From NCBI GenBank assembly GCA_002709235.1, contig PAQI01000021.1, positions 177,275-241,274 on the forward strand: a DNA stretch of 64,000 nt. The letters run 5' to 3'. Positions within the stretch are counted from its first letter, which is position 1. Each line of letters opens with the position of its first letter. This stretch comes from Hirschia sp. Lineage in GTDB: Bacteria > Pseudomonadota > Alphaproteobacteria > Caulobacterales > Hyphomonadaceae. Below are positions 1-64,000 of the stretch, in pieces. The notes beneath the pieces were generated by a model. It had not been told where the DNA came from. It made no database searches and saw only the letters and a list, made by a program, of their open reading frames with translations. The translations under genes were made by a program, and so were the position numbers.

Positions 1-1
1 G

Positions 2-517
2 AGTGATGGTGGAGACGTGTTCTTTACTCAATATCGTCCGGGAGTGGGGGGACGTCTCTTCCCCTGTTATAAATTCCGTACGATGGCGATGGATGCAGAA
101 GAGCGCTTGAACGACCTGCTGGAAAACGACCCTGAAGCTGCGGAAGACTGGCGTCTCTACAAGAAATTGAAGAAGGATCCGCGGATCACGCTGATCGGTC
201 GCTTTCTTCGCAAGACTTCGATTGATGAGATCCCGCAACTCTTCAATATTCTCAAAGGTGAGATGTCCATTATCGGACCACGCCCGATTACACAGCGTGA
301 AATTCCCGACTATGGATCGTCAGCAGATTTCGCGATCTACGGCGCTGTTCGTCCCGGTGTTCTGGGACTCTGGCAGGTGTCAGGTCGCAGTGACACGGAT
401 TATGAGCGTCGTATCCAGCTGGACGCACAATATGCTCGCGACTGGTCGATCTGGATGGACCTCAAGATCCTTTTCCTTGGAGTGCCGGTCGTTTTGTTCG
501 GTAAGGGCGCTTACTAG
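2..517 (+). CDS. Sugar-phosphate (undecaprenyl-phosphate) transferase, ExoY/WcaJ family, 5'-truncated
   Basis: This is the C-terminal part of a bacterial sugar transferase (PF02397 family). Such membrane-bound enzymes move a hexose-1-phosphate onto undecaprenyl phosphate and so start repeat-unit assembly of an exopolysaccharide or O-antigen. The frame is open from base 2, so the gene starts outside the window; the GTG at 17 is an internal codon, not a start. Visible family motifs are YKFRTM, the [15 protein letters not shown] segment followed by GPRP, and the closing [15 protein letters not shown] block. The N-terminal membrane helices are missing only because of the window edge. Nearby acyltransferase, glycosyltransferase and export genes fit a polysaccharide locus. 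Confidence 0.9.
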
Positions 518-564
518 AAGTTCAAGACGGACTTAGTTCCATACCCCATTGATTGAACACTAAA

Positions 565-600
565 AAAGCCGCTTGCAGATGACTGCGGGCGGCTTTGTTA
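565..600 (+). terminator. Intrinsic terminator after the sugar transferase gene
   Basis: AAAGCCGC (565-572) pairs with GCGGCTTT (589-596) around a 16-base loop. The hairpin is preceded by an A run (562-567) and followed by a short T-rich tail. It could work in both directions, serving the small gene at 624-851 on the other strand as well. Confidence 0.6.
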
Positions 601-623
601 TATCAATTTTGAATATGCCTTGA

Positions 624-851
624 TCAGCCGAAGATCTGTGAACCCAGAAAAATGGCAAACGCCCAGAAGGCGCTACAGCAGCCCAGGATAAAGGTCGTTG
701 ATTTCCACGCTGGCCACTTGTCTTCTACATCCTCATAGCGAAAATAGTCGAGCTCATCATTGGCGACCATTTCGGCGCGCACACCTTTTGCCTGGGCAGC
801 GTGCTCGATTGGTTTGTCTGGTCGTCCGTTGAATTGAAACGCATTGTTCAT
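624..851 (-). CDS. Small hypothetical protein with one C-terminal membrane helix
   Basis: A 75-residue protein that I do not recognise. The N-terminal two thirds are charged and soluble-looking, including DELDYFRYEDVEDKWPAW. The last 24 residues form one hydrophobic segment (about 50-73), so it is probably a tail-anchored inner-membrane protein. I start it at the ATG at 851, because the longer open frame to 968 adds residues with no protein-like pattern. No strong ribosome binding site is visible. It lies alone between two terminators. Confidence 0.5.
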   Translation of the reverse strand: MNNAFQFNGRPDKPIEHAAQAKGVRAEMVANDELDYFRYEDVEDKWPAWKSTTFILGCCSAFWAFAIFLGSQIFG

Positions 852-1050
852 TTTTGACACTCTTACGCAACGCTCATGACTTGGTGAGGCAGACAGAAGA
901 ACAAAAATTTCCCAACAAGATCCTAATTTGGCCCATTGATTTCGAAATATCGGAAGTGGAGTTTCCATAAAGCTCTAATATATTTGCGGAAATGATCTTT
1001 GGGGCGTGGACGTTTCCAAGATGAGCATGCGCATCTGATCACGCCAAAGA

Positions 1051-1080
1051 AAACGCCGCTGGATTGAACCAGCGGCGTTT
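1051..1080 (-). terminator. Intrinsic terminator of the phosphodiesterase-like gene
   Basis: A perfect 12-bp stem, AAACGCCGCTGG (1051-1062) with CCAGCGGCGTTT (1069-1080), and a 6-base loop. On the minus strand the stem runs into TTTTCTTT, a good U tract for the gene ending at 1140. Confidence 0.8.
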
Positions 1081-1139
1081 GTGGTATTGATCTGCAAGAA
1101 CTGTTGCCTCGGTCGTGGACGAGGTTACACCACGAACAA

Positions 1140-2807
1140 TTATTCGGCAGGCTCCATACGCCGAACAATATTGAGGACACTGTCGCCATCCATATAGTTT
1201 GGACGGACCTTGCCCATCAGATCGACGACTGTCGGTGCGACATCAAATGATGACCGTAGGCCATAATCGCCCGGCTCGATGCCCTCTGCCTTCATCCACA
1301 TGGCCCCATATCCGCCCGAGTGTCCGCCCATGCGACGGCAGGGGGCTGGGCCGATATCTCCAAATCTGGGATGACGAAAGCCGATCGGGCTTCCTTCCCA
1401 GATAATCATGATATCGCCTTGTGTGTCAGGCAGGTTCAGCGGGTCATCTTCGCCGGGACGAGTGAGGTATTTGACGACAGGTTCACCGGTCTTGATGTCG
1501 CGACAGGCACGAACCTCCTGTTCGATTTCGTCGAGCAATGCCTTGTATTCGGAAAGCTCCACCGTGCCCTTGGACTCGCGTCCTTTAAGATTGACCCGGA
1601 TCGGGGCTGCAAAATAGGACGGTAGGGCAAAGGCCTTCATGCGTGGCCAGTAAGGGCTGTAGCAATCTGCCGGCATCCATTCCATGCCGAAAACACGGCT
1701 GGCACCTGGTTGTGAGCGTGGACGATGATCATCTTCTTGCTCATCTTTCTTTCCGATCACCTTGTCCAGAATTTGGCCGACCTTGCGGGTTGTTCGGGGA
1801 ACGAGGGTTCGGATTTGTTCGTCAAGGGAATGCGTCAACTGATTGGTAATGGCGGCTTCCCATGCTTCGCCTGGGCGCAGTGACGGGGATTTGGCATTCT
1901 TCCAATCCTCCCGCGGGCGGAACATGGTCTTGTCGAAATTCCAGCGATACATCAGTTCCGGAAGCAGGATCATGTCCATCAGGTCAGTATCTGAGTGACC
2001 CATACCGTGCATTGTGAAAATAACGATCTTTGCATCGGGAAATTTCTGTGACAAGCGCTCAATGCCGTTGGAAATTTCCTCGTAAACGCCTTCCAGGCCG
2101 CGCCGTGCCGGCTTGGCTGAAGGCATGTGTGCGACATGGTGGTCATCCATGATCCCGTGAAGGAAGATCTCAATGGCATCATGGCTTTCACCATAGGCCA
2201 TGACGGCTGCATCCCAGTCAGGAAAGCGTTCGCTGAACATCCATTCAGCGACATCTGTGCGGTTTTTTGTCGACGCGATCAAATTGTCGGCCATGTCGGA
2301 GGTTTGCTGTTCAGATGGATACACCATCGAATTGAGCTCATGGTGGGTAGATGGCGGCCGGAATTTGTCATTCAGCTCGTCGATCAGACCGTCAGGATAA
2401 CAGAAGGTGTTCACACCAACATCATGTCCACTCCAGCCCACTACACCTTGAATATTGGTATAGCCTTCCATGTCGAAATAGGGGTGGTCCAGGACCACAA
2501 CTTTTGAATCAAGATCCGCGAAAAACGGCTTGAGAGTCGCGTGGCTTTGAATGGCCTTGTAGTTTTCCTTGTCGAAGCCGACAACGGACCATTTTTGAGC
2601 TGTCTCTGGTTTCATCCCGGAAGCGAAATGTTCCATTGTAAGACCAGTGTATCGGGCAGTATTGTCAGGCCCATGTTCCAGATCGAAACGTGCACTTTTG
2701 TCCATGAAGCGTTTGAGGCCCTGAAGTTTTCCTTCTGCCATCATTTTTCGCGCCGTGGCGGCATCGAAAGCATCAAGACAAATTGCGAGAACGCGCTGCT
2801 TTGACAT
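1140..2807 (-). CDS. Alkaline-phosphatase-superfamily hydrolase (type I phosphodiesterase/nucleotide pyrophosphatase fold)
   Basis: A 555-residue hydrolase of the alkaline phosphatase superfamily. It has the N-terminal metal-site motif ICLDAFDAA (about residues 7-15), a threonine-rich nucleophile region near residue 50 (DNTARYTGLTMEHFASG), FTMHGMGHSDTDL near 262-275 and GGHSGGYG near 494, matching the metal-binding Asp/His pattern. Members hydrolyse phosphodiesters or phosphomonoesters, or transfer phospho-groups to glycans. The substrate cannot be read from sequence. I start at ATG 2807, which has AGGATC upstream; the frame is open to 2852 but that extension lacks support. It lies among polysaccharide genes, so a role in glycan modification is possible but unproven. 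There is no clear signal peptide. Confidence 0.75.
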   Translation of the reverse strand: MSKQRVLAICLDAFDAATARKMMAEGKLQGLKRFMDKSARFDLEHGPDNTARYTGLTMEHFASGMKPETAQKWSVVGFDKENYKAIQSHATLKPFFADLDSKVVVLDHPYFDMEGYTNIQGVVGWSGHDVGVNTFCYPDGLIDELNDKFRPPSTHHELNSMVYPSEQQTSDMADNLIASTKNRTDVAEWMFSERFPDWDAAVMAYGESHDAIEIFLHGIMDDHHVAHMPSAKPARRGLEGVYEEISNGIERLSQKFPDAKIVIFTMHGMGHSDTDLMDMILLPELMYRWNFDKTMFRPREDWKNAKSPSLRPGEAWEAAITNQLTHSLDEQIRTLVPRTTRKVGQILDKVIGKKDEQEDDHRPRSQPGASRVFGMEWMPADCYSPYWPRMKAFALPSYFAAPIRVNLKGRESKGTVELSEYKALLDEIEQEVRACRDIKTGEPVVKYLTRPGEDDPLNLPDTQGDIMIIWEGSPIGFRHPRFGDIGPAPCRRMGGHSGGYGAMWMKAEGIEPGDYGLRSSFDVAPTVVDLMGKVRPNYMDGDSVLNIVRRMEPAE

Positions 2808-3102
2808 AAAATCAGATCCTGGTTTGCCAATTCGGCTCAAGCGGGATTGCAAGTGACAACTGGTACTCAGCCGTCTCTGCGCTTGATATTGCGCATATCC
2901 CTATCAAGCAGAACGAAATATCTTCTGAACAACAAGCAATGATTGTGCCCGACCGGGGCGTTTGGAGCTCTTCTTACATCAAGCCTGATTGACGCTGCTA
3001 ATACGCATAGACTGTAAGCAGTAATTGCTTATTTCAACAGTTTTCGACCGCCAAGGCCACGAACCCTGACTGTTGCGAACAAACAGGTGGCTGAATGATC
3101 AG
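2808..3102. other. Intergenic region without a recognised gene
   Basis: About 295 bases between the phosphodiesterase-like gene and the acyltransferase gene, both on the minus strand. It should hold the promoter of the gene starting at 2807. I see no tRNA, clear hairpin terminator or credible small ORF. Confidence 0.5.
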
Positions 3103-4251
3103 TCAGGCTCCGGCTTTGACCACATTGGGTGCCGTCGCTGAATTCTTGCGGGAAAACCAATTGGCGCAGAGCTGATTGGCCAGGTTTTGCCAGTAATGCT
3201 CGGTCCATTTGACAATCGAAAATGATACCAGCGCGGTCACTGCAGTAATCGGAATGATCATGAGTTCAAATCGGGCCACATTGGTCAGGCCGAATTGGTG
3301 CACCAGCATTTCAGCCAGAGCGATGATACCGAAATGTGTAATATAGCCGGTATAGGTGACGGTCCCGAACTTTTCCAGCTGGGGCTGCGACAATTTGGGG
3401 ATCCTGAATGAGAGCACCATGACCCAGTGAATGATGAACGCCATTGCAGCTGAAGACATCATTGGAGCTTGATGATCTAGAAACAGATATACGACTTCCT
3501 TCATGGCGGCGATGCCGGTGTGATCCGAACGCAGATATTGCACAACAACCGATGCTATCGCGAACGGCACCCAGATTTTCAGGAAGTCACAGCTCGATTT
3601 GTTCAAGCGTCGCCACGCTTCAATCCCGGCATAGAACACCACGATATTGTTCAGAATGTTCCGATATAGGAAGTCTTCGATCAGCCAGGGCTCGCGGCCT
3701 GCAAAAACCGTTTCTGCGGACAGGTTCAAAGCAATGTTCAGCCCGGCGATCAGCAAGCCGATATACACCATGTTCACCCGACCATAGGCCATGAACATGA
3801 TCGGAAAGAGGAGATAGAAATAGATCTCATCGATAATGGACCACCCACCAGGCACAACGGCATTGAGCAGATGAGGGTCAATACCACCGGTAAGTGTCAA
3901 GACGCGCACCAGGTCCATCGCCTGAAGGCCATCCGGATTGAAATTGGAGTAGTGCTCAAACAGCGGGATATAGGCAAATGCCGCGACAAAAAAGAGTGGG
4001 TAGAGCCGCAGGATTCGCTTCAGGTAGAACACCTTTACCGGCGTCTCCCATTTGTCCAGATAGGACTGGTACATCATCATGATGGTGAAACCGGATACGG
4101 CGAAAAACAACTGCACGCCATAACGCCCAAAGAAATAGACTTCTCCCAGACGGTAGGAAATGGATGGAAATGATTGAGATGTGTGCACGACCAGCACACC
4201 CAACAGGGCGATACCACGCAGAAAATCAAGTGGGCTAAGGCGCTGTTTCAC
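3103..4251 (-). CDS. Acyltransferase 3 family membrane protein (OafA-like)
   Basis: An integral membrane acyltransferase (PF01757) that typically O-acetylates surface sugars. The hallmark N-terminus, SPLDFLRGIALLGVLVVHTSQ, carries the conserved Arg and the catalytic His. The rest is a run of about ten hydrophobic helices, with no C-terminal SGNH domain. I chose the GTG at 4251 because GGAG lies 7 bases upstream; an upstream GTG at 4275 would add eight residues but has a weaker site. It is 70 bases downstream of a GT2 gene on the same strand, which fits a shared role in polysaccharide decoration. Confidence 0.85.
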   Translation of the reverse strand: MKQRLSPLDFLRGIALLGVLVVHTSQSFPSISYRLGEVYFFGRYGVQLFFAVSGFTIMMMYQSYLDKWETPVKVFYLKRILRLYPLFFVAAFAYIPLFEHYSNFNPDGLQAMDLVRVLTLTGGIDPHLLNAVVPGGWSIIDEIYFYLLFPIMFMAYGRVNMVYIGLLIAGLNIALNLSAETVFAGREPWLIEDFLYRNILNNIVVFYAGIEAWRRLNKSSCDFLKIWVPFAIASVVVQYLRSDHTGIAAMKEVVYLFLDHQAPMMSSAAMAFIIHWVMVLSFRIPKLSQPQLEKFGTVTYTGYITHFGIIALAEMLVHQFGLTNVARFELMIIPITAVTALVSFSIVKWTEHYWQNLANQLCANWFSRKNSATAPNVVKAGA

Positions 4252-4322
4252 ATCCCGTCTCCATGACGATATCACAAATCTTCAAGTGGGTTATGCAATA
4301 TGGCAGCCACCCAAAAACGGAC

Positions 4323-5300
4323 CTATCTCTGACGAGAGGCCTTGGTGAGGCCCGTTTCGAGAATTTTTCCCAGCAGGTGAAGAATGACGTCTGGAGATGT
4401 CGAAAAGCAGGAAACGACCTCCTTGATCTTCCGTGTTTTCAACGCATGAATCAGCCAGGGCCAGCGATAGCGTCGACTTGTCATTGCGCGATATTCTTCC
4501 AGTGCATCAGTTTCACTTCTGGAAAGACCGGGTAATTTCTGAAGGTCCAGCGCGCATTTGTAGAGTGCGCGTAAAGCATTATGGTCGTGCCGGGCAGACA
4601 GGGAATCTGATCGACGCACGGCGACATATCCCATCGGTTCCGTGAGCAGGGCGGGAATGCCGTCTGCCAACAAGCGACAATACAAGTCGAAGTCTTCATT
4701 GAGGCGCATGGTTTCGTCATAGCTGAGGTCAAGCCGTCGCAGCGTCGACATGCGTATCAGGGGCTTGATGAAACCCAGTTCGCGTCGAGGCCTTTCCGGG
4801 TGGGGCATATTGGAGCGGATGAAATACTCCAAGGTCATCGACTTGCGCACAGAGGGGTCGTTCTTGTCCCAAAGAACGCTTCGAAGGCCGTCTTCTTCAC
4901 CTTCCTGGACAACCCAAAGATCATCCGCGATGAAATCATGTTCGTCCTTGCCTGCTGCAAGCATGCGCGAGAGGCGGTCTTCATCCATGAAATCATCGGA
5001 ATCCAGGATAGTGAACCATTCGGCAGTGACACGTTCCAGTGCAATGTTTCGAGCAGCGGAAGGTCCTCTGTTTTGCGGCAATGACAGAACTTCGAGACGC
5101 CCCGAACCATCATCGGCGGCCATTGCGGCCGTAGCGGTAGCATCGTTTGAACCATCATCAATGACAATGACTTGTACGGCTTCCGGTTGAGCCAGTGCAG
5201 ACCGCACTGCACGCCCGATCGTGTCTTCGGCATTCATTGATGCCATGACTACTGCGACGCTGTTTTGGGCTGGCGAAAGTGAGCTGTCTGAACTGGACAT
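4323..5300 (-). CDS. Family 2 glycosyltransferase
   Basis: A 325-residue GT-A glycosyltransferase. It opens with VAVVMASMNAEDTIGRAVRSAL, followed by VIDDGSND (nucleotide-sugar binding, about residue 46-53) and LDSDDFMDED (the DxD metal site, near residue 97). No membrane helix is evident, so it should be a cytoplasmic or peripheral enzyme adding a sugar to a lipid-linked glycan. It is followed on the same strand by the acyltransferase and is probably co-transcribed. Sugar donor and acceptor are unknown. Confidence 0.88.
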   Translation of the reverse strand: MSSSDSSLSPAQNSVAVVMASMNAEDTIGRAVRSALAQPEAVQVIVIDDGSNDATATAAMAADDGSGRLEVLSLPQNRGPSAARNIALERVTAEWFTILDSDDFMDEDRLSRMLAAGKDEHDFIADDLWVVQEGEEDGLRSVLWDKNDPSVRKSMTLEYFIRSNMPHPERPRRELGFIKPLIRMSTLRRLDLSYDETMRLNEDFDLYCRLLADGIPALLTEPMGYVAVRRSDSLSARHDHNALRALYKCALDLQKLPGLSRSETDALEEYRAMTSRRYRWPWLIHALKTRKIKEVVSCFSTSPDVILHLLGKILETGLTKASRQR

Positions 5301-5589
5301 GTCTTTTATCTGAACCTGAGCCTGTTGGAAATTGTGCCCCGGAGGGGGCGCAGTTCGTCAATGGTGATGCAAGATTGCCTCCATTGCCAAGTGTCCCGAA
5401 ACACCACCTGGGGTTATAGTGGGCGATTGCGGGTGTCCCGATTTGTGAAAAATATAATGATTCCAGTGATGGTCGTGCCCCGCTCCCCGGGCACCATCAA
5501 TAGCACCACTCGCGAATACAGATGCAAGCCGACTGTAAACCAGTTCCAGTGCGAGGGGGATAAATGTAGGCTAAGTCTTTGAAAAGGCT

Positions 5590-5663
5590 TGGAGCGGGTA
5601 GACGGGATCGAACCGACATCCTCAGCTTGGAAGGCTGCTGCACTACCATTGTGCTATACCCGC
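5590..5663 (-). tRNA. tRNA-Gly (anticodon TCC)
   Basis: A complete 74-nt cloverleaf on the minus strand. The acceptor GCGGGTA pairs with TACCCGC, the anticodon loop is CTTCCAA with TCC at 5629-5631, the T loop is GGTTCGATCCC, and the 3' CCA is encoded. It reads GGA codons. Confidence 0.97.
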
Positions 5664-5734
5664 TCAACAGAGAGCGGACCAGATAGCGCATATTACACCG
5701 TAAGGTCCAGCGTTAGCTTGCAGATTTTCACAAA

Positions 5735-5769
5735 AAACGCTGCGAAACGGATGAGGTCTCGCAGCGTTT
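5735..5769 (-). terminator. Intrinsic terminator of the polysaccharide export gene
   Basis: AAACGCTGCGA (5735-5745) and TCGCAGCGTTT (5759-5769) form a perfect 11-bp stem with a 13-base loop. On the minus strand it is followed by a run of T. It separates the export gene from tRNA-Gly. Confidence 0.8.
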
Positions 5770-5799
5770 GATGCTGTTGGTTCTAAAGACGTCTGGTTA

Positions 5800-6447
5800 T
5801 CAGAACAGGCGTTCGCCGATCCTGATTGTATCTCCTGGGTGCACTTGCAAAGAAGATGAAACAACAACCTTGCGTTCCTGCAGTTCATCTGCGCTACGAA
5901 TGAACACTTCGCGCTTATTGGCCCTGTAGGTGAAGCCCTGTGCCGTTGCGACGGCATTGAGAACTGTCAATCCAGACATGTAGGGGTATTCGCCGGGCCG
6001 GTTGATTTCACCCATGATGTAATAAGGGCGATAATTCACGACTTCAGCCGAGATTTTTGGGTCATTCAGATATCCAGAGCGATATTCTGCTTCCAGTCTC
6101 CGTTGCAAGTCTCTGATGGAGGAGCCTGCAGCGTTTATTTCTCCGATGAGCGGAATGGAAATCTGACCTGCGCCGTCAACAACAAATTCGCCTGACAGGT
6201 CTGGCTCTCCAAACACCGTAATTCGGATCCGGTCACCATTTCCCAGATGATACTGGTTTTTCAGGATAGCGGCAGCTGAAGGCGTCCCGGGAGAGGACGT
6301 GGTTGAAGGTGCCGGGCTTTGGACTGTGTTGTTTGGAAGTTGCGCGCGCGCGGCGTAATCTTCAGCGGTAGGCGCGGATGAGCAAGCAGCGATGGCGGTG
6401 AAAAACACTGCTGCCAGAAATATCTGCACATTCTTGATGAAGTTCAT
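5800..6447 (-). CDS. Polysaccharide export lipoprotein (Wza/GumB-type, Poly_export plus SLBB)
   Basis: A 215-residue outer-membrane polysaccharide secretion protein. Residues 1-22 are a lipoprotein signal ending in AIAAC (lipidated Cys22). A Poly_export domain follows (about 65-140; starts YHLGNGDRIRITVFGEPDLS and contains VDGAGQISIPLIGEI), then an SLBB-like beta-grasp segment (PYYIMGEINRPGEYPY). It is much shorter than E. coli Wza, resembling the GumB/ExoF-type short forms. I start at ATG 6447, preceded by GGGAAGGGAAGAC, since the open frame to 6564 would bury the signal peptide. With the glycosyltransferase and acyltransferase genes upstream it supports an exopolysaccharide or capsule function. 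Confidence 0.9.
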   Translation of the reverse strand: MNFIKNVQIFLAAVFFTAIAACSSAPTAEDYAARAQLPNNTVQSPAPSTTSSPGTPSAAAILKNQYHLGNGDRIRITVFGEPDLSGEFVVDGAGQISIPLIGEINAAGSSIRDLQRRLEAEYRSGYLNDPKISAEVVNYRPYYIMGEINRPGEYPYMSGLTVLNAVATAQGFTYRANKREVFIRSADELQERKVVVSSSLQVHPGDTIRIGERLF

Positions 6448-6777
6448 GTCTTCCCTTCCCCAATTGATCGATTTCGGGGCTCTTCCCCATGCTCTGGCGA
6501 ACAATAGGCGAATTCCGCGCCATATCAAGTTTGTTAAATGGCATGATGCAGCATTCTTTTGCATTTAGTGCTCAGATTTATTTGAAATTTATCAGGAACT
6601 GATTTCGACAGAAATGCTGTCTGGGATCGGAGAGTCAGGAAGAGCAGGGGCCAAGTGAGTCTGTCGGAGATCTGGGTTGTTTCCTTTTGAACCATCATTT
6701 GTGAAAGCATGAACAGGAAAGGCGCACAGAACACTTGCCTACGTTGCATCAATAAAGTATCAGGCTGGTTCTCTCGT
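6448..6777. other. Intergenic region upstream of the export gene and tRNA-Trp
   Basis: About 330 bases between divergent units, the export gene (minus) and tRNA-Trp (plus). It must hold both promoters. I find no credible coding sequence; the open frames here have no SD or protein-like composition. Confidence 0.5.
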
Positions 6778-6853
6778 AGGGGTATAGCTCAGTTGGTAGA
6801 GCATCGGTCTCCAAAACCGAGGGTCGAGGGTTCAAGTCCTTCTGCCCCTGCCA
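6778..6853 (+). tRNA. tRNA-Trp (anticodon CCA)
   Basis: A 76-nt cloverleaf. The acceptor AGGGGTA pairs with TGCCCCT (one G-U), the D arm is AGCTCAGTTGGTAGAGC, the anticodon loop is CTCCAAA, the T loop is GGTTCAAGTCC, and CCA is encoded. In many bacteria this tRNA sits just upstream of secE-nusG; that is not so here. Confidence 0.97.
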
Positions 6854-7234
6854 GAGCGGTGTTACGCAAAACCTTTGGTAATCCGGTCCGGCCAATAGGC
6901 GAGATATGGTTGATCGCGCTCCATTCTGAAGTGTGAGTCCCGACACCATAGCGCTCACACTGGCGCGATAACTATTCTTTTTCCATGATCATAGCCGAGA
7001 AACAGGGAAGAGCAGTTTTGCGATTTTCTGGTTCTTCCGCGGCCATTCCAAATGGTTCACCAGCACGGCCCGGAAATATGCTGATCCACCTCCGTCGAGA
7101 TTGTCGTCCAAAATTCTAACGTCCTCAAATGGGAACCAGAATCCGATTGGACTGTTTGGTACTCAAGAGGGGGCGGGCTGTGCGCATCACAGTGTGACGG
7201 GCCCCTTCATGATTGAGGGTATCTGGAGGCTCCG
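6854..7234. other. Intergenic region between tRNA-Trp and the lipid A deacylase gene
   Basis: About 380 bases with no convincing coding sequence. It should contain the tRNA terminator and the promoter of the gene at 7235. A GGAAC-N16-TGTT string lies at 7132-7156, but its -10 differs from the stress sigma consensus, so I do not call it. Confidence 0.5.
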
Positions 7235-8254
7235 TTGAAAACATCACGATTAATGACAGCCATGTTGATACTGTGCGGGGGAGCATATGGTGTTCAGGCT
7301 CATGCACAGCAGCCAGATGAAGACAATCATCAATTGACTGATGAAAAAGGGACATGGTCCCTCGTTGTTGAAAACGACTATTTTGGTGATAGCGACGACA
7401 ATTACACCAATGGACTTCGCTTGTCCTGGATGTCCGGTTCTAAGCCAATGGACCCGGTGTCCAGATTTGCGACCAATCTGATGCGAGGAGATGATGCGGT
7501 AGTGGTCAGACGCGGTCTGGCGATTGGTCAGTCGGTCTTCACCCCCAATGATCTTCAGACGACAGAATATCTTCCTGACCAGCGTCCTTATGCTGCCTGG
7601 CTATATGGCGAATTCACCAATGTCGTTGAACGCAGTAACACAATTGACCAACTCACCATTCAGTTGGGTGTGGTTGGTCCAAGTGCAGGTGGGGAGTGGG
7701 CGCAGGAAGAAATTCACAACCTCATTGAAGATGAAGCACCACAAGGTTGGGATAACCAGATCAAGGATGAAGTCGGTGTTGTCATCAGCTATGACAAGAA
7801 GATGAGGGCGCTTGCCAAGCTCGGTGAGACAGATTTTGGTATTGATATCACGCCTAATCTCGGTGTGACTCTCGGAAACATCTACACGAATGCGAGGGCG
7901 GGTCTGACGGTCCGAATTGGCCAGGATCTCAAGAATGATTATGGACCACCGCGCGTGCGTCCATCTCTCGCGGGATCAGGTTATTTCGCCCCGGATGATG
8001 GGTTTAGCTGGTACATTTTCGGTGGCGTCGAAGGCCGTGCTGTCGCCCATGATATCTTTCTGGAAGGCTCGCTCTTCAGGACGGATGATCCAAGTGTCGT
8101 GGCAAAGGATTTTGTTGCCGATCTGCAAGCGGGGCTCGTCCTGCAGTTTGGGCAGACACAAATCGGTCTGACCTATATTGAGCGCACCGAAGAGTATGAA
8201 ACTCAAGACATTCCACAGCGCTTCGGAGCGGTCAGTCTTTCACGCAAATTCTGA
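7235..8254 (+). CDS. Outer-membrane lipid A deacylase, LpxR family (DUF2219)
   Basis: A 339-residue outer-membrane beta-barrel protein of the LpxR family, which removes the 3'-acyloxyacyl group of lipid A in the outer leaflet. A signal peptide (about 1-25, ending VQAHA) is followed by the family hallmark VENDYFGDSDDNYTNGLRL, holding the Asn/Asp and Thr positions expected near the active site. The chain ends in SLSRKF, a barrel-type terminal Phe. The start is a TTG at 7235 with GGAGG at 7 bases; an ATG six codons on is the alternative. The stop codon abuts the stop of convergent trmFO. Actual deacylase activity is inferred from the family. Confidence 0.82.
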   Translation: MKTSRLMTAMLILCGGAYGVQAHAQQPDEDNHQLTDEKGTWSLVVENDYFGDSDDNYTNGLRLSWMSGSKPMDPVSRFATNLMRGDDAVVVRRGLAIGQSVFTPNDLQTTEYLPDQRPYAAWLYGEFTNVVERSNTIDQLTIQLGVVGPSAGGEWAQEEIHNLIEDEAPQGWDNQIKDEVGVVISYDKKMRALAKLGETDFGIDITPNLGVTLGNIYTNARAGLTVRIGQDLKNDYGPPRVRPSLAGSGYFAPDDGFSWYIFGGVEGRAVAHDIFLEGSLFRTDDPSVVAKDFVADLQAGLVLQFGQTQIGLTYIERTEEYETQDIPQRFGAVSLSRKF

Positions 8255-9661
8255 TCACATCTGAGATTCTGGCGAGACCTGATCCGATAACCAGACACCG
8301 ATATCATCCAGAGCCCTTGCAGACATGGCGCGTTTGCGTGCGCGCCCCTTGTCCTTGCCGCGCCAGCGCTTGCCAGTCTCCGGGTTCACCTTTTCATAAT
8401 CGGTGATTTCGGGGAACAATCCGAAATTCACATTCATTGGCTGGAATGTGCCGCCAGCTTCAAGGTGCCCACCTGTGATATGCATGACAAGCGCACCGAG
8501 GGCAGTCGTTGGCGGCGGCGGTGGCAATTGCCGTCCCATGCGTTCCATCGCAGCAAAGCGACCAGCAAGCATGCCCATGGCTGCGCTCTCAACGTACCCC
8601 TCGACGCCTGTGATCTGACCGGCAAAACGAAGTGACGGTTTTTTCTTGAGTCTAAGGCTTTCATCCAGAAGCCTGGGTGAGTTGATGAATGTGTTGCGGT
8701 GGATACCGCCAAGACGTGCGAATTCGGCATTTTCCAGTCCCGGTATCTGACGAAACACATCTTTTTGTGCACCATGTTTCAGCTTTGTCTGAAAGCCGAC
8801 CATGTTCCACAATGTGCCCAGCTTGTTATCCTGACGCAGCTGTACAATGGCGTGCGCCTTGACGTCCGGTTGATGTGGATTGGTTAGGCCTACGGGTTTC
8901 ATAGGGCCATAGCGTAGGGTTTCGGGTCCACGCGATGCCATGACCTCGATCGGCAGACAGCCTTCAAAATATGGCGTGCCTTCCCAGTCCTTGAATTCAG
9001 TTTTTGGAGCTTCTTCAAGTGTCTGCAAGAAGTTCAGATACTGGGCTTCATCCATAGGGCAATTGATGTAAGCGGCTGTGTCTCCGCCTGGCCCCGGCTT
9101 GTCATAGCGCGACTGACGCCATGCACGCGACATGTCGATGCTTTCCAGATAGATGATTGGCGCGATGGCGTCGAAGAACGACAATTCCTCTTCGCCCGTC
9201 AGGTCCTTGATCTTTTCGGCCAGTGCGGGAGACGTCAGCGGGCCTGTGGCGATGATGACACTGTCCCATTCGGGGGGAGGGATATGATCAATCTCGCCGC
9301 GTTCAATTGTGATGAGTGGATGGGTCTGGAGTGCTTGAGTCACGGCTTGTGAAAACGCATCCCGGTCGACTGCCAGGGCAGATCCTGCGGGCACCTGATG
9401 ATTGGCGGCTTCGCGCATGATGATGCCATTGCCGCGACGCATTTCTTCATGCAACAACCCAACGGCATTGTTCTCGTGATCGTCTGACCGAAAGGAATTC
9501 GAGCAAACAAGTTCTGCAAGGTCGCCGGTGTGGTGAGCGTCAGTCGCCCTGGTTGGCCGCATTTCATGCAGGATCACGGGTACGCCCAGATTCGCCGCTT
9601 GCCATGCTGCTTCCGAGCCGGCCATGCCGCCGCCGATAATGTGTATGGGAGAGTAGGTCAT
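8255..9661 (-). CDS. trmFO: Methylenetetrahydrofolate-tRNA-(uracil-5-)-methyltransferase TrmFO
   Basis: A flavoprotein that makes 5-methyluridine at position 54 in the T loop of tRNA, using methylenetetrahydrofolate and NAD(P)H. The N-terminal FAD site is [17 protein letters not shown]; it continues with [12 protein letters not shown] and has [14 protein letters not shown] with the conserved catalytic Cys. At 468 residues it is of normal length. It replaces TrmA, as in many alphaproteobacteria and Gram-positives. It ends exactly next to the LpxR-like gene in a tail-to-tail arrangement. Confidence 0.96.
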
Positions 9662-9786
9662 GCAGCGGCTATATACGCATTCAGCTCAAAAAGAGAAGTC
9701 GAATAAGCTCGCCCGAAACAACTCCCGCAATTGAGGGACGTGCCATGCTGTGCTTTACCTGTGCCGAATTGAATCAGGAGTGCATC

Positions 9787-10665
9787 ATGGCCGACGTGCC
9801 TGCGGGGAAGGTGCCGATACTTGAAAGTGTCGGCGCAGCTTACAGATATCTGTTTGACAATTGGCAAATGTGGCTTCCGGCTGTTGTTGTATTGAGCGCG
9901 CTATCTGCCGTCATTGCCGTTGTGAACCCTGCTATTCTGATTCCAAAATTCGAATTCATATCTGCAACCCAGAGTCTGCAGTCTTCCATCTTCATTTCCA
10001 TTGCTTCGTTGATCTTCACGACAGGCGTCCTGAAGCATGCATTGCACGATGAGTTTCAGCCTCCTTTAGGGATAACCTTCGGAAAACCGGAACTACGAGT
10101 CTTGGGTGTTACGCTGGGTCTGATACTGATTTTCGGTATTATCTCGATTTTTGTACTGTTTGTTTTCAGTATCATGCTGGCCGGAGCAGCAGCGCAGATG
10201 GGACTGGATCTGGAGGCTGCAGACCCAGTGGCCATGCAAGAGGTCTTTGCTAAGCTCATGCAGGATGGAGGTAACATCTTTATCATTGCATTCGCGGTGG
10301 TGTGTTTTGCGGCAGCAATATTTGTTTATATCAGATTGTTGTTTGTCCAGGCGGCAACCGTAGCCGAAGGTCGTATGGTCGTGTTCAGTTCATGGGGGCT
10401 GAGCCAGGGCAATTGGTGGCGGATCCTCGCTGCTGTATTACTGGTCGCTATCCCTGTTTCAATTGTTAGCGACATTCTGTTCAGCATATTGGAAATCGGC
10501 CTGTTGAAGAATAATGCGGCAAGCGTATCGTCACTCAATCACGGATTGTTCGGCTTCGGCGTAGGGCTTGTCACAACATACGCGTCTGTCACCATGGCCG
10601 GGTTGATTGCCTATCTATACAAGGGTCTTCAGCCAAGAGAGCCAGTCAGCTCCGTATTTGAGTGA
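9787..10665 (+). CDS. Multi-pass membrane protein of unknown function (GPDPase-membrane-domain-like)
   Basis: A 292-residue protein with about six hydrophobic helices. The segment near residues 180-230, with IRLLFVQAATVAEGR followed by SWGLSQGNWWRILAAVLL, has the look of the membrane domain found in GPDPase_memb/YckC-type proteins, whose role is unclear. I chose ATG 9787, which has AGGAG at 6 bases; the frame opens at 9745 but its first 14 residues have no such site. It is convergent with uvrA and divergent from trmFO, thus a single-gene unit. Confidence 0.65.
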   Translation: MADVPAGKVPILESVGAAYRYLFDNWQMWLPAVVVLSALSAVIAVVNPAILIPKFEFISATQSLQSSIFISIASLIFTTGVLKHALHDEFQPPLGITFGKPELRVLGVTLGLILIFGIISIFVLFVFSIMLAGAAAQMGLDLEAADPVAMQEVFAKLMQDGGNIFIIAFAVVCFAAAIFVYIRLLFVQAATVAEGRMVVFSSWGLSQGNWWRILAAVLLVAIPVSIVSDILFSILEIGLLKNNAASVSSLNHGLFGFGVGLVTTYASVTMAGLIAYLYKGLQPREPVSSVFE

Positions 10666-10687
10666 CCTCACATGGAACTGAGCTGAC

Positions 10688-13663
10688 TTACTTGGCTGCG
10701 GTTTTCTTTCGTGGTGAAGCCTTTTTCGATGTCTTTCGAGCCGTTGGCTTGGACTGAGCTATTGGTTTCGCATTCAGTTTGCTGCGCTGTTCTGCCTTGC
10801 GCTCGGCGTGCCGTACAAAGGTTTCCTTTAGGAAGCGACCTGTATGGCTTTCCGGGTTCTCTGACACTTCTTCTGGTGTTCCAACCGCCACGATCCGTCC
10901 ACCGCCGTCACCTCCATCCGGACCGAGATCCACGATCCAGTCAGCGACCTTGATCACATCAAGATTGTGCTCGATCACGATGACTGTATTGCCACTATCC
11001 ACCAGCTCTTGAAGCACTTCCAACAGTTTGCGTACGTCCTCGAAATGAAGACCTGTGGTTGGCTCATCCAGAATATAGACCGTGCGTCCGGTCGCGCGTT
11101 TGGAGAGCTCTTTGGCAAGCTTTACTCGCTGGGCCTCACCGCCAGACAGTGTGTTGGCCTGTTGGCCGACCTTGACGTAACCAAGGCCCACGCGGTCCAG
11201 CGTTTCCATTTTCGAGCGAATGCCGGGAACAGATGCAAAGAAGGTTCGCGCTTCCTCGACGGTCATGTCCAGGACATCGGAAATGGATTTGCCCTTGTAG
11301 AGCACCTCCAGGGTCTCACGATTATAGCGTTTGCCGCCGCATTCCTCACAGGTCACATAGACATCCGGCAGGAAGTGCATCTCGATCTTGATGACGCCAT
11401 CACCCTGACACGCCTCACAGCGGCCGCCCTTGACATTAAATGAGAAACGGCCGGGCTTGTATCCGCGCGCTTTTGCCTCCGGAAGTCCTGTAAACCAGTC
11501 CCGAATGGGGCCGAATGCGCCTGTATAAGTGGCTGGGTTGGAGCGCGGTGTTCGGCCAATGGGGGATTGGTCGATGTCGATGATCTTGTCGAGATGTTCC
11601 AGCCCGTGAATTTCACTATAGGGAGCTGGTGCAGCCGAGGTGTTCATCAATCGCCTGGCCAACGCCTTGTAGAGTGTCTCGATGATCAGTGTGGATTTCC
11701 CACCACCGGACACGCCCGTCACACATGTCAGCGTTGCAAGTGGGATTTCCAGGTCAACATTTTTCAGATTGTTTCCTGTCGCGCCAGTGAGCTTCAAGGC
11801 CTTTGTGCGTTTGCCCCAGCGGCGGCGATCCGGAATGGTGATCTCCTCTTCGCCATTGAGGTATTTTCCTGTCAGGCTGTCGCGGCTTTTCATGATCTGC
11901 GCAGGCGTTCCTTGCGCCACGACTTCACCGCCATGCACGCCTGCGCGCGGGCCCATGTCGATGACATGATCAGCGGTCAGAATTGCATCTTCATCATGTT
12001 CAACCACGATTACTGAATTTCCCAGGTCACGCAGATGTTTGAGCGTTTCGAGCAAACGCTCATTGTCGCGCTGGTGTAGCCCGATAGAGGGTTCATCAAG
12101 TACGTAGAGTACGCCGGTCAGGCCAGACCCGATCTGGCTTGCCAGACGTATTCTCTGGCTTTCTCCGCCCGATAGCGTGCCGGATGCGCGAGACAGTTCA
12201 AGATAGTCCAGCCCGACATCGTTAAGAAATTTCAGACGATCCCGGATTTCCTTGAGGATACGATCCGCGATTTCTCTTTGCTGTGCGCTTAGATGTTCTT
12301 CCAGTGTGCTGAACCATTCCCCCGCAGCCCTGATTGAAAGGTGGGTGGCCTGTCCGATGTGCTGGCCTGCAATCTTCACGCACAGGGCTTCGGGCTTGAG
12401 GCGGTAGCCGCTGCAGGCCGGGCAGGGCGCTGTGGACTGATACTTGGAGATATCATCTCGCACCCACTGGCTGTCAGTCTCGCGCCAACGGCGCTCCAGA
12501 TTATTGACGACGCCTTCAAAGGTCTTGGTGACCTCATATTTGCGATTGCCATCATCATAGACGAAATCAACTTCGTCATCGCCTGTTCCGAACAGGATGA
12601 TATTCTGAACGTTCTCGGGCAGGTCTGACCAGGGTACAGTCAGCTTGAATCCGTATTTTTTCGCCAATGCGCGTAGGGTCTGGATCTGGTAAGGTGATGT
12701 TGTCTTTGCCCAGGGGGCGACGGCACCGCCTTCCAGCGTCTTGTCCTTCTCAGGGATGATAAGTTCAGCGTCCACCTTCATGCGTTCGCCAAGACCATCA
12801 CAGGTTGGGCACGCACCAAAAGGGTTGTTGAACGAGAAAAGCCGTGGTTCGATTTCGGGGATTGTGAATCCTGATACGGGGCAGGCAAAACGTGACGAGA
12901 AGATGATCCGCTGTGGTTCTGTGTCAGCATCTTCGCTGTCGGCAAATTCGGCCACGGCAATACCGTCGGCGAGGTCCAGTGCAGTCTCGAAACTCTCGGC
13001 CAGCCTCTGACGCATATCATCACGTACCACGATACGATCGACGACCACGTCGATGTCATGCTTCAGCTTCTTGTCCAGCTTTGGCGGGTCTTCCAGGTCA
13101 TGAAATTCACTGTCGACCTTCACGCGCGCAAAACCGCGCTTGAGGAGGTCAGCGAATTCCTTGCGGTACTCGCCTTTGCGGCCTCTCACAATCGGGGCCA
13201 GCAGGTAAAGACGCGTGCGCTCTGGCAGATCGAGAGTGCGGTCAACCATTTGCGTGACTGTCTGGCTTTCGATCGGCAGGCCGGTTGCCGGTGAGATGGG
13301 GACACCAACCCGCGCCCAGAGCAGGCGCATATAATCATAGATTTCAGTGACTGTTCCAACGGTCGAACGTGGGTTTCTGGAAGTCGTCTTTTGTTCAATG
13401 GAGATAGCCGGTGAAAGTCCCTCAATGCTTTCTACATCGGGCTTTTGCATCAATTCCAGAAACTGTCGGGCATAGGCCGACAAGCTCTCGACATAGCGTC
13501 GCTGGCCTTCTGCATAAATCGTATCGAATGCCAGGGACGATTTTCCCGATCCGGACAGTCCGGTCATCACGACAAGCTGGTTTCTCGGGATGTCGATATC
13601 GACATTCTTCAGATTATGCGCCTTCGCGCCGCGCACACGGATGGATTTGAGCTCGGTCGACAT
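10688..13663 (-). CDS. uvrA: Excinuclease ABC subunit UvrA
   Basis: The damage-recognition ATPase of nucleotide excision repair, which loads UvrB on lesions. It has two ABC modules: Walker [13 protein letters not shown] near the N-terminus and [11 protein letters not shown] in the second half, with signatures [12 protein letters not shown] and [12 protein letters not shown]. Zinc-finger cysteines appear in CPTCDGLG and in [17 protein letters not shown]. At 991 residues it is about 50 longer than the E. coli protein, owing to a basic C-terminal tail ([18 protein letters not shown]). I start at ATG 13663 with AGGAT upstream. It is divergent from ssb, with an SOS box between them. Confidence 0.98.
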
Positions 13664-14011
13664 CGAATATCCTGGAAATATCTTGGGCATGCCGCCAGCT
13701 GTCGCTTTGCGGCCCTGAATGTTCTAGATAGGGCGATATGTAACTTCATGAAACTATCAAACCGGATGAATCACACATCAACTGTCCCTTCAGCACTTCG
13801 AATCGTTCAGTTGTGAAGCGAATGTGCATCGACTCGGATGGTTAGCATCTTTACACGATCATCTCGATTGTCTAGAACAATTGGTGAACATTAACGAATT
13901 GTGTTGTTGAGAACAGCAGTTGTAGGCTTGAGAGATCTGGCGAAATGGTCAGCAACATCATAGTCTGCGCGACTTGCAGTTTATGCGAAATTATATGGAA
14001 GGCAGCATGCC
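13664..14011. other. Divergent uvrA-ssb control region
   Basis: About 350 bases with no gene, lying between the divergent starts of uvrA and ssb. It carries the SOS box noted separately and must hold both promoters. Confidence 0.6.
13875..13889 (+). promoter_or_regulatory. SOS box (LexA operator, alphaproteobacterial GAAC-N7-GAAC)
   Basis: GAAC-AATTGGT-GAAC is an exact match to the direct-repeat LexA operator known in alphaproteobacteria. It lies 123 bases before the ssb start and 212 before the uvrA start, so it could act on either or both. Confidence 0.8.
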
Positions 14012-14488
14012 ATGGCCGGATCAGTCAACAAGGTTATTCTCGTGGGAAATCTGGGCCGCGACCCGGAAATCCGTCAAATGCCGTCGGGTGGCTCTATTGC
14101 CAATCTGTCTGTTGCCACATCGGAAAACTGGAAAGATCGCAATACAGGTGAACGCCGGGAAAAAACCGAATGGCACCGTGTAGTGGTTTTCTCCGAGGGC
14201 CTGGTACGCGTGTGTGAAAACTATCTGAAAAAAGGCTCCAAGCTCTATCTTGAAGGGCAGCTGGAAACCCGCAAATGGACCGATAATTCAGGTGTAGAGA
14301 AGTACACGACTGAAATTGTCCTGAGAAATTTCAATTCCAATCTGACCATGCTTGACGGCCGAAATGACGGTGCATCTGGCGGTCGCATGGGAAGCAGTGA
14401 CGGTGGTATGGGCGGTGGTGCCCCACGCCAGATGGACGGTCCACGCGAGGACTTCTCTCAGGACATGGATGACGACATCCCGTTCTAA
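14012..14488 (+). CDS. ssb: Single-stranded DNA-binding protein
   Basis: A 158-residue SSB that coats single-stranded DNA in replication and repair. The OB fold starts with [15 protein letters not shown], and the [19 protein letters not shown] segment is typical. A Gly-rich linker leads to the acidic tip DMDDDIPF, used to recruit partner proteins. The start ATG 14012 has GGAAGGC upstream. It is divergent from uvrA. Confidence 0.98.
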
Positions 14489-14665
14489 GATCAAAGTTGT
14501 TTCAAATATGACACGTGACAGCTGATTTCGGGAAGAGAAATCGGGTATTTTCTGCCTTATTGCGGCAGCGAATTGTCTATGTGAGTGGAAACGTCGTAAA
14601 CTTTTCGCGAATCTTGATAATTCCGCTCAGTTCCTGTGAGCGATGAAACAATAACGGACCATCCA

Positions 14666-17527
14666 ATGTCTGACGAAACCGAGATCCCAGAAGAGGAAGC
14701 CGGCGGCGAAAATGGCGGCGGAGGCAATGAGCCGCCCGTGAGATTTGATCCAGGCGAAGAAGGCGTTGCGCCCATCAATATCACGGATGAGCTGAAACGG
14801 TCTTATCTTGATTACGCAATGAGCGTGATCGTTAGCCGTGCACTTCCAGATGTGCGTGATGGTCTCAAGCCTGTTCATCGCCGTATTCTGTATTCGATGA
14901 ACGAGAACGGTTACACGTTCGACAAGCCGTACAGAAAATCTGCACGTGTTGTCGGTGATGTTATCGGTAAGTATCACCCTCACGGTGACCAGTCGATTTA
15001 CGATGCTCTTGTGCGTATGGCTCAGGATTTTTCCATGGGGCTGCCGCTGCTAGATGGCCAGGGCAATTTCGGTTCGATGGATGGTGATCCTGCGGCGGCC
15101 ATGCGGTACACCGAGGTCAAGCTTGAAAAGGTCGCCAACCACATCCTGACTGACATCGACAAGGAAACGGTCGATTTTCAGGATAACTATGATGGCTCCG
15201 AGAGCGAGCCTATCGTTTTGCCCGCGCAGTTTCCAAACCTGCTGGTAAATGGCGGTGGCGGTATTGCCGTGGGTATGGCGACCAATATTCCGCCACACAA
15301 TCTGGGAGAGGTTATCGACGCCACGGTGACGATGATTGAACAACCAGATGTGGACGATGAGACTCTGCTCGAGATCGTACCTGGTCCGGATTTTCCGACC
15401 GGTGCATTGATCATTGGAAGGGCAGGATCGCGCTCTGGTCTCCTGACCGGTCGGGGGTCGGTCGTCATGCGTGCCCGGACATCCATTGAAGAAATGAAAA
15501 ATGGACGTGAGGCTATCGTCGCGACTGAAATTCCGTTCCAGGTCAACAAGTCCTCATTGCTCGAAAAAATTGCTGAACTGGTGCGCGAAAAACGTATTGA
15601 AGGCATTGCCGACATGCGTGATGAAAGTGACCGTGACGGTGTTCGTGTTGTCGTTGAAGTCAAGCGTGATGCGTCAGCGGAAGTGGTGCTGAACCAGCTT
15701 TACCGTTACACGCAGTTGCAGACATCCTTTGGCATGAACATGCTGGCGCTCAATGGTGGTCGCCCGGAACTGCTTTCGCTCCGCGCCATTCTTCAGGCTT
15801 TCATCGCGTTCCGCGAGGAAGTGGTCGCACGGCGCACCAAGTTCGAATTGAACAAGGCTCGCACGCGTGCCCATGTTCTTGTCGGTCTGGCTCTTGCCGT
15901 CGCCAATATTGATGAAGTCATCGCGATCATTCGCCATTCGCCGGATCCCGCGACCGCGCGTGAACGGTTGATGGAAAAGGCGTGGCCAGCGCATGATATG
16001 ATGTCGCTGATCGAACTCATTGCGGATCGCCGGACAGTCTCGAATGAAAATGGAGAAATCCGGCTTTCAGAGGAGCAGGCTCGGGCAATTCTGGATCTGC
16101 GCCTTCAAAGACTGACGGGGCTGGGACGCGATGAGATTGGTGATGAGGCCAGGGGACTGGCTGACACGATCGCCGATCTGCTTGACATCCTGTCTTCTCG
16201 TGCCCGGGTCATGGATATCATCAAGGGTGAGCTGACTTCCGTTCGGGAACAGTTTGCTATTCCGCGCCGATCAGAATTCATCGATGCGGAACTGGGCATG
16301 GACGATGAATCCTTCATCGAGAAGGAAGACATGGTCGTCATGTTCACCCATGGCGGATATGCCAAGCGAACAGCGCTATCCACTTACCGCACGCAGCATC
16401 GCGGCGGAAAAGGTCGCTCGGGAATGGGAACGAAGGACGAAGATGTCGTAACGCGGCTTTTCGTGGCCAATACCCATACTGAGATGCTGTTCTTTTCGTC
16501 TGTTGGAATGGTGTACAAGACGAAGGTCTGGAGATTGCCTCTCGGCGCGCCGAATTCACGGGGCAAGGCACTGGTAAATCTGCTTCCACTGGAAAAGGGC
16601 GAGACGATAACTTCGGTTCTGCCATTGCCGGAAAGCGATGAAGAGCGAGAGCAGATGAACATCCTGTTCGCAACGCGATCAGGTGGTGTACGAAGGAACA
16701 TGCTCTCTGATTTCGTTCAGGTGAATCGCAATGGCAAGATCGCCATGAAACTGGATGAAGCCCAGGTAGCGGGTAGTGATGACGGCATTGTCGGCGTACA
16801 GGTCTGTTCGCCAAATGATGACGTGATGCTGACGACTGCAATGGGCCAGTGCATTCGTTTCCGGGTTGAAGATGTGCGTGTCTTTACCGGGCGAACCTCA
16901 ACAGGTGTGCGCGGCATCCGGTTGGGCAATGGTGATGAAGTGATATCCATGTCTGTACTGCGTCACATGGATGTGACTTCGCCTGAAGCACGGTCTTATC
17001 TCAAGCATGCCAGCGCAATGCGGCGCGCCACGGGAGAAGAAGTCGAAGATGCCGTCACGGAAGTGGAAACAGATGAGGATGGTGAAGACGACGACACGGA
17101 AGCAGCGCTAAGTCCCGAGCGCATAGCCCAGTTTGGTGCCGCGGAAGAATTCATTCTCACGATAACCGAAGACGGTATGGGCAAGCGCGCATCGGCCTTC
17201 GATTATCGGGTTACGGGTCGCGGCGGCAAAGGATTGATTGCGCACAAGCTTGGCAAGGGAGGGCGCCTTGCGGCTTCCTTCCCGATTGATGATGGTGACG
17301 AGATCATGATGGTAACGGATGCTGGCCAGCTTATCCGAACGCCAGCACGTCAGATTCGTATTGCCGGGCGTGCAACACAGGGCGTTCGTGTGCTCCGGAC
17401 GAATGAGAACGAGAAAGTGGTGTCGGTCGAACGGGTTGCAGAACAGACAGAAGACGCTAGTGATGATCTTGAATCTGGCGGCGAAAACAAGACTGACGAC
17501 ACGAATGATGGTGTCAACGAAGCTTGA
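14666..17527 (+). CDS. gyrA: DNA gyrase subunit A
   Basis: The breakage-reunion subunit of gyrase. The catalytic Tyr is at residue 148 (AAMRYTE), 26 positions after its E. coli equivalent Tyr122. The GyrA box is present as [10 protein letters not shown], and six beta-pinwheel repeats follow. An acidic loop of about 30 residues ([20 protein letters not shown]) interrupts the C-terminal domain. The quinolone pocket reads [10 protein letters not shown], with Gln at E. coli position 83 and Asp at 87. The start is uncertain: a GTG at 14636 gives ten more residues that also read MSDET; neither has a clear SD. Confidence 0.98.
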
Positions 17528-17602
17528 ACTGACCAGAACCACAGCTAGCGGGATGCGATGATTACGCGTCCAAGATCTGAATCAGGGAAGGTTTGAACGG
17601 CA

Positions 17603-18091
17603 ATGTTGACAGGGCTCTATCCGGGTACATTCGATCCGATCACCAATGGTCATCTTGATATCATTGGACGGGCTGTCAAACTTGTCGACAAGCTGATTAT
17701 CGGAGTTGCCATCAACAAGGATAAGGGGCCGCTCTTTTCTCTTGAAGATCGCGTGGAAATGGTGCTTGAGGAAACCAAGAGATTTTCTGGCGATGCTGAA
17801 ATAGAAGCGCGCCCTTTCTCGAATTTGCTGATGCATTTTGCGGAAGATTGCAATGCCAGTGTCATCGTTCGTGGATTGCGCGCAGTTTCCGATTTTGAGT
17901 ACGAATTTCAGATGGTTGCAATGAACCAGCAACTGAATGACGACATTGAAACCGTGTTCTTCATGGCTGACCCAAAGCATCAAGCCGTTTCCAGCCGACT
18001 GGTAAAAGAGATTGCAAGATTGGGCGGGAAAGCCGATCTGTTTGTACCTGAGGGCGTGTATACCCGGCTAAAGGGCAAGTACGATTTATGA
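17603..18091 (+). CDS. coaD: Phosphopantetheine adenylyltransferase
   Basis: Catalyses the fourth step of coenzyme A synthesis, joining ATP and 4'-phosphopantetheine to give dephospho-CoA. It has GLYPGTFDPITNGHLDII with the nucleotidyl-transferase TxGH motif, RGLRAVSDFEYEFQM in the middle, and VSSRLVKEIA near the end, at the usual 162 residues. It overlaps the next gene by 4 bp (ATGA), so a two-gene transcript is likely. Confidence 0.98.
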   Translation: MLTGLYPGTFDPITNGHLDIIGRAVKLVDKLIIGVAINKDKGPLFSLEDRVEMVLEETKRFSGDAEIEARPFSNLLMHFAEDCNASVIVRGLRAVSDFEYEFQMVAMNQQLNDDIETVFFMADPKHQAVSSRLVKEIARLGGKADLFVPEGVYTRLKGKYDL

Positions 18092-18963
18092 GTAGTGTAA
18101 CTATGAAATCCAGATTTATGATTGCGCTTGTCGCAGGTGCGTTGTTTGGAGCCGCTCCTGCGGTGGCTGCGCAGGAATGGTCCATGGACAATGTCATGAA
18201 TGCTCCGGCGGATTGGCGTGAAGTTCCACCAGAGAATCTTGTCCTGATGAGCACCACCAAAGGTGATATCCTGATCGAGCTTTCACCTGAAATTGCGCCG
18301 AGACATGTCGCGCGTATCCGGGAAATTGTTGCGGGTGGGCTCTATGATGGCACCAAGTTTCACCGCGTGATCAATGGTTTTATGGCGCAGGGCGGGGATA
18401 TCTCCACCATCCGCCCGGATTTTGTAATGGATCCTGTGCCCGGTGAGTTCACGTTTCGAAGAAACCCGGAAGAGATGCCAATGACACAGTTGGATCCTTC
18501 ACTGCAGAATGAGCCATATTACGCGGGCTATGTGAACGGCTTTCCGGTGAACTCTGCGCAGGAAAAAATGTCCGATTATACCTCTGATGGACGCGTCGAG
18601 AGTTGGGTGCCGCATTGTCCTGGTGTCGTTTCAATGGCGCGCACGACAGATCCGAACAGTGCCGTTGATCAGTTCTTCCTGATGCGCGACGAAAGCCCGT
18701 CTCTTGATCGCAAATATACTGTGTGGGGCCGAATGATCTCAGGCGCACAAGTGGCCAAGGCTATGAATGTAGGTGAGCCGCCAGCTCAACCGGACCTCGT
18801 TGTGACGGCCCGGCTGGTCTCTGACCTGCCGGAAACACTTCGGCCCAAAGCCTATGTGATGCGTAATGAGAGTGTTGCTTTCATTGAACTCATCAAGGAT
18901 TTTCAGGATGCAGAGACCATTTGTCAGGCACCTTCCACGCCTGCTGTTGTGCAGCTCCCATAA
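18088..18963 (+). CDS. Periplasmic cyclophilin-type peptidyl-prolyl isomerase
   Basis: A 291-residue cyclophilin. A signal peptide (about 1-27, ending AVAAQ) directs it to the periplasm, where it would speed Xaa-Pro isomerisation during envelope protein folding. The catalytic core is visible as TKFHRVINGFMAQGGD. Before the second half of the fold there is an insertion of about 55 residues (near 115-170), making it longer than the usual 165-190. It is translationally coupled to coaD by ATGA overlap and followed by a second cyclophilin gene. Confidence 0.93.
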   Translation: MSSVTMKSRFMIALVAGALFGAAPAVAAQEWSMDNVMNAPADWREVPPENLVLMSTTKGDILIELSPEIAPRHVARIREIVAGGLYDGTKFHRVINGFMAQGGDISTIRPDFVMDPVPGEFTFRRNPEEMPMTQLDPSLQNEPYYAGYVNGFPVNSAQEKMSDYTSDGRVESWVPHCPGVVSMARTTDPNSAVDQFFLMRDESPSLDRKYTVWGRMISGAQVAKAMNVGEPPAQPDLVVTARLVSDLPETLRPKAYVMRNESVAFIELIKDFQDAETICQAPSTPAVVQLP

Positions 18964-18984
18964 ATAAAGAGGACAGACGCTGAT

Positions 18985-19446
18985 ATGAGCGATTTGGAAA
19001 ACACACTTAAACTCACACTCGAAAGCGGTGAGGTGACGATAGCCCTGAAGCCGGATCTGGCTCCAAAGCATGTCGCACGCATCAAGGAACTTGCGCGTGA
19101 AGGTTTCTATGACGGACTGAATTTTCACCGTGTCATTGATGGCTTTGTTGCTCAGGGTGGTTGTCCTGAAGGAACGGGTACTGGCGGCACGGGGCAGAAA
19201 ATTCCAGCCGAATTCAACGAAGGAAAGCATGTACGCGGTACGTGCTCCATGGCGCGCTCTCAGAATCCTGATTCAGGAGACTGCCAATTTTATATCTGCC
19301 TCGATGATGTTTCCTATCTGGATGGACAATATACCGTCTGGGGTGAAGTCACTTCCGGAATGGAAAATGTGGACGCATTGCCAAAGGGGGAGCCGCCAAG
19401 AACCCCTGGTAAAATTATATCCATGAAGGTTGCAGCAGACATTTAG
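18985..19446 (+). CDS. ppiB: Cytoplasmic cyclophilin-type peptidyl-prolyl isomerase
   Basis: A compact 153-residue cyclophilin without a signal peptide. It has the catalytic run LNFHRVIDGFVAQGGCPEG, then the SMARSQNPDSGDCQFYICL core and YTVWGEVTSGME near the end. Its start is 21 bases after the periplasmic cyclophilin gene, with AAAGAGGACAG upstream, so it is likely the third gene of the coaD transcript. Confidence 0.93.
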   Translation: MSDLENTLKLTLESGEVTIALKPDLAPKHVARIKELAREGFYDGLNFHRVIDGFVAQGGCPEGTGTGGTGQKIPAEFNEGKHVRGTCSMARSQNPDSGDCQFYICLDDVSYLDGQYTVWGEVTSGMENVDALPKGEPPRTPGKIISMKVAADI

Positions 19447-19461
19447 TTACTGACAGCTAAG

Positions 19462-20091
19462 TTAATTTTCAGAGCTGGCTTCTGGTGCGTCTTCAATAGC
19501 AAGTCCAATGGCGGGCCAGGGGGCGGCCGGTGGTAAGCATCCGAGAGCCTGTCCAGCTCCTTTGAGATAAGCCCTTCGCAACATCCCGGTCTCCCGGGCC
19601 ATGCGGAGGGCTTTTTCATGCGCTTTTGCTCCAGTTGCTCGACGGATGACCGATCGGAATGGAATGAAGCCCGTCGTGGCTCCTTCGACCGTATCAAGCG
19701 CGTAATCGGCAAACTCCTCAGACGCGCGTATCGATAATGGATCGCTTTCATTCGATGAATTGTGCAGATCCATATCAGGACCAAGGATCAGCGTCAGCGC
19801 ACGCACTTCGGTTGCAATCTGGTCGCAATCGAGAATCATCTGCTGATAAGGACCATCCAGATCTTGAAGAAGAATCGGAATGCCCTTTCGACGAACGTTC
19901 AGATCATTGAGAGGGGCCAGGGCAGCATCACCGAATCCATCAGTTGTTCGCTTCTGGACTGTGCCCAATGCGCTCTGCGAGGAAGGTTTGCTGGATTGAC
20001 AACCCGAGAGCAGCAGCACAAGCAATGCAGCTGCCCCCACATGTTTGATGCATTTTAAGTCATTGTATTTTATGTGGTTAATGCGTTTCAC
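19462..20091 (-). CDS. Hypothetical lipoprotein
   Basis: A 209-residue protein not recognised. The N-terminus ends in LLLSGC (Cys31), a clear lipobox, so it is probably anchored in the membrane facing the periplasm. The N-region before the hydrophobic stretch is unusually long (17 residues), so translation may begin later, for instance at the GTG for Val18. The remainder is mostly helical, with no known motif. It is convergent with the cyclophilin gene, leaving 15 bases between the stops. Confidence 0.7.
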   Translation of the reverse strand: MKRINHIKYNDLKCIKHVGAAALLVLLLSGCQSSKPSSQSALGTVQKRTTDGFGDAALAPLNDLNVRRKGIPILLQDLDGPYQQMILDCDQIATEVRALTLILGPDMDLHNSSNESDPLSIRASEEFADYALDTVEGATTGFIPFRSVIRRATGAKAHEKALRMARETGMLRRAYLKGAGQALGCLPPAAPWPAIGLAIEDAPEASSEN

Positions 20092-20246
20092 GGACTAACT
20101 CAAAACCCATTTATACTGAATCATATCTCTATAGAACTGGTGTTTACTATAGCGTTTGGGGAGGCCGAAGGAAAAAATATCCATATCGGTCCATTCAGTC
20201 GTTGACCCCAGAGAAAGGCGCTCGTATGTTCCGCCCTCTCAAGTGG

Positions 20247-20322
20247 GAGCCCGTAGCTCAGTTGGTAGAGCAGCTGACTTTTAATCAGCGGGTCGCAGGT
20301 TCGATTCCTGCCGGGCTCACCA
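20247..20322 (+). tRNA. tRNA-Lys (anticodon TTT)
   Basis: A 76-nt cloverleaf. The acceptor GAGCCCG pairs with CGGGCTC, the D arm is AGCTCAGTTGGTAGAGC, the anticodon loop is CTTTTAA, the T loop is GGTTCGATTCC, and CCA is encoded. Confidence 0.97.
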
Positions 20323-20470
20323 TTGATTTTCCAAGCAAATTGTAGCTGAGCGTGGCCCATGGGGCACCACCATGCCGCGTTTAGGTATCGCGCCGCATTC
20401 GCAGGGCAGGGACCAGTGCGCATGTGCTGCGAAAGTGACTGCACTCCGCTTCAACAACAAGCTTCCCAGA

Positions 20471-20869
20471 TCAGATAAGTTTGAACAGTGCGTTTTGGAC
20501 ATTCCTCATAGAGCCGTCGGGGTCTTTCGCACCAGCATAGCCGAGTGCGACCGCCAGACCGACTGCAGCGATGGGGCGCTTCTTGATAATCGCTTCCAGC
20601 GTATCGAATGGCAGATCGGCAAGAGCATCTGCAGTTGCGTGTTCCAACTCTTCCACCTCATCAGATGAGGACTTGAAAGGCCGCAGGAAGATGATCGCCA
20701 ATGTACCTGCGACGAGGGTATAGAACATCCCGATATAGAAGGTTGCCCAGGGCAAGCCGACCAGTTCAGCAAGCCAGACGATTGCTGCCACGCTCATGAC
20801 AACAGCGCCAGCGAGGCCAAAAAAGGCCGCACCGACGCCTGAAACTAAGCGATATTTCGCCTTGTCCAT
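20471..20869 (-). CDS. Phage-holin-like/YqjE-type small membrane protein
   Basis: A 132-residue protein with two adjacent hydrophobic helices (about 8-34 and 38-62), an acidic middle (SSSDEVEELEHATADAL) and a weaker hydrophobic segment (RPIAAVGLAVALGYAG). It resembles the Holin-X/YqjE proteins that commonly accompany YqjD/ElaB-type genes; there is no sign of prophage. It lies 5 bases after the YqjD-like gene, so the pair is one transcript under a stress sigma promoter. The function is unknown, perhaps envelope or ribosome-membrane association under stress. Confidence 0.65.
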   Translation of the reverse strand: MDKAKYRLVSGVGAAFFGLAGAVVMSVAAIVWLAELVGLPWATFYIGMFYTLVAGTLAIIFLRPFKSSSDEVEELEHATADALADLPFDTLEAIIKKRPIAAVGLAVALGYAGAKDPDGSMRNVQNALFKLI

Positions 20870-20874
20870 TGTTG

Positions 20875-21195
20875 TTACCTGCGTGCCAGAAGTGCAATCA
20901 TGGCACCAACGCCAAGTGCAATGCCGACAGAAGAAAGTGGTTTTTCACGGATTTTATTCTCAACGTCGCCACGGGTTTCTGAAAACTTGAGTTTGGCCTT
21001 TTCAGCCACCTTCTTGCCTTCGTCCAGTGAGCGTTCCGAACCCGATTTGGCGATTCCGGACACGTCAGAAAGCAGAGTCTTCAAATCTGCCTGCAATGTG
21101 GACATGTCATTTTTGAGGGCTGCAAAATCGTCCTCGCTGACAAATCCCTGAAACTTGTTTTCGGTGTCGCCGTTAAATGCGGTGTGCTTAGCCAT
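20875..21195 (-). CDS. YqjD/ElaB (DUF883)-like stress protein with C-terminal membrane anchor
   Basis: A 106-residue protein. It has a long amphipathic, probably coiled-coil central part (SEDDFAALKNDMSTLQADLK to KAKLKFSETRGDVENKI) and ends in KPLSSVGIALGVGAMIALLARR, the typical membrane tail of YqjD/ElaB proteins. In E. coli such proteins anchor ribosomes at the membrane in stationary phase. I start at ATG 21195 with GGAGAGACAGAC upstream; the frame open to 21303 crosses the promoter and terminator. An exact GGAAC-N16-CGTT promoter sits 33 bases upstream, so it is predicted to be under EcfG control. Confidence 0.8.
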   Translation of the reverse strand: MAKHTAFNGDTENKFQGFVSEDDFAALKNDMSTLQADLKTLLSDVSGIAKSGSERSLDEGKKVAEKAKLKFSETRGDVENKIREKPLSSVGIALGVGAMIALLARR

Positions 21196-21228
21196 GTCTG
21201 TCTCTCCATAAGTTGGACTTACAAAGAC

Positions 21229-21253
21229 AACGTGACAGGCTGTGATCTGTTCC
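21229..21253 (-). promoter_or_regulatory. EcfG-type (general stress sigma) promoter for the YqjD-like operon
   Basis: On the minus strand the sequence reads GGAAC, 16 bases, CGTT, an exact match to the alphaproteobacterial general stress sigma consensus. It starts 33 bases before the ATG at 21195. Confidence 0.8.
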
Positions 21254-21266
21254 CTTAAATACAAAC

Positions 21267-21289
21267 AAGGGCCGAAAAAATCGGCCCTT
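21267..21289 (-). terminator. Intrinsic terminator of phyR
   Basis: AAGGGCCGA (21267-21275) and TCGGCCCTT (21281-21289) form a 9-bp stem with a 5-base loop. It sits 35 bases after the phyR stop and separates it from the stress promoter of the next unit. Confidence 0.75.
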
Positions 21290-21324
21290 ATTTGGTCATT
21301 CACATTGTGATCACTGTGTCAGTT

Positions 21325-22098
21325 CTAGTGAAAGAACAGAGCCTGCCCGATAGCGGCTTTCACGGTGTTCTCCTGAAACGGCTTGGAGATCAGGAACGTC
21401 GGTTCGGGGCGATCTCCTGTCAGAAGTCGTTCCGGGAAGGCGGTGATGAAGATAATGGGAACTGAAAACATCGAAAGAATGTCATGGGCGGCATCGATAC
21501 CAGATGAATCATCTGCAAGCTGGATGTCGCATAGAACCAGTCCGGGTTTGGTGTCTTTCGCCATTTGAACGGCTTCGCTTCGGGTTGCTGCTTGTCCGAC
21601 GACCGTGTGCCCCAGGCTCTCCACCAGGCTTGCCAGGTCAGCAGAGATGATGGGCTCATCTTCAATGATCAGGACATCCGTCCGTAACTGGTTTTCTATA
21701 TCTGACAGGGCTTTTTGAACGAGTCTTTCGAACTCGTCTTTTGAGACGCCTAGAATTGTTGTGGCTTCTGTTGGCGTGAACCCTTCCAGAGAGGTCAGCA
21801 AGAAGGCCTGTCTCTCAATTGGTGCCAGTGCCATCAGGCGAGTATCCGCACTATTTGGGGAACCACCTGCGCCATCAACCGTTTCCAGTTTGGCTCCTGA
21901 GCTTGCCCAGATGACGTGGAAGAAGTGGTAAAGAGCCACACGAGGTGACAGCTCTTTATCGACCTGATCCGGCATTTCGGAAAGCGCTGAAAGGGATGCC
22001 TTGATATATGCATCCCCACTGTCCTGGCTGCCCGTCAGCGCGCGCGCATAACGGCGGAGATATGGCAGGTGCGGACCGAATTGACTGACGAAACTCAT
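21325..22098 (-). CDS. phyR: General stress response anti-anti-sigma response regulator PhyR
   Basis: PhyR binds NepR when phosphorylated and so frees EcfG. The 257-residue protein has the family's unusual order: an N-terminal sigma-like domain (about 1-125; region 2-like FGPHLPYLRRYARALTG, region 4-like PTEATTILGVSKDEFERL) and a C-terminal receiver domain (about 135-257) with DVLIIEDEPIISADL, phospho-acceptor Asp in LVLCDIQLADDSSG, and ITAFPERLL and ISKPFQ. It is divergent from nepR-ecfG. I see no consensus EcfG promoter on its own strand in the shared intergenic region. Confidence 0.96.
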   Translation of the reverse strand: MSFVSQFGPHLPYLRRYARALTGSQDSGDAYIKASLSALSEMPDQVDKELSPRVALYHFFHVIWASSGAKLETVDGAGGSPNSADTRLMALAPIERQAFLLTSLEGFTPTEATTILGVSKDEFERLVQKALSDIENQLRTDVLIIEDEPIISADLASLVESLGHTVVGQAATRSEAVQMAKDTKPGLVLCDIQLADDSSGIDAAHDILSMFSVPIIFITAFPERLLTGDRPEPTFLISKPFQENTVKAAIGQALFFH

Positions 22099-22130
22099 GA
22101 GACCTCGATTTCGAATTTTTCATTCTTGAT

Positions 22131-22156
22131 GGAACCTTAACGCATGATCTCGCGTT
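22131..22156 (+). promoter_or_regulatory. EcfG-type promoter for nepR-ecfG
   Basis: GGAAC, 17 bases, CGTT on the plus strand, upstream of nepR. It gives the autoregulatory arrangement usual for this module. The distance to the nepR start (about 113 bases) leaves a leader. Confidence 0.7.
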
Positions 22157-22201
22157 GGGTTTCATGAAATGCAAAATTTTTTCCGAAATTTTCTTCCGCG
22201 T

Positions 22202-22226
22202 GGAACCGAATGAAGTCTATCGTGTT
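22202..22226 (+). promoter_or_regulatory. Possible second EcfG-type promoter for nepR-ecfG
   Basis: GGAAC, 16 bases, TGTT, one base off the -10 consensus. It lies 43 bases before the nepR ATG, a more usual spacing than the upstream exact match. Either one or both may be used. Confidence 0.45.
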
Positions 22227-22269
22227 GGTATGATCCAACTGATTTGAAACAAGTGGACCCGACATCGTA

Positions 22270-22470
22270 ATGAACGACCAAAACAAGAAACAGAACGATG
22301 ATCTGAGGTCGCAACGCTCCAGGCAACGCCGCATTGGTGACCAATTGCGTAGAATGTATGACGAGGTCGTCATGGAGCCTGTGCCCGATGAGTTTCTGAA
22401 ACTCCTCGATGATGCAGATATTGCGGCTGAATCTTCTTCCAGAAAAGATTCCCAGGAATCGAAAGGCTAA
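22270..22470 (+). CDS. nepR: Anti-sigma factor NepR
   Basis: A 66-residue anti-sigma factor that holds EcfG inactive until phosphorylated PhyR binds it. The conserved core IGDQLRRMYDEVVMEPVPDE, which forms the two helices that contact both sigma and PhyR, is fully visible (about residues 22-41), with polar flexible ends. It lies 6 bases upstream of the sigma gene in the standard order. Confidence 0.96.
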   Translation: MNDQNKKQNDDLRSQRSRQRRIGDQLRRMYDEVVMEPVPDEFLKLLDDADIAAESSSRKDSQESKG

Positions 22471-22476
22471 CGTGCC

Positions 22477-23085
22477 ATGAGCATGCAGGACACAGGCCTG
22501 AGTGATCTGGCTTTCAAGAAGGAGCTTGCGGAACTCGTACCGCATCTCCGGGCTTTCGCACGAAGCTTGTGTGGAAATGCCGCTTTGGCAGATGATCTGG
22601 CGCAGGACGCCATGTTGAAAGCCTGGCGTGCAAGGGGCTCATATCAGGCCGGCACCAATATGAAGGCGTGGAGCTTTACCATTCTGCGGAATGTTTTTTA
22701 TTCGGAAAAACGCAAATCCTGGCGTCAGCAATCCCTTGATCCCGATGTCGCTGAAGCAACATTGATCTCAGGTGATGATAGTAGCGCTCCGCTGGAGCTG
22801 TTGGCGCTGCGCAATGCCATGAATGAATTGCCGGACGATCAGAAGGAATGCCTCATCATGGTGGGGGCGGGTGGTCTGTCATATGAAGAGGTGGCTCAAA
22901 TTTGTGACTGTGCTGTCGGCACCATCAAGAGCCGGGTGAGTCGGGCCAGAAAAGCCGTCATTGATATTTTGGAATCCAATCATACAGGGTTCAGTTCAGA
23001 CTCAAAGCTGAGTGCTGCTGATGCATTTGATGACATCATGAATCAGGCTCAAGCCTTGTCAGGCCCTTCCGACGGACAACAATAA
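22477..23085 (+). CDS. ecfG: ECF sigma factor EcfG (general stress response)
   Basis: A 202-residue ECF sigma factor. Region 2 is FARSLCGNAALADDLAQDAMLKAW followed by the TNMKAWSFTILRNVFYSEKRK helix. Region 4 holds LPDDQKECLIMVGAGGLSYEEVA and GTIKSRVSRARKAV, the DNA-binding part that reads GGAAC. Downstream of nepR in the same transcript, it is the output of the PhyR-NepR partner switch and should activate the GGAAC/CGTT promoters found nearby. Confidence 0.95.
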   Translation: MSMQDTGLSDLAFKKELAELVPHLRAFARSLCGNAALADDLAQDAMLKAWRARGSYQAGTNMKAWSFTILRNVFYSEKRKSWRQQSLDPDVAEATLISGDDSSAPLELLALRNAMNELPDDQKECLIMVGAGGLSYEEVAQICDCAVGTIKSRVSRARKAVIDILESNHTGFSSDSKLSAADAFDDIMNQAQALSGPSDGQQ

Positions 23086-23087
23086 CT

Positions 23088-24782
23088 GTGATCGAGAACT
23101 CAAATTTACGACCACTTCGCCGTCGGGTCGTGTTGATTCTAGCTGCTGCACTCACGCCAATTCTTCTTGTTGCGGCAATGCAGGCATATCTGGATGGCCG
23201 CGAAAATCTCAATACGCGCAGAGATGCACTACTACAAAACTCAGACCGCTCCATAGATGACGTAGAGCAGAACCTCATCACAGCCGAAGCACTGCTTGAG
23301 ATCTTTTCCGAGCAGATAGCTGCTGGCCGTTGTTCTGACGTGCGTACTTGGTTGCAGCCCCAGATACCGGCACTGACAAATGTGGCGTTCTTCGATGCTG
23401 ATGGAGAGTCCAAGTGCAGTGCAGCAGGCACTGCGGGCTATTCGATGTTCAATCCTGAATGGAACGAGCAGCTCAAGAACGGCGAAGTGACCATCCGTTC
23501 GGACGCATTCTTTGGTCCGGGCTCACAAAAGTGGATCTTCGCCATTTATCGTAGATTGGAATATAATGGGGAGTTCGTAGGCTCTGCCGCTTTTGGATTG
23601 AGCGCTGAAACGCTTGCCAGAGGATTTGCCGATAATAACCCGGATGAAGACCTTTCTATGGCCTTGGTCGATATCAATGGCACGGCATTTGGTGAGCTTC
23701 CTCCCTTCACAATAGAGCCTGATTGGCTGGAAAGAGCCCGCAATAGTGAGCGCGGTGTGCTGTTCGTTGAGAATGACGCTGCCGGCGTGAATTATGATAT
23801 CGTGATTACACCCATAGGGCTTGGCAAGCTTTACACGGTCGTCACAAGACCATCTCCCGGATTGTTTGATGAGCTGACACTGAAACCGGCAACGACGGTA
23901 GGCCTTCCACTTATCGCATTTTCCTTTGCACTTGCAGCCGCCTGGGTCGCGATTGACAAGCTTGTTCTAAGGTGGCTGGCTCGGTTGCGACGCCTTGCAC
24001 AGGCCTATGGTCGCGGCGACTACGAGGTAAAGCCGGATGATGAGTTCCTGAACGCTCCCGAGGAAATTGCGGCGTTGGCCAATTCAATGGACCGAATGTC
24101 GGTTCAGATTGGAAAGCGTGACGATGATCTGAAAGAAGCGATCATGGAGAGGGATGCCGCTCTCAAGGAAATCCATCACCGGGTTAAAAACAATCTTCAA
24201 CTGGTTATCAGCTTCCTGAACTTGCAGAGCAGACGTTTGACAGATGCAGAGGGGCGCGCTGCCATCAATGCGACGAGGTTGCGAATTGATGCGCTATCCG
24301 TGGTTCACCAGACCCTGTATCAATATAATGATCTGGATATTGTTCATCTCAAACCATTTTTTGACAGCCTTCTTCACCACCTTTCCAATGCGTTGGGATT
24401 GGAGGATTCAGGGGTTGAGCTGACGCATGAAGTCATAGATTTGCCGTGGCGGGCTGATGACGCAATTCCACTTGCGTTGTTCGTAGTGGAAGCCATTACG
24501 AATTCAGCCAAATATGCGTTTGATGATGATGGCGGCAGGATCACCGTTACGTTAATGGAATCCGAGGGGGGAGTAGAGCTTACAATCCGTGACGACGGCG
24601 CTGGTAAGGATTTGCCTGTAGGTGGAAAATCTCTGGCGGCAGGTGACGGCCTTGGCAGTCAATTGATGAACGCCTTCGTCAAACAGCTGAATGGGCGACT
24701 CAATCTGAGCAGTTCAATTGGGCACGGATACACTGCAATACTCTTTGTGCCGCGTGAACGATATGCGAGAGACGGCGAGTAG
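23088..24782 (+). CDS. Membrane sensor histidine kinase, HisKA_2 type, of the general stress response
   Basis: A 564-residue kinase starting at GTG 23088, two bases after the ecfG stop. TM1 lies at about 12-30 and TM2 near 265-290, enclosing a periplasmic sensor region of about 230 residues that looks like a Cache-type fold and contains Cys pairs. A HAMP-like segment follows (RLRRLAQAYGRGDYEV), then HisKA_2 with phospho-His in EIHHRVKNNLQLVISFL and an HATPase with FVVEAITNSAKYAF (N box) and GDGLGSQLMNAFV (G box). By family and position it most likely phosphorylates PhyR, like PhyK. The signal is unknown. Confidence 0.9.
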   Translation: MIENSNLRPLRRRVVLILAAALTPILLVAAMQAYLDGRENLNTRRDALLQNSDRSIDDVEQNLITAEALLEIFSEQIAAGRCSDVRTWLQPQIPALTNVAFFDADGESKCSAAGTAGYSMFNPEWNEQLKNGEVTIRSDAFFGPGSQKWIFAIYRRLEYNGEFVGSAAFGLSAETLARGFADNNPDEDLSMALVDINGTAFGELPPFTIEPDWLERARNSERGVLFVENDAAGVNYDIVITPIGLGKLYTVVTRPSPGLFDELTLKPATTVGLPLIAFSFALAAAWVAIDKLVLRWLARLRRLAQAYGRGDYEVKPDDEFLNAPEEIAALANSMDRMSVQIGKRDDDLKEAIMERDAALKEIHHRVKNNLQLVISFLNLQSRRLTDAEGRAAINATRLRIDALSVVHQTLYQYNDLDIVHLKPFFDSLLHHLSNALGLEDSGVELTHEVIDLPWRADDAIPLALFVVEAITNSAKYAFDDDGGRITVTLMESEGGVELTIRDDGAGKDLPVGGKSLAAGDGLGSQLMNAFVKQLNGRLNLSSSIGHGYTAILFVPRERYARDGE

Positions 24783-24822
24783 TGCGTGATGCAAGAAATA
24801 TTGATCAAACACTGAAATAAAA

Positions 24823-24850
24823 AAGGCGACCATTTTGAACTGGCCGCCTT
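24823..24850. terminator. Bidirectional terminator between the sensor kinase and the acidic lipoprotein gene
   Basis: AAGGCGACCA (24823-24832) pairs with TGGCCGCCTT (24841-24850) with one mismatch and an 8-base loop. A runs precede it and T-rich sequence follows, so it can serve both converging genes. Confidence 0.7.
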
Positions 24851-24876
24851 CTTAATATCGATTTGAATCGGGGTGA

Positions 24877-25101
24877 TCAGTTCACTTCACGCTCAAGGTC
24901 GTCACCCGCGTCTTCAATTGCATCGCCTGCATCATCAGCGGCATCTTCGAGGTTTTCACCGGCGTCGTTTGCGCTGTCGCCCATGTCATCAACAGCTTCG
25001 TCCATCTGTTCACCGACATTTTCAAAGCCGTCATCATTGTTGTCGCATGCCATCAGTGCCAACGCACCGAAACCAGCCATCGCCATAATTCTGATATTCA
25101 T
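24877..25101 (-). CDS. Small very acidic lipoprotein under stress sigma control
   Basis: A 74-residue lipoprotein. Residues 1-19 are a signal ending in ALALMAC (Cys19). The mature part is almost only Asp, Glu, Ala, Gly and Asn in a degenerate repeat (DAGENLEDAADDAGDAIEDA), likely an amphipathic or disordered acidic helix. The start ATG 25101 has GGAGGG at 6 bases. An exact GGAAC-N16-CGTT promoter lies 37 bases upstream. Small Asp-rich lipoproteins of this kind are common and unassigned; cation or envelope buffering is only a guess. Confidence 0.8.
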   Translation of the reverse strand: MNIRIMAMAGFGALALMACDNNDDGFENVGEQMDEAVDDMGDSANDAGENLEDAADDAGDAIEDAGDDLEREVN

Positions 25102-25137
25102 TGGAAACCCTCCGAGTTGATTACGTTCCAGATAAAA

Positions 25138-25162
25138 AACGCGGATGGAGAGGAGTGGTTCC
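25138..25162 (-). promoter_or_regulatory. EcfG-type promoter for the acidic lipoprotein gene
   Basis: On the minus strand: GGAAC, 16 bases, CGTT, an exact consensus match that starts 37 bases before the ATG at 25101. It lies just beyond the end of the phosphoesterase gene (minus strand, ending 25168). Confidence 0.8.
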
Positions 25163-25167
25163 GTCGA

Positions 25168-25938
25168 TCAGGTCAACCAACTGGTGTTTTCTTTCAATGT
25201 GACGCGACCATTTTCGATAGTGTAGATTTGCATCTCAATTGCCTGGCCTTCAATGCAGATCAAATTGAAGCTGGGTTTATGCTGGCGTGTTCGCAGGGAA
25301 AGCGTCCCGGCAGAGATAGAAGCATAGGACGATTGTCCATGAGTGTGTCTTATGAGCCCGGGAACATGTACATGTCCGGTCAGAAGAAGATCTGTCTGTA
25401 GGGCTATCATTTTTTCGCTTGCACGTTTCCCGCGATAGGTTCTGGTTTTGAGGGGGGCGGCCGGATTGGGCAAGAACGGGTGATGGCAGACCAGAACATC
25501 AATTTGAGTGTCTCTGTCATTTGTAGAATCTAACGCCGCCTCCATCTCCTGCAGATTGACCACACCCTCTGCCCAGTTCTTCCTGGCTTGCCATCCACGT
25601 GCCGTGTTGATCCCGGATACGCGGACATCCTCGAATTCCAGAGGTTTGGCGAGATCGGAAAAATAACGGTCATGACGCGAAAAAGGCTGACTTGTGCGGC
25701 TCCACATATTGAGCAAGGGGGTGTCATGGTTTCCTGCAACAACCAGCTTGCGGCCCGGAATTGAATCAATCCAGGTCCGGGCGGCTTCGAACTCAGACCG
25801 CTTTCCGCGTTGAGTGAGGTCGCCAGCGACGATTACGCCGTCGGGTCTGTTTGCAAGAGTCCACTCATGGACTGCATTCAGCGCGACAGGGTCTTCAACA
25901 CCGAAGTGAATATCGGCCATATGTAGGAGTGTCGTCAT
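25168..25938 (-). CDS. Calcineurin-like metallophosphoesterase
   Basis: A 256-residue binuclear metallophosphoesterase with all blocks in order: MADIHFG (about 7-13), VAGDLTQRG, VVAGNHDTP, CHHPF and LTGHVHVPG. There is no signal peptide, so it is cytoplasmic. The CpdA/Icc group acts on cyclic nucleotides and others on UDP-diacylglucosamine or pyrophosphates; the substrate here is open. It overlaps the upstream lipid-kinase-like gene by 4 bp and shares its EcfG promoter, which suggests joint work on a phospho-compound under stress. Confidence 0.85.
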   Translation of the reverse strand: MTTLLHMADIHFGVEDPVALNAVHEWTLANRPDGVIVAGDLTQRGKRSEFEAARTWIDSIPGRKLVVAGNHDTPLLNMWSRTSQPFSRHDRYFSDLAKPLEFEDVRVSGINTARGWQARKNWAEGVVNLQEMEAALDSTNDRDTQIDVLVCHHPFLPNPAAPLKTRTYRGKRASEKMIALQTDLLLTGHVHVPGLIRHTHGQSSYASISAGTLSLRTRQHKPSFNLICIEGQAIEMQIYTIENGRVTLKENTSWLT

Positions 25939-26780
25939 TGTGTTGTTATGACTCTTCCGGAATCCCTCACAAATTCCAGTCGCAACGGACCTTCCAGTTC
26001 CCGGATTTCACCGTCCAGAGTCATGTTGATTGGGTGATTTTTGGAGCAATCTATGTCCAGCGATTTGGTGAGGATATATTCAACTCCATTTGCCGTCCGC
26101 CAGTCCGATATCAATGATTCCACGGCTATGGAGGTGAGATCAAAAATCGAGTCACTTGAAAAAATGCCGACTTCCAGATCGGTATCGACATGGTCGCCAA
26201 CAAAAACACCCAGTGTTGACGTCCGATAGATATTTTCGCCCGATGTATACAAGGCAAGTTCGGGCGTCAGGTCCAGAAGGCCATCAGCGTTCACGATTTC
26301 AGCGACCGCGCCAATCGGGTCTATGTGTCGTGTTGCTTCTCGCGCCTTTGCGAGCTGTGTCAGTCGACCAAACAAAGCACCGACATAAAATCGTTCGCCC
26401 TGTATTATGCCACAGGGCAGTTTTTTCTCGATGCCGTGGTGCACTGAATTCGTCAGGATTGTCTCGATCTCCAGATCATCCCCATACATGCGTTTATGGA
26501 GAAGGTTCATCGTCCCACCAGGCAGGGCGATCAGGGCAGGTGAACTATCTGTCTGCTGAGACAGCGCACAGGCAATGGTTCCATCACCTCCCCAGACAAT
26601 CAAACGATCATCTGGCCCCATTTGTCTATTGGCGTGTGCCAGAGTTGATTGCAAGGTTGCTGAATCCGCCAGATCGATTTCGCACTGGATACCCAACCGC
26701 TCTGCAAGTTGACTGAAGCGTTCATCTGCATGGTCGGGGACTGATCCAGATTCCCGATTGATAACGACTCTATATTTCAT
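25935..26780 (-). CDS. Diacylglycerol/lipid kinase family protein
   Basis: A 281-residue protein of the DAGK_cat/YegS family, which phosphorylates diacylglycerol, sphingoid bases or related lipids with ATP. It has VVINRESGS at the start, the nucleotide motif VWGGDGTIACAL (about 65-76) and LPGGTMNLLHKRM after it. I start at ATG 26780 with GAGGG at 5-6 bases; an upstream in-frame extension to 26912 would run across the promoter. It is translationally coupled to a phosphoesterase, and its EcfG-type promoter places it in the general stress regulon. Confidence 0.85.
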   Translation of the reverse strand: MKYRVVINRESGSVPDHADERFSQLAERLGIQCEIDLADSATLQSTLAHANRQMGPDDRLIVWGGDGTIACALSQQTDSSPALIALPGGTMNLLHKRMYGDDLEIETILTNSVHHGIEKKLPCGIIQGERFYVGALFGRLTQLAKAREATRHIDPIGAVAEIVNADGLLDLTPELALYTSGENIYRTSTLGVFVGDHVDTDLEVGIFSSDSIFDLTSIAVESLISDWRTANGVEYILTKSLDIDCSKNHPINMTLDGEIRELEGPLRLEFVRDSGRVITTQ

Positions 26781-26805
26781 GTAGCCCTCACTAGCTGAGT
26801 GCAGA

Positions 26806-26830
26806 AACGTTTGAACCGTCCGGGAGTTCC
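26806..26830 (-). promoter_or_regulatory. EcfG-type promoter for the lipid kinase-phosphoesterase operon
   Basis: On the minus strand: GGAAC, 16 bases, CGTT, an exact match whose -10 lies 26 bases before the ATG at 26780. It is back-to-back with the plus-strand copy at 26878. Confidence 0.8.
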
Positions 26831-26877
26831 GGTGAAAATTCATGTCCATGATATCGTTGCGGTCAAAATAAAAAGTC

Positions 26878-26902
26878 GGAACTAACTCACCTGTTCCTCG
26901 TT
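26878..26902 (+). promoter_or_regulatory. EcfG-type promoter for the DUF1328 gene
   Basis: GGAAC, 16 bases, CGTT on the plus strand, exact match, 48 bases before the ATG at 26951. Confidence 0.8.
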
Positions 26903-26950
26903 TACTCTTCATCGACGCAATGACGTCATTTACAACTGAGGAGAACGACT

Positions 26951-27124
26951 ATGCTTGGATGGGCACTTGGATTTTTTATTCTTGCGATTGTAGCAGCCGC
27001 ATTGGGCTTTGGCGGAATTGCAGGAGCATCAGCTGGTATTGCGCAGATTCTATTCTTTGTATTTCTTGCGCTTCTGGTTCTTACCTTTGTCGCTCGGGCC
27101 GTTCGCGGCCGGTCCCCTATGTAG
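26951..27124 (+). CDS. DUF1328 (YtjA-family) small membrane protein
   Basis: A 57-residue protein of two hydrophobic helices, beginning [20 protein letters not shown] and followed by [16 protein letters not shown], the standard DUF1328 pattern. The SD AGGAG stands 7 bases before the ATG. The longer frame beginning near 26920 in another phase is a shadow. Members are widespread, often stress-induced, and unassigned in function. A perfect stress promoter and a strong terminator make it a one-gene unit. Confidence 0.9.
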
Positions 27125-27148
27125 GGATCCGTCAACAAGAGACACAGA

Positions 27149-27176
27149 AAACGGCTCCATGCGGAGCCGTTTTTTT
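27149..27176 (+). terminator. Intrinsic terminator of the DUF1328 gene
   Basis: AAACGGCTCC (27149-27158) and GGAGCCGTTT (27163-27172) form a 10-bp stem with a 4-base loop and a T tract to 27176. Confidence 0.9.
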
Positions 27177-27257
27177 GTGTGTGATGGATCGCACGTTTAA
27201 GACCGGGTTTGTATGAAGTTTTGCCACCGGTGGTGAGGAACGATGTCGCTTCTGAGC

Positions 27258-28889
27258 CTAGTGGCCGCCACCACCAAAGGCACCCGTTCTCACGCGATAA
27301 TCCACGGCGACTGCGTAATCCGGATCGTCAGCACTGTCATCCATAAGCTGACCAGCCTTGTTGAGCAGGGCATGACAATCGCGTGTCAGATGACGCAGGC
27401 GCAGATCCTTGCCCTGGGCATTGTATTTGGCAGCGAGATCTTCAATCGCCTGAAGCGCTGATTGGTCAACCACGCGTGAACGCATGAAATCCACAACCAC
27501 ATGATCCGGGTCTTCGGCCGGATTGAAAAGCTCTGCAAACCCATCCGTCGACCCAAAGAAAAGAGGGCCTTCGATCTTGTAGACTTTCGCACCATCATCA
27601 TTGGTTTCGATAATGGCGTGGATGCGGCGTGAATTGTTCCAGGCATAGGCCAATGCCGAAACGATCACACCGACGACAACAGCAGTCGCTAGGTCATATT
27701 TCACCGTCACAGCCGTCACCAGCACGATCACCATCGCATCGGTCAGTGGGATCTTTGTGAGAATACGCAGGGAATTCCAGGCAAAGGTCCCGATCACCAC
27801 CATAAACATCACACCGACCAGCGCCGCCAGCGGGATCTGCTCGATGAGGCTGGAGCCGACGAGAATGAATGCCAGCAGGAACAGGGCCGCGGCTGTGGCG
27901 GCTATTCGTGTACGCCCACCCGATTTCACATTGATCATCGACTGACCGATCATGGCGCAACCACCCATGCCGCCGAAAAATCCGGTCACGACATTGGCTG
28001 CACCCTGAGCAATACATTCCTGGCTCGCGCCGCCACGCTTGTCGGTCATCTCACCAACAAGGTTGAGCGTCAGCAGGCTTTCAATGAGCCCGATCGCCGC
28101 CAGAATAATCGCATAGGGCAGGATGATCTGTAGCGTTTCAAGGTTCAGAGGAACCGTCGGGATGTGAAAAGCGGGCAGGCCGCCCTTGATTGAAGCCAGA
28201 TCACCAACACGCGGCGTTTCAATGCCAAATGCAATCACGACAAGCGCCGTAATGAGAATGCCGGCGAGTGGCGCAGGAATGAACTTTGTAAGCTTGGGAA
28301 GCCCCCAGACAACCAGCATGGTCAAACCTACCAGTCCTAGCATGATTGCCAGTGGCATGCCGGTCAGCCATTCGCCACCAGCCATGCCATGCCCCGCTAC
28401 CTCAGCAGTGCCAGGCACCTTGAACTGGGTCAGCTGTGCCAGACCAATCACGATGGCAAGGCCATTCACAAATCCAAGCATCACTGGATGAGGTACCAGC
28501 CGGATGAACTTTCCCAGCTTGAAAATCCCGGCCATCAGCTGGAGTATGCCCATCAGGACGACAGTGGCGAAGAGATATTCAACTCCGTGGCTGGCGACCA
28601 GAGCCACCATCACGACAGCGAGCGCACCTGTCGCGCCAGAGATCATGCCTGGACGTCCGCCAATCAATGCGGTGATCAGTCCGACGATAAACGCCGCATA
28701 CAACCCGACCAGAGGGTGAACCCCTGCAACAAACGCAAAGGCAACTGCCTCGGGAACCAAAGCAAGAGCCACAGTCAGTCCGGACAGTAACTCTGTCTTG
28801 AGGACGTTGGGATCGAGCAGGTTTCGGCCGTCGGCCTTCCAGTCGCCTGCCACGCGGTCGGCGAAAGTCGCAAGAATGGATTGCGTCAC
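27258..28889 (-). CDS. SulP-family inorganic anion transporter with STAS domain
   Basis: A 543-residue SLC26/SulP permease, importing sulfate, bicarbonate or a similar anion. The N-terminal two thirds hold 10-14 hydrophobic helices, starting ELLSGLTVALALVPEAVAFAFV, with the family motif GMGGCAMIGQSMINVKSGGRTR. The last about 110 residues form a STAS domain (VVDFMRSRVVDQSALQAIED). The extreme C-terminus is Gly-rich (FGGGGH). Substrate specificity cannot be read from the sequence. The leader contains a hairpin at 28959-28982. Confidence 0.9.
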   Translation of the reverse strand: MTQSILATFADRVAGDWKADGRNLLDPNVLKTELLSGLTVALALVPEAVAFAFVAGVHPLVGLYAAFIVGLITALIGGRPGMISGATGALAVVMVALVASHGVEYLFATVVLMGILQLMAGIFKLGKFIRLVPHPVMLGFVNGLAIVIGLAQLTQFKVPGTAEVAGHGMAGGEWLTGMPLAIMLGLVGLTMLVVWGLPKLTKFIPAPLAGILITALVVIAFGIETPRVGDLASIKGGLPAFHIPTVPLNLETLQIILPYAIILAAIGLIESLLTLNLVGEMTDKRGGASQECIAQGAANVVTGFFGGMGGCAMIGQSMINVKSGGRTRIAATAAALFLLAFILVGSSLIEQIPLAALVGVMFMVVIGTFAWNSLRILTKIPLTDAMVIVLVTAVTVKYDLATAVVVGVIVSALAYAWNNSRRIHAIIETNDDGAKVYKIEGPLFFGSTDGFAELFNPAEDPDHVVVDFMRSRVVDQSALQAIEDLAAKYNAQGKDLRLRHLTRDCHALLNKAGQLMDDSADDPDYAVAVDYRVRTGAFGGGGH

Positions 28890-28958
28890 GGGTTATGGCC
28901 CTGTTTTTATCGGGGAGGGGTGGGTGAGAGAGGTTATTAGGCTCAGCGACTGTCAAAT

Positions 28959-28982
28959 GCAACCTGACGAAAGGCAGGTTGC
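28959..28982 (-). other. Perfect hairpin between the VWA gene and the SulP gene
   Basis: GCAACCTG (28959-28966) and CAGGTTGC (28975-28982) form a perfect 8-bp stem with an 8-base loop. It lies 70 bases upstream of the SulP start and 41 bases after the VWA stop. No clear T tract follows on the minus strand, so it may be a weak terminator or a leader element. Confidence 0.4.
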
Positions 28983-29022
28983 CAGATACGTGTCCCGTCA
29001 TGATCGCCGGTGAATGTGAGAC

Positions 29023-30204
29023 TCAACGGCTAAGGGTGCGCATCGCGTCTTCCATGCCCGAAAGCGTCATCTCGAACATGCGGTCAGGTCCGATGACTTC
29101 ACGTATCAATTTGTTGGATTGGTTATACTGCCAGCTACGAACAGACTCTGGATTTAGCCAGACCAGCTTGGGATAGACGTCCACAAAACGTTGCAACCAG
29201 ACCGCGCCGGCCTCTTCATTCCAGTGCTCCACTGATCCACCGGGCATGGCGACTTCATAGGGGCTCATCGCGGCATCCCCCATGATGATCACCTTGTAGT
29301 CTGACGGAAACCGGTGCAGCACATCCCATGTGGGGGTTATGTCCGTGCGGCGGCGGCGATTGTCTTTCCACAGGCCTTCATAGATGCAGTTGTGAAAATA
29401 GAAGAATTCCATGTTCTTGAATTCTGTCTTGGCAGCCGAGAACAGTTCCTCACAGATCTTCACATAGGGGTCCATGGATCCACCAGCATCCATGAGCATC
29501 AGCACTTTCACCGAGTTGCGGCGCTCCGGGCGCATCTTCACGTCCAGATAGCCTTGCCGCGCCGTTTCCTTGATGGTGCCGTCCAGGTCAAGCTCATCAG
29601 GAGCACCCTCGCGCGCCCAACGGCGCAGGCGTCTCAAGGCGACCTTGATATTGCGCACACCCAATTGGACATCGTCGTCATAATTCTGGAATTCACGCTT
29701 GTCCCAGACTTTCACCGCGCGCTTGTTACGGGACTTGTCCTGGCCGATTCGAATGCCTTCGGGATTGTAGCCATAGGCTCCAAAGGGCGAAGTTCCGGCT
29801 GTTCCGATCCATTTATTACCGCCCTGATGGCGCGCCTTCTGGTCTGCCAGGCGCTCCTTGAGCGTCTCCATCAGCTTGTCCCAACCGCCGAGCGCTTCAA
29901 TCTTGGCCTTTTCTTCGTCCGACAGCACTTTTTCAGTGAGCTTGCGCAACCATTCTTCCGGGATCTGCGCGGTGATATCCTGATCGCTCAGCGTCTCCAG
30001 CCCCTTGAAGACATGGGAGAACACACGGTCGAATTTGTCGATATGCTTTTCATCCTTCACCAGGATAGCGCGCGAGAGATAGTAGAATTCCTCGATATTG
30101 CGATTGATCGCATCTTTCTCCAGTGCTTCAAGAAGGGTGAGATATTCCTTCAGGCTGACAGGCACTTTTGCGTCGCGAAGTGTGGTGAAAAAGGTCTGGA
30201 ACAT
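29023..30204 (-). CDS. VWA-domain protein, CoxE-like
   Basis: A 393-residue protein whose C-terminal half is a von Willebrand A domain with a MIDAS-like metal site, VLMLMDAGGSMDPY (DxGxS in place of DxSxS, usual for this group). The N-terminal helical half begins TTLRDAKVPVSLKEYLTLLEAL. Such proteins normally act with a MoxR AAA ATPase as a metal-insertion or protein-maturation chaperone pair; no moxR is adjacent here. I start at ATG 30204 with AGGAG upstream, not at the frame opening at 30252. Confidence 0.85.
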   Translation of the reverse strand: MFQTFFTTLRDAKVPVSLKEYLTLLEALEKDAINRNIEEFYYLSRAILVKDEKHIDKFDRVFSHVFKGLETLSDQDITAQIPEEWLRKLTEKVLSDEEKAKIEALGGWDKLMETLKERLADQKARHQGGNKWIGTAGTSPFGAYGYNPEGIRIGQDKSRNKRAVKVWDKREFQNYDDDVQLGVRNIKVALRRLRRWAREGAPDELDLDGTIKETARQGYLDVKMRPERRNSVKVLMLMDAGGSMDPYVKICEELFSAAKTEFKNMEFFYFHNCIYEGLWKDNRRRRTDITPTWDVLHRFPSDYKVIIMGDAAMSPYEVAMPGGSVEHWNEEAGAVWLQRFVDVYPKLVWLNPESVRSWQYNQSNKLIREVIGPDRMFEMTLSGMEDAMRTLSR

Positions 30205-30315
30205 GATTGCGTCTCCTACGCCAAACACTACTGACCCTGACGACAAAGGCAATCAGCGAAGTTTTCAAATTCTGGGTCTGGCGTTTTGATACACTTCAGT
30301 GCAGCTTCGGAGCCC

Positions 30316-30675
30316 ATGTCCAACAAGATCATCTTCAAGATTCTCACTGCTGCTGACTGGCAAAAGGCCCAGGCAGGTGCAGACGTGCAGGCACCGGTCG
30401 ATATTGTCGACGGTTATGTCCATTTTTCAACGGCAACTCAGGTTCAGGAAACGCTGAACAAGTGGTTCACGGGTGAAGAAGGGGCGGTTCTTCTGGCCTA
30501 TTCGGCATCGGACTTTCCCAGCCTGCTGCGATGGGAAAGATCACGCAATGAAGAGTTGTTTCCTCATGTCTATGGCCGCGTGAACGCAAAACAGGCCAAA
30601 AGCGTGTGGACGATGGAGATGGGGCCGAACGGTGCACCCATAGCTCCGCCAGAAGCGCTGGAGTTTGCCCGCTGA
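30316..30675 (+). CDS. DUF952 family protein
   Basis: A 119-residue cytoplasmic protein matching DUF952: IFKILTAADWQKA at the start, then VDGYVHFSTATQVQETL and FPHVYGRV. The function is unknown; the fold resembles ADP-ribosyltransferase-like or glutathione-related folds, but no activity is established. I start at ATG 30316 (CGGAG upstream). Its stop overlaps the pyrD start (TGATG), so the two are co-translated. Confidence 0.85.
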   Translation: MSNKIIFKILTAADWQKAQAGADVQAPVDIVDGYVHFSTATQVQETLNKWFTGEEGAVLLAYSASDFPSLLRWERSRNEELFPHVYGRVNAKQAKSVWTMEMGPNGAPIAPPEALEFAR

Positions 30676-31763
30676 TGAGTTTCATGGAATCTGTCGGCTT
30701 TGCTCTGGTACGGTCAATGTCGCCCGAAGAGGCGCACCGCCTGACCATCCGGGGTTTGAAATACGGCCTCGTCAAACCCAACCTGACGAGTGACCCGGTA
30801 ACCTTGGCAACCCGATTGCCGATTTCTGGACTGGTCCTCAAGAACCCGGTCGGCCTTGCAGCCGGTTTCGACAAGAACGCTGAAGTGTTCGGCCCAATGC
30901 TCGGATATGGCTTTGGCTTCGTTGAATGCGGCACTGTGACGCCGCGCCCACAGGCTGGTAATCCCAAGCCACGCCTGTTCCGCCTGACGGAAGACGAGGC
31001 AGTCATCAACCGCATGGGTTTCAATAATGACGGACTGGGGCTGGTCGTTCGCAGACTGGTGAAAGGACGTGAGGATCCGATCGCCGTCAGTGGCGTCGTT
31101 GGTGCAAATGTTGGCGCAAACAAGACTTCGGAAGGTGATGCCCGGATCGCGGATTATGTGGCGGGGGTCAGGGGCGTCTGGCCCTATTGCAGCTACATCA
31201 CCATCAATATTTCCTCGCCCAATACACCTGGATTGCGTGGTTTACAGGAAAAAGGTGCGCTAGAGGATCTGCTCGGTGCAGTCGCCGATGCGGCCCGCGA
31301 TATCCGAAAGCCCGATGCTCCCATCAAACCCATATTCCTGAAGATCGCACCAGACATGGATGAAGTCGCGGTGGCTGACATTGTGGATGTCGTGCTTGCC
31401 GCAGGGCAGATCACTGGCCTGATCGTCTCCAACACGACGATTGAACGGTTTGATACACTCACAAGCCCTCAGAAGCAGGAAACGGGTGGGCTTTCTGGTA
31501 AGCCTCTTTTTGAAAAGTCCACGATGGTGTTGAAGCAGGCAGCCCTAGCCGCAGCTGGCCGCCTCGATATCATTGGCGCAGGCGGTGTTCACGATGCCGA
31601 TACAGCTTACGCCAAGATCAGAGCAGGGGCACATGCCGTTCAGCTATATTCGGCCCTTGTCTATGGTGGTCCTGGATTGGTGCGAGAGATCAAGGCCGGC
31701 CTCACCGAGCGTCTTCGTCGTGACGGCTTCAAGAGTGTATCCGATGCTGTCGGCGTGGCCTGA
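30675..31763 (+). CDS. pyrD: Dihydroorotate dehydrogenase (quinone), class 2
   Basis: The fourth step of pyrimidine synthesis, oxidising dihydroorotate to orotate with FMN and passing electrons to quinone at the membrane. The 362-residue protein has the class 2 N-terminal helical membrane-association segment (FMESVGFALVRSMSPEEAH), NPVGLAAGFDKNAEV, NRMGFNNDGL, NISSPNTPGLRGLQ with the catalytic Ser, and the FMN-phosphate region DIIGAGGVHDADTAY. It overlaps the DUF952 gene by one base. Confidence 0.97.
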   Translation: MSFMESVGFALVRSMSPEEAHRLTIRGLKYGLVKPNLTSDPVTLATRLPISGLVLKNPVGLAAGFDKNAEVFGPMLGYGFGFVECGTVTPRPQAGNPKPRLFRLTEDEAVINRMGFNNDGLGLVVRRLVKGREDPIAVSGVVGANVGANKTSEGDARIADYVAGVRGVWPYCSYITINISSPNTPGLRGLQEKGALEDLLGAVADAARDIRKPDAPIKPIFLKIAPDMDEVAVADIVDVVLAAGQITGLIVSNTTIERFDTLTSPQKQETGGLSGKPLFEKSTMVLKQAALAAAGRLDIIGAGGVHDADTAYAKIRAGAHAVQLYSALVYGGPGLVREIKAGLTERLRRDGFKSVSDAVGVA

Positions 31764-31875
31764 TTTTACCTTGAATCATTTAAAGTGAATTTGAACGAAT
31801 TTACCTCTCTGGATCAAAACGGGGCTTAAGCCTGATATGTCATGGTGGTCAGGTTTTAAGGGAAGACCAGACCCG

Positions 31876-32814
31876 ATGTCCTTGACCATCCAGACTTCAC
31901 TGGGCGCTTTCATGCGCCAGAGTGCCGTCAGCCAACCTTCGGAAAAGAAGGCGGATGCTCAAAGTCATGCCAAACCCACCGAAGAGAGCCATAAGATCGC
32001 CAGAACCGACACTTCCATCATATTCGGTGAGACAGACTCGGCGACCTCTTCCGAAGACGTTGCCAAGGAAGATCCGCGTGTCACGGCAGCAGCGCAGGAA
32101 ATGGGCAATGCGCGTGGTCGGCTCGTGGAACTCGTCAAGGAGCTCAAGCGCGCTCAGAAGATCTGGGCGAACCAGCCCAAGGAATTGGCCAAACAGGTGG
32201 TGCGGCTCGCCAAGGAACTTCAAAAGCTGCTCAAGACCTATATGAAAGCGCAAAAAGTCTATCAGGAACTGACGGGTGAGGCCGCGAAAAGCCTCAACGC
32301 CCCTCAGATCTCGGTCGGTGGTGCCGTCAGCGTTCCATCGCATTCATCGCAGGAAAAGGATGCAGAGGATAGCGTTGCCGTAGCAAAGGACGCCCAAGCG
32401 GATGCGCAGCAAGCTGAATCAGACGCCGAACAGGCAGAAGCGACCGCACAGCAAGCTGAATCTGCTGCTGAAGAACTGTCCCGCTCATCAGATCTTTCCA
32501 ACGCCGCGAGCGCTTATAAATCCGTCAGTTTCGAAACCGAGCGGATGGATCAGACCTCTAAAGCTATCGCGCTGAGAGAGGACTACAATTTTACGCGTGG
32601 TGTCAGGGAAGTCGTGATCAAGCTGAAGGAAGCGTTGGAATATACCGGCAAGATGTTGATCGTACGCGGCCAGCGGGACGACAAGGACACCAAGGAAATC
32701 TTCAAGGAGGGCGAGAAAACCTTCAAGGAACTCAATGAGGATCTGACGGATTTTCAGACCGAGATCATGAAAGCCATGCCGCCCGCTGTGAACATGATCA
32801 AGGTCGCGGCCTGA
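31876..32814 (+). CDS. Hypothetical Ala/Gln/Lys-rich coiled-coil protein
   Basis: A 312-residue protein that I do not recognise. There is no signal peptide or membrane helix. It is rich in Ala, Lys, Glu and Gln, with long predicted coiled coils (about 75-130 and 165-200). The second contains a near-repeat: DAQQAESDAEQAE and then ATAQQAESAAEEL. I start at ATG 31876 (GGGAAG upstream) instead of 31837. It sits alone after pyrD and is convergent with the catabolic cluster. Cytoskeletal, surface or secreted roles are all possible. Confidence 0.65.
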   Translation: MSLTIQTSLGAFMRQSAVSQPSEKKADAQSHAKPTEESHKIARTDTSIIFGETDSATSSEDVAKEDPRVTAAAQEMGNARGRLVELVKELKRAQKIWANQPKELAKQVVRLAKELQKLLKTYMKAQKVYQELTGEAAKSLNAPQISVGGAVSVPSHSSQEKDAEDSVAVAKDAQADAQQAESDAEQAEATAQQAESAAEELSRSSDLSNAASAYKSVSFETERMDQTSKAIALREDYNFTRGVREVVIKLKEALEYTGKMLIVRGQRDDKDTKEIFKEGEKTFKELNEDLTDFQTEIMKAMPPAVNMIKVAA

Positions 32815-32832
32815 GATCGGCTATTGGTTTGA

Positions 32833-34200
32833 TCAACAGCTGCTGTTGCTCGCAGCACGCCCCGCAAGCTTTCCGAAAGTTGTGGCCGTGAGCAGTCCAT
32901 TTCCAGCCATGTAGCCATCTGCGCCATCGCCTGATACGCCCCGTGCGGCTCCTCCTGCCGCATATAGATTGGCAAAGGGGGATCCGTCTTCCTTCAAGAC
33001 GCGGCCATTCTCATCGACCACGAGCCCGCCTTGAGTATGGAATAGTGCACCGGTGACTTTTGCAGAATAGTAGGGGGCCTTGAGCGGAGGCTTTCCGGTG
33101 AAATCGCGACCGAATGCGTCATCGCGTCTACCTGCAACACATGCATCCACTTCAGATTGGGTCTCAAGGAGCGCTTCAACCGGAAGATTCCGAATTGCTG
33201 CCATTTCCTCTAGCGTGGAGGCAGTTGTAACTGCACCTGCCGACCAGGCTTGCTGATAATCGTCAAAGTTCATCATGAGTTCGTGCAGTCGCTGGTCGAA
33301 TATGGACCATGCAACATGACCCGGTTGGGCATTTACATTCGCTGCCTGCTCGGAATAGCCCGCAGCTTCATTTGAAAACCTTTGGCCGTTTGCGTTGACC
33401 TGATACCCGCCCTCCATGATGAGTGGCCAGAGAATTGGAATGCCAAATCCAGCGGCGAGGCCGCCATGACCCTGATAAGCGCTCATGTCAGCCACAGCAG
33501 CGCCGAGTGATTGTCCCCAGCGGATGGCGTCACCCTTATTGCCGGGATGCCCATGATAGGTAGCATCAGCCATTTCTGGGATCCAGTGAGCCACCATTTC
33601 GGCATTTCCACCAAATCCGCAGCAAGCCAGTATCAATGCGTCGCACGTGACAGTCTCGGAAGCACCGTCCGGGGTCTGGTATCGGATGCCGGTTATGCGT
33701 TCGTCTTCTGACAGGAGCTCTGTAACGGTCGCGTTCGTCAGGATCGTGACATCTTGTCGTTCACAGGCAGCCAGAAGTGCACCCATGAGTTCGGTTCCTG
33801 AACGGTTGGGAGTCCCATACATGCGTTTCGCTGTATGCCCAGGATAAAGAAACCCATCGACAAGACTGAGCGGTACAGCGTGAGTGTCGCGCATCCAGGC
33901 GACTGTATCGGCAGACTCCCGAGCAAGCCGGAGTGCAATGTCCGCATCAGTCCGGCCCTTGGTCTTGGACAGGATGTCATTGGTGAAACGCTCTGGAGAA
34001 TCCTCAATCCCGGCGGCAATCTGTTCTGCAGTACCTGCCGCCGGTATGAGTCCGGTGGACATGGCAGTTGATCCCATAGGAGTGCCGTCGCGTTCTATGA
34101 CAAGAACCTCTGTGTCATTGTCTCGCACGGCAAGAGCAGCGCACAATCCGGCACCGCCACCGCCAATAATGATGACGGGAAAATGAAGTGTATCGGTCAC
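32833..34200 (-). CDS. FAD-dependent oxidoreductase, fumarate-reductase/succinate-dehydrogenase flavoprotein family
   Basis: A 455-residue flavoprotein. The FAD Rossmann site is VIIIGGGGAGLCAALAV (about 9-25) followed by MGSTAMSTGLIPAAG; the C-terminal FAD motif is NLYAAGGAARGVSG, ending GYMAGNGLLTATTFG. It lacks the cytochrome domain of flavocytochrome c. Relatives oxidise or reduce C=C bonds next to carbonyl groups (tricarballylate dehydrogenase, ketosteroid dehydrogenase, urocanate reductase). Its start overlaps the LeuD-like stop by 4 bp, so it belongs to the dehydratase transcript. I propose it sets the double bond of the pathway substrate. Confidence 0.8.
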   Translation of the reverse strand: MTDTLHFPVIIIGGGGAGLCAALAVRDNDTEVLVIERDGTPMGSTAMSTGLIPAAGTAEQIAAGIEDSPERFTNDILSKTKGRTDADIALRLARESADTVAWMRDTHAVPLSLVDGFLYPGHTAKRMYGTPNRSGTELMGALLAACERQDVTILTNATVTELLSEDERITGIRYQTPDGASETVTCDALILACCGFGGNAEMVAHWIPEMADATYHGHPGNKGDAIRWGQSLGAAVADMSAYQGHGGLAAGFGIPILWPLIMEGGYQVNANGQRFSNEAAGYSEQAANVNAQPGHVAWSIFDQRLHELMMNFDDYQQAWSAGAVTTASTLEEMAAIRNLPVEALLETQSEVDACVAGRRDDAFGRDFTGKPPLKAPYYSAKVTGALFHTQGGLVVDENGRVLKEDGSPFANLYAAGGAARGVSGDGADGYMAGNGLLTATTFGKLAGRAASNSSC

Positions 34201-34808
34201 GTCAAACTTGCCTTTCCAAGGTAAATCCAGGGTCGCGATTCAGCATCATGCGTTCGGAAGGATTCGATTTCTTCCAGCATTTTCAATGTAATATCGATTG
34301 GGTCCAATCCTTCGAGCAGCATTGTTCGCGCTTCGTCATCAAGCGTGAACGTCCAGGTCTCGCCAGCCTCGTTTGAAATGCAGCATGCCTCCAGATCGAC
34401 AGTCAGAGGCCCTGTGGATTCTGCCAGGGGTTGAGGCTTGAGCTGAATCGGCAATATGCCGTTACGAACGCAATTTCCTCGAAAAATGGGATTGAAACTG
34501 GGAGCGATAACGACGCGAATTCCGTATTCTGAGAGGGCCCAGGCAGCGTGCTCTCGACTTGATCCACATCCCATATTCTCTCCAGCCAGCAAAATCTGCG
34601 CGTCAGCGAAGGCAGGATCATTCAGGACAAAATCCGGTTGCGGTGTTCGTCCTCCGATTTCTGTATATCGCCAGCCAGCAAAGAGGCCCTCTGACAGGCC
34701 GTGTTTGGAGACTGATTTCATTTCACGGGAGGGAATGATGCAATCGGTGTCGATATTATTGCGGATGAGGGGAATTGCGATGGATGTGATCTGGCGTAGC
34801 GGCTTCAT
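34197..34808 (-). CDS. Aconitase-family dehydratase small subunit (LeuD-like), catabolic
   Basis: A 203-residue swivel-domain subunit. It has RNNIDTDCIIPSREMKS near the N-terminus and GENMGCGSSREHAAWALSEY followed by GIRVVIAPSFNPIFRGNC, matching 3-isopropylmalate dehydratase small subunits. ATG 34808 is preceded by a G-rich stretch. It overlaps the large-subunit gene by 4 bp. No leuA or leuB is near, while amidase, CoA-transferase and lyase genes are, so I favour hydration of a catabolic unsaturated diacid (citraconate- or dimethylmaleate-like) over leucine synthesis. Confidence 0.85.
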   Translation of the reverse strand: MKPLRQITSIAIPLIRNNIDTDCIIPSREMKSVSKHGLSEGLFAGWRYTEIGGRTPQPDFVLNDPAFADAQILLAGENMGCGSSREHAAWALSEYGIRVVIAPSFNPIFRGNCVRNGILPIQLKPQPLAESTGPLTVDLEACCISNEAGETWTFTLDDEARTMLLEGLDPIDITLKMLEEIESFRTHDAESRPWIYLGKASLT

Positions 34809-36220
34809 GTGCGAGCCCCCAGGCGTCGAGGATCGGTAATGCAACCGGATATAGCGGATGCGGCCACAGTTTCCGGTGAGGCAATATGTGTACGGGTCTG
34901 AGGCCCCTGACGACTTTCGAAATTGCGATTGGTGGATGACACCACGCGCTGTTTGGGGCCAAAGCTTTCTCCACCAGCGAAGAAGCACATCGAGCAACCC
35001 GACTCACGCCACTCAAACCCAGCTGCCTTGAAAATCAAATCCAGACCTTCGGCTTCCGCTGCTGCTTTTACAGCGCTTGAGCCCGGAACGCAGATGGCAT
35101 TGACCCCCTTGGCAACTCTGCGGCCTTTCAAAATAGCCGCCGCCCGCCGCAGATCTGGAAGTCGGCTATTGGTACAGGATCCGATAAATGCAGCGTCAAT
35201 CCTAAGTCCGCTGAGGCGGCCACCAGGTGTCAGACCCATATAAGTCAATGCGCGTTGATAGGATTCCTGCGTGTCGCGATGTGATACCTCATTGAACAGC
35301 GGTATGCGCTTATTGATGGGACAGCTTTGCTGGGGGCTTGTCCCCCAGCTGATTGTTGGCGCGATGTCGGTCGCATTTATCACGATATCTTCGTCATAAA
35401 TTGCTTCGGGATCTGACTTTATCTTACGCCATTCATTTACAGCGCGCACCCATTCCTCGCCCTTTGGTGCATAGGCGCGGTCTTTGAGAAACTCGAATGT
35501 CGTCTCATCGGGTGCAATGAATGCCGTGAAGGCGGACAGTTCTGTCGCCATGTTGCAAAGCGTCATCCGGCTTTCCATGCTCATGGCGCGTATGACGGGG
35601 CCTGCATATTCGATTGCAAAGCCCTTGGCACCAGCTGAGCTCAACTCACTTACAATATGAAGGGCGATGTCTTTAGCTGTCACGCCGACACCGGGTTCGC
35701 CTTCAATCGTGATGCGCATGATACGGGGTCTTTGCACCCGCAAGGTTGATGTTGCGAGTGCATGTTCGCCCTCTGATGACCCAATGCCCCATGCGAGCGC
35801 ACCGAAAGCGCCTTGTGTGCAGGTGTGGCTGTCAGGACAGACAAGTGTCGCACCGGGCAGAACGATTGCCATTTCCGGGGAGATCACATGCCCGATGCCC
35901 TGACGCGGATCTCCAAGGTCAAACAAGGTGACTCCGGCTCGCAAGGCGGTATCGCGTGTAACCGTGATGAAATCCTTGCCCGTGGGCATCTGGGTTGTGT
36001 CTGATCGACCGGGAATTGTGTCTACCACATGGTCCATTGTTACAAAGACATGTGAGGGATGACGGATAACGCGCCCGCTATCTTCCAGCGATTGCATGGC
36101 GACACCCCCCGTGCGTTCGTGGAGTAGAATTCGGTCGATGAGGAGGAGGTCATTGCTTTCGCCAAGTGGAGCGATGCGATGGCTTTCCCATATTTTTTCG
36201 ATCGCGCTCTTCTGCGTCAT
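34805..36220 (-). CDS. Aconitase-family dehydratase large subunit (LeuC-like), catabolic
   Basis: A 471-residue [4Fe-4S] hydro-lyase. It has VVDTIPGR near residue 65, VCPDSHTCTQGAFGALAWGI (first cluster Cys), FIGSCTNSRLPDLRRAAAIL, and GCSMCFFAGGESFGP (last two cluster Cys) then SSTNRNFESRQG. In true LeuC the residues after CSMC are LAMN; here they are FFAG, which points to a different substrate. It is the first gene of a three-gene minus-strand operon (large, small, flavoprotein), each joined by 4-bp overlaps, and diverges from the lyase operon. Confidence 0.85.
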   Translation of the reverse strand: MTQKSAIEKIWESHRIAPLGESNDLLLIDRILLHERTGGVAMQSLEDSGRVIRHPSHVFVTMDHVVDTIPGRSDTTQMPTGKDFITVTRDTALRAGVTLFDLGDPRQGIGHVISPEMAIVLPGATLVCPDSHTCTQGAFGALAWGIGSSEGEHALATSTLRVQRPRIMRITIEGEPGVGVTAKDIALHIVSELSSAGAKGFAIEYAGPVIRAMSMESRMTLCNMATELSAFTAFIAPDETTFEFLKDRAYAPKGEEWVRAVNEWRKIKSDPEAIYDEDIVINATDIAPTISWGTSPQQSCPINKRIPLFNEVSHRDTQESYQRALTYMGLTPGGRLSGLRIDAAFIGSCTNSRLPDLRRAAAILKGRRVAKGVNAICVPGSSAVKAAAEAEGLDLIFKAAGFEWRESGCSMCFFAGGESFGPKQRVVSSTNRNFESRQGPQTRTHIASPETVAASAISGCITDPRRLGART

Positions 36221-36418
36221 GCCATCCCGCTTTTGAGTGATCGACGCGCCGCTGCGTCGGATAGATATCTCGCTTTTTAAACAGTGCCATTTGTCCCGAC
36301 GCGACTATTCGTCCTTCAAATATCCGTTCTGCGAGTAATTCCGTCTTCCTGCGCAAGCGTGCGTATGCGCGGCTCTAGTGTGTCTGGCATGTTCTGAACA
36401 CAAGAGGAGCCAGCCAGT

Positions 36419-37375
36419 ATGGCCGCAGACATTGATATTCTTGTCAGTGAAGTCGGACCACGGGATGGTCTGCAAAGCATCAAGCCGATCCTGCCATTGG
36501 ACGCAAAAAAAGCGTGGATCCTTGCTGAGGCGGCTGCCGGTGTACGTGAGATCGAGGTGGGGAGTTTTGTGCCGGCCAGCGTGCTTCCCCAATTGGCGGA
36601 TACGGCAGAAGTAGTCGCCTTTGCGCGCACCATTCCCGACCTTGAGGTGGCTGTTCTGGCACCCAATGCACGTGGTGCGGAAAATGCCATCAAGGCGGGT
36701 GCTCACAAGATAACGCTGCCGTTATCGGTCTCCGAAAGCCACAGCCTGGCCAATCTCAAGCGCACACATGATCAGGTCATTGATGAGGCCACGCGCATTG
36801 CGCAGATGATCCGCGAACTGCCGGAAGACAAGCGCCCGCATTTCGAAGGAAGTCTCTCGACAGCGTTCGGATGCACGATAGAGGGGCAAATTCCACATAC
36901 CCAGATTGCCCGGCTGGCTGAGCGTCTGAAGAAAGCCGGATGTGATGAAATCGGCATTTCTGACACGACCGGATACGCAGACCCGCTAGCCGTCAGGCAG
37001 ATGGTCAAGCTTGTGCGCGCGGCAGTTGGCGATGAGGCCGTGACCGGTATTCATCTGCATAATACGCGGGGATTGGGGTTAGCCAATGTAGTGGCCGGTC
37101 TCGAAGAGGGGCTGACGACATTTGACGCGTCTCTTGGGGGGCTGGGCGGCTGCCCGTTCGCGCCAGGTGCCAGCGGAAATATCGTGACTGAGGACCTCGT
37201 TTTCATGTTGGAAGCGATGGGTCTGAAGACCGGCATAGACGTGGATAAGCTGTGCCAGGTTCGCAATATCCTGAAGTCTCACCTGCCAGACGAGCCGCTT
37301 TACGGGTTTGTTCCGGATGCGGGTGTGCCCAAAGGTTTTATCCCAGCAACTCCAGTCAGTGAGGTCTCCGCATGA
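36419..37375 (+). CDS. Hydroxymethylglutaryl-CoA lyase family protein (citramalyl-/hydroxyacyl-CoA lyase-like)
   Basis: A 318-residue TIM-barrel lyase of the HMGL-like family, which splits 3-hydroxy-3-methylacyl-CoA-type substrates by retro-Claisen cleavage. It has EVGPRDGLQSIK (catalytic Arg and metal Asp), EVGSFVPASVLPQ, GISDTTGYADP, HLHNTRGLGLAN (metal His pair) and GGLGGCPFAPGASGN with the catalytic Cys. GAGGAG lies upstream of ATG 36419. It leads an operon of four genes joined by 4-bp overlaps. In this setting the product could be acetyl-CoA or propionyl-CoA plus a keto acid. Confidence 0.85.
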   Translation: MAADIDILVSEVGPRDGLQSIKPILPLDAKKAWILAEAAAGVREIEVGSFVPASVLPQLADTAEVVAFARTIPDLEVAVLAPNARGAENAIKAGAHKITLPLSVSESHSLANLKRTHDQVIDEATRIAQMIRELPEDKRPHFEGSLSTAFGCTIEGQIPHTQIARLAERLKKAGCDEIGISDTTGYADPLAVRQMVKLVRAAVGDEAVTGIHLHNTRGLGLANVVAGLEEGLTTFDASLGGLGGCPFAPGASGNIVTEDLVFMLEAMGLKTGIDVDKLCQVRNILKSHLPDEPLYGFVPDAGVPKGFIPATPVSEVSA

Positions 37376-38058
37376 GCGAGATTATTGGAACGCGGATGGT
37401 GTCGGACGGACGCACAGCAAAACAGATCTTTGAAGATGTGATGGCGAACCCGGCGCGCGCCAAATTCGGATTTGGAGAAAAACTTGCGATCGTCAATGTG
37501 GATTTTCAGAACGCCTATACGCGCATTGACGAATTCAAGACGGCTTATGAAACGGACCCCAGGCAAATTGAATACGCCAATACGATATCGCGCCTTGCCC
37601 GGGAAAGGGGGATGCCGGTCATCTGGACCCATGTGGCTTATATGGACAGCGCGGCAGATGCAGGCGTCTGGGGCACGCGCACGGATACGCCCGACAGCTT
37701 GCAGAACATCAAATATGATAGCCGGCGTCATGCATTTGATGACCGCTGCGAGATTGATCATTCAGTCGACGCTGTATGGACCAAGCGCATGCCGTCTGCC
37801 TTTTTCGAGACACCCCTAAAAAGCCTGCTGACCTGGCACAAGGTCGATACGGTCGTGGTTACCGGCGGATCCACCTCGGGATGCATTCGGGCTACAGCGG
37901 TCGACAGCCTCTCCAATGGCTACCGCACGATTGTGCCGATCGAGACCTGCGCGGACAAGCATGAGAGCTACCACTACGCCAATCTGACCGACCTTCAGCT
38001 GAAATATGCCGATGTCGTGCATGTGCAGGAGGTAATTGACTGGTTGGAGGTGAAGTGA
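37372..38058 (+). CDS. Isochorismatase-like cysteine amidohydrolase (N-carbamoylsarcosine amidase/maleamate amidase type)
   Basis: A 228-residue cysteine hydrolase with the catalytic triad in place: Asp in IVNVDFQNAYTRID, Lys in VWTKRMPSAFFETPL and Cys in TGGSTSGCIRATAVDSL. The STSGC-R context is that of carbamoylsarcosine amidases and maleamate amidohydrolase (NicF), not of true isochorismatases. It would release ammonia from a half-amide or carbamoyl compound. It is coupled by 4-bp overlaps both to the lyase gene before it and to the first imidase-like gene after it, which supports its place between ring opening and hydration. Confidence 0.85.
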   Translation: MSEIIGTRMVSDGRTAKQIFEDVMANPARAKFGFGEKLAIVNVDFQNAYTRIDEFKTAYETDPRQIEYANTISRLARERGMPVIWTHVAYMDSAADAGVWGTRTDTPDSLQNIKYDSRRHAFDDRCEIDHSVDAVWTKRMPSAFFETPLKSLLTWHKVDTVVVTGGSTSGCIRATAVDSLSNGYRTIVPIETCADKHESYHYANLTDLQLKYADVVHVQEVIDWLEVK

Positions 38059-38993
38059 TGCGCGAAGGAGAAAAAGATCCCGGGCTTTACGATTTTCGTC
38101 CCTATCGTGATCGGCCTGAGATCAAATGGCCCGGAGACATGGGCGTGGCGGTTTGGGTGTCGCCCAATCTTGAAGTCTATGAGCTGGATCCGCCGGTAAA
38201 CCCGCACCGCAAGAGCTGGCCTCGGCCACATCCGGATGTGGTGGGTTATGGCCATCGCGATTATGGCAACCGCGTCGCGCATTGGCGCATGGCTGAGACC
38301 ATGGCGAAATATGGCTTTCCTGGATCGGTGTCCCTGTCCGTGGCCATGTGCCAGCACATCCCGGAAATCATTGAACACGCTTCAGGTCTGGGGTGGGAGT
38401 TCTTTTCCCACGGTATTTACAATACCCGCTATTCCTATGGCATGGATGAGGCTCAGGAACGTGCCATCATCGAGGACTCCATCAAGACAGTGCGGGATGC
38501 GACCGGGCAGACAATCAAGGGCTGGCTGGCACCTGCGCTGACCCATACGCCGCGCACAATGGATCTGATCGCCGAATATGGTCTGACCTATACTTGCGAC
38601 CTTTATCACGACGACCAGCCTGCGCCTGTTCATGTCAAATCCGGCAAGCTGATTTCCATGCCCTACAGCCTGGAGGTGAATGATCACTACGGCTTCTTCG
38701 TCTACAATATGAGCCCGCGCGAATATGCCGATACCTTGATCCGACAATATGATCGGCTTGCAGATGAAGGCGGAGGGACAGTCATGTGTATTCCTCTGCA
38801 CGCCTATCTCATCGGCCAACCTCACCGCATTGGGCCTTTTGCAGATGTGCTGAAACACATCAACGCAGATGGTCGTGCATGGGTCACGACATCCGGTGCG
38901 ATCGCGGATCATTACATTAAAACGGCCTATGACGCCACAATCGCCGATACGCGCCGCTATGCACCTGACACAGCGAAAGGCAAAGACAGATGA
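38055..38993 (+). CDS. Polysaccharide-deacetylase-fold amidohydrolase 1 (PuuE allantoinase/cyclic imidase-like)
   Basis: A 312-residue NodB-fold protein of the metal-independent-looking PuuE group. The Asp-Asp of sugar deacetylases is absent; the first motif reads VWVSPNLEVYE, and the His region is EFFSHGIYNTRYSYG. GWLAPALTHTPRT and CIPLHAYLIGQPHR follow. Members include PuuE allantoinase and a cyclic imide hydrolase, both opening small N-heterocycles. It is tandem with a second, divergent paralogue (38990-39898), with a 4-bp overlap, so the two may form one enzyme. Confidence 0.8.
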   Translation: MMREGEKDPGLYDFRPYRDRPEIKWPGDMGVAVWVSPNLEVYELDPPVNPHRKSWPRPHPDVVGYGHRDYGNRVAHWRMAETMAKYGFPGSVSLSVAMCQHIPEIIEHASGLGWEFFSHGIYNTRYSYGMDEAQERAIIEDSIKTVRDATGQTIKGWLAPALTHTPRTMDLIAEYGLTYTCDLYHDDQPAPVHVKSGKLISMPYSLEVNDHYGFFVYNMSPREYADTLIRQYDRLADEGGGTVMCIPLHAYLIGQPHRIGPFADVLKHINADGRAWVTTSGAIADHYIKTAYDATIADTRRYAPDTAKGKDR

Positions 38994-39898
38994 CGCTTGA
39001 TCCTTCCTGCCTTGAATATCCCAACCGCCGTCGCGGCATGGATCACGATCTTTACGACTGGTCCTGTATTCTTGATCGAAATGTACCAGCATGGCCTTCG
39101 GGAAAGCCTGTTGCTGCCGCGGTGTTGGTCTCGCTGGAATGGTTTCCCATTCTTCCGGAAGACAACCCCTTTCGGGCACCGGGACATATGCAGACAGCCT
39201 ATCCCGATTACCGCCACTACACATCCCGAGAATATGGAACCCGGGTGGGCTTTTATCGGTTTCTCGACGCTTTCAATTCTCATGGAGTGAAGGCTTCTAT
39301 TGCGGTCAACAGTGCGATCGCAGAACGCTATCCTTCGATCATTTCAGATATCGTGTCGGAGGGGCATGAGATCATCGCTCACGGCCGCGATATGAATGAC
39401 GTGATTGCAACCGGTATTGCGGAAGACGAAGAACGTCGCATCATTGATGAAAGCCTGGAAACGCTGGAACGCATATCGGGTACGCGCCCACGCGGCTGGA
39501 TGTCCATTGCGCGCAGCCAGAGCTTCAATACGCCGGGCCTCCTGAAGGCGGCCGGTATCGAATATATGTGTGACTGGGTGAATGACGACCTGCCTTATGC
39601 TTTTCGGTCTGGGTTCGGGGAAATACTCAGCATTCCCTATAACCACGAACTGTCTGATCGTCAGATCATTACCGTCCAACAGCATTCAGCGGAAAGCTAT
39701 GTCGAGCAGATGAAGGATGCCTGCGATTGGCTGGCATCCGAAAAGGTGCCTCGCATTCTACCGCTTCATGTCACGCCTTACATTCTGGGGCTTCCATATC
39801 GAATGGCAGCTTTTGAAGAATTGCTGGGCTGGCTGTCGAAACGTGAGGACACAGAATTCCTGACAGCTAGCGGTCTCGCAATGCCTTACCTGTCCTGA
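38990..39898 (+). CDS. Polysaccharide-deacetylase-fold amidohydrolase 2 (PuuE/imidase-like paralogue)
   Basis: A 302-residue paralogue of the preceding protein. Its first motif is AVLVSLEWFPILPE, the His region is EIIAHGRDMNDVI, and RGWMSIARSQSFNTPG and ILPLHVTPYILGLPYR follow. The low similarity between the two suggests different substrates or a heteromeric enzyme with one catalytic and one structural chain. It ends the tight four-gene run that starts at 36419; the next gene on the strand begins 160 bases later. Confidence 0.78.
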   Translation: MTLDPSCLEYPNRRRGMDHDLYDWSCILDRNVPAWPSGKPVAAAVLVSLEWFPILPEDNPFRAPGHMQTAYPDYRHYTSREYGTRVGFYRFLDAFNSHGVKASIAVNSAIAERYPSIISDIVSEGHEIIAHGRDMNDVIATGIAEDEERRIIDESLETLERISGTRPRGWMSIARSQSFNTPGLLKAAGIEYMCDWVNDDLPYAFRSGFGEILSIPYNHELSDRQIITVQQHSAESYVEQMKDACDWLASEKVPRILPLHVTPYILGLPYRMAAFEELLGWLSKREDTEFLTASGLAMPYLS

Positions 39899-40058
39899 AA
39901 ATGGGTAGTTAGCCTGATTTTCATGCGCTTTGGCGGTGCCTCGGGTCATGATGTCCCACCCTTGTCCGCCTGACGAACAAACAGATTGGCCTTCATTGCT
40001 GATTTGTATGCAGAAGCGTCCACTTGGTGACGTTGCCAATGTAATTTGAGGAAAACGA

Positions 40059-41258
40059 ATGTCGCCTGCAATCAAGCCCTTGTCCGGTATCAAGGTGATT
40101 GAGTTTACGCATATGGTCATGGGGCCTGCTGCCGGTCTTGTGCTGGCAGACCTTGGGGCTGACGTCATCAAGGTTGAACCCATTGACGGTGACAAGACAC
40201 GACGTCTGAAAGGGTCCGGTGCAGGTTATTTTGCGATGTATAATCGCAACAAGAAAAGCATCTGTCTTGATCTTAAAAGCGAGAAGGGCACTCAGATCGC
40301 TCACAAGCTGATTGCTGGCGCAGATGTCTTTATCGAAAATTTCCGCCCCGGAGCCTTGGATAAGCTGGGCTTTGGTTATGACGCTCTTTCAAAAGTCAAT
40401 CCGGCTTTGATCTACTGTTCGGAAAAGGGCTTTCTTCCCGGTCCGTATGAAAACCGCACAGCGCTGGATGAAGTCGCACAGATGATGGGTGGTCTCGCTT
40501 ATATGACCGGCCCGCCGGGAAGGCCCTTGCGTGCAGGAGCATCTGTGATTGACGTCACTGGGGGGATGTTCGGTGCCATCGCTGTTCTTGCTGCCTTGCA
40601 GGCACGCAATCAAACGGGAAAGGGCCAGCATGTTTCTGCTTCCCTTTATGAAACCACAGTATTTTTGGTGGGCCAGCACATGGCGCAGTTTGCAGAGACA
40701 GGCAGTCCTGCAGCTCCGATGCCTGCTCGGATTTCAGCTTGGGCCGTCTATGATGTGTTCGATGTAAGGGAAGACGAAAAAGTCTTTGTCGGCGTGGTGT
40801 CTGATACGCAATGGCGACTGTTTTGTGATGCGTTTGATCTGACCGAATGGCGCAATGACCCTACGCTGGCTGCAAACAATGACCGTGCCGCGCGGCGCGA
40901 CCTGATCATTCCGCGTCTGCGCGAGATATTTTTGACCATGACCAAAGCCGAATTGATGGAAAAGCTGGAAAAGACCGGCTTGCCTTTCGCACCAATCGCA
41001 AGGCCTGAAGAGCTGTTTGACGATCCGCATCTGAATGCCGATGGCGGTCTGCTGGAGATGACGCTGCCATCAGGCAAAGAGGTGAAACTGCCATCCATGC
41101 CAATTCAAATGGGTGAGGGGCGGCCAGGCCTTTATCTTGATCCGCCTGTTTCAGGTGCCCACACCGTTGAAGTGCTCTCGGAGATTGGTTTCTCCCAGTC
41201 CGATATTGATGAAGTACTCCTTGCCGGAGTGGCGCAGGATGCCCCAGAGCGCAGCTAA
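40059..41258 (+). CDS. Class III CoA-transferase (CaiB/BaiF family)
   Basis: A 399-residue formyl-CoA-transferase-type enzyme that exchanges CoA between carboxylic acids. It has IKVIEFTHMVMGPAAGLVL and LGADVIKVEP at the start, FIENFRPGALDKLG, and the catalytic Asp in NRTALDEVAQMMGG. The SD is GAGG before ATG 40059. With the dehydratase and HMGL-like lyase it forms the usual trio for activating and cleaving a hydroxy-diacid such as citramalate. Donor and acceptor acids are not known. Confidence 0.88.
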   Translation: MSPAIKPLSGIKVIEFTHMVMGPAAGLVLADLGADVIKVEPIDGDKTRRLKGSGAGYFAMYNRNKKSICLDLKSEKGTQIAHKLIAGADVFIENFRPGALDKLGFGYDALSKVNPALIYCSEKGFLPGPYENRTALDEVAQMMGGLAYMTGPPGRPLRAGASVIDVTGGMFGAIAVLAALQARNQTGKGQHVSASLYETTVFLVGQHMAQFAETGSPAAPMPARISAWAVYDVFDVREDEKVFVGVVSDTQWRLFCDAFDLTEWRNDPTLAANNDRAARRDLIIPRLREIFLTMTKAELMEKLEKTGLPFAPIARPEELFDDPHLNADGGLLEMTLPSGKEVKLPSMPIQMGEGRPGLYLDPPVSGAHTVEVLSEIGFSQSDIDEVLLAGVAQDAPERS

Positions 41259-41315
41259 ATCTAACGATCCTCCCATGAACCGAGCCAGAGCCAGGCGACA
41301 TAGCGAGATAAGATA

Positions 41316-42740
41316 ATGAATGAGATATCTGCTGACAAAGGCGCTGATGCGCGTGGCTCCGAGGATGAGTCGAAGGACAGAATTCCGTTCGCCGTGTGTA
41401 CGGGGTACGGTATCGGATCATTGGGCATTTCAATCATGCTCAATACAATCACCATCTTCTTTCCGGTATTGATGACGACGGTCCTGGGACAGTCTGCAGC
41501 ACTTGCAGGCATCCTGCTGACCGTTTCCAAGCTCTATGATGTGGTCGCAGACATCGTCATTGGTGTGGCCAGCGACAAGACACGCACGCGGATTGGTCGA
41601 AGGCGTCCCTACCTGTTTGCGGGAGCTGTAGTCGGGGCGTTTTCATTTTTCATGATCTTCCTTGCTCCGCCGATGACGGAGACATTGCTGATACTCTATA
41701 TGGGGGCAGCTCTGATCATCTATTCCACCGGTTATTCTCTCTTTGCGGTGCCATATATCGCAATGGCTGGAGAAATGACGGATGGTTATCATGAACGCAC
41801 GCGGCTGCTGTCCTTTCGGACATTCTTCGTTTCCATCGGGCAATTGCTGTCGGCTGCGGGCATGGCCGCCATTGTGAAGGTGGCCGGCGGTGGCTCTACA
41901 GGCTACGCCGTGATGGGGGCAGCTGCTGGAACACTGGTGTTCACAACCATGTTCATTTCCTTTCTGGGAACCCGCAGGGCGCGCTCTGTTGAACGTGATG
42001 TGACAACAAAGCCAATACCCGGGATGCAGCAGGTGAAAAGCCTGATTGCCAACTTGCCTTTCATGCAGCTGATGGGCGCAAAGACATTCCTCTATCTGGC
42101 CATTTCAGTGATCAGCACCACGAAACTGCTTTTCCTGCTCAATGTTCTGAAAGTGGGTTATGATGGGCTCGTAAGCCTGACGGTATCGCAGAATGTGGTG
42201 GCCATGTTCATGGTGCCGGTCTGGACCTGGGCAGGGCGTCGGTTTGGCAAGACCCAATGTTATTTGGCCGCCATTGGTATTTTGAGTCTTCTTTATGCAA
42301 GCTACATGTTTACAACGGAGGGCATCTCAACGCTCGAACTTTACATTCGTGGCGCAATAAATGGAGTTGCTGCAGCGGGTGTGACCCTGATGGGAATTTC
42401 GATGTTGCCAGACGTGATGGAATACGACCGCAAGGTCACGGGCCAGCGTCGTGAGGGCGTTTATTCCAGCATATATGCAACAATGGAAAAGGTGGCTTTT
42501 GCGATCGGTCCAGGCCTTGTCGGGGTTTATCTTGCAGCGGCAGGGTTTGTCTCCACAACGGGTGGAGAAATCGTCGATCAGCCCGATAATGCAGTTCGCG
42601 CCCTCTATATTGGTATTTCGGCTGCCCCTGCTATTTTGACGGCGATCAGTTTTCTGATCATGTCACGCTACAAGCTTAATGAGCAGTCATTGCGTGCGAT
42701 GCCCGAATACAAGAAAGTTGAAGTCGAGATGCAGGCATGA
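41316..42740 (+). CDS. MFS/GPH-family transporter (glycoside-pentoside-hexuronide:cation symporter type)
   Basis: A 474-residue transporter with about 12 hydrophobic helices. The GPH signatures are present: KLYDVVADIVIGVASDKTRTRIGRRRPYL after helix 2 (shortened core VVADIVIGVASDKTR) and PYIAMAGEMTDGYHERTRL. It is likely the uptake system for the cluster's substrate. GPH members mostly take sugars, but those placed in catabolic clusters of sphingomonads and relatives also carry other solutes. It overlaps the next gene by 4 bp. Confidence 0.85.
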   Translation: MNEISADKGADARGSEDESKDRIPFAVCTGYGIGSLGISIMLNTITIFFPVLMTTVLGQSAALAGILLTVSKLYDVVADIVIGVASDKTRTRIGRRRPYLFAGAVVGAFSFFMIFLAPPMTETLLILYMGAALIIYSTGYSLFAVPYIAMAGEMTDGYHERTRLLSFRTFFVSIGQLLSAAGMAAIVKVAGGGSTGYAVMGAAAGTLVFTTMFISFLGTRRARSVERDVTTKPIPGMQQVKSLIANLPFMQLMGAKTFLYLAISVISTTKLLFLLNVLKVGYDGLVSLTVSQNVVAMFMVPVWTWAGRRFGKTQCYLAAIGILSLLYASYMFTTEGISTLELYIRGAINGVAAAGVTLMGISMLPDVMEYDRKVTGQRREGVYSSIYATMEKVAFAIGPGLVGVYLAAAGFVSTTGGEIVDQPDNAVRALYIGISAAPAILTAISFLIMSRYKLNEQSLRAMPEYKKVEVEMQA

Positions 42741-43780
42741 GTGATACCCTCCAACTCAAACAGACCGGGCGCGCTCTGATGGAGTTTGAGGTCAGCGCAC
42801 GCCAATTGGCGAACCAGCTACACCGGACCGCCGAGAGTGAATTATCGGCGCTGGGCATAGTGTCTGAAGAGTTGCCGGACGAATTGTCGGAACGACGCAA
42901 AATCGTGGACTCTGCTCTCGCAGAGAGTCGGACTTTCCGCCTGCGACATATTCTGGGAGATTATTGCTGGCGTGAACATGGGCGGGCCGCATTGGCTGCC
43001 TTTGCGGAAATCGAAGACGAATTGCCACAGGAGGATCTTTCCTCGGGGTCAGTCAAGATCGATGAGAATCCTGATTTTGAACCTCCAGCCTATTGGGCCA
43101 CTAGTCGGTTTCACCGCACTGAAGGCGGCTGGGATGGTCATGCTCGGATGGGAGAAATCCATGGGGAGATCGTGCACAAGCAATATGTCGCAAAGATATT
43201 CCCGGGCGATATCTACGCCAATCGCCGTGCAGTGGCTTCCAAGGCACCGCGGAAGGATTACAGTGCTATTCTGGAAATCGGTGTTTCGTCTGGACACTAC
43301 ACTGTTGCATTAAGTGACATTTTTCCAGACGCGCAGATTCATGGCGTGGACCCTTCCTTGCGAATGCTCGAACAAGCAGCGCGGGTGGGAAATGCACGTG
43401 GTTCAGAGTGGAAGCTGAAAGTCGCGACAGGTGAATCCACAGGGTATGACGATGCCAGGTTCGATCTGGTCACCGCATATGCTGTTCATCATGAAATGCC
43501 GCCCAAAGCCATAGACGCCATGTTTCATGAGACATTCAGAATCCTGAAGCCGGGTGGCGATCTCATCTTTGCTGATGTTCCAAGATATGCAGATATCGAC
43601 AAGCTGAGCGCGTGGCGGTTTGACTGGCTTGGCCGACATGGCGGAGAGCCATTCTGGACACCTTCAGCCATGCTCGATCTGGCGACCATGGCGCAGGCAG
43701 CCGGCTTTGAGATTGTTGCATCCGAACATCTGCAACCTCGTCAGGATATCTACTATTTGATTGCGAGAAAGCCCGTATGA
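42737..43780 (+). CDS. Class I SAM-dependent methyltransferase with N-terminal extension
   Basis: A 347-residue protein. The C-terminal half is a Rossmann methyltransferase: ILEIGVSSGHYTVALSD (motif I), HGVDPSLRML, FDLVTAYAVHHEMPP and RILKPGGDLIFADVP. The first about 150 residues are a helical domain that I do not recognise. It is locked by 4-bp overlaps between the transporter gene and the small gene after it. A methyltransferase is unexpected in a degradative operon; it could handle an N- or O-methyl group or a toxic intermediate. Confidence 0.8.
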   Translation: MSDTLQLKQTGRALMEFEVSARQLANQLHRTAESELSALGIVSEELPDELSERRKIVDSALAESRTFRLRHILGDYCWREHGRAALAAFAEIEDELPQEDLSSGSVKIDENPDFEPPAYWATSRFHRTEGGWDGHARMGEIHGEIVHKQYVAKIFPGDIYANRRAVASKAPRKDYSAILEIGVSSGHYTVALSDIFPDAQIHGVDPSLRMLEQAARVGNARGSEWKLKVATGESTGYDDARFDLVTAYAVHHEMPPKAIDAMFHETFRILKPGGDLIFADVPRYADIDKLSAWRFDWLGRHGGEPFWTPSAMLDLATMAQAAGFEIVASEHLQPRQDIYYLIARKPV

Positions 43781-44055
43781 GCCGACGTCCGACTGATCCG
43801 CCTGAAACAGCGATATTGAAAGATGCGCATATTGATGACGTTGCGCGCGGATTGCTTGCATTGGCACGTGAGGTCTGGGTGTTGACGGATCGGGTGATGA
43901 TCATGGAAGCCCTGCTGGAAGATCGCGGCGTTTCATCGGGCATGATTGACAATTTTCAACCTGATGAAAAACTCGAACTTGAATTGAAGAAACGCCGCGA
44001 GGCCATGTTAGGGCGACTGATGACGGCTATGGGGGCGGAAGGCCTGAACACCTAG
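43777..44055 (+). CDS. Small hypothetical helical protein
   Basis: A 92-residue protein, not recognised. It seems all-helical: LKDAHIDDVARGLLALAREV, then a helix containing WVLTDRVMIMEALLEDRG, and a charged C-terminal helix (KLELELKKRREAML). It has no signal peptide. It could be an accessory subunit of the methyltransferase or monooxygenase. It overlaps the methyltransferase by 4 bp, and its stop shares a palindrome with the stop of the convergent hydrolase. Confidence 0.65.
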   Translation: MSRRPTDPPETAILKDAHIDDVARGLLALAREVWVLTDRVMIMEALLEDRGVSSGMIDNFQPDEKLELELKKRREAMLGRLMTAMGAEGLNT

Positions 44056-44876
44056 GTGTTTGAATCCAGAAAGCTGTTGATCCGTTCGGCAATCTGGCGG
44101 GCCATAAACGAAAACATGCCGTGGCGCGTGCCGGGCAGCTCGCAGATCTCGGCGTTCCCAATAAGGGCAGCTGTCTGACTTGTGATTTCAAACAGATCAT
44201 CATGTGCATTCAACACCAGTGTAGGCTGGTTGACCTGCCTGAGTGCGGCGCGCATGTCATAGCGGTAGACTGCGTCATATCCCCAGAATGCACGTCTGCC
44301 TGAACGCAGGTTCTCAACCACAGACCTGCTGAGCCAGTCCAGATCCGCTCTGGAATCGGTGAGGGATCGGCAGATCTTCCACATATCTGCTAGATGGGTG
44401 CCATTTTCGTCAGCTACCGGCTTGCCTTTGATAGCTGCCAGTTTCTGGATGCGGGTGTCTTCATCAAAAGCGGGAAGTGAAACCAGAACGAGGGCGTTGA
44501 CCCGATCAGGATGGCTAACCGCCATCTGCGTCGCGATAGCCGAGCCGGTGTGATACCCCAATAGATCAACAGAGTGAGGCGACAGTTCTGGAATGCTATT
44601 GGCCAGAGCACCTAGCAAAGTCCATATTTCTGTCGCGTAATCGGCAATCACAACAGGGCCGGGCGGTGGCGCGCTTGCACCATAGCCTGGCGTGTCCGGA
44701 GCAATTACAATTCGCCCGCAAAAAGCAAGATGCGGCATCAGATCTTCATAGATCCATCCACTTTTGGGGGTGGGATGCAACAGCAGGATTGGTGCTTTGT
44801 TAGTGGCAGTCGCCGGAAGGCAGATTCGATAGTGAATCTGCCCCCAGCGTCCTTCAACATAACCCTTGGAGATCAT
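44052..44876 (-). CDS. Alpha/beta hydrolase with His at the nucleophile position
   Basis: A 274-residue alpha/beta hydrolase. It has LLLHPTPKSGWIYEDLMP (oxyanion loop), then DTPGYGAS, and the nucleophile elbow LLGYHTGSAIA, where the usual Ser, Asp or Cys is His. The acid lies in VLNAHDDLFE and the catalytic His in PGTRHGMFSF. Either the reaction does not use a covalent Ser, as in some decarboxylating or cofactor-free members, or the neighbouring Thr takes part. It overlaps the upstream M24 gene by 4 bp, so the pair is one transcript. Confidence 0.85.
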   Translation of the reverse strand: MISKGYVEGRWGQIHYRICLPATATNKAPILLLHPTPKSGWIYEDLMPHLAFCGRIVIAPDTPGYGASAPPPGPVVIADYATEIWTLLGALANSIPELSPHSVDLLGYHTGSAIATQMAVSHPDRVNALVLVSLPAFDEDTRIQKLAAIKGKPVADENGTHLADMWKICRSLTDSRADLDWLSRSVVENLRSGRRAFWGYDAVYRYDMRAALRQVNQPTLVLNAHDDLFEITSQTAALIGNAEICELPGTRHGMFSFMARQIAERINSFLDSNT

Positions 44877-46177
44877 GCGCTTTGAGTCAGGACGGGCGAT
44901 TTTGCCCGATCATATGGCGTTGCAGGCCGTATCCGAAGCGATGTGTCGCAATTGGTCAGGGGCTCCACACCATTCGCGGTCACGAGGATCTGGTCTTCCA
45001 TGTGGAGGTTACCCCAGCCGATCTCGTAATATGGCATGTCCAGCGAGAAGACCATGTTCTCTTCGAAGACGAAATCTCCATTGCCGCCTGGCAGTGTCGG
45101 GCCGACAGGGAGAGGGTGATCGGAGTGTTCCAGACCGATGGAGTGGGGAGTGGCAAAGAAGAAGCCCTCAAATCCGGCCTTTTTGACAGCATCTACGACA
45201 GCCGCACTGACCTCCGACCCGGTAATCCCGGGCTTGACCATCTTGAGGACAGTCTGACAGCCAACATCAATGGCTTTCATGCGATCTACCAGATCCTGGC
45301 GCGGCGTGCCGCAAATTGCGACACGGCCAAGATCACCATGATAATTGCGATACTCGCATAAGCCGTCAAACGTGATGGGCTCGTTTTCCAGAATACCGCC
45401 CAAATTGTTGTTCGTGCCGCTTTGCCCGGTGGCCAGATACAAGGCACGGGCACCACGCTTGGCGACCTCTGTGTTGTATATGACTTCCAGTTCCGAACGA
45501 GGCATGCCGACACGAAGATTGTCGAAGACTGCTTCCAGACAATCCTCGTTGATTTTGGCAACTGTCCGCATGAGTTCGATCTCATCTGGAGATTTTGCCA
45601 TGCGTATTTCGCGGAAGGTGGAGTAGGCGTCTGTCACCGTCAGGTCAGTCAGACCGATATCCTGTAGCCAGCCACCAATCCGAGGATCATCGCTACCCAC
45701 GCGGCCATTTGCCAGCCCAGCTTCGATCAGGCCTTTTTTCAGCGCGTAAGTGGCGTTCACCGAGGCGCGACCCTTGTGGTCTTCCATATAGGCCAGATAC
45801 TCTTCGTCACGCGGGCTGAGCTTGTCGTAATTGATCGGCCATTTCATTCCGTATTCAACGGCTTCCGGGTCTTCCACTTCAGGGTCAAAGTCACGACGAT
45901 CAAGATAGACTGGATGTACATAGGGCAAACGGTTCGGCATCCAGGTCATATCAGGTCTGTGGAAAAAGCGCAGATGTTCAACGCCGGAAACAATGATCGC
46001 GGCTTTGGCTGATGGATCGCGGGGAAGCAGGGCGTAATTATAGAATGTGCGCTTCATGCGCATCAGCGCGCCCCAATAATCTGACAGATAATAGATATTG
46101 ACTGGAGATACAGCAATCAGGCCGTCCAGGCCCTCTCGATCCATGATTGCATAAGCGCGTTCTTTATTGAGCAGCAT
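44873..46177 (-). CDS. M24-family (creatinase/Xaa-Pro peptidase-like) metallohydrolase
   Basis: A 434-residue pita-bread-fold enzyme. The N-terminal creatinase-type domain starts AYAIMDREGLDGLIAVSPVN. The metal ligands partly match the peptidase pattern: two Asp in the D-x10-D run from FDGLCEYRNYHGDLGR, His in TPHSIGLEHSDHP, and the last Glu in HMEDQILVT. The usual EPG Glu is Asp (FSLDMPYYE). This group includes creatinase, ectoine hydrolase DoeA and prolidases, so a small C-N substrate is more likely than a peptide. It is divergent from the flavin monooxygenase gene. Confidence 0.82.
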   Translation of the reverse strand: MLLNKERAYAIMDREGLDGLIAVSPVNIYYLSDYWGALMRMKRTFYNYALLPRDPSAKAAIIVSGVEHLRFFHRPDMTWMPNRLPYVHPVYLDRRDFDPEVEDPEAVEYGMKWPINYDKLSPRDEEYLAYMEDHKGRASVNATYALKKGLIEAGLANGRVGSDDPRIGGWLQDIGLTDLTVTDAYSTFREIRMAKSPDEIELMRTVAKINEDCLEAVFDNLRVGMPRSELEVIYNTEVAKRGARALYLATGQSGTNNNLGGILENEPITFDGLCEYRNYHGDLGRVAICGTPRQDLVDRMKAIDVGCQTVLKMVKPGITGSEVSAAVVDAVKKAGFEGFFFATPHSIGLEHSDHPLPVGPTLPGGNGDFVFEENMVFSLDMPYYEIGWGNLHMEDQILVTANGVEPLTNCDTSLRIRPATPYDRAKSPVLTQSA

Positions 46178-46346
46178 TGTTTATCTCCATTTGGGTTTTC
46201 AAACCGAAATGGAATTTACCGGATCAAACCTGCCCAAGGTCGAATTGGAAGTCGGAATATCTACCTGACGATCAAATGTGAGTTTGGAGTGGATACTCTC
46301 ACGCTCGATCCCGCAATCTGTCATCTGACAAATATTTGGGAGCCGC

Positions 46347-47726
46347 ATGATGAATTCTAGACGCAAACGCCAGATGCACCTGTTCGCCATGCCGATGGGC
46401 TCAGGAGGACATCTTGCAGGATGGCGGCTCTCGGGATCCGGTGCCGAAAAGCTGATGACACTGGAATATTGGAAAGAGATAGCTCAATTGTCCGAAGCAG
46501 GCTGCTTTGATGCTCTTTTCATTGCAGATTCTCAAGGCTTCCGAATAATTGAAGGGGCTGATGCCTTTTGCCAAACGGACGCCGTTCGGCTTGACCCTGT
46601 GACCTTACTCGCTGCTCTGAGCGCATGTACTCGTCATCTTGGTCTCGTCGCAACAATGTCGACCAGCTACAACGAACCCTACATAGCCGCACGCCGACTG
46701 GCGACACTCGACCATCTGTCCGGGGGGCGCGCTGCGTGGAATGTCGTGACGTCTACCAGCGAAAATGAAGCGCACAATTTCGGGCGTGATGTCCATTTTG
46801 GACATGCTGAGCGTTATGAACGCGCAAGTGAATTTGTGGATGTGGTCAAGGCGCTCTGGGACGGGTGGGATGATGATGCATTTGAATATGATCGTCAGGG
46901 AGCGCGCTTCTTCAATCCGGATAAAGTGCACGGTCTGTATTACAAGGGAGACCATTTCAGTGTTGCCGGGCCATTGACGCTGGGGCGCCCTCCGCAAGGT
47001 CACCCGGTAATCGTGCAGGCCGGCGCATCCAGCGCAGGACTTGATCTCGCCGCACGAACCGCAGATGCAGTTTTTACCTCACATCCAAAGCTGGAAAGCG
47101 CCATAGCGTTCTACGCTGACCTGAAGGCAAGGGTCGTGGCAGCTGGTCGCCCTGCCGACAGTCTGAAGATCATGTGTGCAATACAGCCTGTAGCGGCAGC
47201 CTCAAAATCTGAAGCGGAAGCAGAGGTCGCAGATCTTAACGCGCTCATCCCTGATAATCTTGCGATGGGTTACCTTCAGATGTCGATCGGTGGTGTCGAC
47301 CTGTCAGCCCATGACCCGGATGGGCCCCTGCCGAATTTGCCAGCGAGCAATGCATCCCAAGCGACGCGGCAGCGCATAATCGACATGTCGGAAAAGCAGG
47401 GCATGAGCATTCGTCAGATAGCACGCAAAATGGCGGAAAGTCGTACATCGCATGCCCTCGCAGGAACACCCGGCATGATCGCAGATCAAATGCAGGAATG
47501 GTTTGAGAAGGGCGCTGCAGATGGCTTTGTCATCGCCCCGCCAGCATTGCCGATGATGTTGCGCAGCTTTGTCGAACTGGTCGTGCCGGAGCTTCAGTCA
47601 CGGGGACTTTTGCGAGTTAGCTATGAGGGCGACACCTTGCGGGATCGGCTTGGATTGCAACGTCCGGTCAACCGTTATGAAGTTGACCCATCCTTGCACC
47701 AGGAACCAGAAATTTGGCACCCCTGA
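46347..47726 (+). CDS. Flavin-dependent (LLM class) monooxygenase, NtaA/SnaA/DszA family
   Basis: A 459-residue bacterial-luciferase-like monooxygenase that needs reduced FMN from a separate reductase. It shows the NtaA-type start (HLFAMPMGSGGHLAGWRL), YWKEIAQLSEAGCFDALFIAD, ARRLATLDHLSGGRAAWNVVTS, EFVDVVKALWDGWD and PVIVQAGASSAGLDLAAR. Relatives attack C-N or C-S bonds (nitrilotriacetate, EDTA, sulfones, pyrimidines via RutA). No flavin reductase gene is in the window. GGGAG precedes ATG 46347. It is probably the first oxidative step of the cluster. Confidence 0.88.
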   Translation: MMNSRRKRQMHLFAMPMGSGGHLAGWRLSGSGAEKLMTLEYWKEIAQLSEAGCFDALFIADSQGFRIIEGADAFCQTDAVRLDPVTLLAALSACTRHLGLVATMSTSYNEPYIAARRLATLDHLSGGRAAWNVVTSTSENEAHNFGRDVHFGHAERYERASEFVDVVKALWDGWDDDAFEYDRQGARFFNPDKVHGLYYKGDHFSVAGPLTLGRPPQGHPVIVQAGASSAGLDLAARTADAVFTSHPKLESAIAFYADLKARVVAAGRPADSLKIMCAIQPVAAASKSEAEAEVADLNALIPDNLAMGYLQMSIGGVDLSAHDPDGPLPNLPASNASQATRQRIIDMSEKQGMSIRQIARKMAESRTSHALAGTPGMIADQMQEWFEKGAADGFVIAPPALPMMLRSFVELVVPELQSRGLLRVSYEGDTLRDRLGLQRPVNRYEVDPSLHQEPEIWHP

Positions 47727-47825
47727 TCATCTGAGGCCTGCAGATATGCGGGGCTCTGGATGTGGCCGATGACCACCTGCACTGATCTGTCAAACGTTGA
47801 GTGCCTGCAGAGCCCCCACGCTGGT

Positions 47826-48557
47826 TCAGCTCTCTTTGCGCGCCTTTTTGATCATGTCTTCCAGAAGGGGCTGATTAAAGCCGGAATAGAACTGATTTCC
47901 GACAAAGAAACCTGGTGTGGCTTCAACGCCTGCCTGGCGCGCCAGCGTAATGTTCCGGTCCAGCTGCTTTTCGATATCGTCTGCTGCCATGTCTTTTTTC
48001 AGCTTGGCAACATCAAGCCCTTCCTTGGCAGCGATCTGAAAGATCTTGTCTTCGGTCAGACCAGACACACGCATCATGGCAGTGTGTAGCTCGCGGTATT
48101 TGCCTTGCTTTTCAGCGGCGAGAGATGCCTTGGCCGCAACCACGGAAGATGGCGAGAGAATGGGAAGGTCCACAAAGATAACGCGGACATCCTGCCGGTC
48201 ATTATCCAGCTCGGAAATGACCCAGCTCGTGGCCTTCTTGCAGAAGCCGCAATTGTAGTCGAAGAATTCAACAATCGTGACCGGTGCATCCTTGGGTCCC
48301 AGCGCAGGCATGTCAGCTTCCGCCAGAATGTCTGGGAGGGCGGCGAGCTTGGCCTTTTCCTCTTCTTCCAGCTGACGCTGTTGATAAACCTGCACTGCTT
48401 CAATGATCACTTCTGGGTTTTCCATCAGATAATCATGCACGAACTGCTTGAGTTCTTCATCACTGCGGACCTTGGCCGGTTCAGCCGAGCAGGACGCTGC
48501 GGCGGTCAGGGCGAGGCCTATAAGCGCTGCGCGCGATAGCAGGGTCAAAGAGGTCAT
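47826..48557 (-). CDS. DsbA-family thiol-disulfide protein (ScsC/BdbD-like)
   Basis: A 243-residue periplasmic thioredoxin-fold protein. The N-terminal signal ends in TAAASCSAE, compatible with a lipobox. A helical segment (about 30-75, HDYLMENPEVIIEAVQVYQQ) resembles the oligomerisation stalk of ScsC. The thioredoxin-like domain then has EFFDYNCGFCKKA with the CGFC active site and the cis-Pro in VEATPGFFV. It probably oxidises or isomerises disulfides in exported proteins. Transcribed on its own, next to the M48 protease gene. Confidence 0.9.
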   Translation of the reverse strand: MTSLTLLSRAALIGLALTAAASCSAEPAKVRSDEELKQFVHDYLMENPEVIIEAVQVYQQRQLEEEEKAKLAALPDILAEADMPALGPKDAPVTIVEFFDYNCGFCKKATSWVISELDNDRQDVRVIFVDLPILSPSSVVAAKASLAAEKQGKYRELHTAMMRVSGLTEDKIFQIAAKEGLDVAKLKKDMAADDIEKQLDRNITLARQAGVEATPGFFVGNQFYSGFNQPLLEDMIKKARKES

Positions 48558-48641
48558 GAAAATCCTTTCAGATCTGGTGAAGCACCATCCGTTTGTGTGC
48601 AGATAACATGTTTTGGCTGAGAAAAAGCTTACCGTGCGCGG

Positions 48642-50054
48642 TCAATCTGCCGTCAAATTACCGTGAAATGAAATTTCCGGAGCAAAACCAGGGCGTTGCC
48701 CGCCGGACCTGTTCCCGCCAAGGCGCGGATCTGTGATCGCTGATATGTCATCGGCCCGAACCCATTTGGGTGAATCACGGTCCAGGCCATCCATTGCACG
48801 ACGCGCAAACTGGTGGGCTTTCTGGGTGTCGCCAAGCGCATAGGCGGCTTCAGCTGTAGCCAGTTCAGCTTCCGGCTTGCGACCAAGAGCCCCGAGTGCA
48901 AACGACATTTGCGTGTACGCAAAGGCGTTGCTCGGCTCAAGTACAAGTGCCTTGTGAAGCAGCTTTTCAGCTTCCTCATTGTCTTCGGCAGTGCCGCGGG
49001 CAATCAGTGAACGCGCAAGATTGACATAGAGCAGGGCCTTGTCGGGTGCAAACTCAACTGATTTGCGGTTGGGTGGAATCGACTCATCAAACCGACCGCT
49101 TTCAAACAGGATCTGACCTTCCAGCTCATAAAGATAGGGGTTTTCAGGCTCCATCTCGATCGCTGTCCTGATCTGATCCAGTGCGCGGGTCTGGTCATTC
49201 ATCTTGTGAGATGCGACTGCGCGGGCATAGTAAGCGGGCAGTGAAGTATCAGTATCGGGATAGCGATAATAGGCCTTGCGCGGCTTCAGGAAGCCCAGCA
49301 GCTTGGCCTGCATCATCTTCAGACGCTCATCATATTCATCGGTGAATGGCGTTGCTGTCTGGTTCAGGATATCTGCCTTGGTCCGCAGAGCCGCGACACG
49401 TGGCCCGACTTCCGGGTGCGTTCTCCAATAGGGGTTGGACGCTGAGGCGGACATAACTTCCAGATCGCGGATCTTGTTCATGAAGCTGACAAGCCCGTCA
49501 GCCGGCATATGCGTCTTTTCAAGAAGCGAGAGAGCAGCTTGGTCGGCAGAGCTTTCCTGAGCGCGCGAATAGGCGAAATAGTTCAATGCGCCAACTTGCT
49601 GCGATCCTGCCATGATCGCCACACCCGCATCAGGTGCGCCCGCTGCGATGGCAAGGACGCCAAGTCCCAGTGCAACCCAGCTTGCATTCGATGCGCTACG
49701 AATGGCATCTGTCGAACGCGCATTATGGGCCCCGGTGATGTGACCGGTCTCGTGCGCCATCACGCCGATGATCTCGCCAGCGCTTTCCGCTTCAAGCAAA
49801 AGACCCGTGTGAAAGAAGATATTCTGACCGCCATAGACAAAGGCGTTCAGACTGTCGTCCTGCACAATGTAGATGTCTACATCATCAGGGTTCAGCCCAC
49901 CCGCTTCCCAAAGGGGCTCACCATAGAAGCGAAGTGTGTCTTCGATCTCGGCGTCTCGGATCATGCTTTGGGCGTGCGCGACCGCGAAATTCGCCAGCAC
50001 AAGTGAGGCGGCGACAGGCAGGGTGCGGAGCAGTGATTTCAAGGCGTCTTTCAA
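48642..50054 (-). CDS. Periplasmic M48 metalloprotease with C-terminal TPR repeats (BepA-like)
   Basis: A 470-residue protein with a signal peptide (ending NFAVAHAQ), an M48 protease domain with the zinc motif MAHETGHITGAH (near residue 100) and the third ligand Glu in the SADQAA segment (SRAQESSADQAALSLL). TPR repeats follow from about 260 (ARAVASHKMNDQTRALDQIR onward). BepA-type proteins survey outer-membrane protein and lipopolysaccharide assembly. I prefer the TTG at 50054, with GAGGA upstream, since it gives a normal signal peptide; ATG 50123 would add 23 residues. Confidence 0.9.
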   Translation of the reverse strand: MKDALKSLLRTLPVAASLVLANFAVAHAQSMIRDAEIEDTLRFYGEPLWEAGGLNPDDVDIYIVQDDSLNAFVYGGQNIFFHTGLLLEAESAGEIIGVMAHETGHITGAHNARSTDAIRSASNASWVALGLGVLAIAAGAPDAGVAIMAGSQQVGALNYFAYSRAQESSADQAALSLLEKTHMPADGLVSFMNKIRDLEVMSASASNPYWRTHPEVGPRVAALRTKADILNQTATPFTDEYDERLKMMQAKLLGFLKPRKAYYRYPDTDTSLPAYYARAVASHKMNDQTRALDQIRTAIEMEPENPYLYELEGQILFESGRFDESIPPNRKSVEFAPDKALLYVNLARSLIARGTAEDNEEAEKLLHKALVLEPSNAFAYTQMSFALGALGRKPEAELATAEAAYALGDTQKAHQFARRAMDGLDRDSPKWVRADDISAITDPRLGGNRSGGQRPGFAPEISFHGNLTAD

Positions 50055-50147
50055 GACGGGTATCCTCTTATAGTTCAACCAGGCCCCTGCGACGCCAATT
50101 CCCCAATTGGCATCATCCACCATATTAGATGAACTCCCGCTGAATGG

Positions 50148-50188
50148 AACAGCCCCGGAAACATAAGTCGTTTCCGAGGCTGTTTTTT
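50148..50188 (+). terminator. Strong hairpin with T tract, in plus orientation, between rne and the M48 gene
   Basis: AACAGCCCCGGAAAC (50148-50162) pairs with GTTTCCGAGGCTGTT (50170-50184), 14 pairs and one mismatch, with a 7-base loop and TTTTTT. The U tract is on the plus strand, although both neighbouring genes are on the minus strand. It may still end rne inefficiently as a hairpin. Confidence 0.65.
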
Positions 50189-50213
50189 ATCGTCCAGATT
50201 GATCAATCAATGA

Positions 50214-52928
50214 TCAGGAACCAGAGCGGTTCCACCAGCCAATGCGCCTTTTCTTGGGCGCTGGTGCAGGCGTTGCCGCGTGAAGTGCGTGCAGTTCTTC
50301 GCTTTCGGTTTCGGTAGCCTCCACAGGTGCCTGAGGTTCTTCGGTTGGTTCAGGCGAGGCCGCAACAGGCGTTGGTTCAACTGGTGCAGGTTCTGGCGAA
50401 GGATCAGAAACAGCTTCTGGTTCAGGAGGTGATGTTTCCGCTGTCGCGTCATCAGCAGCTTTTTCCGCTGCCACATCAGCCGTTTCAGGTGCTGACACGG
50501 CCTCTTCAGCGGCGACTTCGGAAGACGCCAGATCTGGCGAAGCCGCTTCATCATTGCGCTCAACAACAACAGCAGTAACAGCTTCAATCAGCTCATCAGT
50601 ATTGGAATCAGCTGTTTGCTCTGACTCATCTGCTTCGCTATTTGTCTCGTCGTCTCGTTTCGCATTGTTCTTGCGATCGGGACGGCGACGGCGACGGCGC
50701 TTGTTGCGAGGAGCATCGTCACTTTCGGAAGTGGACTGGTTTTCGGACTGTGCATCATCCTCATCATCTTCCGAATCGTCAGATGACTGTTCATTGATCA
50801 GGAATGGCGCTGTGGCGATGGCGTCGAACATTTCGCCTCCATCCAGTGCCACATCCGGTGTCCGGCGGCGCACGCGTCGGCGACGACTGCGCCGCGATGT
50901 TTTGCCGGATGCCGATTTTTCTTCCTCTTCGTTGTCGTCCTGATCGTCCTGGCTTGTGGTCTGGCCTTCTTCGGTGCCGCGTCTGCGACGTCCTCCACGA
51001 CGACCGCGTCTGCGACGTGCGCCCGAAGCGGAATCATTTTCGTTCTCGGCTTCGGATTCATTGTCTGATTCATCTTCCTCATCATCATCTTCGTCGATGA
51101 CGTCGAGGGATTTGGAGCCGGACGAATCCGCGTCGTCTTGTCCACCACGTCTGCGGCGACGTTTCTTGGCTGGCGGCGGCAGGGTCGGCTTATAGGGAAC
51201 AACCTTGCCATCGGCGCTGGCTTCGATGTCAAAATCGCCTGGCGTCAGATCGTCATCCGCCAGAATGCGAATGGCAACGCCTGCGCCGTCTTCCATCTCG
51301 GTGACCGCGTCACGCTTGTGGTTGAGGATATAGAGCGCGACTTCTGCCGGTGCCTTGACCTTGACAAGTTCGACCTTGGAATCGGCGCAACGCTCTCCGA
51401 TGGCACGAAGCAATTGCAATGCAGCCGATTCGATCGATCGTGTGCGACCCGTGCCGGTACAATGAGGGCAGGGCTCGGATGAGAGTTCGAGCACACCCGC
51501 ACGGCGGCGCTGGCGGGAAATCTCGAACAAACCGAACTGGCTGATACGACCGGCCTGAACACGCGCCCGGTCGATGGACATGCATTCCTTCATCTTTTTC
51601 TCGACAGCCCGGTTGTTCCGGTTTTCCTCCATGTCGATGAAGTCGATGACTATCAATCCTGCAAGGTCACGCAGACGCATCTGGCGACAGGCTTCTTCTG
51701 CTGCTTCCAGATTGGTCTTTACCGCAGTCGTTTCGATATTGCGCTCACGCGTCGCCTTGCCGGAGTTCACGTCGATGGCGACAAGGGCTTCGGTCTGGTT
51801 GATCACGATATAGCCGCCAGAGGGCAACGTCACGACGGGCGAGAATATGTTATCCAGCTGGGCTTCAACGCCATATTTGATGAAGAGTGGTGTCTTTTCC
51901 GAATGCTCGACCACCAGATCCTTGTGATCCGGCATCAGCATTTCGACGACGCCAGCGGCCTGCTTGTAGGCCTCGTGACCCTGAACATTGATCTCGGTGA
52001 CCTCACGATCATACAGATCGCGCACAGCACGCAGCACCAGATCGCCTTCTTCATGGATCAGGCACGGGGCTGACGAATTCAGCGTTTTGTCCCGGATCGT
52101 CTTCCACAGACGTACCAGATAATCATAGTCACGGCTGATTTCCGCCTTGGTGCGCTTGGCACCGGCCGTGCGGATGATCAGGCCCATACCGTTTGGCACG
52201 TCGAATGAGCGCGTGATGGTCTTGAGACGCTTGCGGTCGGATGCGTTGGTAATCTTGCGGGAGATGCCACCACCACGAGCGGTGTTTGGCATCAGGACGC
52301 CATAACGACCTGCAAGGGACAGATAGGTTGTAACCGCTGCACCCTTGTTGCCGCGCTCCTCCTTGACGACCTGGATCAGCAGGACCTGGCGGCGCTTGAT
52401 AACTTCCTGGATCTTGTAGCGGCGAGAAATCGGAACCCGGTGCCGAGAAGATCTTGCAGGCGAATCGTCATCTGAATCGCTGTCATCATCGTCTGACTCT
52501 GAATCGTCAGACACCTGATCATCGTCATCATTGTTCTGTGACCTGGAGGAGTTCTCGTCATCTCCATCATCCTCATCGGATGCGTCATTGTCGTTGGAGT
52601 CCTCGATGTCGTCATCATCGTCGTCATCGTGATTGCGCGCGGCTTCTTCTTCCTCGCGCAGCAGGGCTTCGCGATCTTCAGCCGGGATCTGGTAATAGTC
52701 CGGGTGAATTTCAGAAAACGCCAGAAAGCCATGGCGATTGCCGCCATACTCGACAAAAGCGGCCTGGAGCGATGGCTCCACGCGTGTGACTTTTGCGAGA
52801 TATATGTTTCCTCTTAGTTGGCGTTTGTCCCTTGCTTCAAAGTCAAAGTCTTCGATTTGTCCGTCTGCGACGACCGTTACCCGTGTTTCTTCCGGGTGAG
52901 CGGCGTCGATCAACATGAGCTTGCTCAT
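50214..52928 (-). CDS. rne: Ribonuclease E
   Basis: The main endoribonuclease of mRNA decay and rRNA/tRNA processing, and degradosome scaffold, 904 residues. The S1 domain starts GNIYLAKVTRVEPSLQAAFV and is interrupted by an Asp/Ser/Glu-rich insert of about 70 residues (about 92-160). Catalytic Asp residues are in VAIDVNSGKATRERN and GLIVIDFIDMEE, and the Zn-link is CPHCTGTGR. From about 600 the chain is low complexity: Arg-rich patches (KKRRRRRGGQDD, RRGRRGGRRRRG) for RNA, then acidic and Pro/Ala/Glu-rich stretches. ATG 52928 is the start; the frame to 53006 is extension only. Confidence 0.96.
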   Translation of the reverse strand: MSKLMLIDAAHPEETRVTVVADGQIEDFDFEARDKRQLRGNIYLAKVTRVEPSLQAAFVEYGGNRHGFLAFSEIHPDYYQIPAEDREALLREEEEAARNHDDDDDDDIEDSNDNDASDEDDGDDENSSRSQNNDDDDQVSDDSESDDDDSDSDDDSPARSSRHRVPISRRYKIQEVIKRRQVLLIQVVKEERGNKGAAVTTYLSLAGRYGVLMPNTARGGGISRKITNASDRKRLKTITRSFDVPNGMGLIIRTAGAKRTKAEISRDYDYLVRLWKTIRDKTLNSSAPCLIHEEGDLVLRAVRDLYDREVTEINVQGHEAYKQAAGVVEMLMPDHKDLVVEHSEKTPLFIKYGVEAQLDNIFSPVVTLPSGGYIVINQTEALVAIDVNSGKATRERNIETTAVKTNLEAAEEACRQMRLRDLAGLIVIDFIDMEENRNNRAVEKKMKECMSIDRARVQAGRISQFGLFEISRQRRRAGVLELSSEPCPHCTGTGRTRSIESAALQLLRAIGERCADSKVELVKVKAPAEVALYILNHKRDAVTEMEDGAGVAIRILADDDLTPGDFDIEASADGKVVPYKPTLPPPAKKRRRRRGGQDDADSSGSKSLDVIDEDDDEEDESDNESEAENENDSASGARRRRGRRGGRRRRGTEEGQTTSQDDQDDNEEEEKSASGKTSRRSRRRRVRRRTPDVALDGGEMFDAIATAPFLINEQSSDDSEDDEDDAQSENQSTSESDDAPRNKRRRRRRPDRKNNAKRDDETNSEADESEQTADSNTDELIEAVTAVVVERNDEAASPDLASSEVAAEEAVSAPETADVAAEKAADDATAETSPPEPEAVSDPSPEPAPVEPTPVAASPEPTEEPQAPVEATETESEELHALHAATPAPAPKKRRIGWWNRSGS

Positions 52929-53286
52929 GTAATATTGCCTCATGAGTGAATGGCGGGGCGGCGCATGCCAGCGCGACCTGCAACCCGCTTGATGTGAAAA
53001 AAGCATGCGTCGAGTGACGCGTATCAGAGCGCGCTGAACCGTGGCCCGTTTCTGGAGGGATAATCTGCATCCGTTTCCTTTGAACCGGCTGGCGACTTTC
53101 CCTGAACGAAATCTCAGGGAAAAGGTGCACGGTTCCGCGCGTTGAATTTCCTGTGTCCGATCTGTGTCGACGATTTATCTCGCGCCGTCAAATCAGAATG
53201 TAGAGTCGCAATGAGCACGACACGTCTTTAATCTGCCCAAATCCGATGGAAAAGAAAAGTGCATCAAACTCACGAACTATTGTTTA
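52929..53286. other. Divergent rne-amidase leader region
   Basis: About 360 bases between the divergent starts of rne and the amidase gene. It would include the rne 5' leader, which in other bacteria mediates autoregulation. I see no conserved structure that I can name and no coding sequence. Confidence 0.5.
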
Positions 53287-54552
53287 ATGCGTTTGTGCCA
53301 AATTAGAGGGCGCTTCAAAAAGAAGTTGAACAAGGGCCAAGTGGACGTGATCCAGCGAATCCTTTCAGTTGCAATATGCATGCTGTTTTTCTGCGTCAGC
53401 GGTATCGCTGAGGCACGCACGACGCGTGTATCTGATGTTCGCTTTGGTCTGGAAGGCGATGAAACACGTGTTGTCATCGATTCCGATTCGCCAGTTGATT
53501 ACAGGTTTTTCGTCCTGCCGAACGGGACACCACGCATCGTCGTGGAGATGGCGCGCGTGCGTTGGTCAATTAATGGTTTGACCTCGGAAGCAGGCAATGG
53601 TGATGGAGACGGCCTCGTTGCGCATTATCGCTACGAGCATAATTCACCAACGACATCTCGCCTGATTCTGGACCTTTCTGCACCCGCAAAAGTGCTCGGC
53701 TCTTATGCAATGAAGCCAAACCATGAGCGCTCATCCCACCGTATCATCCTGGATCTGCGGCAGGTAAATGAAGCCGAATTCAGGGCAACGCCGACTCCGG
53801 TGCCTGATGCAGAACTGGTGATGATCTCGCAATCCGACAGTCTCATACGGTCTGCCAAGCGCAAGCCTGTCATTGTTATAGATGCTGGCCATGGCGGCAA
53901 GGACCCCGGGGCAATCGGCGTTAAGGGGACCTTCGAAAAGGATGTCACCCTGGCATCAGCACTTGCCTTGAGAGATGCCTTGTTGCGCACCGGCCGTTAC
54001 GAAGTTTCGATGACACGGGCTGACGACACCTTCATCGAACTGGAAGATCGCGTAGACCGGGCACGTGAGTTTCATGCAGATCTGTTCATCTCACTGCACG
54101 CCGATGCCGGTAGTAAACCTCATACTCGTGGCGCAAGCGTCTACACATTGTCGCCATCGGGTGAAAAGCGATCGCAGGCGCTGCGCAAATCGCATGACTG
54201 GGTGCTGGATGTGGAACGCGACACTGCGCGGTCGACTGAAGTAAACGACATTCTCGTCTCGCTGATCGAGCGCGAAACGAAAAATCAGTCAGCCCGATTT
54301 GCCAACATGTTGATCCCGGAGATCGAACGCGCTGACTGGCCGACGCTGGATAACACCCACCGCAATGCGGGCTTCTTTGTTCTGCTCGCTCCGGATGTGC
54401 CGGCTGTTCTGGTCGAAATGGGCTTTCTCACCAATGCGAAAGACGAGGCATTGTTGACATCCCCGCGCCACCGAAAACACATCATTCAGGCCATTGTACG
54501 GGCCACTGACAGTTTCTTTGAAGACAAGGAACTGTATGTTGCGCAACGTTAA
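53287..54552 (+). CDS. N-acetylmuramoyl-L-alanine amidase (AmiC-type, AMIN plus Amidase_3)
   Basis: A 421-residue cell-wall amidase that splits septal peptidoglycan between MurNAc and L-Ala. A signal peptide ends in SGIAEA (about residue 43 in this numbering), an AMIN domain targets the septum (about 45-135), and Amidase_3 runs from about 195: VIDAGHGGKDPGAIG, TFEKDVTLASAL, FISLHADAG and VLVEMGFLTN carry the zinc and catalytic residues. GTG 53341 with AAGGG upstream is a credible later start that gives a shorter signal peptide. It directly precedes the PBP1A gene. Confidence 0.93.
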   Translation: MRLCQIRGRFKKKLNKGQVDVIQRILSVAICMLFFCVSGIAEARTTRVSDVRFGLEGDETRVVIDSDSPVDYRFFVLPNGTPRIVVEMARVRWSINGLTSEAGNGDGDGLVAHYRYEHNSPTTSRLILDLSAPAKVLGSYAMKPNHERSSHRIILDLRQVNEAEFRATPTPVPDAELVMISQSDSLIRSAKRKPVIVIDAGHGGKDPGAIGVKGTFEKDVTLASALALRDALLRTGRYEVSMTRADDTFIELEDRVDRAREFHADLFISLHADAGSKPHTRGASVYTLSPSGEKRSQALRKSHDWVLDVERDTARSTEVNDILVSLIERETKNQSARFANMLIPEIERADWPTLDNTHRNAGFFVLLAPDVPAVLVEMGFLTNAKDEALLTSPRHRKHIIQAIVRATDSFFEDKELYVAQR

Positions 54553-54658
54553 ACTTTGAAATTACGCTTGTTGCGCGCCATAAAGTCACCCAATTGAGAC
54601 GCGATTCTCTGCCGCTCGCCCTTTATGCGGTCCTTTTTCGTATGCGTCTTTCGAGGGA

Positions 54659-57600
54659 ATGCCTTTGTTCATGATCTTGAGAATTCTTATTCTTGTTGTT
54701 GCTGTCGGCGCTTTTGTCGTCGGTAATGTCGTGCTCGGTATCATGGGCAAGTGGACCCAGGACCTGCCGTCAACACGTGATCTGAGGGCCTATGAGCCTC
54801 CAGTGATGACACGGATCCATGCTGGTGATGGTACGCTGGTAAAGGAATATGCCTATCAGCACAGGGTTTTCGTACCTGAAGAAGAAATTCCCGACAGTCT
54901 GATTCACGCCTTTATCTCAGCCGAAGACAAGACCTTCTTTGAGCATGAAGGTATCGACCTGAAGGGATTGTTGCGCGCAACGCTCGGCAATGTTCTGCGT
55001 GGACGACGCATGGCAGGCGGGTCAACGATCACCCAGCAGGTTGTGAAGAACATGCTGGTCGGTGATGAGCGCTCCGGCAAGCGCAAGATCCGGGAAGCGT
55101 TCGTCGCCAATCGTCTGGAGAAGGTGTTCGAAAAGCGCGATATCCTCGAACTTTACCTCAATGAGATCTATCTTGGTGGCCGTTACTACGGTGTGGGCTC
55201 CGCAGCGCTCAACTATTTTGGCAAGTCGCTGAAGGAATTGACCCTGGCCGAGGCTGCTTTGCTGGGGGCAATGCCGCAGGCACCCGGCAAGGTGAACCCC
55301 TATCAAAAGCCCGACGCCGCCAAGGCGCGACGTGACTGGGTGCTGTCGCGCATGCATGTGAATGGGTACATCAGTCAGGATGAGATGGAGGAAGCGCAGG
55401 CTGCACCTTTGACCACTGTCGAGCGCCTGAATTCCGATGAAGTGCGTGCTGCCGGTTATTTCGTCGAGGAAGTGCGCCGGGAAATCCTGCGTCGCGCAGA
55501 GGATGGCGAGATCGACGGCGTTGAAAGCGAAGACCCACGCATCAAGGCGAAATTTGAAAGCGCCACGCTGAAGATCAACGACCTTTATTCCAATCGCAGC
55601 GACATGGTGGACTTCCTGCGAGAGTTGAGCTCACGCTCTCTCATCCGTGCCGATGAACTGGAAGAATTTCTTGGTCAGCGTTTTTCCTGTGAGGCGCAGG
55701 AAATTTCGGCGTCCAAATGCGGGCAATATCATTTCAAATCACTTGTCGACATGGATCGTCCACAGGATGTGGTGCCGCTCGACATGGTCATGAACTGGCG
55801 CGAAAGACTGCGTAACTATCGGCTGCTCTATGAAAACGGTATGTCGGTCCGTTCCACACTCGACAGTCGATACCAGCTCGCCGCGCAGCGTTCCCTGCAG
55901 ATGGGGCTTGAAACCTATGACCGCCGCAAGGGTTTTCGCGGTCCTGTCGCAAGGATTGATCTTGGTGAGGGATGGCAGGAGCGGCTTGAAGAGATCGGCG
56001 CACCTTCAGCCATGCGCGACTGGTTGCCAGCCGTTGTCGTAACCGCCACGAATGATGCAGTGGCGGTGGCGCTTGCCGATGGCGAACGCGTATCCCTCGG
56101 CGAAGAGAGCGTTGAGTGGACCCGTCGGCACAAGAACAAGGACACGGGAAAGAACGGTCTGGCCAAGGGGGATGTCATCTATGTGACGCACGAGCTTCCT
56201 CCGAATGTACTGGTACGGACCATAAAGGACGATGTGACTCCCAAGGAGCGCGACCCCTGGCATGTGCGCCAGTTGCCAGATGTGCAGGGCGCTCTTGTCG
56301 CGATGGACCCACACACAGGACGTGTGCTGGCTATGGCGGGCGGGTATTCCTTCCAGACCAATCAGTTCAACCGCGCCGTTCAGGCGATGCGTCAGCCCGG
56401 TTCGTCATTCAAGCCATTCGTTTATGCGGCGGCACTCGATTCCGGCTGGACGCCAGCAGACACCGTGCTGGATGCGCCTTTTGTGCTTGAAACACCTCAA
56501 GGGCTTTGGAAGCCGGCCAACTATTCTGCGGGACGTTACTACGGAAATTCCACGCTGAGGCTTGGCCTGGAGAAATCTAGAAACCTAATGACCGCACGTC
56601 TGGCTCAGGATGTCGGCATGGACAGGATCGCGGAATATGGTCGTCGGTTCGGCATTTATCCTTCACCGACGGATGACATGACCGAAGCACAAAAGCAGGC
56701 CATGCTGGGCCGTCAGACCTATCTGTCGAGATCGCTGGGAGCAGGCGAGACAACACCCCTGAAGATGGCCACCGCCTATTCGATGTTGGTCAATGGCGGC
56801 AAGCACATTGATCCGGTCATTCTTGACCGCATTCAGGATCGCCGTGGTCACACGATACTCCAACGTGATGACCGCCCATGTGATGAATGTAATGCGGCCT
56901 GGAAAGATCAACCGCCACCGGTGCTGCCGGACAATCGCGCACAGATCATTGATCCGATCACGGCGTATCAAAGCGTGTCGATGCTGGAAGGTGTCGTGCA
57001 GCGCGGAACGGCGTCCCGCGTGAAGGCTGTCGGCAAGCACCTGGCGGGCAAGACGGGAACGACCAATGATTATGTCGATGCATGGTTTGTCGGCTTTTCG
57101 CCAGACCTGGTCGCTGCAGTCTGGATCGGCAAGGACATGGCAGTGTCTCTCGGTGAAGGAGAGTCAGGTGGCCGGGTTGCGGCGCCGATCTTTCGTGATT
57201 TCATGATGGAAGCATTGGAAGACGCGCCTGACCTTGAATTTCGCCGTCCGGCTGGTGTTCGTCTCGTAGAGATTGATGCCAAGACAGGTCAATTGCCGGG
57301 TCCGGGCACGACCCAGATCATCGAGGAAGCCTTCAAGCCGGGCACCGAGCCGGGCTCGCGCACCACGTCTCAGGACGGTTCGAACCTTGAAGACTATTTC
57401 GAGCAGCTCAAGCGTCAGCGGGAAATGCAGATTGATCCCCAGACCGGACAACCGGATTATGAGGGGGGCGGAACGGTCACTCCCCAACCTCAGGAGCAAT
57501 CTAATGATGGTGACGTCGATCCCGATAGCGGTGATCCGACCGACAGTGAAGCCTTGCCAGGCTTTCCGGGCGGAAGGCCAGCGACCGGGCGACCAGGCGG

Positions 57601-57673
57601 CTTGCCAACGCCTTCGCCATATCCCACATCTGAGCCGACACCAGATCAATCACTTGATTACGGGCTTCAATAA
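54659..57673 (+). CDS. mrcA: Penicillin-binding protein 1A (bifunctional transglycosylase-transpeptidase)
   Basis: A 1004-residue class A PBP that polymerises and cross-links peptidoglycan. It has an N-terminal membrane anchor (about 5-30), a GT51 domain with SAEDKTFFEHEGID and AGGSTITQQVVKNM, an OB-like insert typical of PBP1A, and the transpeptidase motifs GSSFKPFVY (near 581), KSRN and KTGTTND (near 798). A Pro/Gly/Asp-rich tail of about 100 residues closes it. GAGGGA is only one base from ATG 54659, so ATG 54671 (Met5) might be used. It follows the amidase gene, a pairing of wall enzymes. Confidence 0.95.
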   Translation: MPLFMILRILILVVAVGAFVVGNVVLGIMGKWTQDLPSTRDLRAYEPPVMTRIHAGDGTLVKEYAYQHRVFVPEEEIPDSLIHAFISAEDKTFFEHEGIDLKGLLRATLGNVLRGRRMAGGSTITQQVVKNMLVGDERSGKRKIREAFVANRLEKVFEKRDILELYLNEIYLGGRYYGVGSAALNYFGKSLKELTLAEAALLGAMPQAPGKVNPYQKPDAAKARRDWVLSRMHVNGYISQDEMEEAQAAPLTTVERLNSDEVRAAGYFVEEVRREILRRAEDGEIDGVESEDPRIKAKFESATLKINDLYSNRSDMVDFLRELSSRSLIRADELEEFLGQRFSCEAQEISASKCGQYHFKSLVDMDRPQDVVPLDMVMNWRERLRNYRLLYENGMSVRSTLDSRYQLAAQRSLQMGLETYDRRKGFRGPVARIDLGEGWQERLEEIGAPSAMRDWLPAVVVTATNDAVAVALADGERVSLGEESVEWTRRHKNKDTGKNGLAKGDVIYVTHELPPNVLVRTIKDDVTPKERDPWHVRQLPDVQGALVAMDPHTGRVLAMAGGYSFQTNQFNRAVQAMRQPGSSFKPFVYAAALDSGWTPADTVLDAPFVLETPQGLWKPANYSAGRYYGNSTLRLGLEKSRNLMTARLAQDVGMDRIAEYGRRFGIYPSPTDDMTEAQKQAMLGRQTYLSRSLGAGETTPLKMATAYSMLVNGGKHIDPVILDRIQDRRGHTILQRDDRPCDECNAAWKDQPPPVLPDNRAQIIDPITAYQSVSMLEGVVQRGTASRVKAVGKHLAGKTGTTNDYVDAWFVGFSPDLVAAVWIGKDMAVSLGEGESGGRVAAPIFRDFMMEALEDAPDLEFRRPAGVRLVEIDAKTGQLPGPGTTQIIEEAFKPGTEPGSRTTSQDGSNLEDYFEQLKRQREMQIDPQTGQPDYEGGGTVTPQPQEQSNDGDVDPDSGDPTDSEALPGFPGGRPATGRPGGLPTPSPYPTSEPTPDQSLDYGLQ

Positions 57674-57778
57674 CGCATCTCTGGGGCTTGTCCTTGCCCC
57701 CTGAAGTGCCTTACTCAGACACGCTTTGCCCCGTCGGTGTTCCAATGGGGTGAGACTTTCAAACTAGCGGGAATACAC

Positions 57779-58898
57779 ATGTCTCCTGAACTCACGGCTC
57801 TGGCCGAAAAAATCAAGCAGTCTGTAGAACTGCTGAGGAGGCGTCTTTGACTGGGACGTCGCTGAAAAACGTCTCGATGAGCTGACAGCTCTCTCTGAAG
57901 ATCCGGAATTCTGGAATGATCCGGAAAAGGCGCAAGCCCTGATGCGCGAACGCAATCGGATCTCGGAGGCGATGGAGACGGTCAGGTCTCTTGAAACAGA
58001 TGTCACTGATGCAGAAGAAATCGCTGAACTTGCTGAAATGGAAGGTGATGACAGCCTGATCGAGGACGTGCGCGCTTCGTTGAATGATGCATGGTCACGT
58101 GCTGAAACAGCTGAGCTCAAGGCGCTTTTGTCTGGTGAAGCTGACGGCAATGATTGCTATCTGCAAATCAATGCCGGCGCTGGTGGTACGGAAAGTTGTG
58201 ACTGGGCAGGCATGCTGCGCCGCATGTATGTGCGCTGGGCAAATGCACATGGCATGAAGGTCGAAGAGCTTGATTCCCATGACGGCGATGAAGCAGGTAT
58301 CAAATCCGCGACACTGAAGATCTCTGGAGACAGTGCCTATGGTTGGCTGAAATCGGAATCCGGCGTGCACCGTCTGGTTCGGATATCGCCTTTTGACAGC
58401 GCCGCCCGTCGTCACACCTCGTTCTCATCCGTATCCGTTTCGCCTGTGATCGACGAAACAATCGATGTCGAGATCGAGGAAAAGGATGTGCGCGTCGATA
58501 CATATAGGGCATCGGGAGCCGGTGGTCAGCACATCAACAAGACAGACAGTGCCATCCGCCTGACGCATGAACCGACCGGCATTGTTGTACAGTGTCAGAA
58601 CGACCGTTCACAGCACAAGAACCGCTCTGCCGCATGGGACATGCTACGGGCGCGAATCTATGAGCTGGAACTGCGCAAGCGCGAAGAAGCTGCCCAGGCT
58701 GAAGCCGATGCCAAGACCGATATCGGTTGGGGTCACCAGATCCGTTCCTACGTCCTTCAACCCTATCAGATGGTCAAGGATCTGCGCACCAATGTCGAGA
58801 CGTCAGACAGTGCCGGTGTGCTGGATGGTGATATCGACCGCTTCCTCTCCGCAGCACTTGCCGCCAAGGCAGTCGAAGGCACCGAAGAACCGGGCTAA
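57779..58898 (+). CDS. prfB: Peptide chain release factor 2, expressed by programmed +1 frameshift
   Basis: RF2 ends translation at UGA and UAA. The gene starts at ATG 57779 and meets an in-frame TGA at codon 24 (57848-57850). The context AGG AGG CGT CTT TGA C is the conserved RF2 frameshift site: an SD-like AGGAGG two codons upstream and the slippery CTT before TGA-C. After a +1 shift, reading continues with [12 protein letters not shown] to the stop at 58898. The SPF stop-recognition motif ([14 protein letters not shown]) and the catalytic GGQ ([14 protein letters not shown]) are intact. A frame search sees only the part from 57942. Confidence 0.96.
57845..57851 (+). promoter_or_regulatory. 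Programmed +1 frameshift site in prfB
   Basis: CTTTGAC, preceded by AGGAGGCGT (57836-57844). Low RF2 leads to a shift from CTT to the overlapping TTT frame and read-on as GAC, giving autogenous control of RF2. Confidence 0.93.
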
Positions 58899-58909
58899 AC
58901 CGTTATCGG

Positions 58910-59530
58910 TTAGTAATCATAGACTTCCATATGCGTGAGCGTCAGCGTGTAGGCGGTGTTGGCCAGATCGGTGTAGCTGGATGAGGTGGAAACATAGCCT
59001 TCCACCCATACTGCCTGCGCAAGATCACGCAGCTTCATCGGCTTGTCTGTCTTGACGTGAATGGTCTGGTTGGGCGGCGGTGGCGGCTGATGCAGGCAGG
59101 CACCATAATAGGGCACAAGCAGAAACTCGGTCACTTTCGCATCGCGGCCATATTCAAAAGGCACCGTAAAGCCGCCGATCTTGATCTTGTGACCATCCAG
59201 GATATCGACAGTATTGAAGGTACCGATCTGGGTTGCCAGGTCATCAGCAGACCCTTCGGCGATACCGCCTGCGAAAAGCTGGGCATATTGCTTGGCGATG
59301 ATCTCGTCCTCGCCGGGCGGCAACAGATCAGCCCATTCCAGCTTGAACACTTCATTCTTGTCTTCTGGCAGAAGATTGGCCAGCGGGTCTTCGACGATTT
59401 CCGGAACAACATATTCCTTTTTTGCCTGCGTGGATGCCTCAACCGCATTGGGCTCATCTTTCGCGACCGCGCTTTCAGCTGAACAGGCAGCAATCAGGAA
59501 GAGTGCAAGGGGAGCAAGTCGTCGTGACAT
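58910..59530 (-). CDS. DUF3299-containing lipoprotein, putative zinc-related
   Basis: A 206-residue lipoprotein (signal ending FLIAACS). The rest fits DUF3299, with ILDGHKIKIGGFTVPFEYGR, then a segment with VPYYGACLHQPPPPPNQTI, and WVEGYVSTSSS. The Cys-His in GACLHQPPPPPNQ might bind metal. DUF3299 proteins recur beside ABC transporters and Zur-controlled genes, as here, but their action is not established. It is the last gene of a minus-strand operon after the ABC permease. ATG 59530 is used; a TTG two codons earlier is also possible. Confidence 0.8.
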   Translation of the reverse strand: MSRRLAPLALFLIAACSAESAVAKDEPNAVEASTQAKKEYVVPEIVEDPLANLLPEDKNEVFKLEWADLLPPGEDEIIAKQYAQLFAGGIAEGSADDLATQIGTFNTVDILDGHKIKIGGFTVPFEYGRDAKVTEFLLVPYYGACLHQPPPPPNQTIHVKTDKPMKLRDLAQAVWVEGYVSTSSSYTDLANTAYTLTLTHMEVYDY

Positions 59531-59560
59531 GGGCAAGGTGTCCTTCTTGGGTGTTTGCTC

Positions 59561-60844
59561 TTAGATGCGCATTGAAAGTCCATCTGCCAAGGCATTTTTC
59601 AGTGCCCGGCTGGCTGGCCAGAGCGCCATGAGCGCAGCGGCGAGCGGTGTGCCCAACAACAAGGCCGCATCCGTCCAGCGCAGCTGAAATACGCTCAGCG
59701 CCAGACCGAAGCGTTCCTGAATCAAGGGTGCCAGAACCAGCATGCCGAGATTTATTGCAATCAATCCAAGCGCTGCACCGATAAATGCCAGCAGGAAAGC
59801 CTCCATCACGATCAGCGCGAATATGTGGTGCGGACGCGCTCCCGTCGCCCGCAATATCGCCATTTCACGCCGGCGCTCGTTCAGGCTGGTGAGGATGGCG
59901 ATCAGTATGGTGGCCAGACCAACAATCAGAACGAACACTGAAACAGCCATCAGCGCGCGCTCAGCCACCCCCACAATCTTCCAAAGCGAGTCCAATGTCA
60001 GTGCAGGGCTGATCGCCAGCAGGGGTTCGTCCTTGGACATGTTTATCGTGTAGGTCAGCCGCGACGCCAATGCAGGTGCCTTGGTGGAAACCAGAATGGC
60101 AGTCAGCTGGCCCGGTTCCAGGTGATCATGATGCGCGTGGTCTTCTCCCGCGTCGGTTTCATCATGGTGGTCTTCAGTATGGTCCTCATGGTCGTGTTCG
60201 CCAGCGCCATGCATGCGCTCAATACCCTCCAGGCTTATATAGAGGCTCTGATCTATCGGCGTGCCGGTCGGCTTCAATACACCGACGACCCTGAAGGCGT
60301 TCTCGTCATGATTCACGAAGGAGGTATTGCCCAGACCATGTGAGATGACCAAAGGCTGATCGAGCGTATAGCCAAGATCGCGGGCAACAGATGCACCGAT
60401 GACGGCCTGAAGCTCATGCGGATCGAATGCTCCACCATTCCTGAACGCCAGTGATTGTTTGTCTGCATATTTGACGTGTTGAAAGTAGTCCGGCGTCGTT
60501 CCTACCACGCGATATCCGCGATGGCTGTCACCCATGGAGATCGGGACTGCCCATTCCACTTCCGGGCGGGCTGATATCGTCTCGTAACTTCCATAGCTGA
60601 TGGGGCTGGTCGCGTTGCCGATGTGGAATATGGAGAACAATAACAGGTTCACCGGACCAGTGGGCGCGCCAACAATGACATCAACATCCGAGACCGCACC
60701 AAAGAAGCTGTCAGCCGCGGCGCGGCGTGTCTTCTCGACTCCCGCAAACAGGGCGACAGACAGCGCAACAGCCAGCAGGGTGAGAATAGCGGTAGACCTT
60801 CGGGCCACAATGCTGCGCCAGGCAAGGTGAAGGATATGCTTCAT
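59561..60844 (-). CDS. ABC transporter permease (FtsX/MacB-like) with His/Asp-rich insert
   Basis: A 427-residue FtsX-type permease. TM1 is at about 18-35, a large periplasmic MacB-like domain follows, and three helices lie after about residue 285, with the ERRREMAILRATGARP coupling segment. Within the periplasmic part, at about 210-243, sits a run of nine His with many Asp and Glu (EHDHEDHTEDHHDE then HAHHDH), an evident metal-binding stretch. It is joined to the ATPase gene by a 4-bp overlap. With DUF3299 and ZIP neighbours it points to zinc handling. Confidence 0.88.
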   Translation of the reverse strand: MKHILHLAWRSIVARRSTAILTLLAVALSVALFAGVEKTRRAAADSFFGAVSDVDVIVGAPTGPVNLLLFSIFHIGNATSPISYGSYETISARPEVEWAVPISMGDSHRGYRVVGTTPDYFQHVKYADKQSLAFRNGGAFDPHELQAVIGASVARDLGYTLDQPLVISHGLGNTSFVNHDENAFRVVGVLKPTGTPIDQSLYISLEGIERMHGAGEHDHEDHTEDHHDETDAGEDHAHHDHLEPGQLTAILVSTKAPALASRLTYTINMSKDEPLLAISPALTLDSLWKIVGVAERALMAVSVFVLIVGLATILIAILTSLNERRREMAILRATGARPHHIFALIVMEAFLLAFIGAALGLIAINLGMLVLAPLIQERFGLALSVFQLRWTDAALLLGTPLAAALMALWPASRALKNALADGLSMRI

Positions 60845-61554
60845 TGTACAAGCCCTCTCACCTGATTGATCTGCGAGAGGTCCAGCACACCGTCGAAACG
60901 TGTGGCGAGGCTGGCATCATGGCTGACAAACAACAAGCTGGCACCACTCTTCTGAGTTTCCTCGAGCAGAAGGTCTATGAAGGCTTCGCGATTATCTGTA
61001 TCCAGCGCGGAAGTTGGCTCATCGGCAAGAATAAGCTCTGGCGCGCCGATCAGTGCACGCGCAGCCGCAACACGTTGCTGCTGTCCAACGGAAAGATCGG
61101 ATGCGTGGGCATTCCAATAGGTCTCCGGCGACAATCCCAGACGCGTCAGGATACGGCGTGCTTCCTCCTCCAGCGTCCCGCCATTCGCGGTGGCACGTTC
61201 AGCTCGCACCGCGGAAAAGCGGCATGACAGCAATACATTCTCGCCAACGCTGAGATAGGGCAGGAGATTGAACATCTGGAAGATGACACCCATCCTCTCT
61301 GCTCTCAGCCTGTCCCTGTCCGAAGCTGATATCGCGGACATGTCGTGACCGAGAATATTGATGGTCCCGTCCTTGTTCTCCAGGACACCGGCGATCAGTC
61401 CCAGTAAGGTCGATTTGCCAGACCCGCTGGGGCCACGCAGGAAAAGACGCGCACCGCTTGGGACCTCGAATAGAGGAACGTCCAGAATGATAGGTCCCGA
61501 CCCGTAATCATATGTCAGCGATTTGATGGAAATCGCGTTGGATGTGTCCGGCAT
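60841..61554 (-). CDS. ABC transporter ATP-binding protein (LolD/MacB-like)
   Basis: A 237-residue ATPase. Walker A is LRGPSGSGKSTLLGL, the signature is LSVGQQQRVAAARAL, and Walker B is ELILADEPTSALD, with the switch His in LLFVSHDAS. It pairs with the FtsX-like permease, with which it overlaps by 4 bp. It is the first gene of the operon and faces the Zur-like dyad at 61597-61618. Confidence 0.92.
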   Translation of the reverse strand: MPDTSNAISIKSLTYDYGSGPIILDVPLFEVPSGARLFLRGPSGSGKSTLLGLIAGVLENKDGTINILGHDMSAISASDRDRLRAERMGVIFQMFNLLPYLSVGENVLLSCRFSAVRAERATANGGTLEEEARRILTRLGLSPETYWNAHASDLSVGQQQRVAAARALIGAPELILADEPTSALDTDNREAFIDLLLEETQKSGASLLFVSHDASLATRFDGVLDLSQINQVRGLVQ

Positions 61555-61596
61555 GATGACGACTTGATCCCGAAGCGAAAAGAAAGCTTGTGAGAT

Positions 61597-61618
61597 TGTT
61601 ATATGTTACTTTATAACA
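61597..61618. promoter_or_regulatory. Zur-like operator between divergent ABC and ZIP genes
   Basis: TGTTATA (61597-61603), 8 bases, TATAACA (61612-61618) is a perfect dyad. The TTATAACAT core is the one found in alphaproteobacterial Zur boxes. It lies 43 bases before the ATPase ATG and 60 before the ZIP ATG, able to control both. Confidence 0.6.
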
Positions 61619-61677
61619 TTGTCTATGTCGTCCATGACATTCTGTTTTCAGCCATCTGCAGATCAAGAAAGTAACGC

Positions 61678-62406
61678 ATGTTATCCTTCCTGCATTCAGT
61701 TCAGGAGTGGTTGGGTATCCCTATGCCGCTGGTTTTCGCCCTCACGGCGTCGACCATGGCATTGCTTGGTATCCTGCTTGCGGTCTTCAATCGGAGACTG
61801 GCCCTGAGAGCAGGAGGATTACTGGAAATTTTCAGTGGGTGCTTGCTGGTCGGAGTCACACTGACACATCTGATGCGGCACGCATTGGAGGTCGATCCCG
61901 TCAAGGGGGCAGTTCTGATGATGCTGGGTGGATTGATCGTGACGTCGATCGGCCAATTGGGTGGACATCTTACCAGTGACGATCCAGAGGCAGGCGATGC
62001 CAATGCTTCAGCCCGACTTGCTTCGGTGATTGCAATTGGCGTGCACTCCCTGCTTGATGGTGGGGTTTATGTGGCCTCGCTCGATCACGGCCATGATGCG
62101 GCCCATGCGGGAGCGGCGGTTGGTTTCGGGCTCATCCTGCATGAAGCGTCAGAAGGGGCGATTGTATTCTTCCTCTGCCAGGGATTGTTCCGACGTTTGA
62201 GCATTGCTGCTGCGGTCGCGTTCCTGGCCGCTGCCGCGACGACTCCTCTGGGAACGATTGCCACGCTCTGGGCTGGAGGTGTCATCGGCCCGCAATTCCT
62301 GCAATTTGCGTTTCCATTGGCAGCGGGATTTGTAGGATGTGCAGGTGCGGCACTGCTCTGGCCACATTTGCGGCTACTCTTCAAGCGCGTGTCAGGCGTT
62401 GGGTAG
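61678..62406 (+). CDS. ZIP-family metal transporter
   Basis: A 242-residue transporter with about seven to eight helices. The ZIP metal-site motifs are visible: VIAIGVHSLLDGGVYVASLDHGHDAAHAG (core HSLLDG in helix 4) and ILHEASEGAIVFF (HEASEG in helix 5). ZIP proteins import zinc or related divalent metals. Its 3' end overlaps the convergent RyR gene by 15 bases. The Zur-like dyad upstream suggests it is induced by zinc shortage. Confidence 0.88.
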   Translation: MLSFLHSVQEWLGIPMPLVFALTASTMALLGILLAVFNRRLALRAGGLLEIFSGCLLVGVTLTHLMRHALEVDPVKGAVLMMLGGLIVTSIGQLGGHLTSDDPEAGDANASARLASVIAIGVHSLLDGGVYVASLDHGHDAAHAGAAVGFGLILHEASEGAIVFFLCQGLFRRLSIAAAVAFLAAAATTPLGTIATLWAGGVIGPQFLQFAFPLAAGFVGCAGAALLWPHLRLLFKRVSGVG

Positions 62407-62769
62407 CGGCGTGGTCAGCGATGTGATGATTGCACCGACAAGCGCGTCTTTCTGGCGCTCCTCATAGGGCAGATCATTATAAGGAACCAGAAGAGGGTGG
62501 GTCTTCTTGCGGGCGTCTTTTTCGGGCCCGAACTTCCAGCCATCCTTCACCTTGGAGTCCATCCACTGATCATGCTGGGCGGAAGCCGGCGCGTCTGGAT
62601 TGTTCACCCGAAACATCACTGCGTCGCGCGATGCCGTGTGCATCCATTTGGGGGCCTTGTTCCAATGTGCGACGGCTGGTTGGCCAAGACTGGCCTGAAA
62701 AGCCCGGACGGCTTCGTGCATGACACGCGCAATGCGCATGATTTCGGATTCGGATAAATTCGATGACAC
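62392..62769 (-). CDS. Stand-alone ryanodine receptor (RyR) domain protein
   Basis: A 125-residue protein consisting of one RyR domain. It has IARVMHEAVRAFQASLGQPA, HDQWMDSKVKDGWKFGPEKD, then KKTHPLLVPYNDLPYEERQKD, the conserved HxxWxxxKxxxGW and KxHPxLxPYxxLP pattern. In eukaryotes this domain is part of the calcium channel; bacterial copies are found alone or on TrkA-N proteins and their ligand is not known. I pick GTG 62769 with GGAGG at 6 bases; GTG 62775 is too close to it. It is divergent from a TrkA-N-like membrane protein gene. Confidence 0.82.
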   Translation of the reverse strand: MSSNLSESEIMRIARVMHEAVRAFQASLGQPAVAHWNKAPKWMHTASRDAVMFRVNNPDAPASAQHDQWMDSKVKDGWKFGPEKDARKKTHPLLVPYNDLPYEERQKDALVGAIITSLTTPLPNA

Positions 62770-62922
62770 AGTCACCCTCCATCGCTTTTATGATGCTGGT
62801 CACGATAGCACGGACATGACACTCGATACAGGTGATGGATTCGACGTATCCCTGAAGGCACTTGCGTCCTTTTGGTTCGTCATTACTGTGATTTTCGCGG
62901 GGCAAGACGGGGATTAAAGACA

Positions 62923-64000
62923 ATGAAAACAGTCACCCGATTCCTCATGCGAAGATTCGAATGGATCTTTGTCGGCCCGCTCGCCGCTTTTTACTGGATT
63001 TTGCTGGCCGTGCTCGGTGTAGCGACAGTCACATGTGGATTTCTGGCCTGGTTCAATCACGACATTGTCGGCGGAGAAGAATGGGTGGTGCGGCCTGAAT
63101 CAGGTCGCGACTTCCTGTTGGTGATTGATGCGGCTCATCGAGGGTTGAAGGCACTGTTTTCCTCTGATCACTTTCTGGTCGGGGATATTCACCAGACGCC
63201 CGTAATTGTTCTGGCGACAAGGTTTCTGGGAGCCGTCTTTTTCGTCCTGCTGGCCGGACGATTGTTTCTGTTCGCTGTTGGCGGGCGTATCGCCAAGGCA
63301 TTTGCGCGCGCGCGAATGGGGCATGATATCGTTATCGGAAACAGCCTGACCGCATATCGTTACATGCGGGCCATAAACCGCCAGACCAATCATCTATATA
63401 CCGGTCAGGCGCTGATGACGGGCACAGGGTTTGAGCGAGTAGTCAATCTTCAGCGTTCGCGCGACTTTGAAAACGATCTGGGGCGCGCCGGTCTCAAACG
63501 AGCGCGCAGGGTGGTCATCGCAGAAGATGGTGACGAGAGCACATGGGCGACTGCGCGCGGTGTCGCTGCGATGGATGCTGCCAATGACAAGGAAATCATC
63601 GCCAATATTGAAGATACCTGGCTGCTGGAGCGTATCAGCCAGGTGGACCCGGACGCACATATCCGTCCGTTCTCATATGCATCAGGTGCAGCTCGTCAGG
63701 TAATGCTTGCGCATCCGCCCTATCTTCTTGCACGCGCCTATGGCGCACCCGCTCAGCATATAGTGATTGTCGGATATGATTTTGTCGGCCAGGCCCTGTT
63801 GAGGGAATTTCTGGTGACGTCGATATCCTGGTCTCCAGCCGAGATGATGGTGACGATCATCGATCCCAATGCCGACAAGGCTGCCGCACAGTTTCGCGCA
63901 TTGCATCCGGGCCTGGCACCTTATGTACGCGTGACCTTCCTCAAGGGCGACCTGACAGCTGATGACAAGGATCTTGAGGCGCGCTTCGTAATGGAGTGTG
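62923..64000 (+). CDS. Membrane protein with TrkA-N/RCK-like nucleotide-binding region, 3'-truncated
   Basis: The reading frame opens at ATG 62923 and stays open for 359 codons to the window end. Two membrane helices (about 15-40 and 100-122) enclose a loop of about 60 residues, suggesting a small-channel-like or sensor topology. The Rossmann-type segment HIVIVGYDFVGQALLREF (about 281-298), followed by VTIIDPNADKAAAQF, is a TrkA-N/RCK fold; an earlier degenerate copy lies near 125-240. RyR domains are known at the C-terminus of such proteins, but that part is outside the window. The start has only a weak SD. Confidence 0.75.
   Translation, partial: MKTVTRFLMRRFEWIFVGPLAAFYWILLAVLGVATVTCGFLAWFNHDIVGGEEWVVRPESGRDFLLVIDAAHRGLKALFSSDHFLVGDIHQTPVIVLATRFLGAVFFVLLAGRLFLFAVGGRIAKAFARARMGHDIVIGNSLTAYRYMRAINRQTNHLYTGQALMTGTGFERVVNLQRSRDFENDLGRAGLKRARRVVIAEDGDESTWATARGVAAMDAANDKEIIANIEDTWLLERISQVDPDAHIRPFSYASGAARQVMLAHPPYLLARAYGAPAQHIVIVGYDFVGQALLREFLVTSISWSPAEMMVTIIDPNADKAAAQFRALHPGLAPYVRVTFLKGDLTADDKDLEARFVMEC

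Follow-up and report, generated by a model that had tools for sequence, protein, structure and literature searches.

A seven-gene core proposed to degrade a substituted cyclic imide in Hirschia and other bacteria

Introduction

Microbial transformation of cyclic imides is known from older bacterial work on an imidase and a half-amidase. The anaerobic fermentation of nicotinate ends with dimethylmaleate hydratase, a LeuCD-type enzyme, and 2,3-dimethylmalate lyase, a member of the isocitrate-lyase/PEP-mutase family, and in the maleamate pathways of the nic/pic type unsubstituted maleate is isomerised to fumarate. In the account of the fungal nicotinate pathway given in PMC9304392, HxnM, an imidase of the PuuE superfamily, opens the cyclic imide 3-hydroxypiperidine-2,6-dione to alpha-hydroxyglutaramate, after which the amidase HxnN releases ammonia; the pair provides a precedent for the succession of a PuuE-superfamily imidase and an amidase in N-heterocycle breakdown.

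The locus described here lies within a 64,000-nucleotide stretch of Hirschia sp. DNA (the window). Compared with HxnM/HxnN and the microbial imidase and half-amidase, it encodes two divergent PuuE-like proteins and an isochorismatase-family amidase, and adds a downstream hydratase, CoA-transferase and lyase. A LeuCD-type hydratase is shared with the nicotinate fermentation, and a PEP-mutase-type lyase accompanies the imidase cassette in 23 of 125 loci, whereas the window has CaiB- and HMGL-type proteins instead. The isochorismatase-family amidase recalls the maleamate amidase of the nic/pic-type pathways, but here a hydratase and a C-C lyase follow it. Leucine biosynthesis (LeuA/LeuC/LeuD) run in reverse is analogous in its isopropylmalate-isomerase-type hydratase and HMGL-superfamily C-C enzyme; in contrast, the window has a paralogous LeuC, a distinct LeuD loop, a CoA-transferase and nitrogen-releasing enzymes. 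Finally, allantoinase PuuE is homologous to both PuuE-like proteins, which score far below its equivalog cut-off. The titles and abstract openings of the open-licence papers listed by literature searches contained no description of this gene set and no named substrate, and a cyclic-imide degradation pathway of this kind has probably not been described so far.

Results

Gene set and layout

A preliminary description had proposed that thirteen genes form a single route, of which it named ten and gave no place to the methyltransferase, the alpha/beta-hydrolase and the M24 protein. All thirteen open reading frames are present (Table 1), with families backed by Pfam and NCBIfam. The 4-bp overlaps said to tie the set together are found in seven pairs (FAD/LeuD, LeuD/LeuC, HMGL/isochorismatase, isochorismatase/PuuE1, PuuE1/PuuE2, GPH/methyltransferase and ABH/M24), the CaiB and LLM genes being without such coupling; the LeuD/LeuC overlap is counted from an internal LeuD ATG, the mechanical LeuD reading frame extending to 34997. 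No island border is visible in composition, with a GC content of 0.50-0.56 across 24-56 kb (2-kb windows), and scans for promoters and terminators were uninformative, with 13 and 15 sites where 10.7 and 13.2 would be expected. Within the 20 kb fetched from three relatives (L186-L188), pyrD is not followed by the cluster, but its products are only 57-60% alike and no empty site emerged.

Table 1. Features of the locus, with roles proposed from protein families
Feature and proposed role	Position	Strand	Basis
FAD flavoprotein, flavocytochrome c/tricarballylate dehydrogenase superfamily dehydrogenase/reductase; accessory	32833-34200	-	Pfam FAD_binding_2
LeuD-like small subunit, aconitase-family hydratase	34197-34808	-	Aconitase_C; loop DTDCIIPSREM
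LeuC-like large hydratase subunit	34805-36220	-	Aconitase; Fe-S cysteine motifs GSCTN, GCSMC
HMGL-family CoA-dependent C-C lyase	36419-37375	+	HMGL-like; motifs HLHNTRG, GGCPFAPGASGN
Isochorismatase-family amidase, proposed half-amidase	37372-38058	+	Isochorismatase domain; Asp-Lys-Cys residues
PuuE1, PuuE/cyclic-imidase-like putative ring-opening hydrolase	38055-38993	+	Polysacc_deac_1; PuuE and 3qbu relatives
PuuE2, second divergent PuuE-like protein; catalytic or partner subunit	38990-39898	+	Polysacc_deac_1; PuuE relatives
CaiB, class III CoA-transferase	40059-41258	+	CoA_transf_3; Glu at SLYETT site
GPH-type symporter, possible importer in the window's variant, not core	41316-42740	+	MFS_2
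SAM-dependent methyltransferase, link uncertain	42737-43780	+	Methyltransf_25
Alpha/beta-hydrolase (ABH), accessory at most	44052-44876	-	Family matches all under cut-off
M24 (Xaa-Pro peptidase/ectoine-hydrolase-like) protein, link uncertain	44873-46177	-	Family/homology matches
NtaA/DmoA-family LLM flavin monooxygenase, variant-specific at most	46347-47726	+	TIGR03860 above cut-off

Core enzymes

PuuE1 and PuuE2 both fall in the PuuE/polysaccharide-deacetylase-like superfamily, by the Polysacc_deac_1 domain and by homology to PuuE structures. Against the allantoinase equivalog TIGR03212 they score 107.8 and 100.6 bits, respectively (cut-off 424.6). The nearest solved relative of both is allantoinase PuuE, which is not a proven imidase, and 3qbu, termed imidase-related in PMC9304392, is a weaker match. 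The motifs of PuuE1 are kept in 123-125 of its 125 homologues; in PuuE2, the His-Gly and PLH motifs are variable. From these sequence features we propose PuuE1 as a candidate cyclic imide hydrolase (imidase).

The isochorismatase-family protein belongs, by its domain and its Asp-Lys-Cys residues, to the amidase type that includes maleamate and N-carbamoylsarcosine amidases. Its closest solved chains are 4l07/4l08, which we take to be the maleamate amidase of Pseudomonas putida S16, followed by N-carbamoylsarcosine amidohydrolases, which score nearly as high (95 bits, against 104 for 4l07). The motif TSGC.RA occurs in all 121 homologues, and Asp and Lys in at least 109 and at least 112 of them, counted over every motif class listed. 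The model for RutB ureidoacrylate amidohydrolase gives 29.8 bits (cut-off 377.95), and that for biuret hydrolase is likewise far under its cut-off.

Window LeuC exceeds the subfamily cut-off of PRK12466 (656.9 versus 531 bits) and falls below that of the 3-isopropylmalate dehydratase equivalog TIGR00170 (537.6 versus 560.25 bits); LeuD exceeds that of the equivalog-domain model TIGR00171 (190.5 versus 116.25 bits). Since the genome carries a second LeuC that is 45% identical to it, the window LeuC is a paralogue. The SRE[MI] loop is present in nearly all homologues of the window LeuD's type. The loop arginine (SREM) was considered as proof of a third carboxylate and dropped, the residues after it being variable; comparison with the homoaconitase loop serves as a lead only.

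The solved chain closest to CaiB is succinate--hydroxymethylglutarate CoA-transferase, a dicarboxylate enzyme, and CaiB lies below the cut-off of the succinate--glutarate CoA-transferase model NF052585 (237.4 versus 750 bits). Its Glu at the SLYETT site is found in 71 of 75 homologues. The HMGL-type lyase, the only close HMGL match within its own genome, exceeds the subfamily cut-off of PRK05692 (273.2 versus 246 bits), carries the RDG, HxH and Cys motifs, and has 6nds as its best solved relative; HLHNTRG recurs in 73 of 76 homologues. True HMG-CoA lyase also belongs to the HMGL family. The solved relatives of the PEP-mutase-type lyase of locus L046 include 2,3-dimethylmalate lyase (3fa3), which ranks below the closest ones, 4iqd and methylisocitrate lyases.

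Co-occurrence and neighbourhoods

The preliminary description had proposed looking for co-occurrence of these families. Among 101 genomes of the window's family, Hyphomonadaceae (its own genome included), PuuE1, LeuC, CaiB and HMGL share the same or nearly the same set: PuuE1 occurs in 25 genomes, LeuC in the identical 25, and HMGL and CaiB in 24 each of these. None of LeuC, HMGL and CaiB was detected, at the thresholds used, in the 76 genomes without PuuE1, and the sole exception to joint presence is the fragmented genome G401, which is without HMGL and CaiB. Fisher p values against PuuE1, uncorrected for kinship, are 3e-24 for LeuC and 2e-22 for both HMGL and CaiB. The separation of the PuuE and the hydratase/lyase modules by more than 35 kb, or onto different contigs, in 12 of 23 other genomes is counted in favour of a single pathway as well. 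The co-occurrence of the core genes is beyond chance; the four proteins named were profiled by genome, and the isochorismatase, PuuE2 and LeuD are linked to them by neighbourhood only.

Neighbourhoods were compared at 125 loci chosen by PuuE1 similarity (80 named, 40 unnamed and five plasmid), with gene presence or absence scored by tblastn because simple-caller reading frames in GC-rich loci include wrong-frame readings (e.g. L066, L071). The isochorismatase-PuuE1-PuuE2 cassette is complete in 119 of them. Within the fetched stretch, LeuC is found at 82 loci, 79 of which also have an HMGL or PEP-mutase-type lyase; LeuC stands without a lyase at three loci and a lyase without LeuC at eight. 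The 23 loci with a PEP-mutase/isocitrate-lyase-family lyase comprise 11 without HMGL and 12 with both, and some genomes (e.g. L047, L166, L167) carry two hydratase-lyase sets, one with HMGL/CaiB and one of the PEP-mutase type. Neither lyase lies in the fetched stretch at 38 loci (20/40 unnamed, 17/80 named, 1/5 plasmid). The gene set recurs in many Sphingomonadaceae, and the cassette occurs on plasmids of Sphingobium, Sphingomonas, Acidiphilium, Comamonas and Burkholderia.

Flanking genes

Ring modification had been assigned to the flavin monooxygenase and/or the flavoprotein. The LLM monooxygenase scores well above the cut-off of TIGR03860, the NtaA/DmoA-family FMN monooxygenase model (518.2 versus 279.7 bits). 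At a threshold of E 1e-80, only one of 100 other family genomes has a homologue (40% identity), so that we rejected it as a core, ring-modifying first step; a possible accessory role is kept because homologues at 47-54% lie close to the cassette in L116, L135, L149 and L151. The flavoprotein keeps a place in a subset only. It lies under the NCBIfam cut-offs shown (TcuA, 176.5 versus 369 bits; flavocytochrome c, 252.3 versus 285.45 bits) and is found in seven of the 101 family genomes, all PuuE1-positive, two of the seven being only 39-40% alike. Among the 85 named and plasmid loci, ten have homologues at 46% identity or above and seven more only at 26-29%. The flavoprotein is thus variant-specific, and could produce an unsaturated diacid from a saturated one.

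Within the same 85 loci, homologues of the GPH transporter occur in six, exceeding 50% identity in one only (L087), those of the alpha/beta-hydrolase (28-35%) in five, and those of the M24 protein (28-30%) near the cassette in four. With so few or such weak homologues near the cassette, these three are not core, nor is the LLM monooxygenase, and the GPH transporter, earlier put forward as substrate importer of the route, is a possible importer in the window's variant. The methyltransferase has a nearly full-length homologue at 53% in L113, and longer, related methyltransferases in 48 of the 85 loci; its membership in the pathway is uncertain.

Discussion

The proposed pathway

The single-route proposal survives for seven genes, tied by genome sets or by neighbourhood, and not for all thirteen. 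These seven, namely the isochorismatase-PuuE1-PuuE2 cassette (37372-39898), LeuC/LeuD (34197-36220), CaiB and HMGL, look like one unit, and on balance we favour one catabolic pathway for a C-substituted five-membered cyclic imide of the maleimide or succinimide type, or for its half-amide. We infer the substrate and all the reactions from the protein families, with which the order put forward earlier (ring opening, deamidation, hydration, CoA activation and cleavage) is compatible. PuuE1, together with PuuE2 as its partner or as a further enzyme, would hydrolyse the ring to a half-amide of the maleamate type, from which the isochorismatase-family enzyme would release ammonia to leave a substituted maleate; in the flavoprotein variants, a saturated, succinate-type diacid would be dehydrogenated first. 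The LeuCD-like hydratase would then add water to give a substituted malate, the class III CoA-transferase would form its CoA thioester, and the HMGL-type lyase would split the thioester into an acyl-CoA, e.g. acetyl-CoA or propionyl-CoA, and a 2-oxo acid, e.g. pyruvate. The isocitrate-lyase/PEP-mutase-family enzyme found with the cassette in other lineages may split a free alkylmalate without CoA. Two other routes were considered and set aside on general knowledge, that of citrazinate/aconitate because aconitate would need no lyase, and that of 3-methylglutaconate because its hydration is ill-suited to aconitase-type chemistry.

Alternative explanations

The breakdown of allantoin and N-methylhydantoin offers a precedent for a hydantoin or ureide pathway, in which the PuuE pair would open a hydantoin-type ring, the isochorismatase would hydrolyse the N-carbamoyl product, and LeuCD, CaiB and HMGL would act on another part of the molecule. 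The kinship of both PuuE proteins to allantoinase and of the isochorismatase to N-carbamoylsarcosine amidohydrolase agrees with this, as do a ureidoglycolate-lyase-family gene in L090 and hydantoinase/oxoprolinase-type genes in L168. However, hydantoins yield amino acids, whose use would not call for a hydratase/lyase module, and still this module has the same genome set; the RutB and biuret hydrolase scores also speak against such a pathway, which we regard as unlikely. Hydantoin-type rings, earlier thought suitable, are a poor match for downstream enzymes that act on dicarboxylates rather than on amino acids. Degradation of a pyridine ring, as in nicotinate breakdown, is similarly improbable; here ring cleavage would yield an alkylated maleamate, and the PuuE proteins would act on a non-imide amide. 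The proximity of the isochorismatase to 4l07/4l08, the LLM monooxygenase and alpha/beta-hydrolase inside the window, and a gene annotated close to the cassette in L167 as Asp/Glu-racemase-family, of which L166 has an almost identical copy, are in its favour, maleate isomerase being a member of the Asp/Glu-racemase superfamily. Yet conservation of the core does not extend to the LLM gene, the racemase-family gene occurs in only two of 85 loci, and no 2,5-dihydroxypyridine dioxygenase was recognised among the families scanned.

The two modules might also be unrelated and merely travel together, a nitrogen-scavenging cassette for ureides or amides beside a module degrading a leucine- or HMG-type acid. 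They lie more than 35 kb apart or on separate contigs in 12 of 23 other family genomes, HMGL is similar to HMG-CoA lyase and CaiB to succinate-hydroxymethylglutarate CoA-transferase, and the loci with neither lyase fit as well. Against this, none of the 101 genomes has one module alone, as judged by PuuE1, LeuC, HMGL and CaiB and apart from the lack of HMGL and CaiB in fragmented G401, and a non-homologous lyase accompanies the cassette in some other taxa, so that the chemistry is kept and the genes are not; we give this explanation little credence. The idea that the imide is reached late, in the degradation of some larger N-heterocyclic natural product, and that the seven genes are the lower part of several different upper pathways comes close to an even chance, and is a form of our favoured explanation, not an exclusive alternative to it. 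The core recurs while its flanks vary by lineage (GntR, TonB receptors, FAD oxidase, aldehyde dehydrogenase, carbon-nitrogen hydrolase, VOC proteins, methyltransferases), and in G405 it is embedded in some 45 kb that also encode a third PuuE-like protein, a mesaconyl-CoA-hydratase-family protein and an HpcH/HpaI-type lyase; such regions, with many added enzymes, suggest that the breakdown of a bigger molecule may pass through the imide only at a late stage. In contrast, some clusters (L168, L170) look nearly self-contained, with a porin and an MFS transporter.

Biological meaning

Within the favoured cyclic-imide pathway, one specific role, a ring-disposal route for the dialkylmaleimides that derive from the tetrapyrroles chlorophyll, haem or bilins (ethyl-methyl- and vinyl-methylmaleimide and haematinic acid), is speculative and very unlikely. 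If it were true, bacteria could use the carbon and nitrogen of tetrapyrroles, and the double hydratase-lyase sets would serve two kinds of ring substituent. That the gene set is nearly all-or-none in one family and occurs in many Sphingomonadaceae, with its cassette also on plasmids, probably points to a common natural substrate. The public labels of these enzymes (e.g. polysaccharide deacetylase, 3-isopropylmalate dehydratase, hydroxymethylglutaryl-CoA lyase) are probably misleading, and identification of the substrate would correct them and expose an environmental nitrogen source.

Gene organisation in the window

The thirteen open reading frames of the preliminary description are all intact, and Pfam and NCBIfam matches back the family given for each. 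The 4-bp overlaps reported there are likewise present, in seven neighbouring gene pairs. These pairs make up two longer blocks, minus-strand flavoprotein-LeuD-LeuC and plus-strand HMGL-isochorismatase-PuuE1-PuuE2, and two of a single pair each, GPH-methyltransferase and alpha/beta-hydrolase-M24. The CoA-transferase (CaiB) and the LLM monooxygenase are each without an overlapping partner. The genes for LeuC, of the LeuCD aconitase-family hydratase, and HMGL, a C-C lyase, start back to back in divergent orientation, 198 bp apart. A further gene, adjoining pyrD, gave no NCBIfam match at E 0.001.

Positions of features in the window, in genome G405 and in fetched loci (L numbers)
Sequence	Position	Feature
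Window	31837-32814	325-aa protein adjoining pyrD
Window	32833-47726	Thirteen-gene set
Window	37372-39898	Isochorismatase-PuuE1-PuuE2 cassette
Window	38055-38993	PuuE1
Window	40059-41258	CoA-transferase (CaiB)
Window	42737-43780	Methyltransferase
G405:C1	1660001-1717000	Catabolic region of ~45 kb (L189-L190-L050)
L105	15303-15719	HbpS-like gene ('haem degrading protein', Pfam PF03928)
L167	21612-22400	Asp/Glu racemase-family gene
L168	23286-28882	Second HMGL/CaiB pair
L190	1673-2908	SAM methyltransferase with long N-terminal part

Co-occurrence of the core genes

A PuuE1 search found matches in 111 of 385 genomes of the class (at E 1e-20), and in 27 of 101 genomes of the family, among them the one that holds the window. 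In 25 of these 27 the match is an orthologue at 52% identity or more (the copy in G471 being a fragment); G408 and G411, with PuuE-like genes at 32-35% only, were left out of the count. LeuC (E 1e-140) is found in exactly the same 25 genomes, while HMGL (E 1e-60) and CaiB (E 1e-100) are found in 24 each, both lacking from the fragmented assembly G401; none of the 76 genomes outside the PuuE1 set carries any of the three at these thresholds. One-sided Fisher tests against PuuE1, which ignore kinship, gave p values of 3e-24 for LeuC and 2e-22 for both HMGL and CaiB. The profile covers PuuE1, LeuC, HMGL and CaiB, four of the seven core genes. Among 23 other genomes carrying both PuuE1 and HMGL, the two lie within 11 kb in 11, 35-514 kb apart in five and on different contigs in seven; hence, with 12 of 23 pairs distant or on different contigs, the joint occurrence of the two cannot be put down to position alone.

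Neighbourhoods of the cassette

Genes were mapped by tblastn in 40 loci of relatives (L046-L085), 80 named loci (L086-L165; the best 80 of 576 confirmed PuuE1-alignment matches) and five plasmid loci (L166-L170; from 51 plasmid records with a match). By title most of the named loci belong to Sphingomonadaceae or their relatives; Peristeroidobacter (L126) is among the exceptions. The cassette is present in 36 of 40, 78 of 80 and five of five loci, respectively, and absent from L076, L081, L084, L085 and the short contigs L136 and L139. LeuC was found in 17, 61 and four, and HMGL together with CaiB in seven, 59 and three; since PuuE1 similarity was the basis on which all 125 loci were picked, and many of them are closely related, these counts are not independent events. 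A lyase, either HMGL or of the PEP-mutase/isocitrate-lyase type, accompanies LeuC in 79 of the 82 loci bearing it and occurs without LeuC in eight, and neither type was found within the stretch fetched in 38 of 125. The PEP-mutase type stands alone in 11 loci and alongside HMGL in 12.

Sphingobium TomTYG65 and Sphingomonas JE1 carry two adjacent sets, in the order LeuCD-CaiB-HMGL-isochorismatase-PuuE1-PuuE2-LeuCD'-lyase'. On Burkholderia plantarii p1, a GntR gene, the cassette and an MFS gene adjoin the hydratase, the flavoprotein and a PEP-mutase-type lyase, and Acidiphilium multivorum JZ-6 has CaiB, HMGL, cassette, LeuCD, flavoprotein, porin and MFS genes together. In Comamonas endophytica the cassette has other catabolic genes as neighbours, and neither this hydratase nor this lyase lies in the stretch seen.

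Two hydratase sets and two unrelated lyases per locus were observed in L047, L109, L111, L112, L114, L166 and L167, the LeuD loops differing with the type of set (SREM against ARFL). In the Acidiphilium plasmid locus L168, the cluster is adjoined by an additional HMGL/CaiB pair together with genes of hydantoinase/oxoprolinase type, and similar genes were recognised by eye in L046 and L047. Close to the cassette in L167 lies an Asp/Glu racemase-family gene, with a near-identical copy in L166; maleate isomerases are members of this superfamily.

Membership of the remaining genes

The thirteen genes had been described as fitting one route. Seven of them (isochorismatase, PuuE1, PuuE2, LeuC, LeuD, CaiB and HMGL) stand as its core; GPH, alpha/beta-hydrolase, M24 and LLM are not core genes. 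The flavoprotein is a variant-specific gene rather than a core one: it occurs in seven of the 101 family genomes, all within the PuuE1 set of 25 (p 3e-5), two of these matches being only 39-40% alike, and, among the named and plasmid loci (85 in all), in 10 with an identity of at least 46% and in seven others at 26-29%. Membership of the methyltransferase is uncertain. Longer related SAM methyltransferases, with an extended N-terminal region, occur in 48 of the same 85 loci; among the best matches, a near full-length relative of the window's form (53%) was seen only in L113. One such longer protein is encoded in L190. The window's right half is echoed in Novosphingobium L135, L149 and L151, where a pair of LLM monooxygenases and one M24 protein are encoded near the cassette.

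Features of the core enzymes

PuuE1 keeps the motifs PN[LIV]E.YE in 125 of 125 homologues, SHG.YNTR in 124 of them and PLH in at least 123. The PuuE2 motifs vary more, so that PuuE2 may act either as a partner protein or as an enzyme in its own right. The window's PuuE1 is 71-85% identical to named, mostly Sphingomonadaceae copies and 78-80% to those of two family members, whereas the other family copies reach only 52-60%, a pattern that may reflect either inter-lineage transfer or an ancient duplication.

In the isochorismatase, the positions typical of the family are occupied by Asp, Lys and Cys; among solved chains it is nearest to 4l07/4l08, which we take to be the maleamate amidase of P. 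putida S16, followed by N-carbamoylsarcosine amidohydrolases. LeuCD has the Fe-S cysteine motifs, and since the genome's second LeuC is 45% identical, the pair is a dedicated paralogue. The distinctive LeuD loop SRE[MI] recurs in nearly all copies of the window's type; a second type (ARFL) accompanies the PEP-mutase-type lyase in seven loci, and five loci have a third (PG.Y[ML]K). The HMGL motif HLHNTRG is much like that of the solved chain 6nds, human HMG-CoA lyase having HCHDTYG. CaiB is closest to succinate--hydroxymethylglutarate CoA-transferase; its SL[YF]ETT site has Glu in 71 of 75 homologues and Asp in two, the window's SLYETT and the solved chain 10uh having Glu and 4ed9 Asp.

Proposed pathway and substrate

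We infer every reaction proposed here. A hydratase with a C-C lyase suggests a substituted malate and hence a substituted maleate, which, with the amidase and the PuuE pair, suggests in turn a substituted maleamate and maleimide. The PuuE pair and the amidase would thus convert a substituted maleimide (or, where the flavoprotein is present, its succinimide form) via the maleamate to the maleate, which the LeuCD-type hydratase would turn into the malate for cleavage by a CoA-dependent or CoA-independent lyase.

In nicotinate fermentation a hydratase and a lyase act on alkylmalates, as in the proposed lower part. An imidase paired with an amidase, as proposed for the upper part, is likewise known: PMC9304392 describes HxnM and HxnN of Aspergillus nidulans as opening and then deamidating 3-hydroxypiperidine-2,6-dione. 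No description of the imidase/amidase/hydratase combination with CaiB and HMGL was found in the open-licence papers searched.

Hydantoins, previously offered as alternative substrates, fit poorly. Tetrapyrrole-derived maleimides are possible substrates. The HbpS-like gene close to the cassette in L105 lends these maleimides weak support at best. The ~45 kb region of G405 joins the cassette and lyase module to genes for a TonB receptor, an SDR, a third PuuE-like protein, a VOC protein, an HpcH/HpaI lyase, a mesaconyl-CoA-hydratase-family protein and a second CoA-transferase (by Pfam), and an amidase, an aldehyde dehydrogenase, an FAD oxidase and a carbon-nitrogen hydrolase (by similarity), other genes being recognised by eye only; G399, G403 and G452 share many of these families. 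Because this region adds so many enzymes, it suggests that some lineages use a larger molecule as substrate, while other clusters look minimal.
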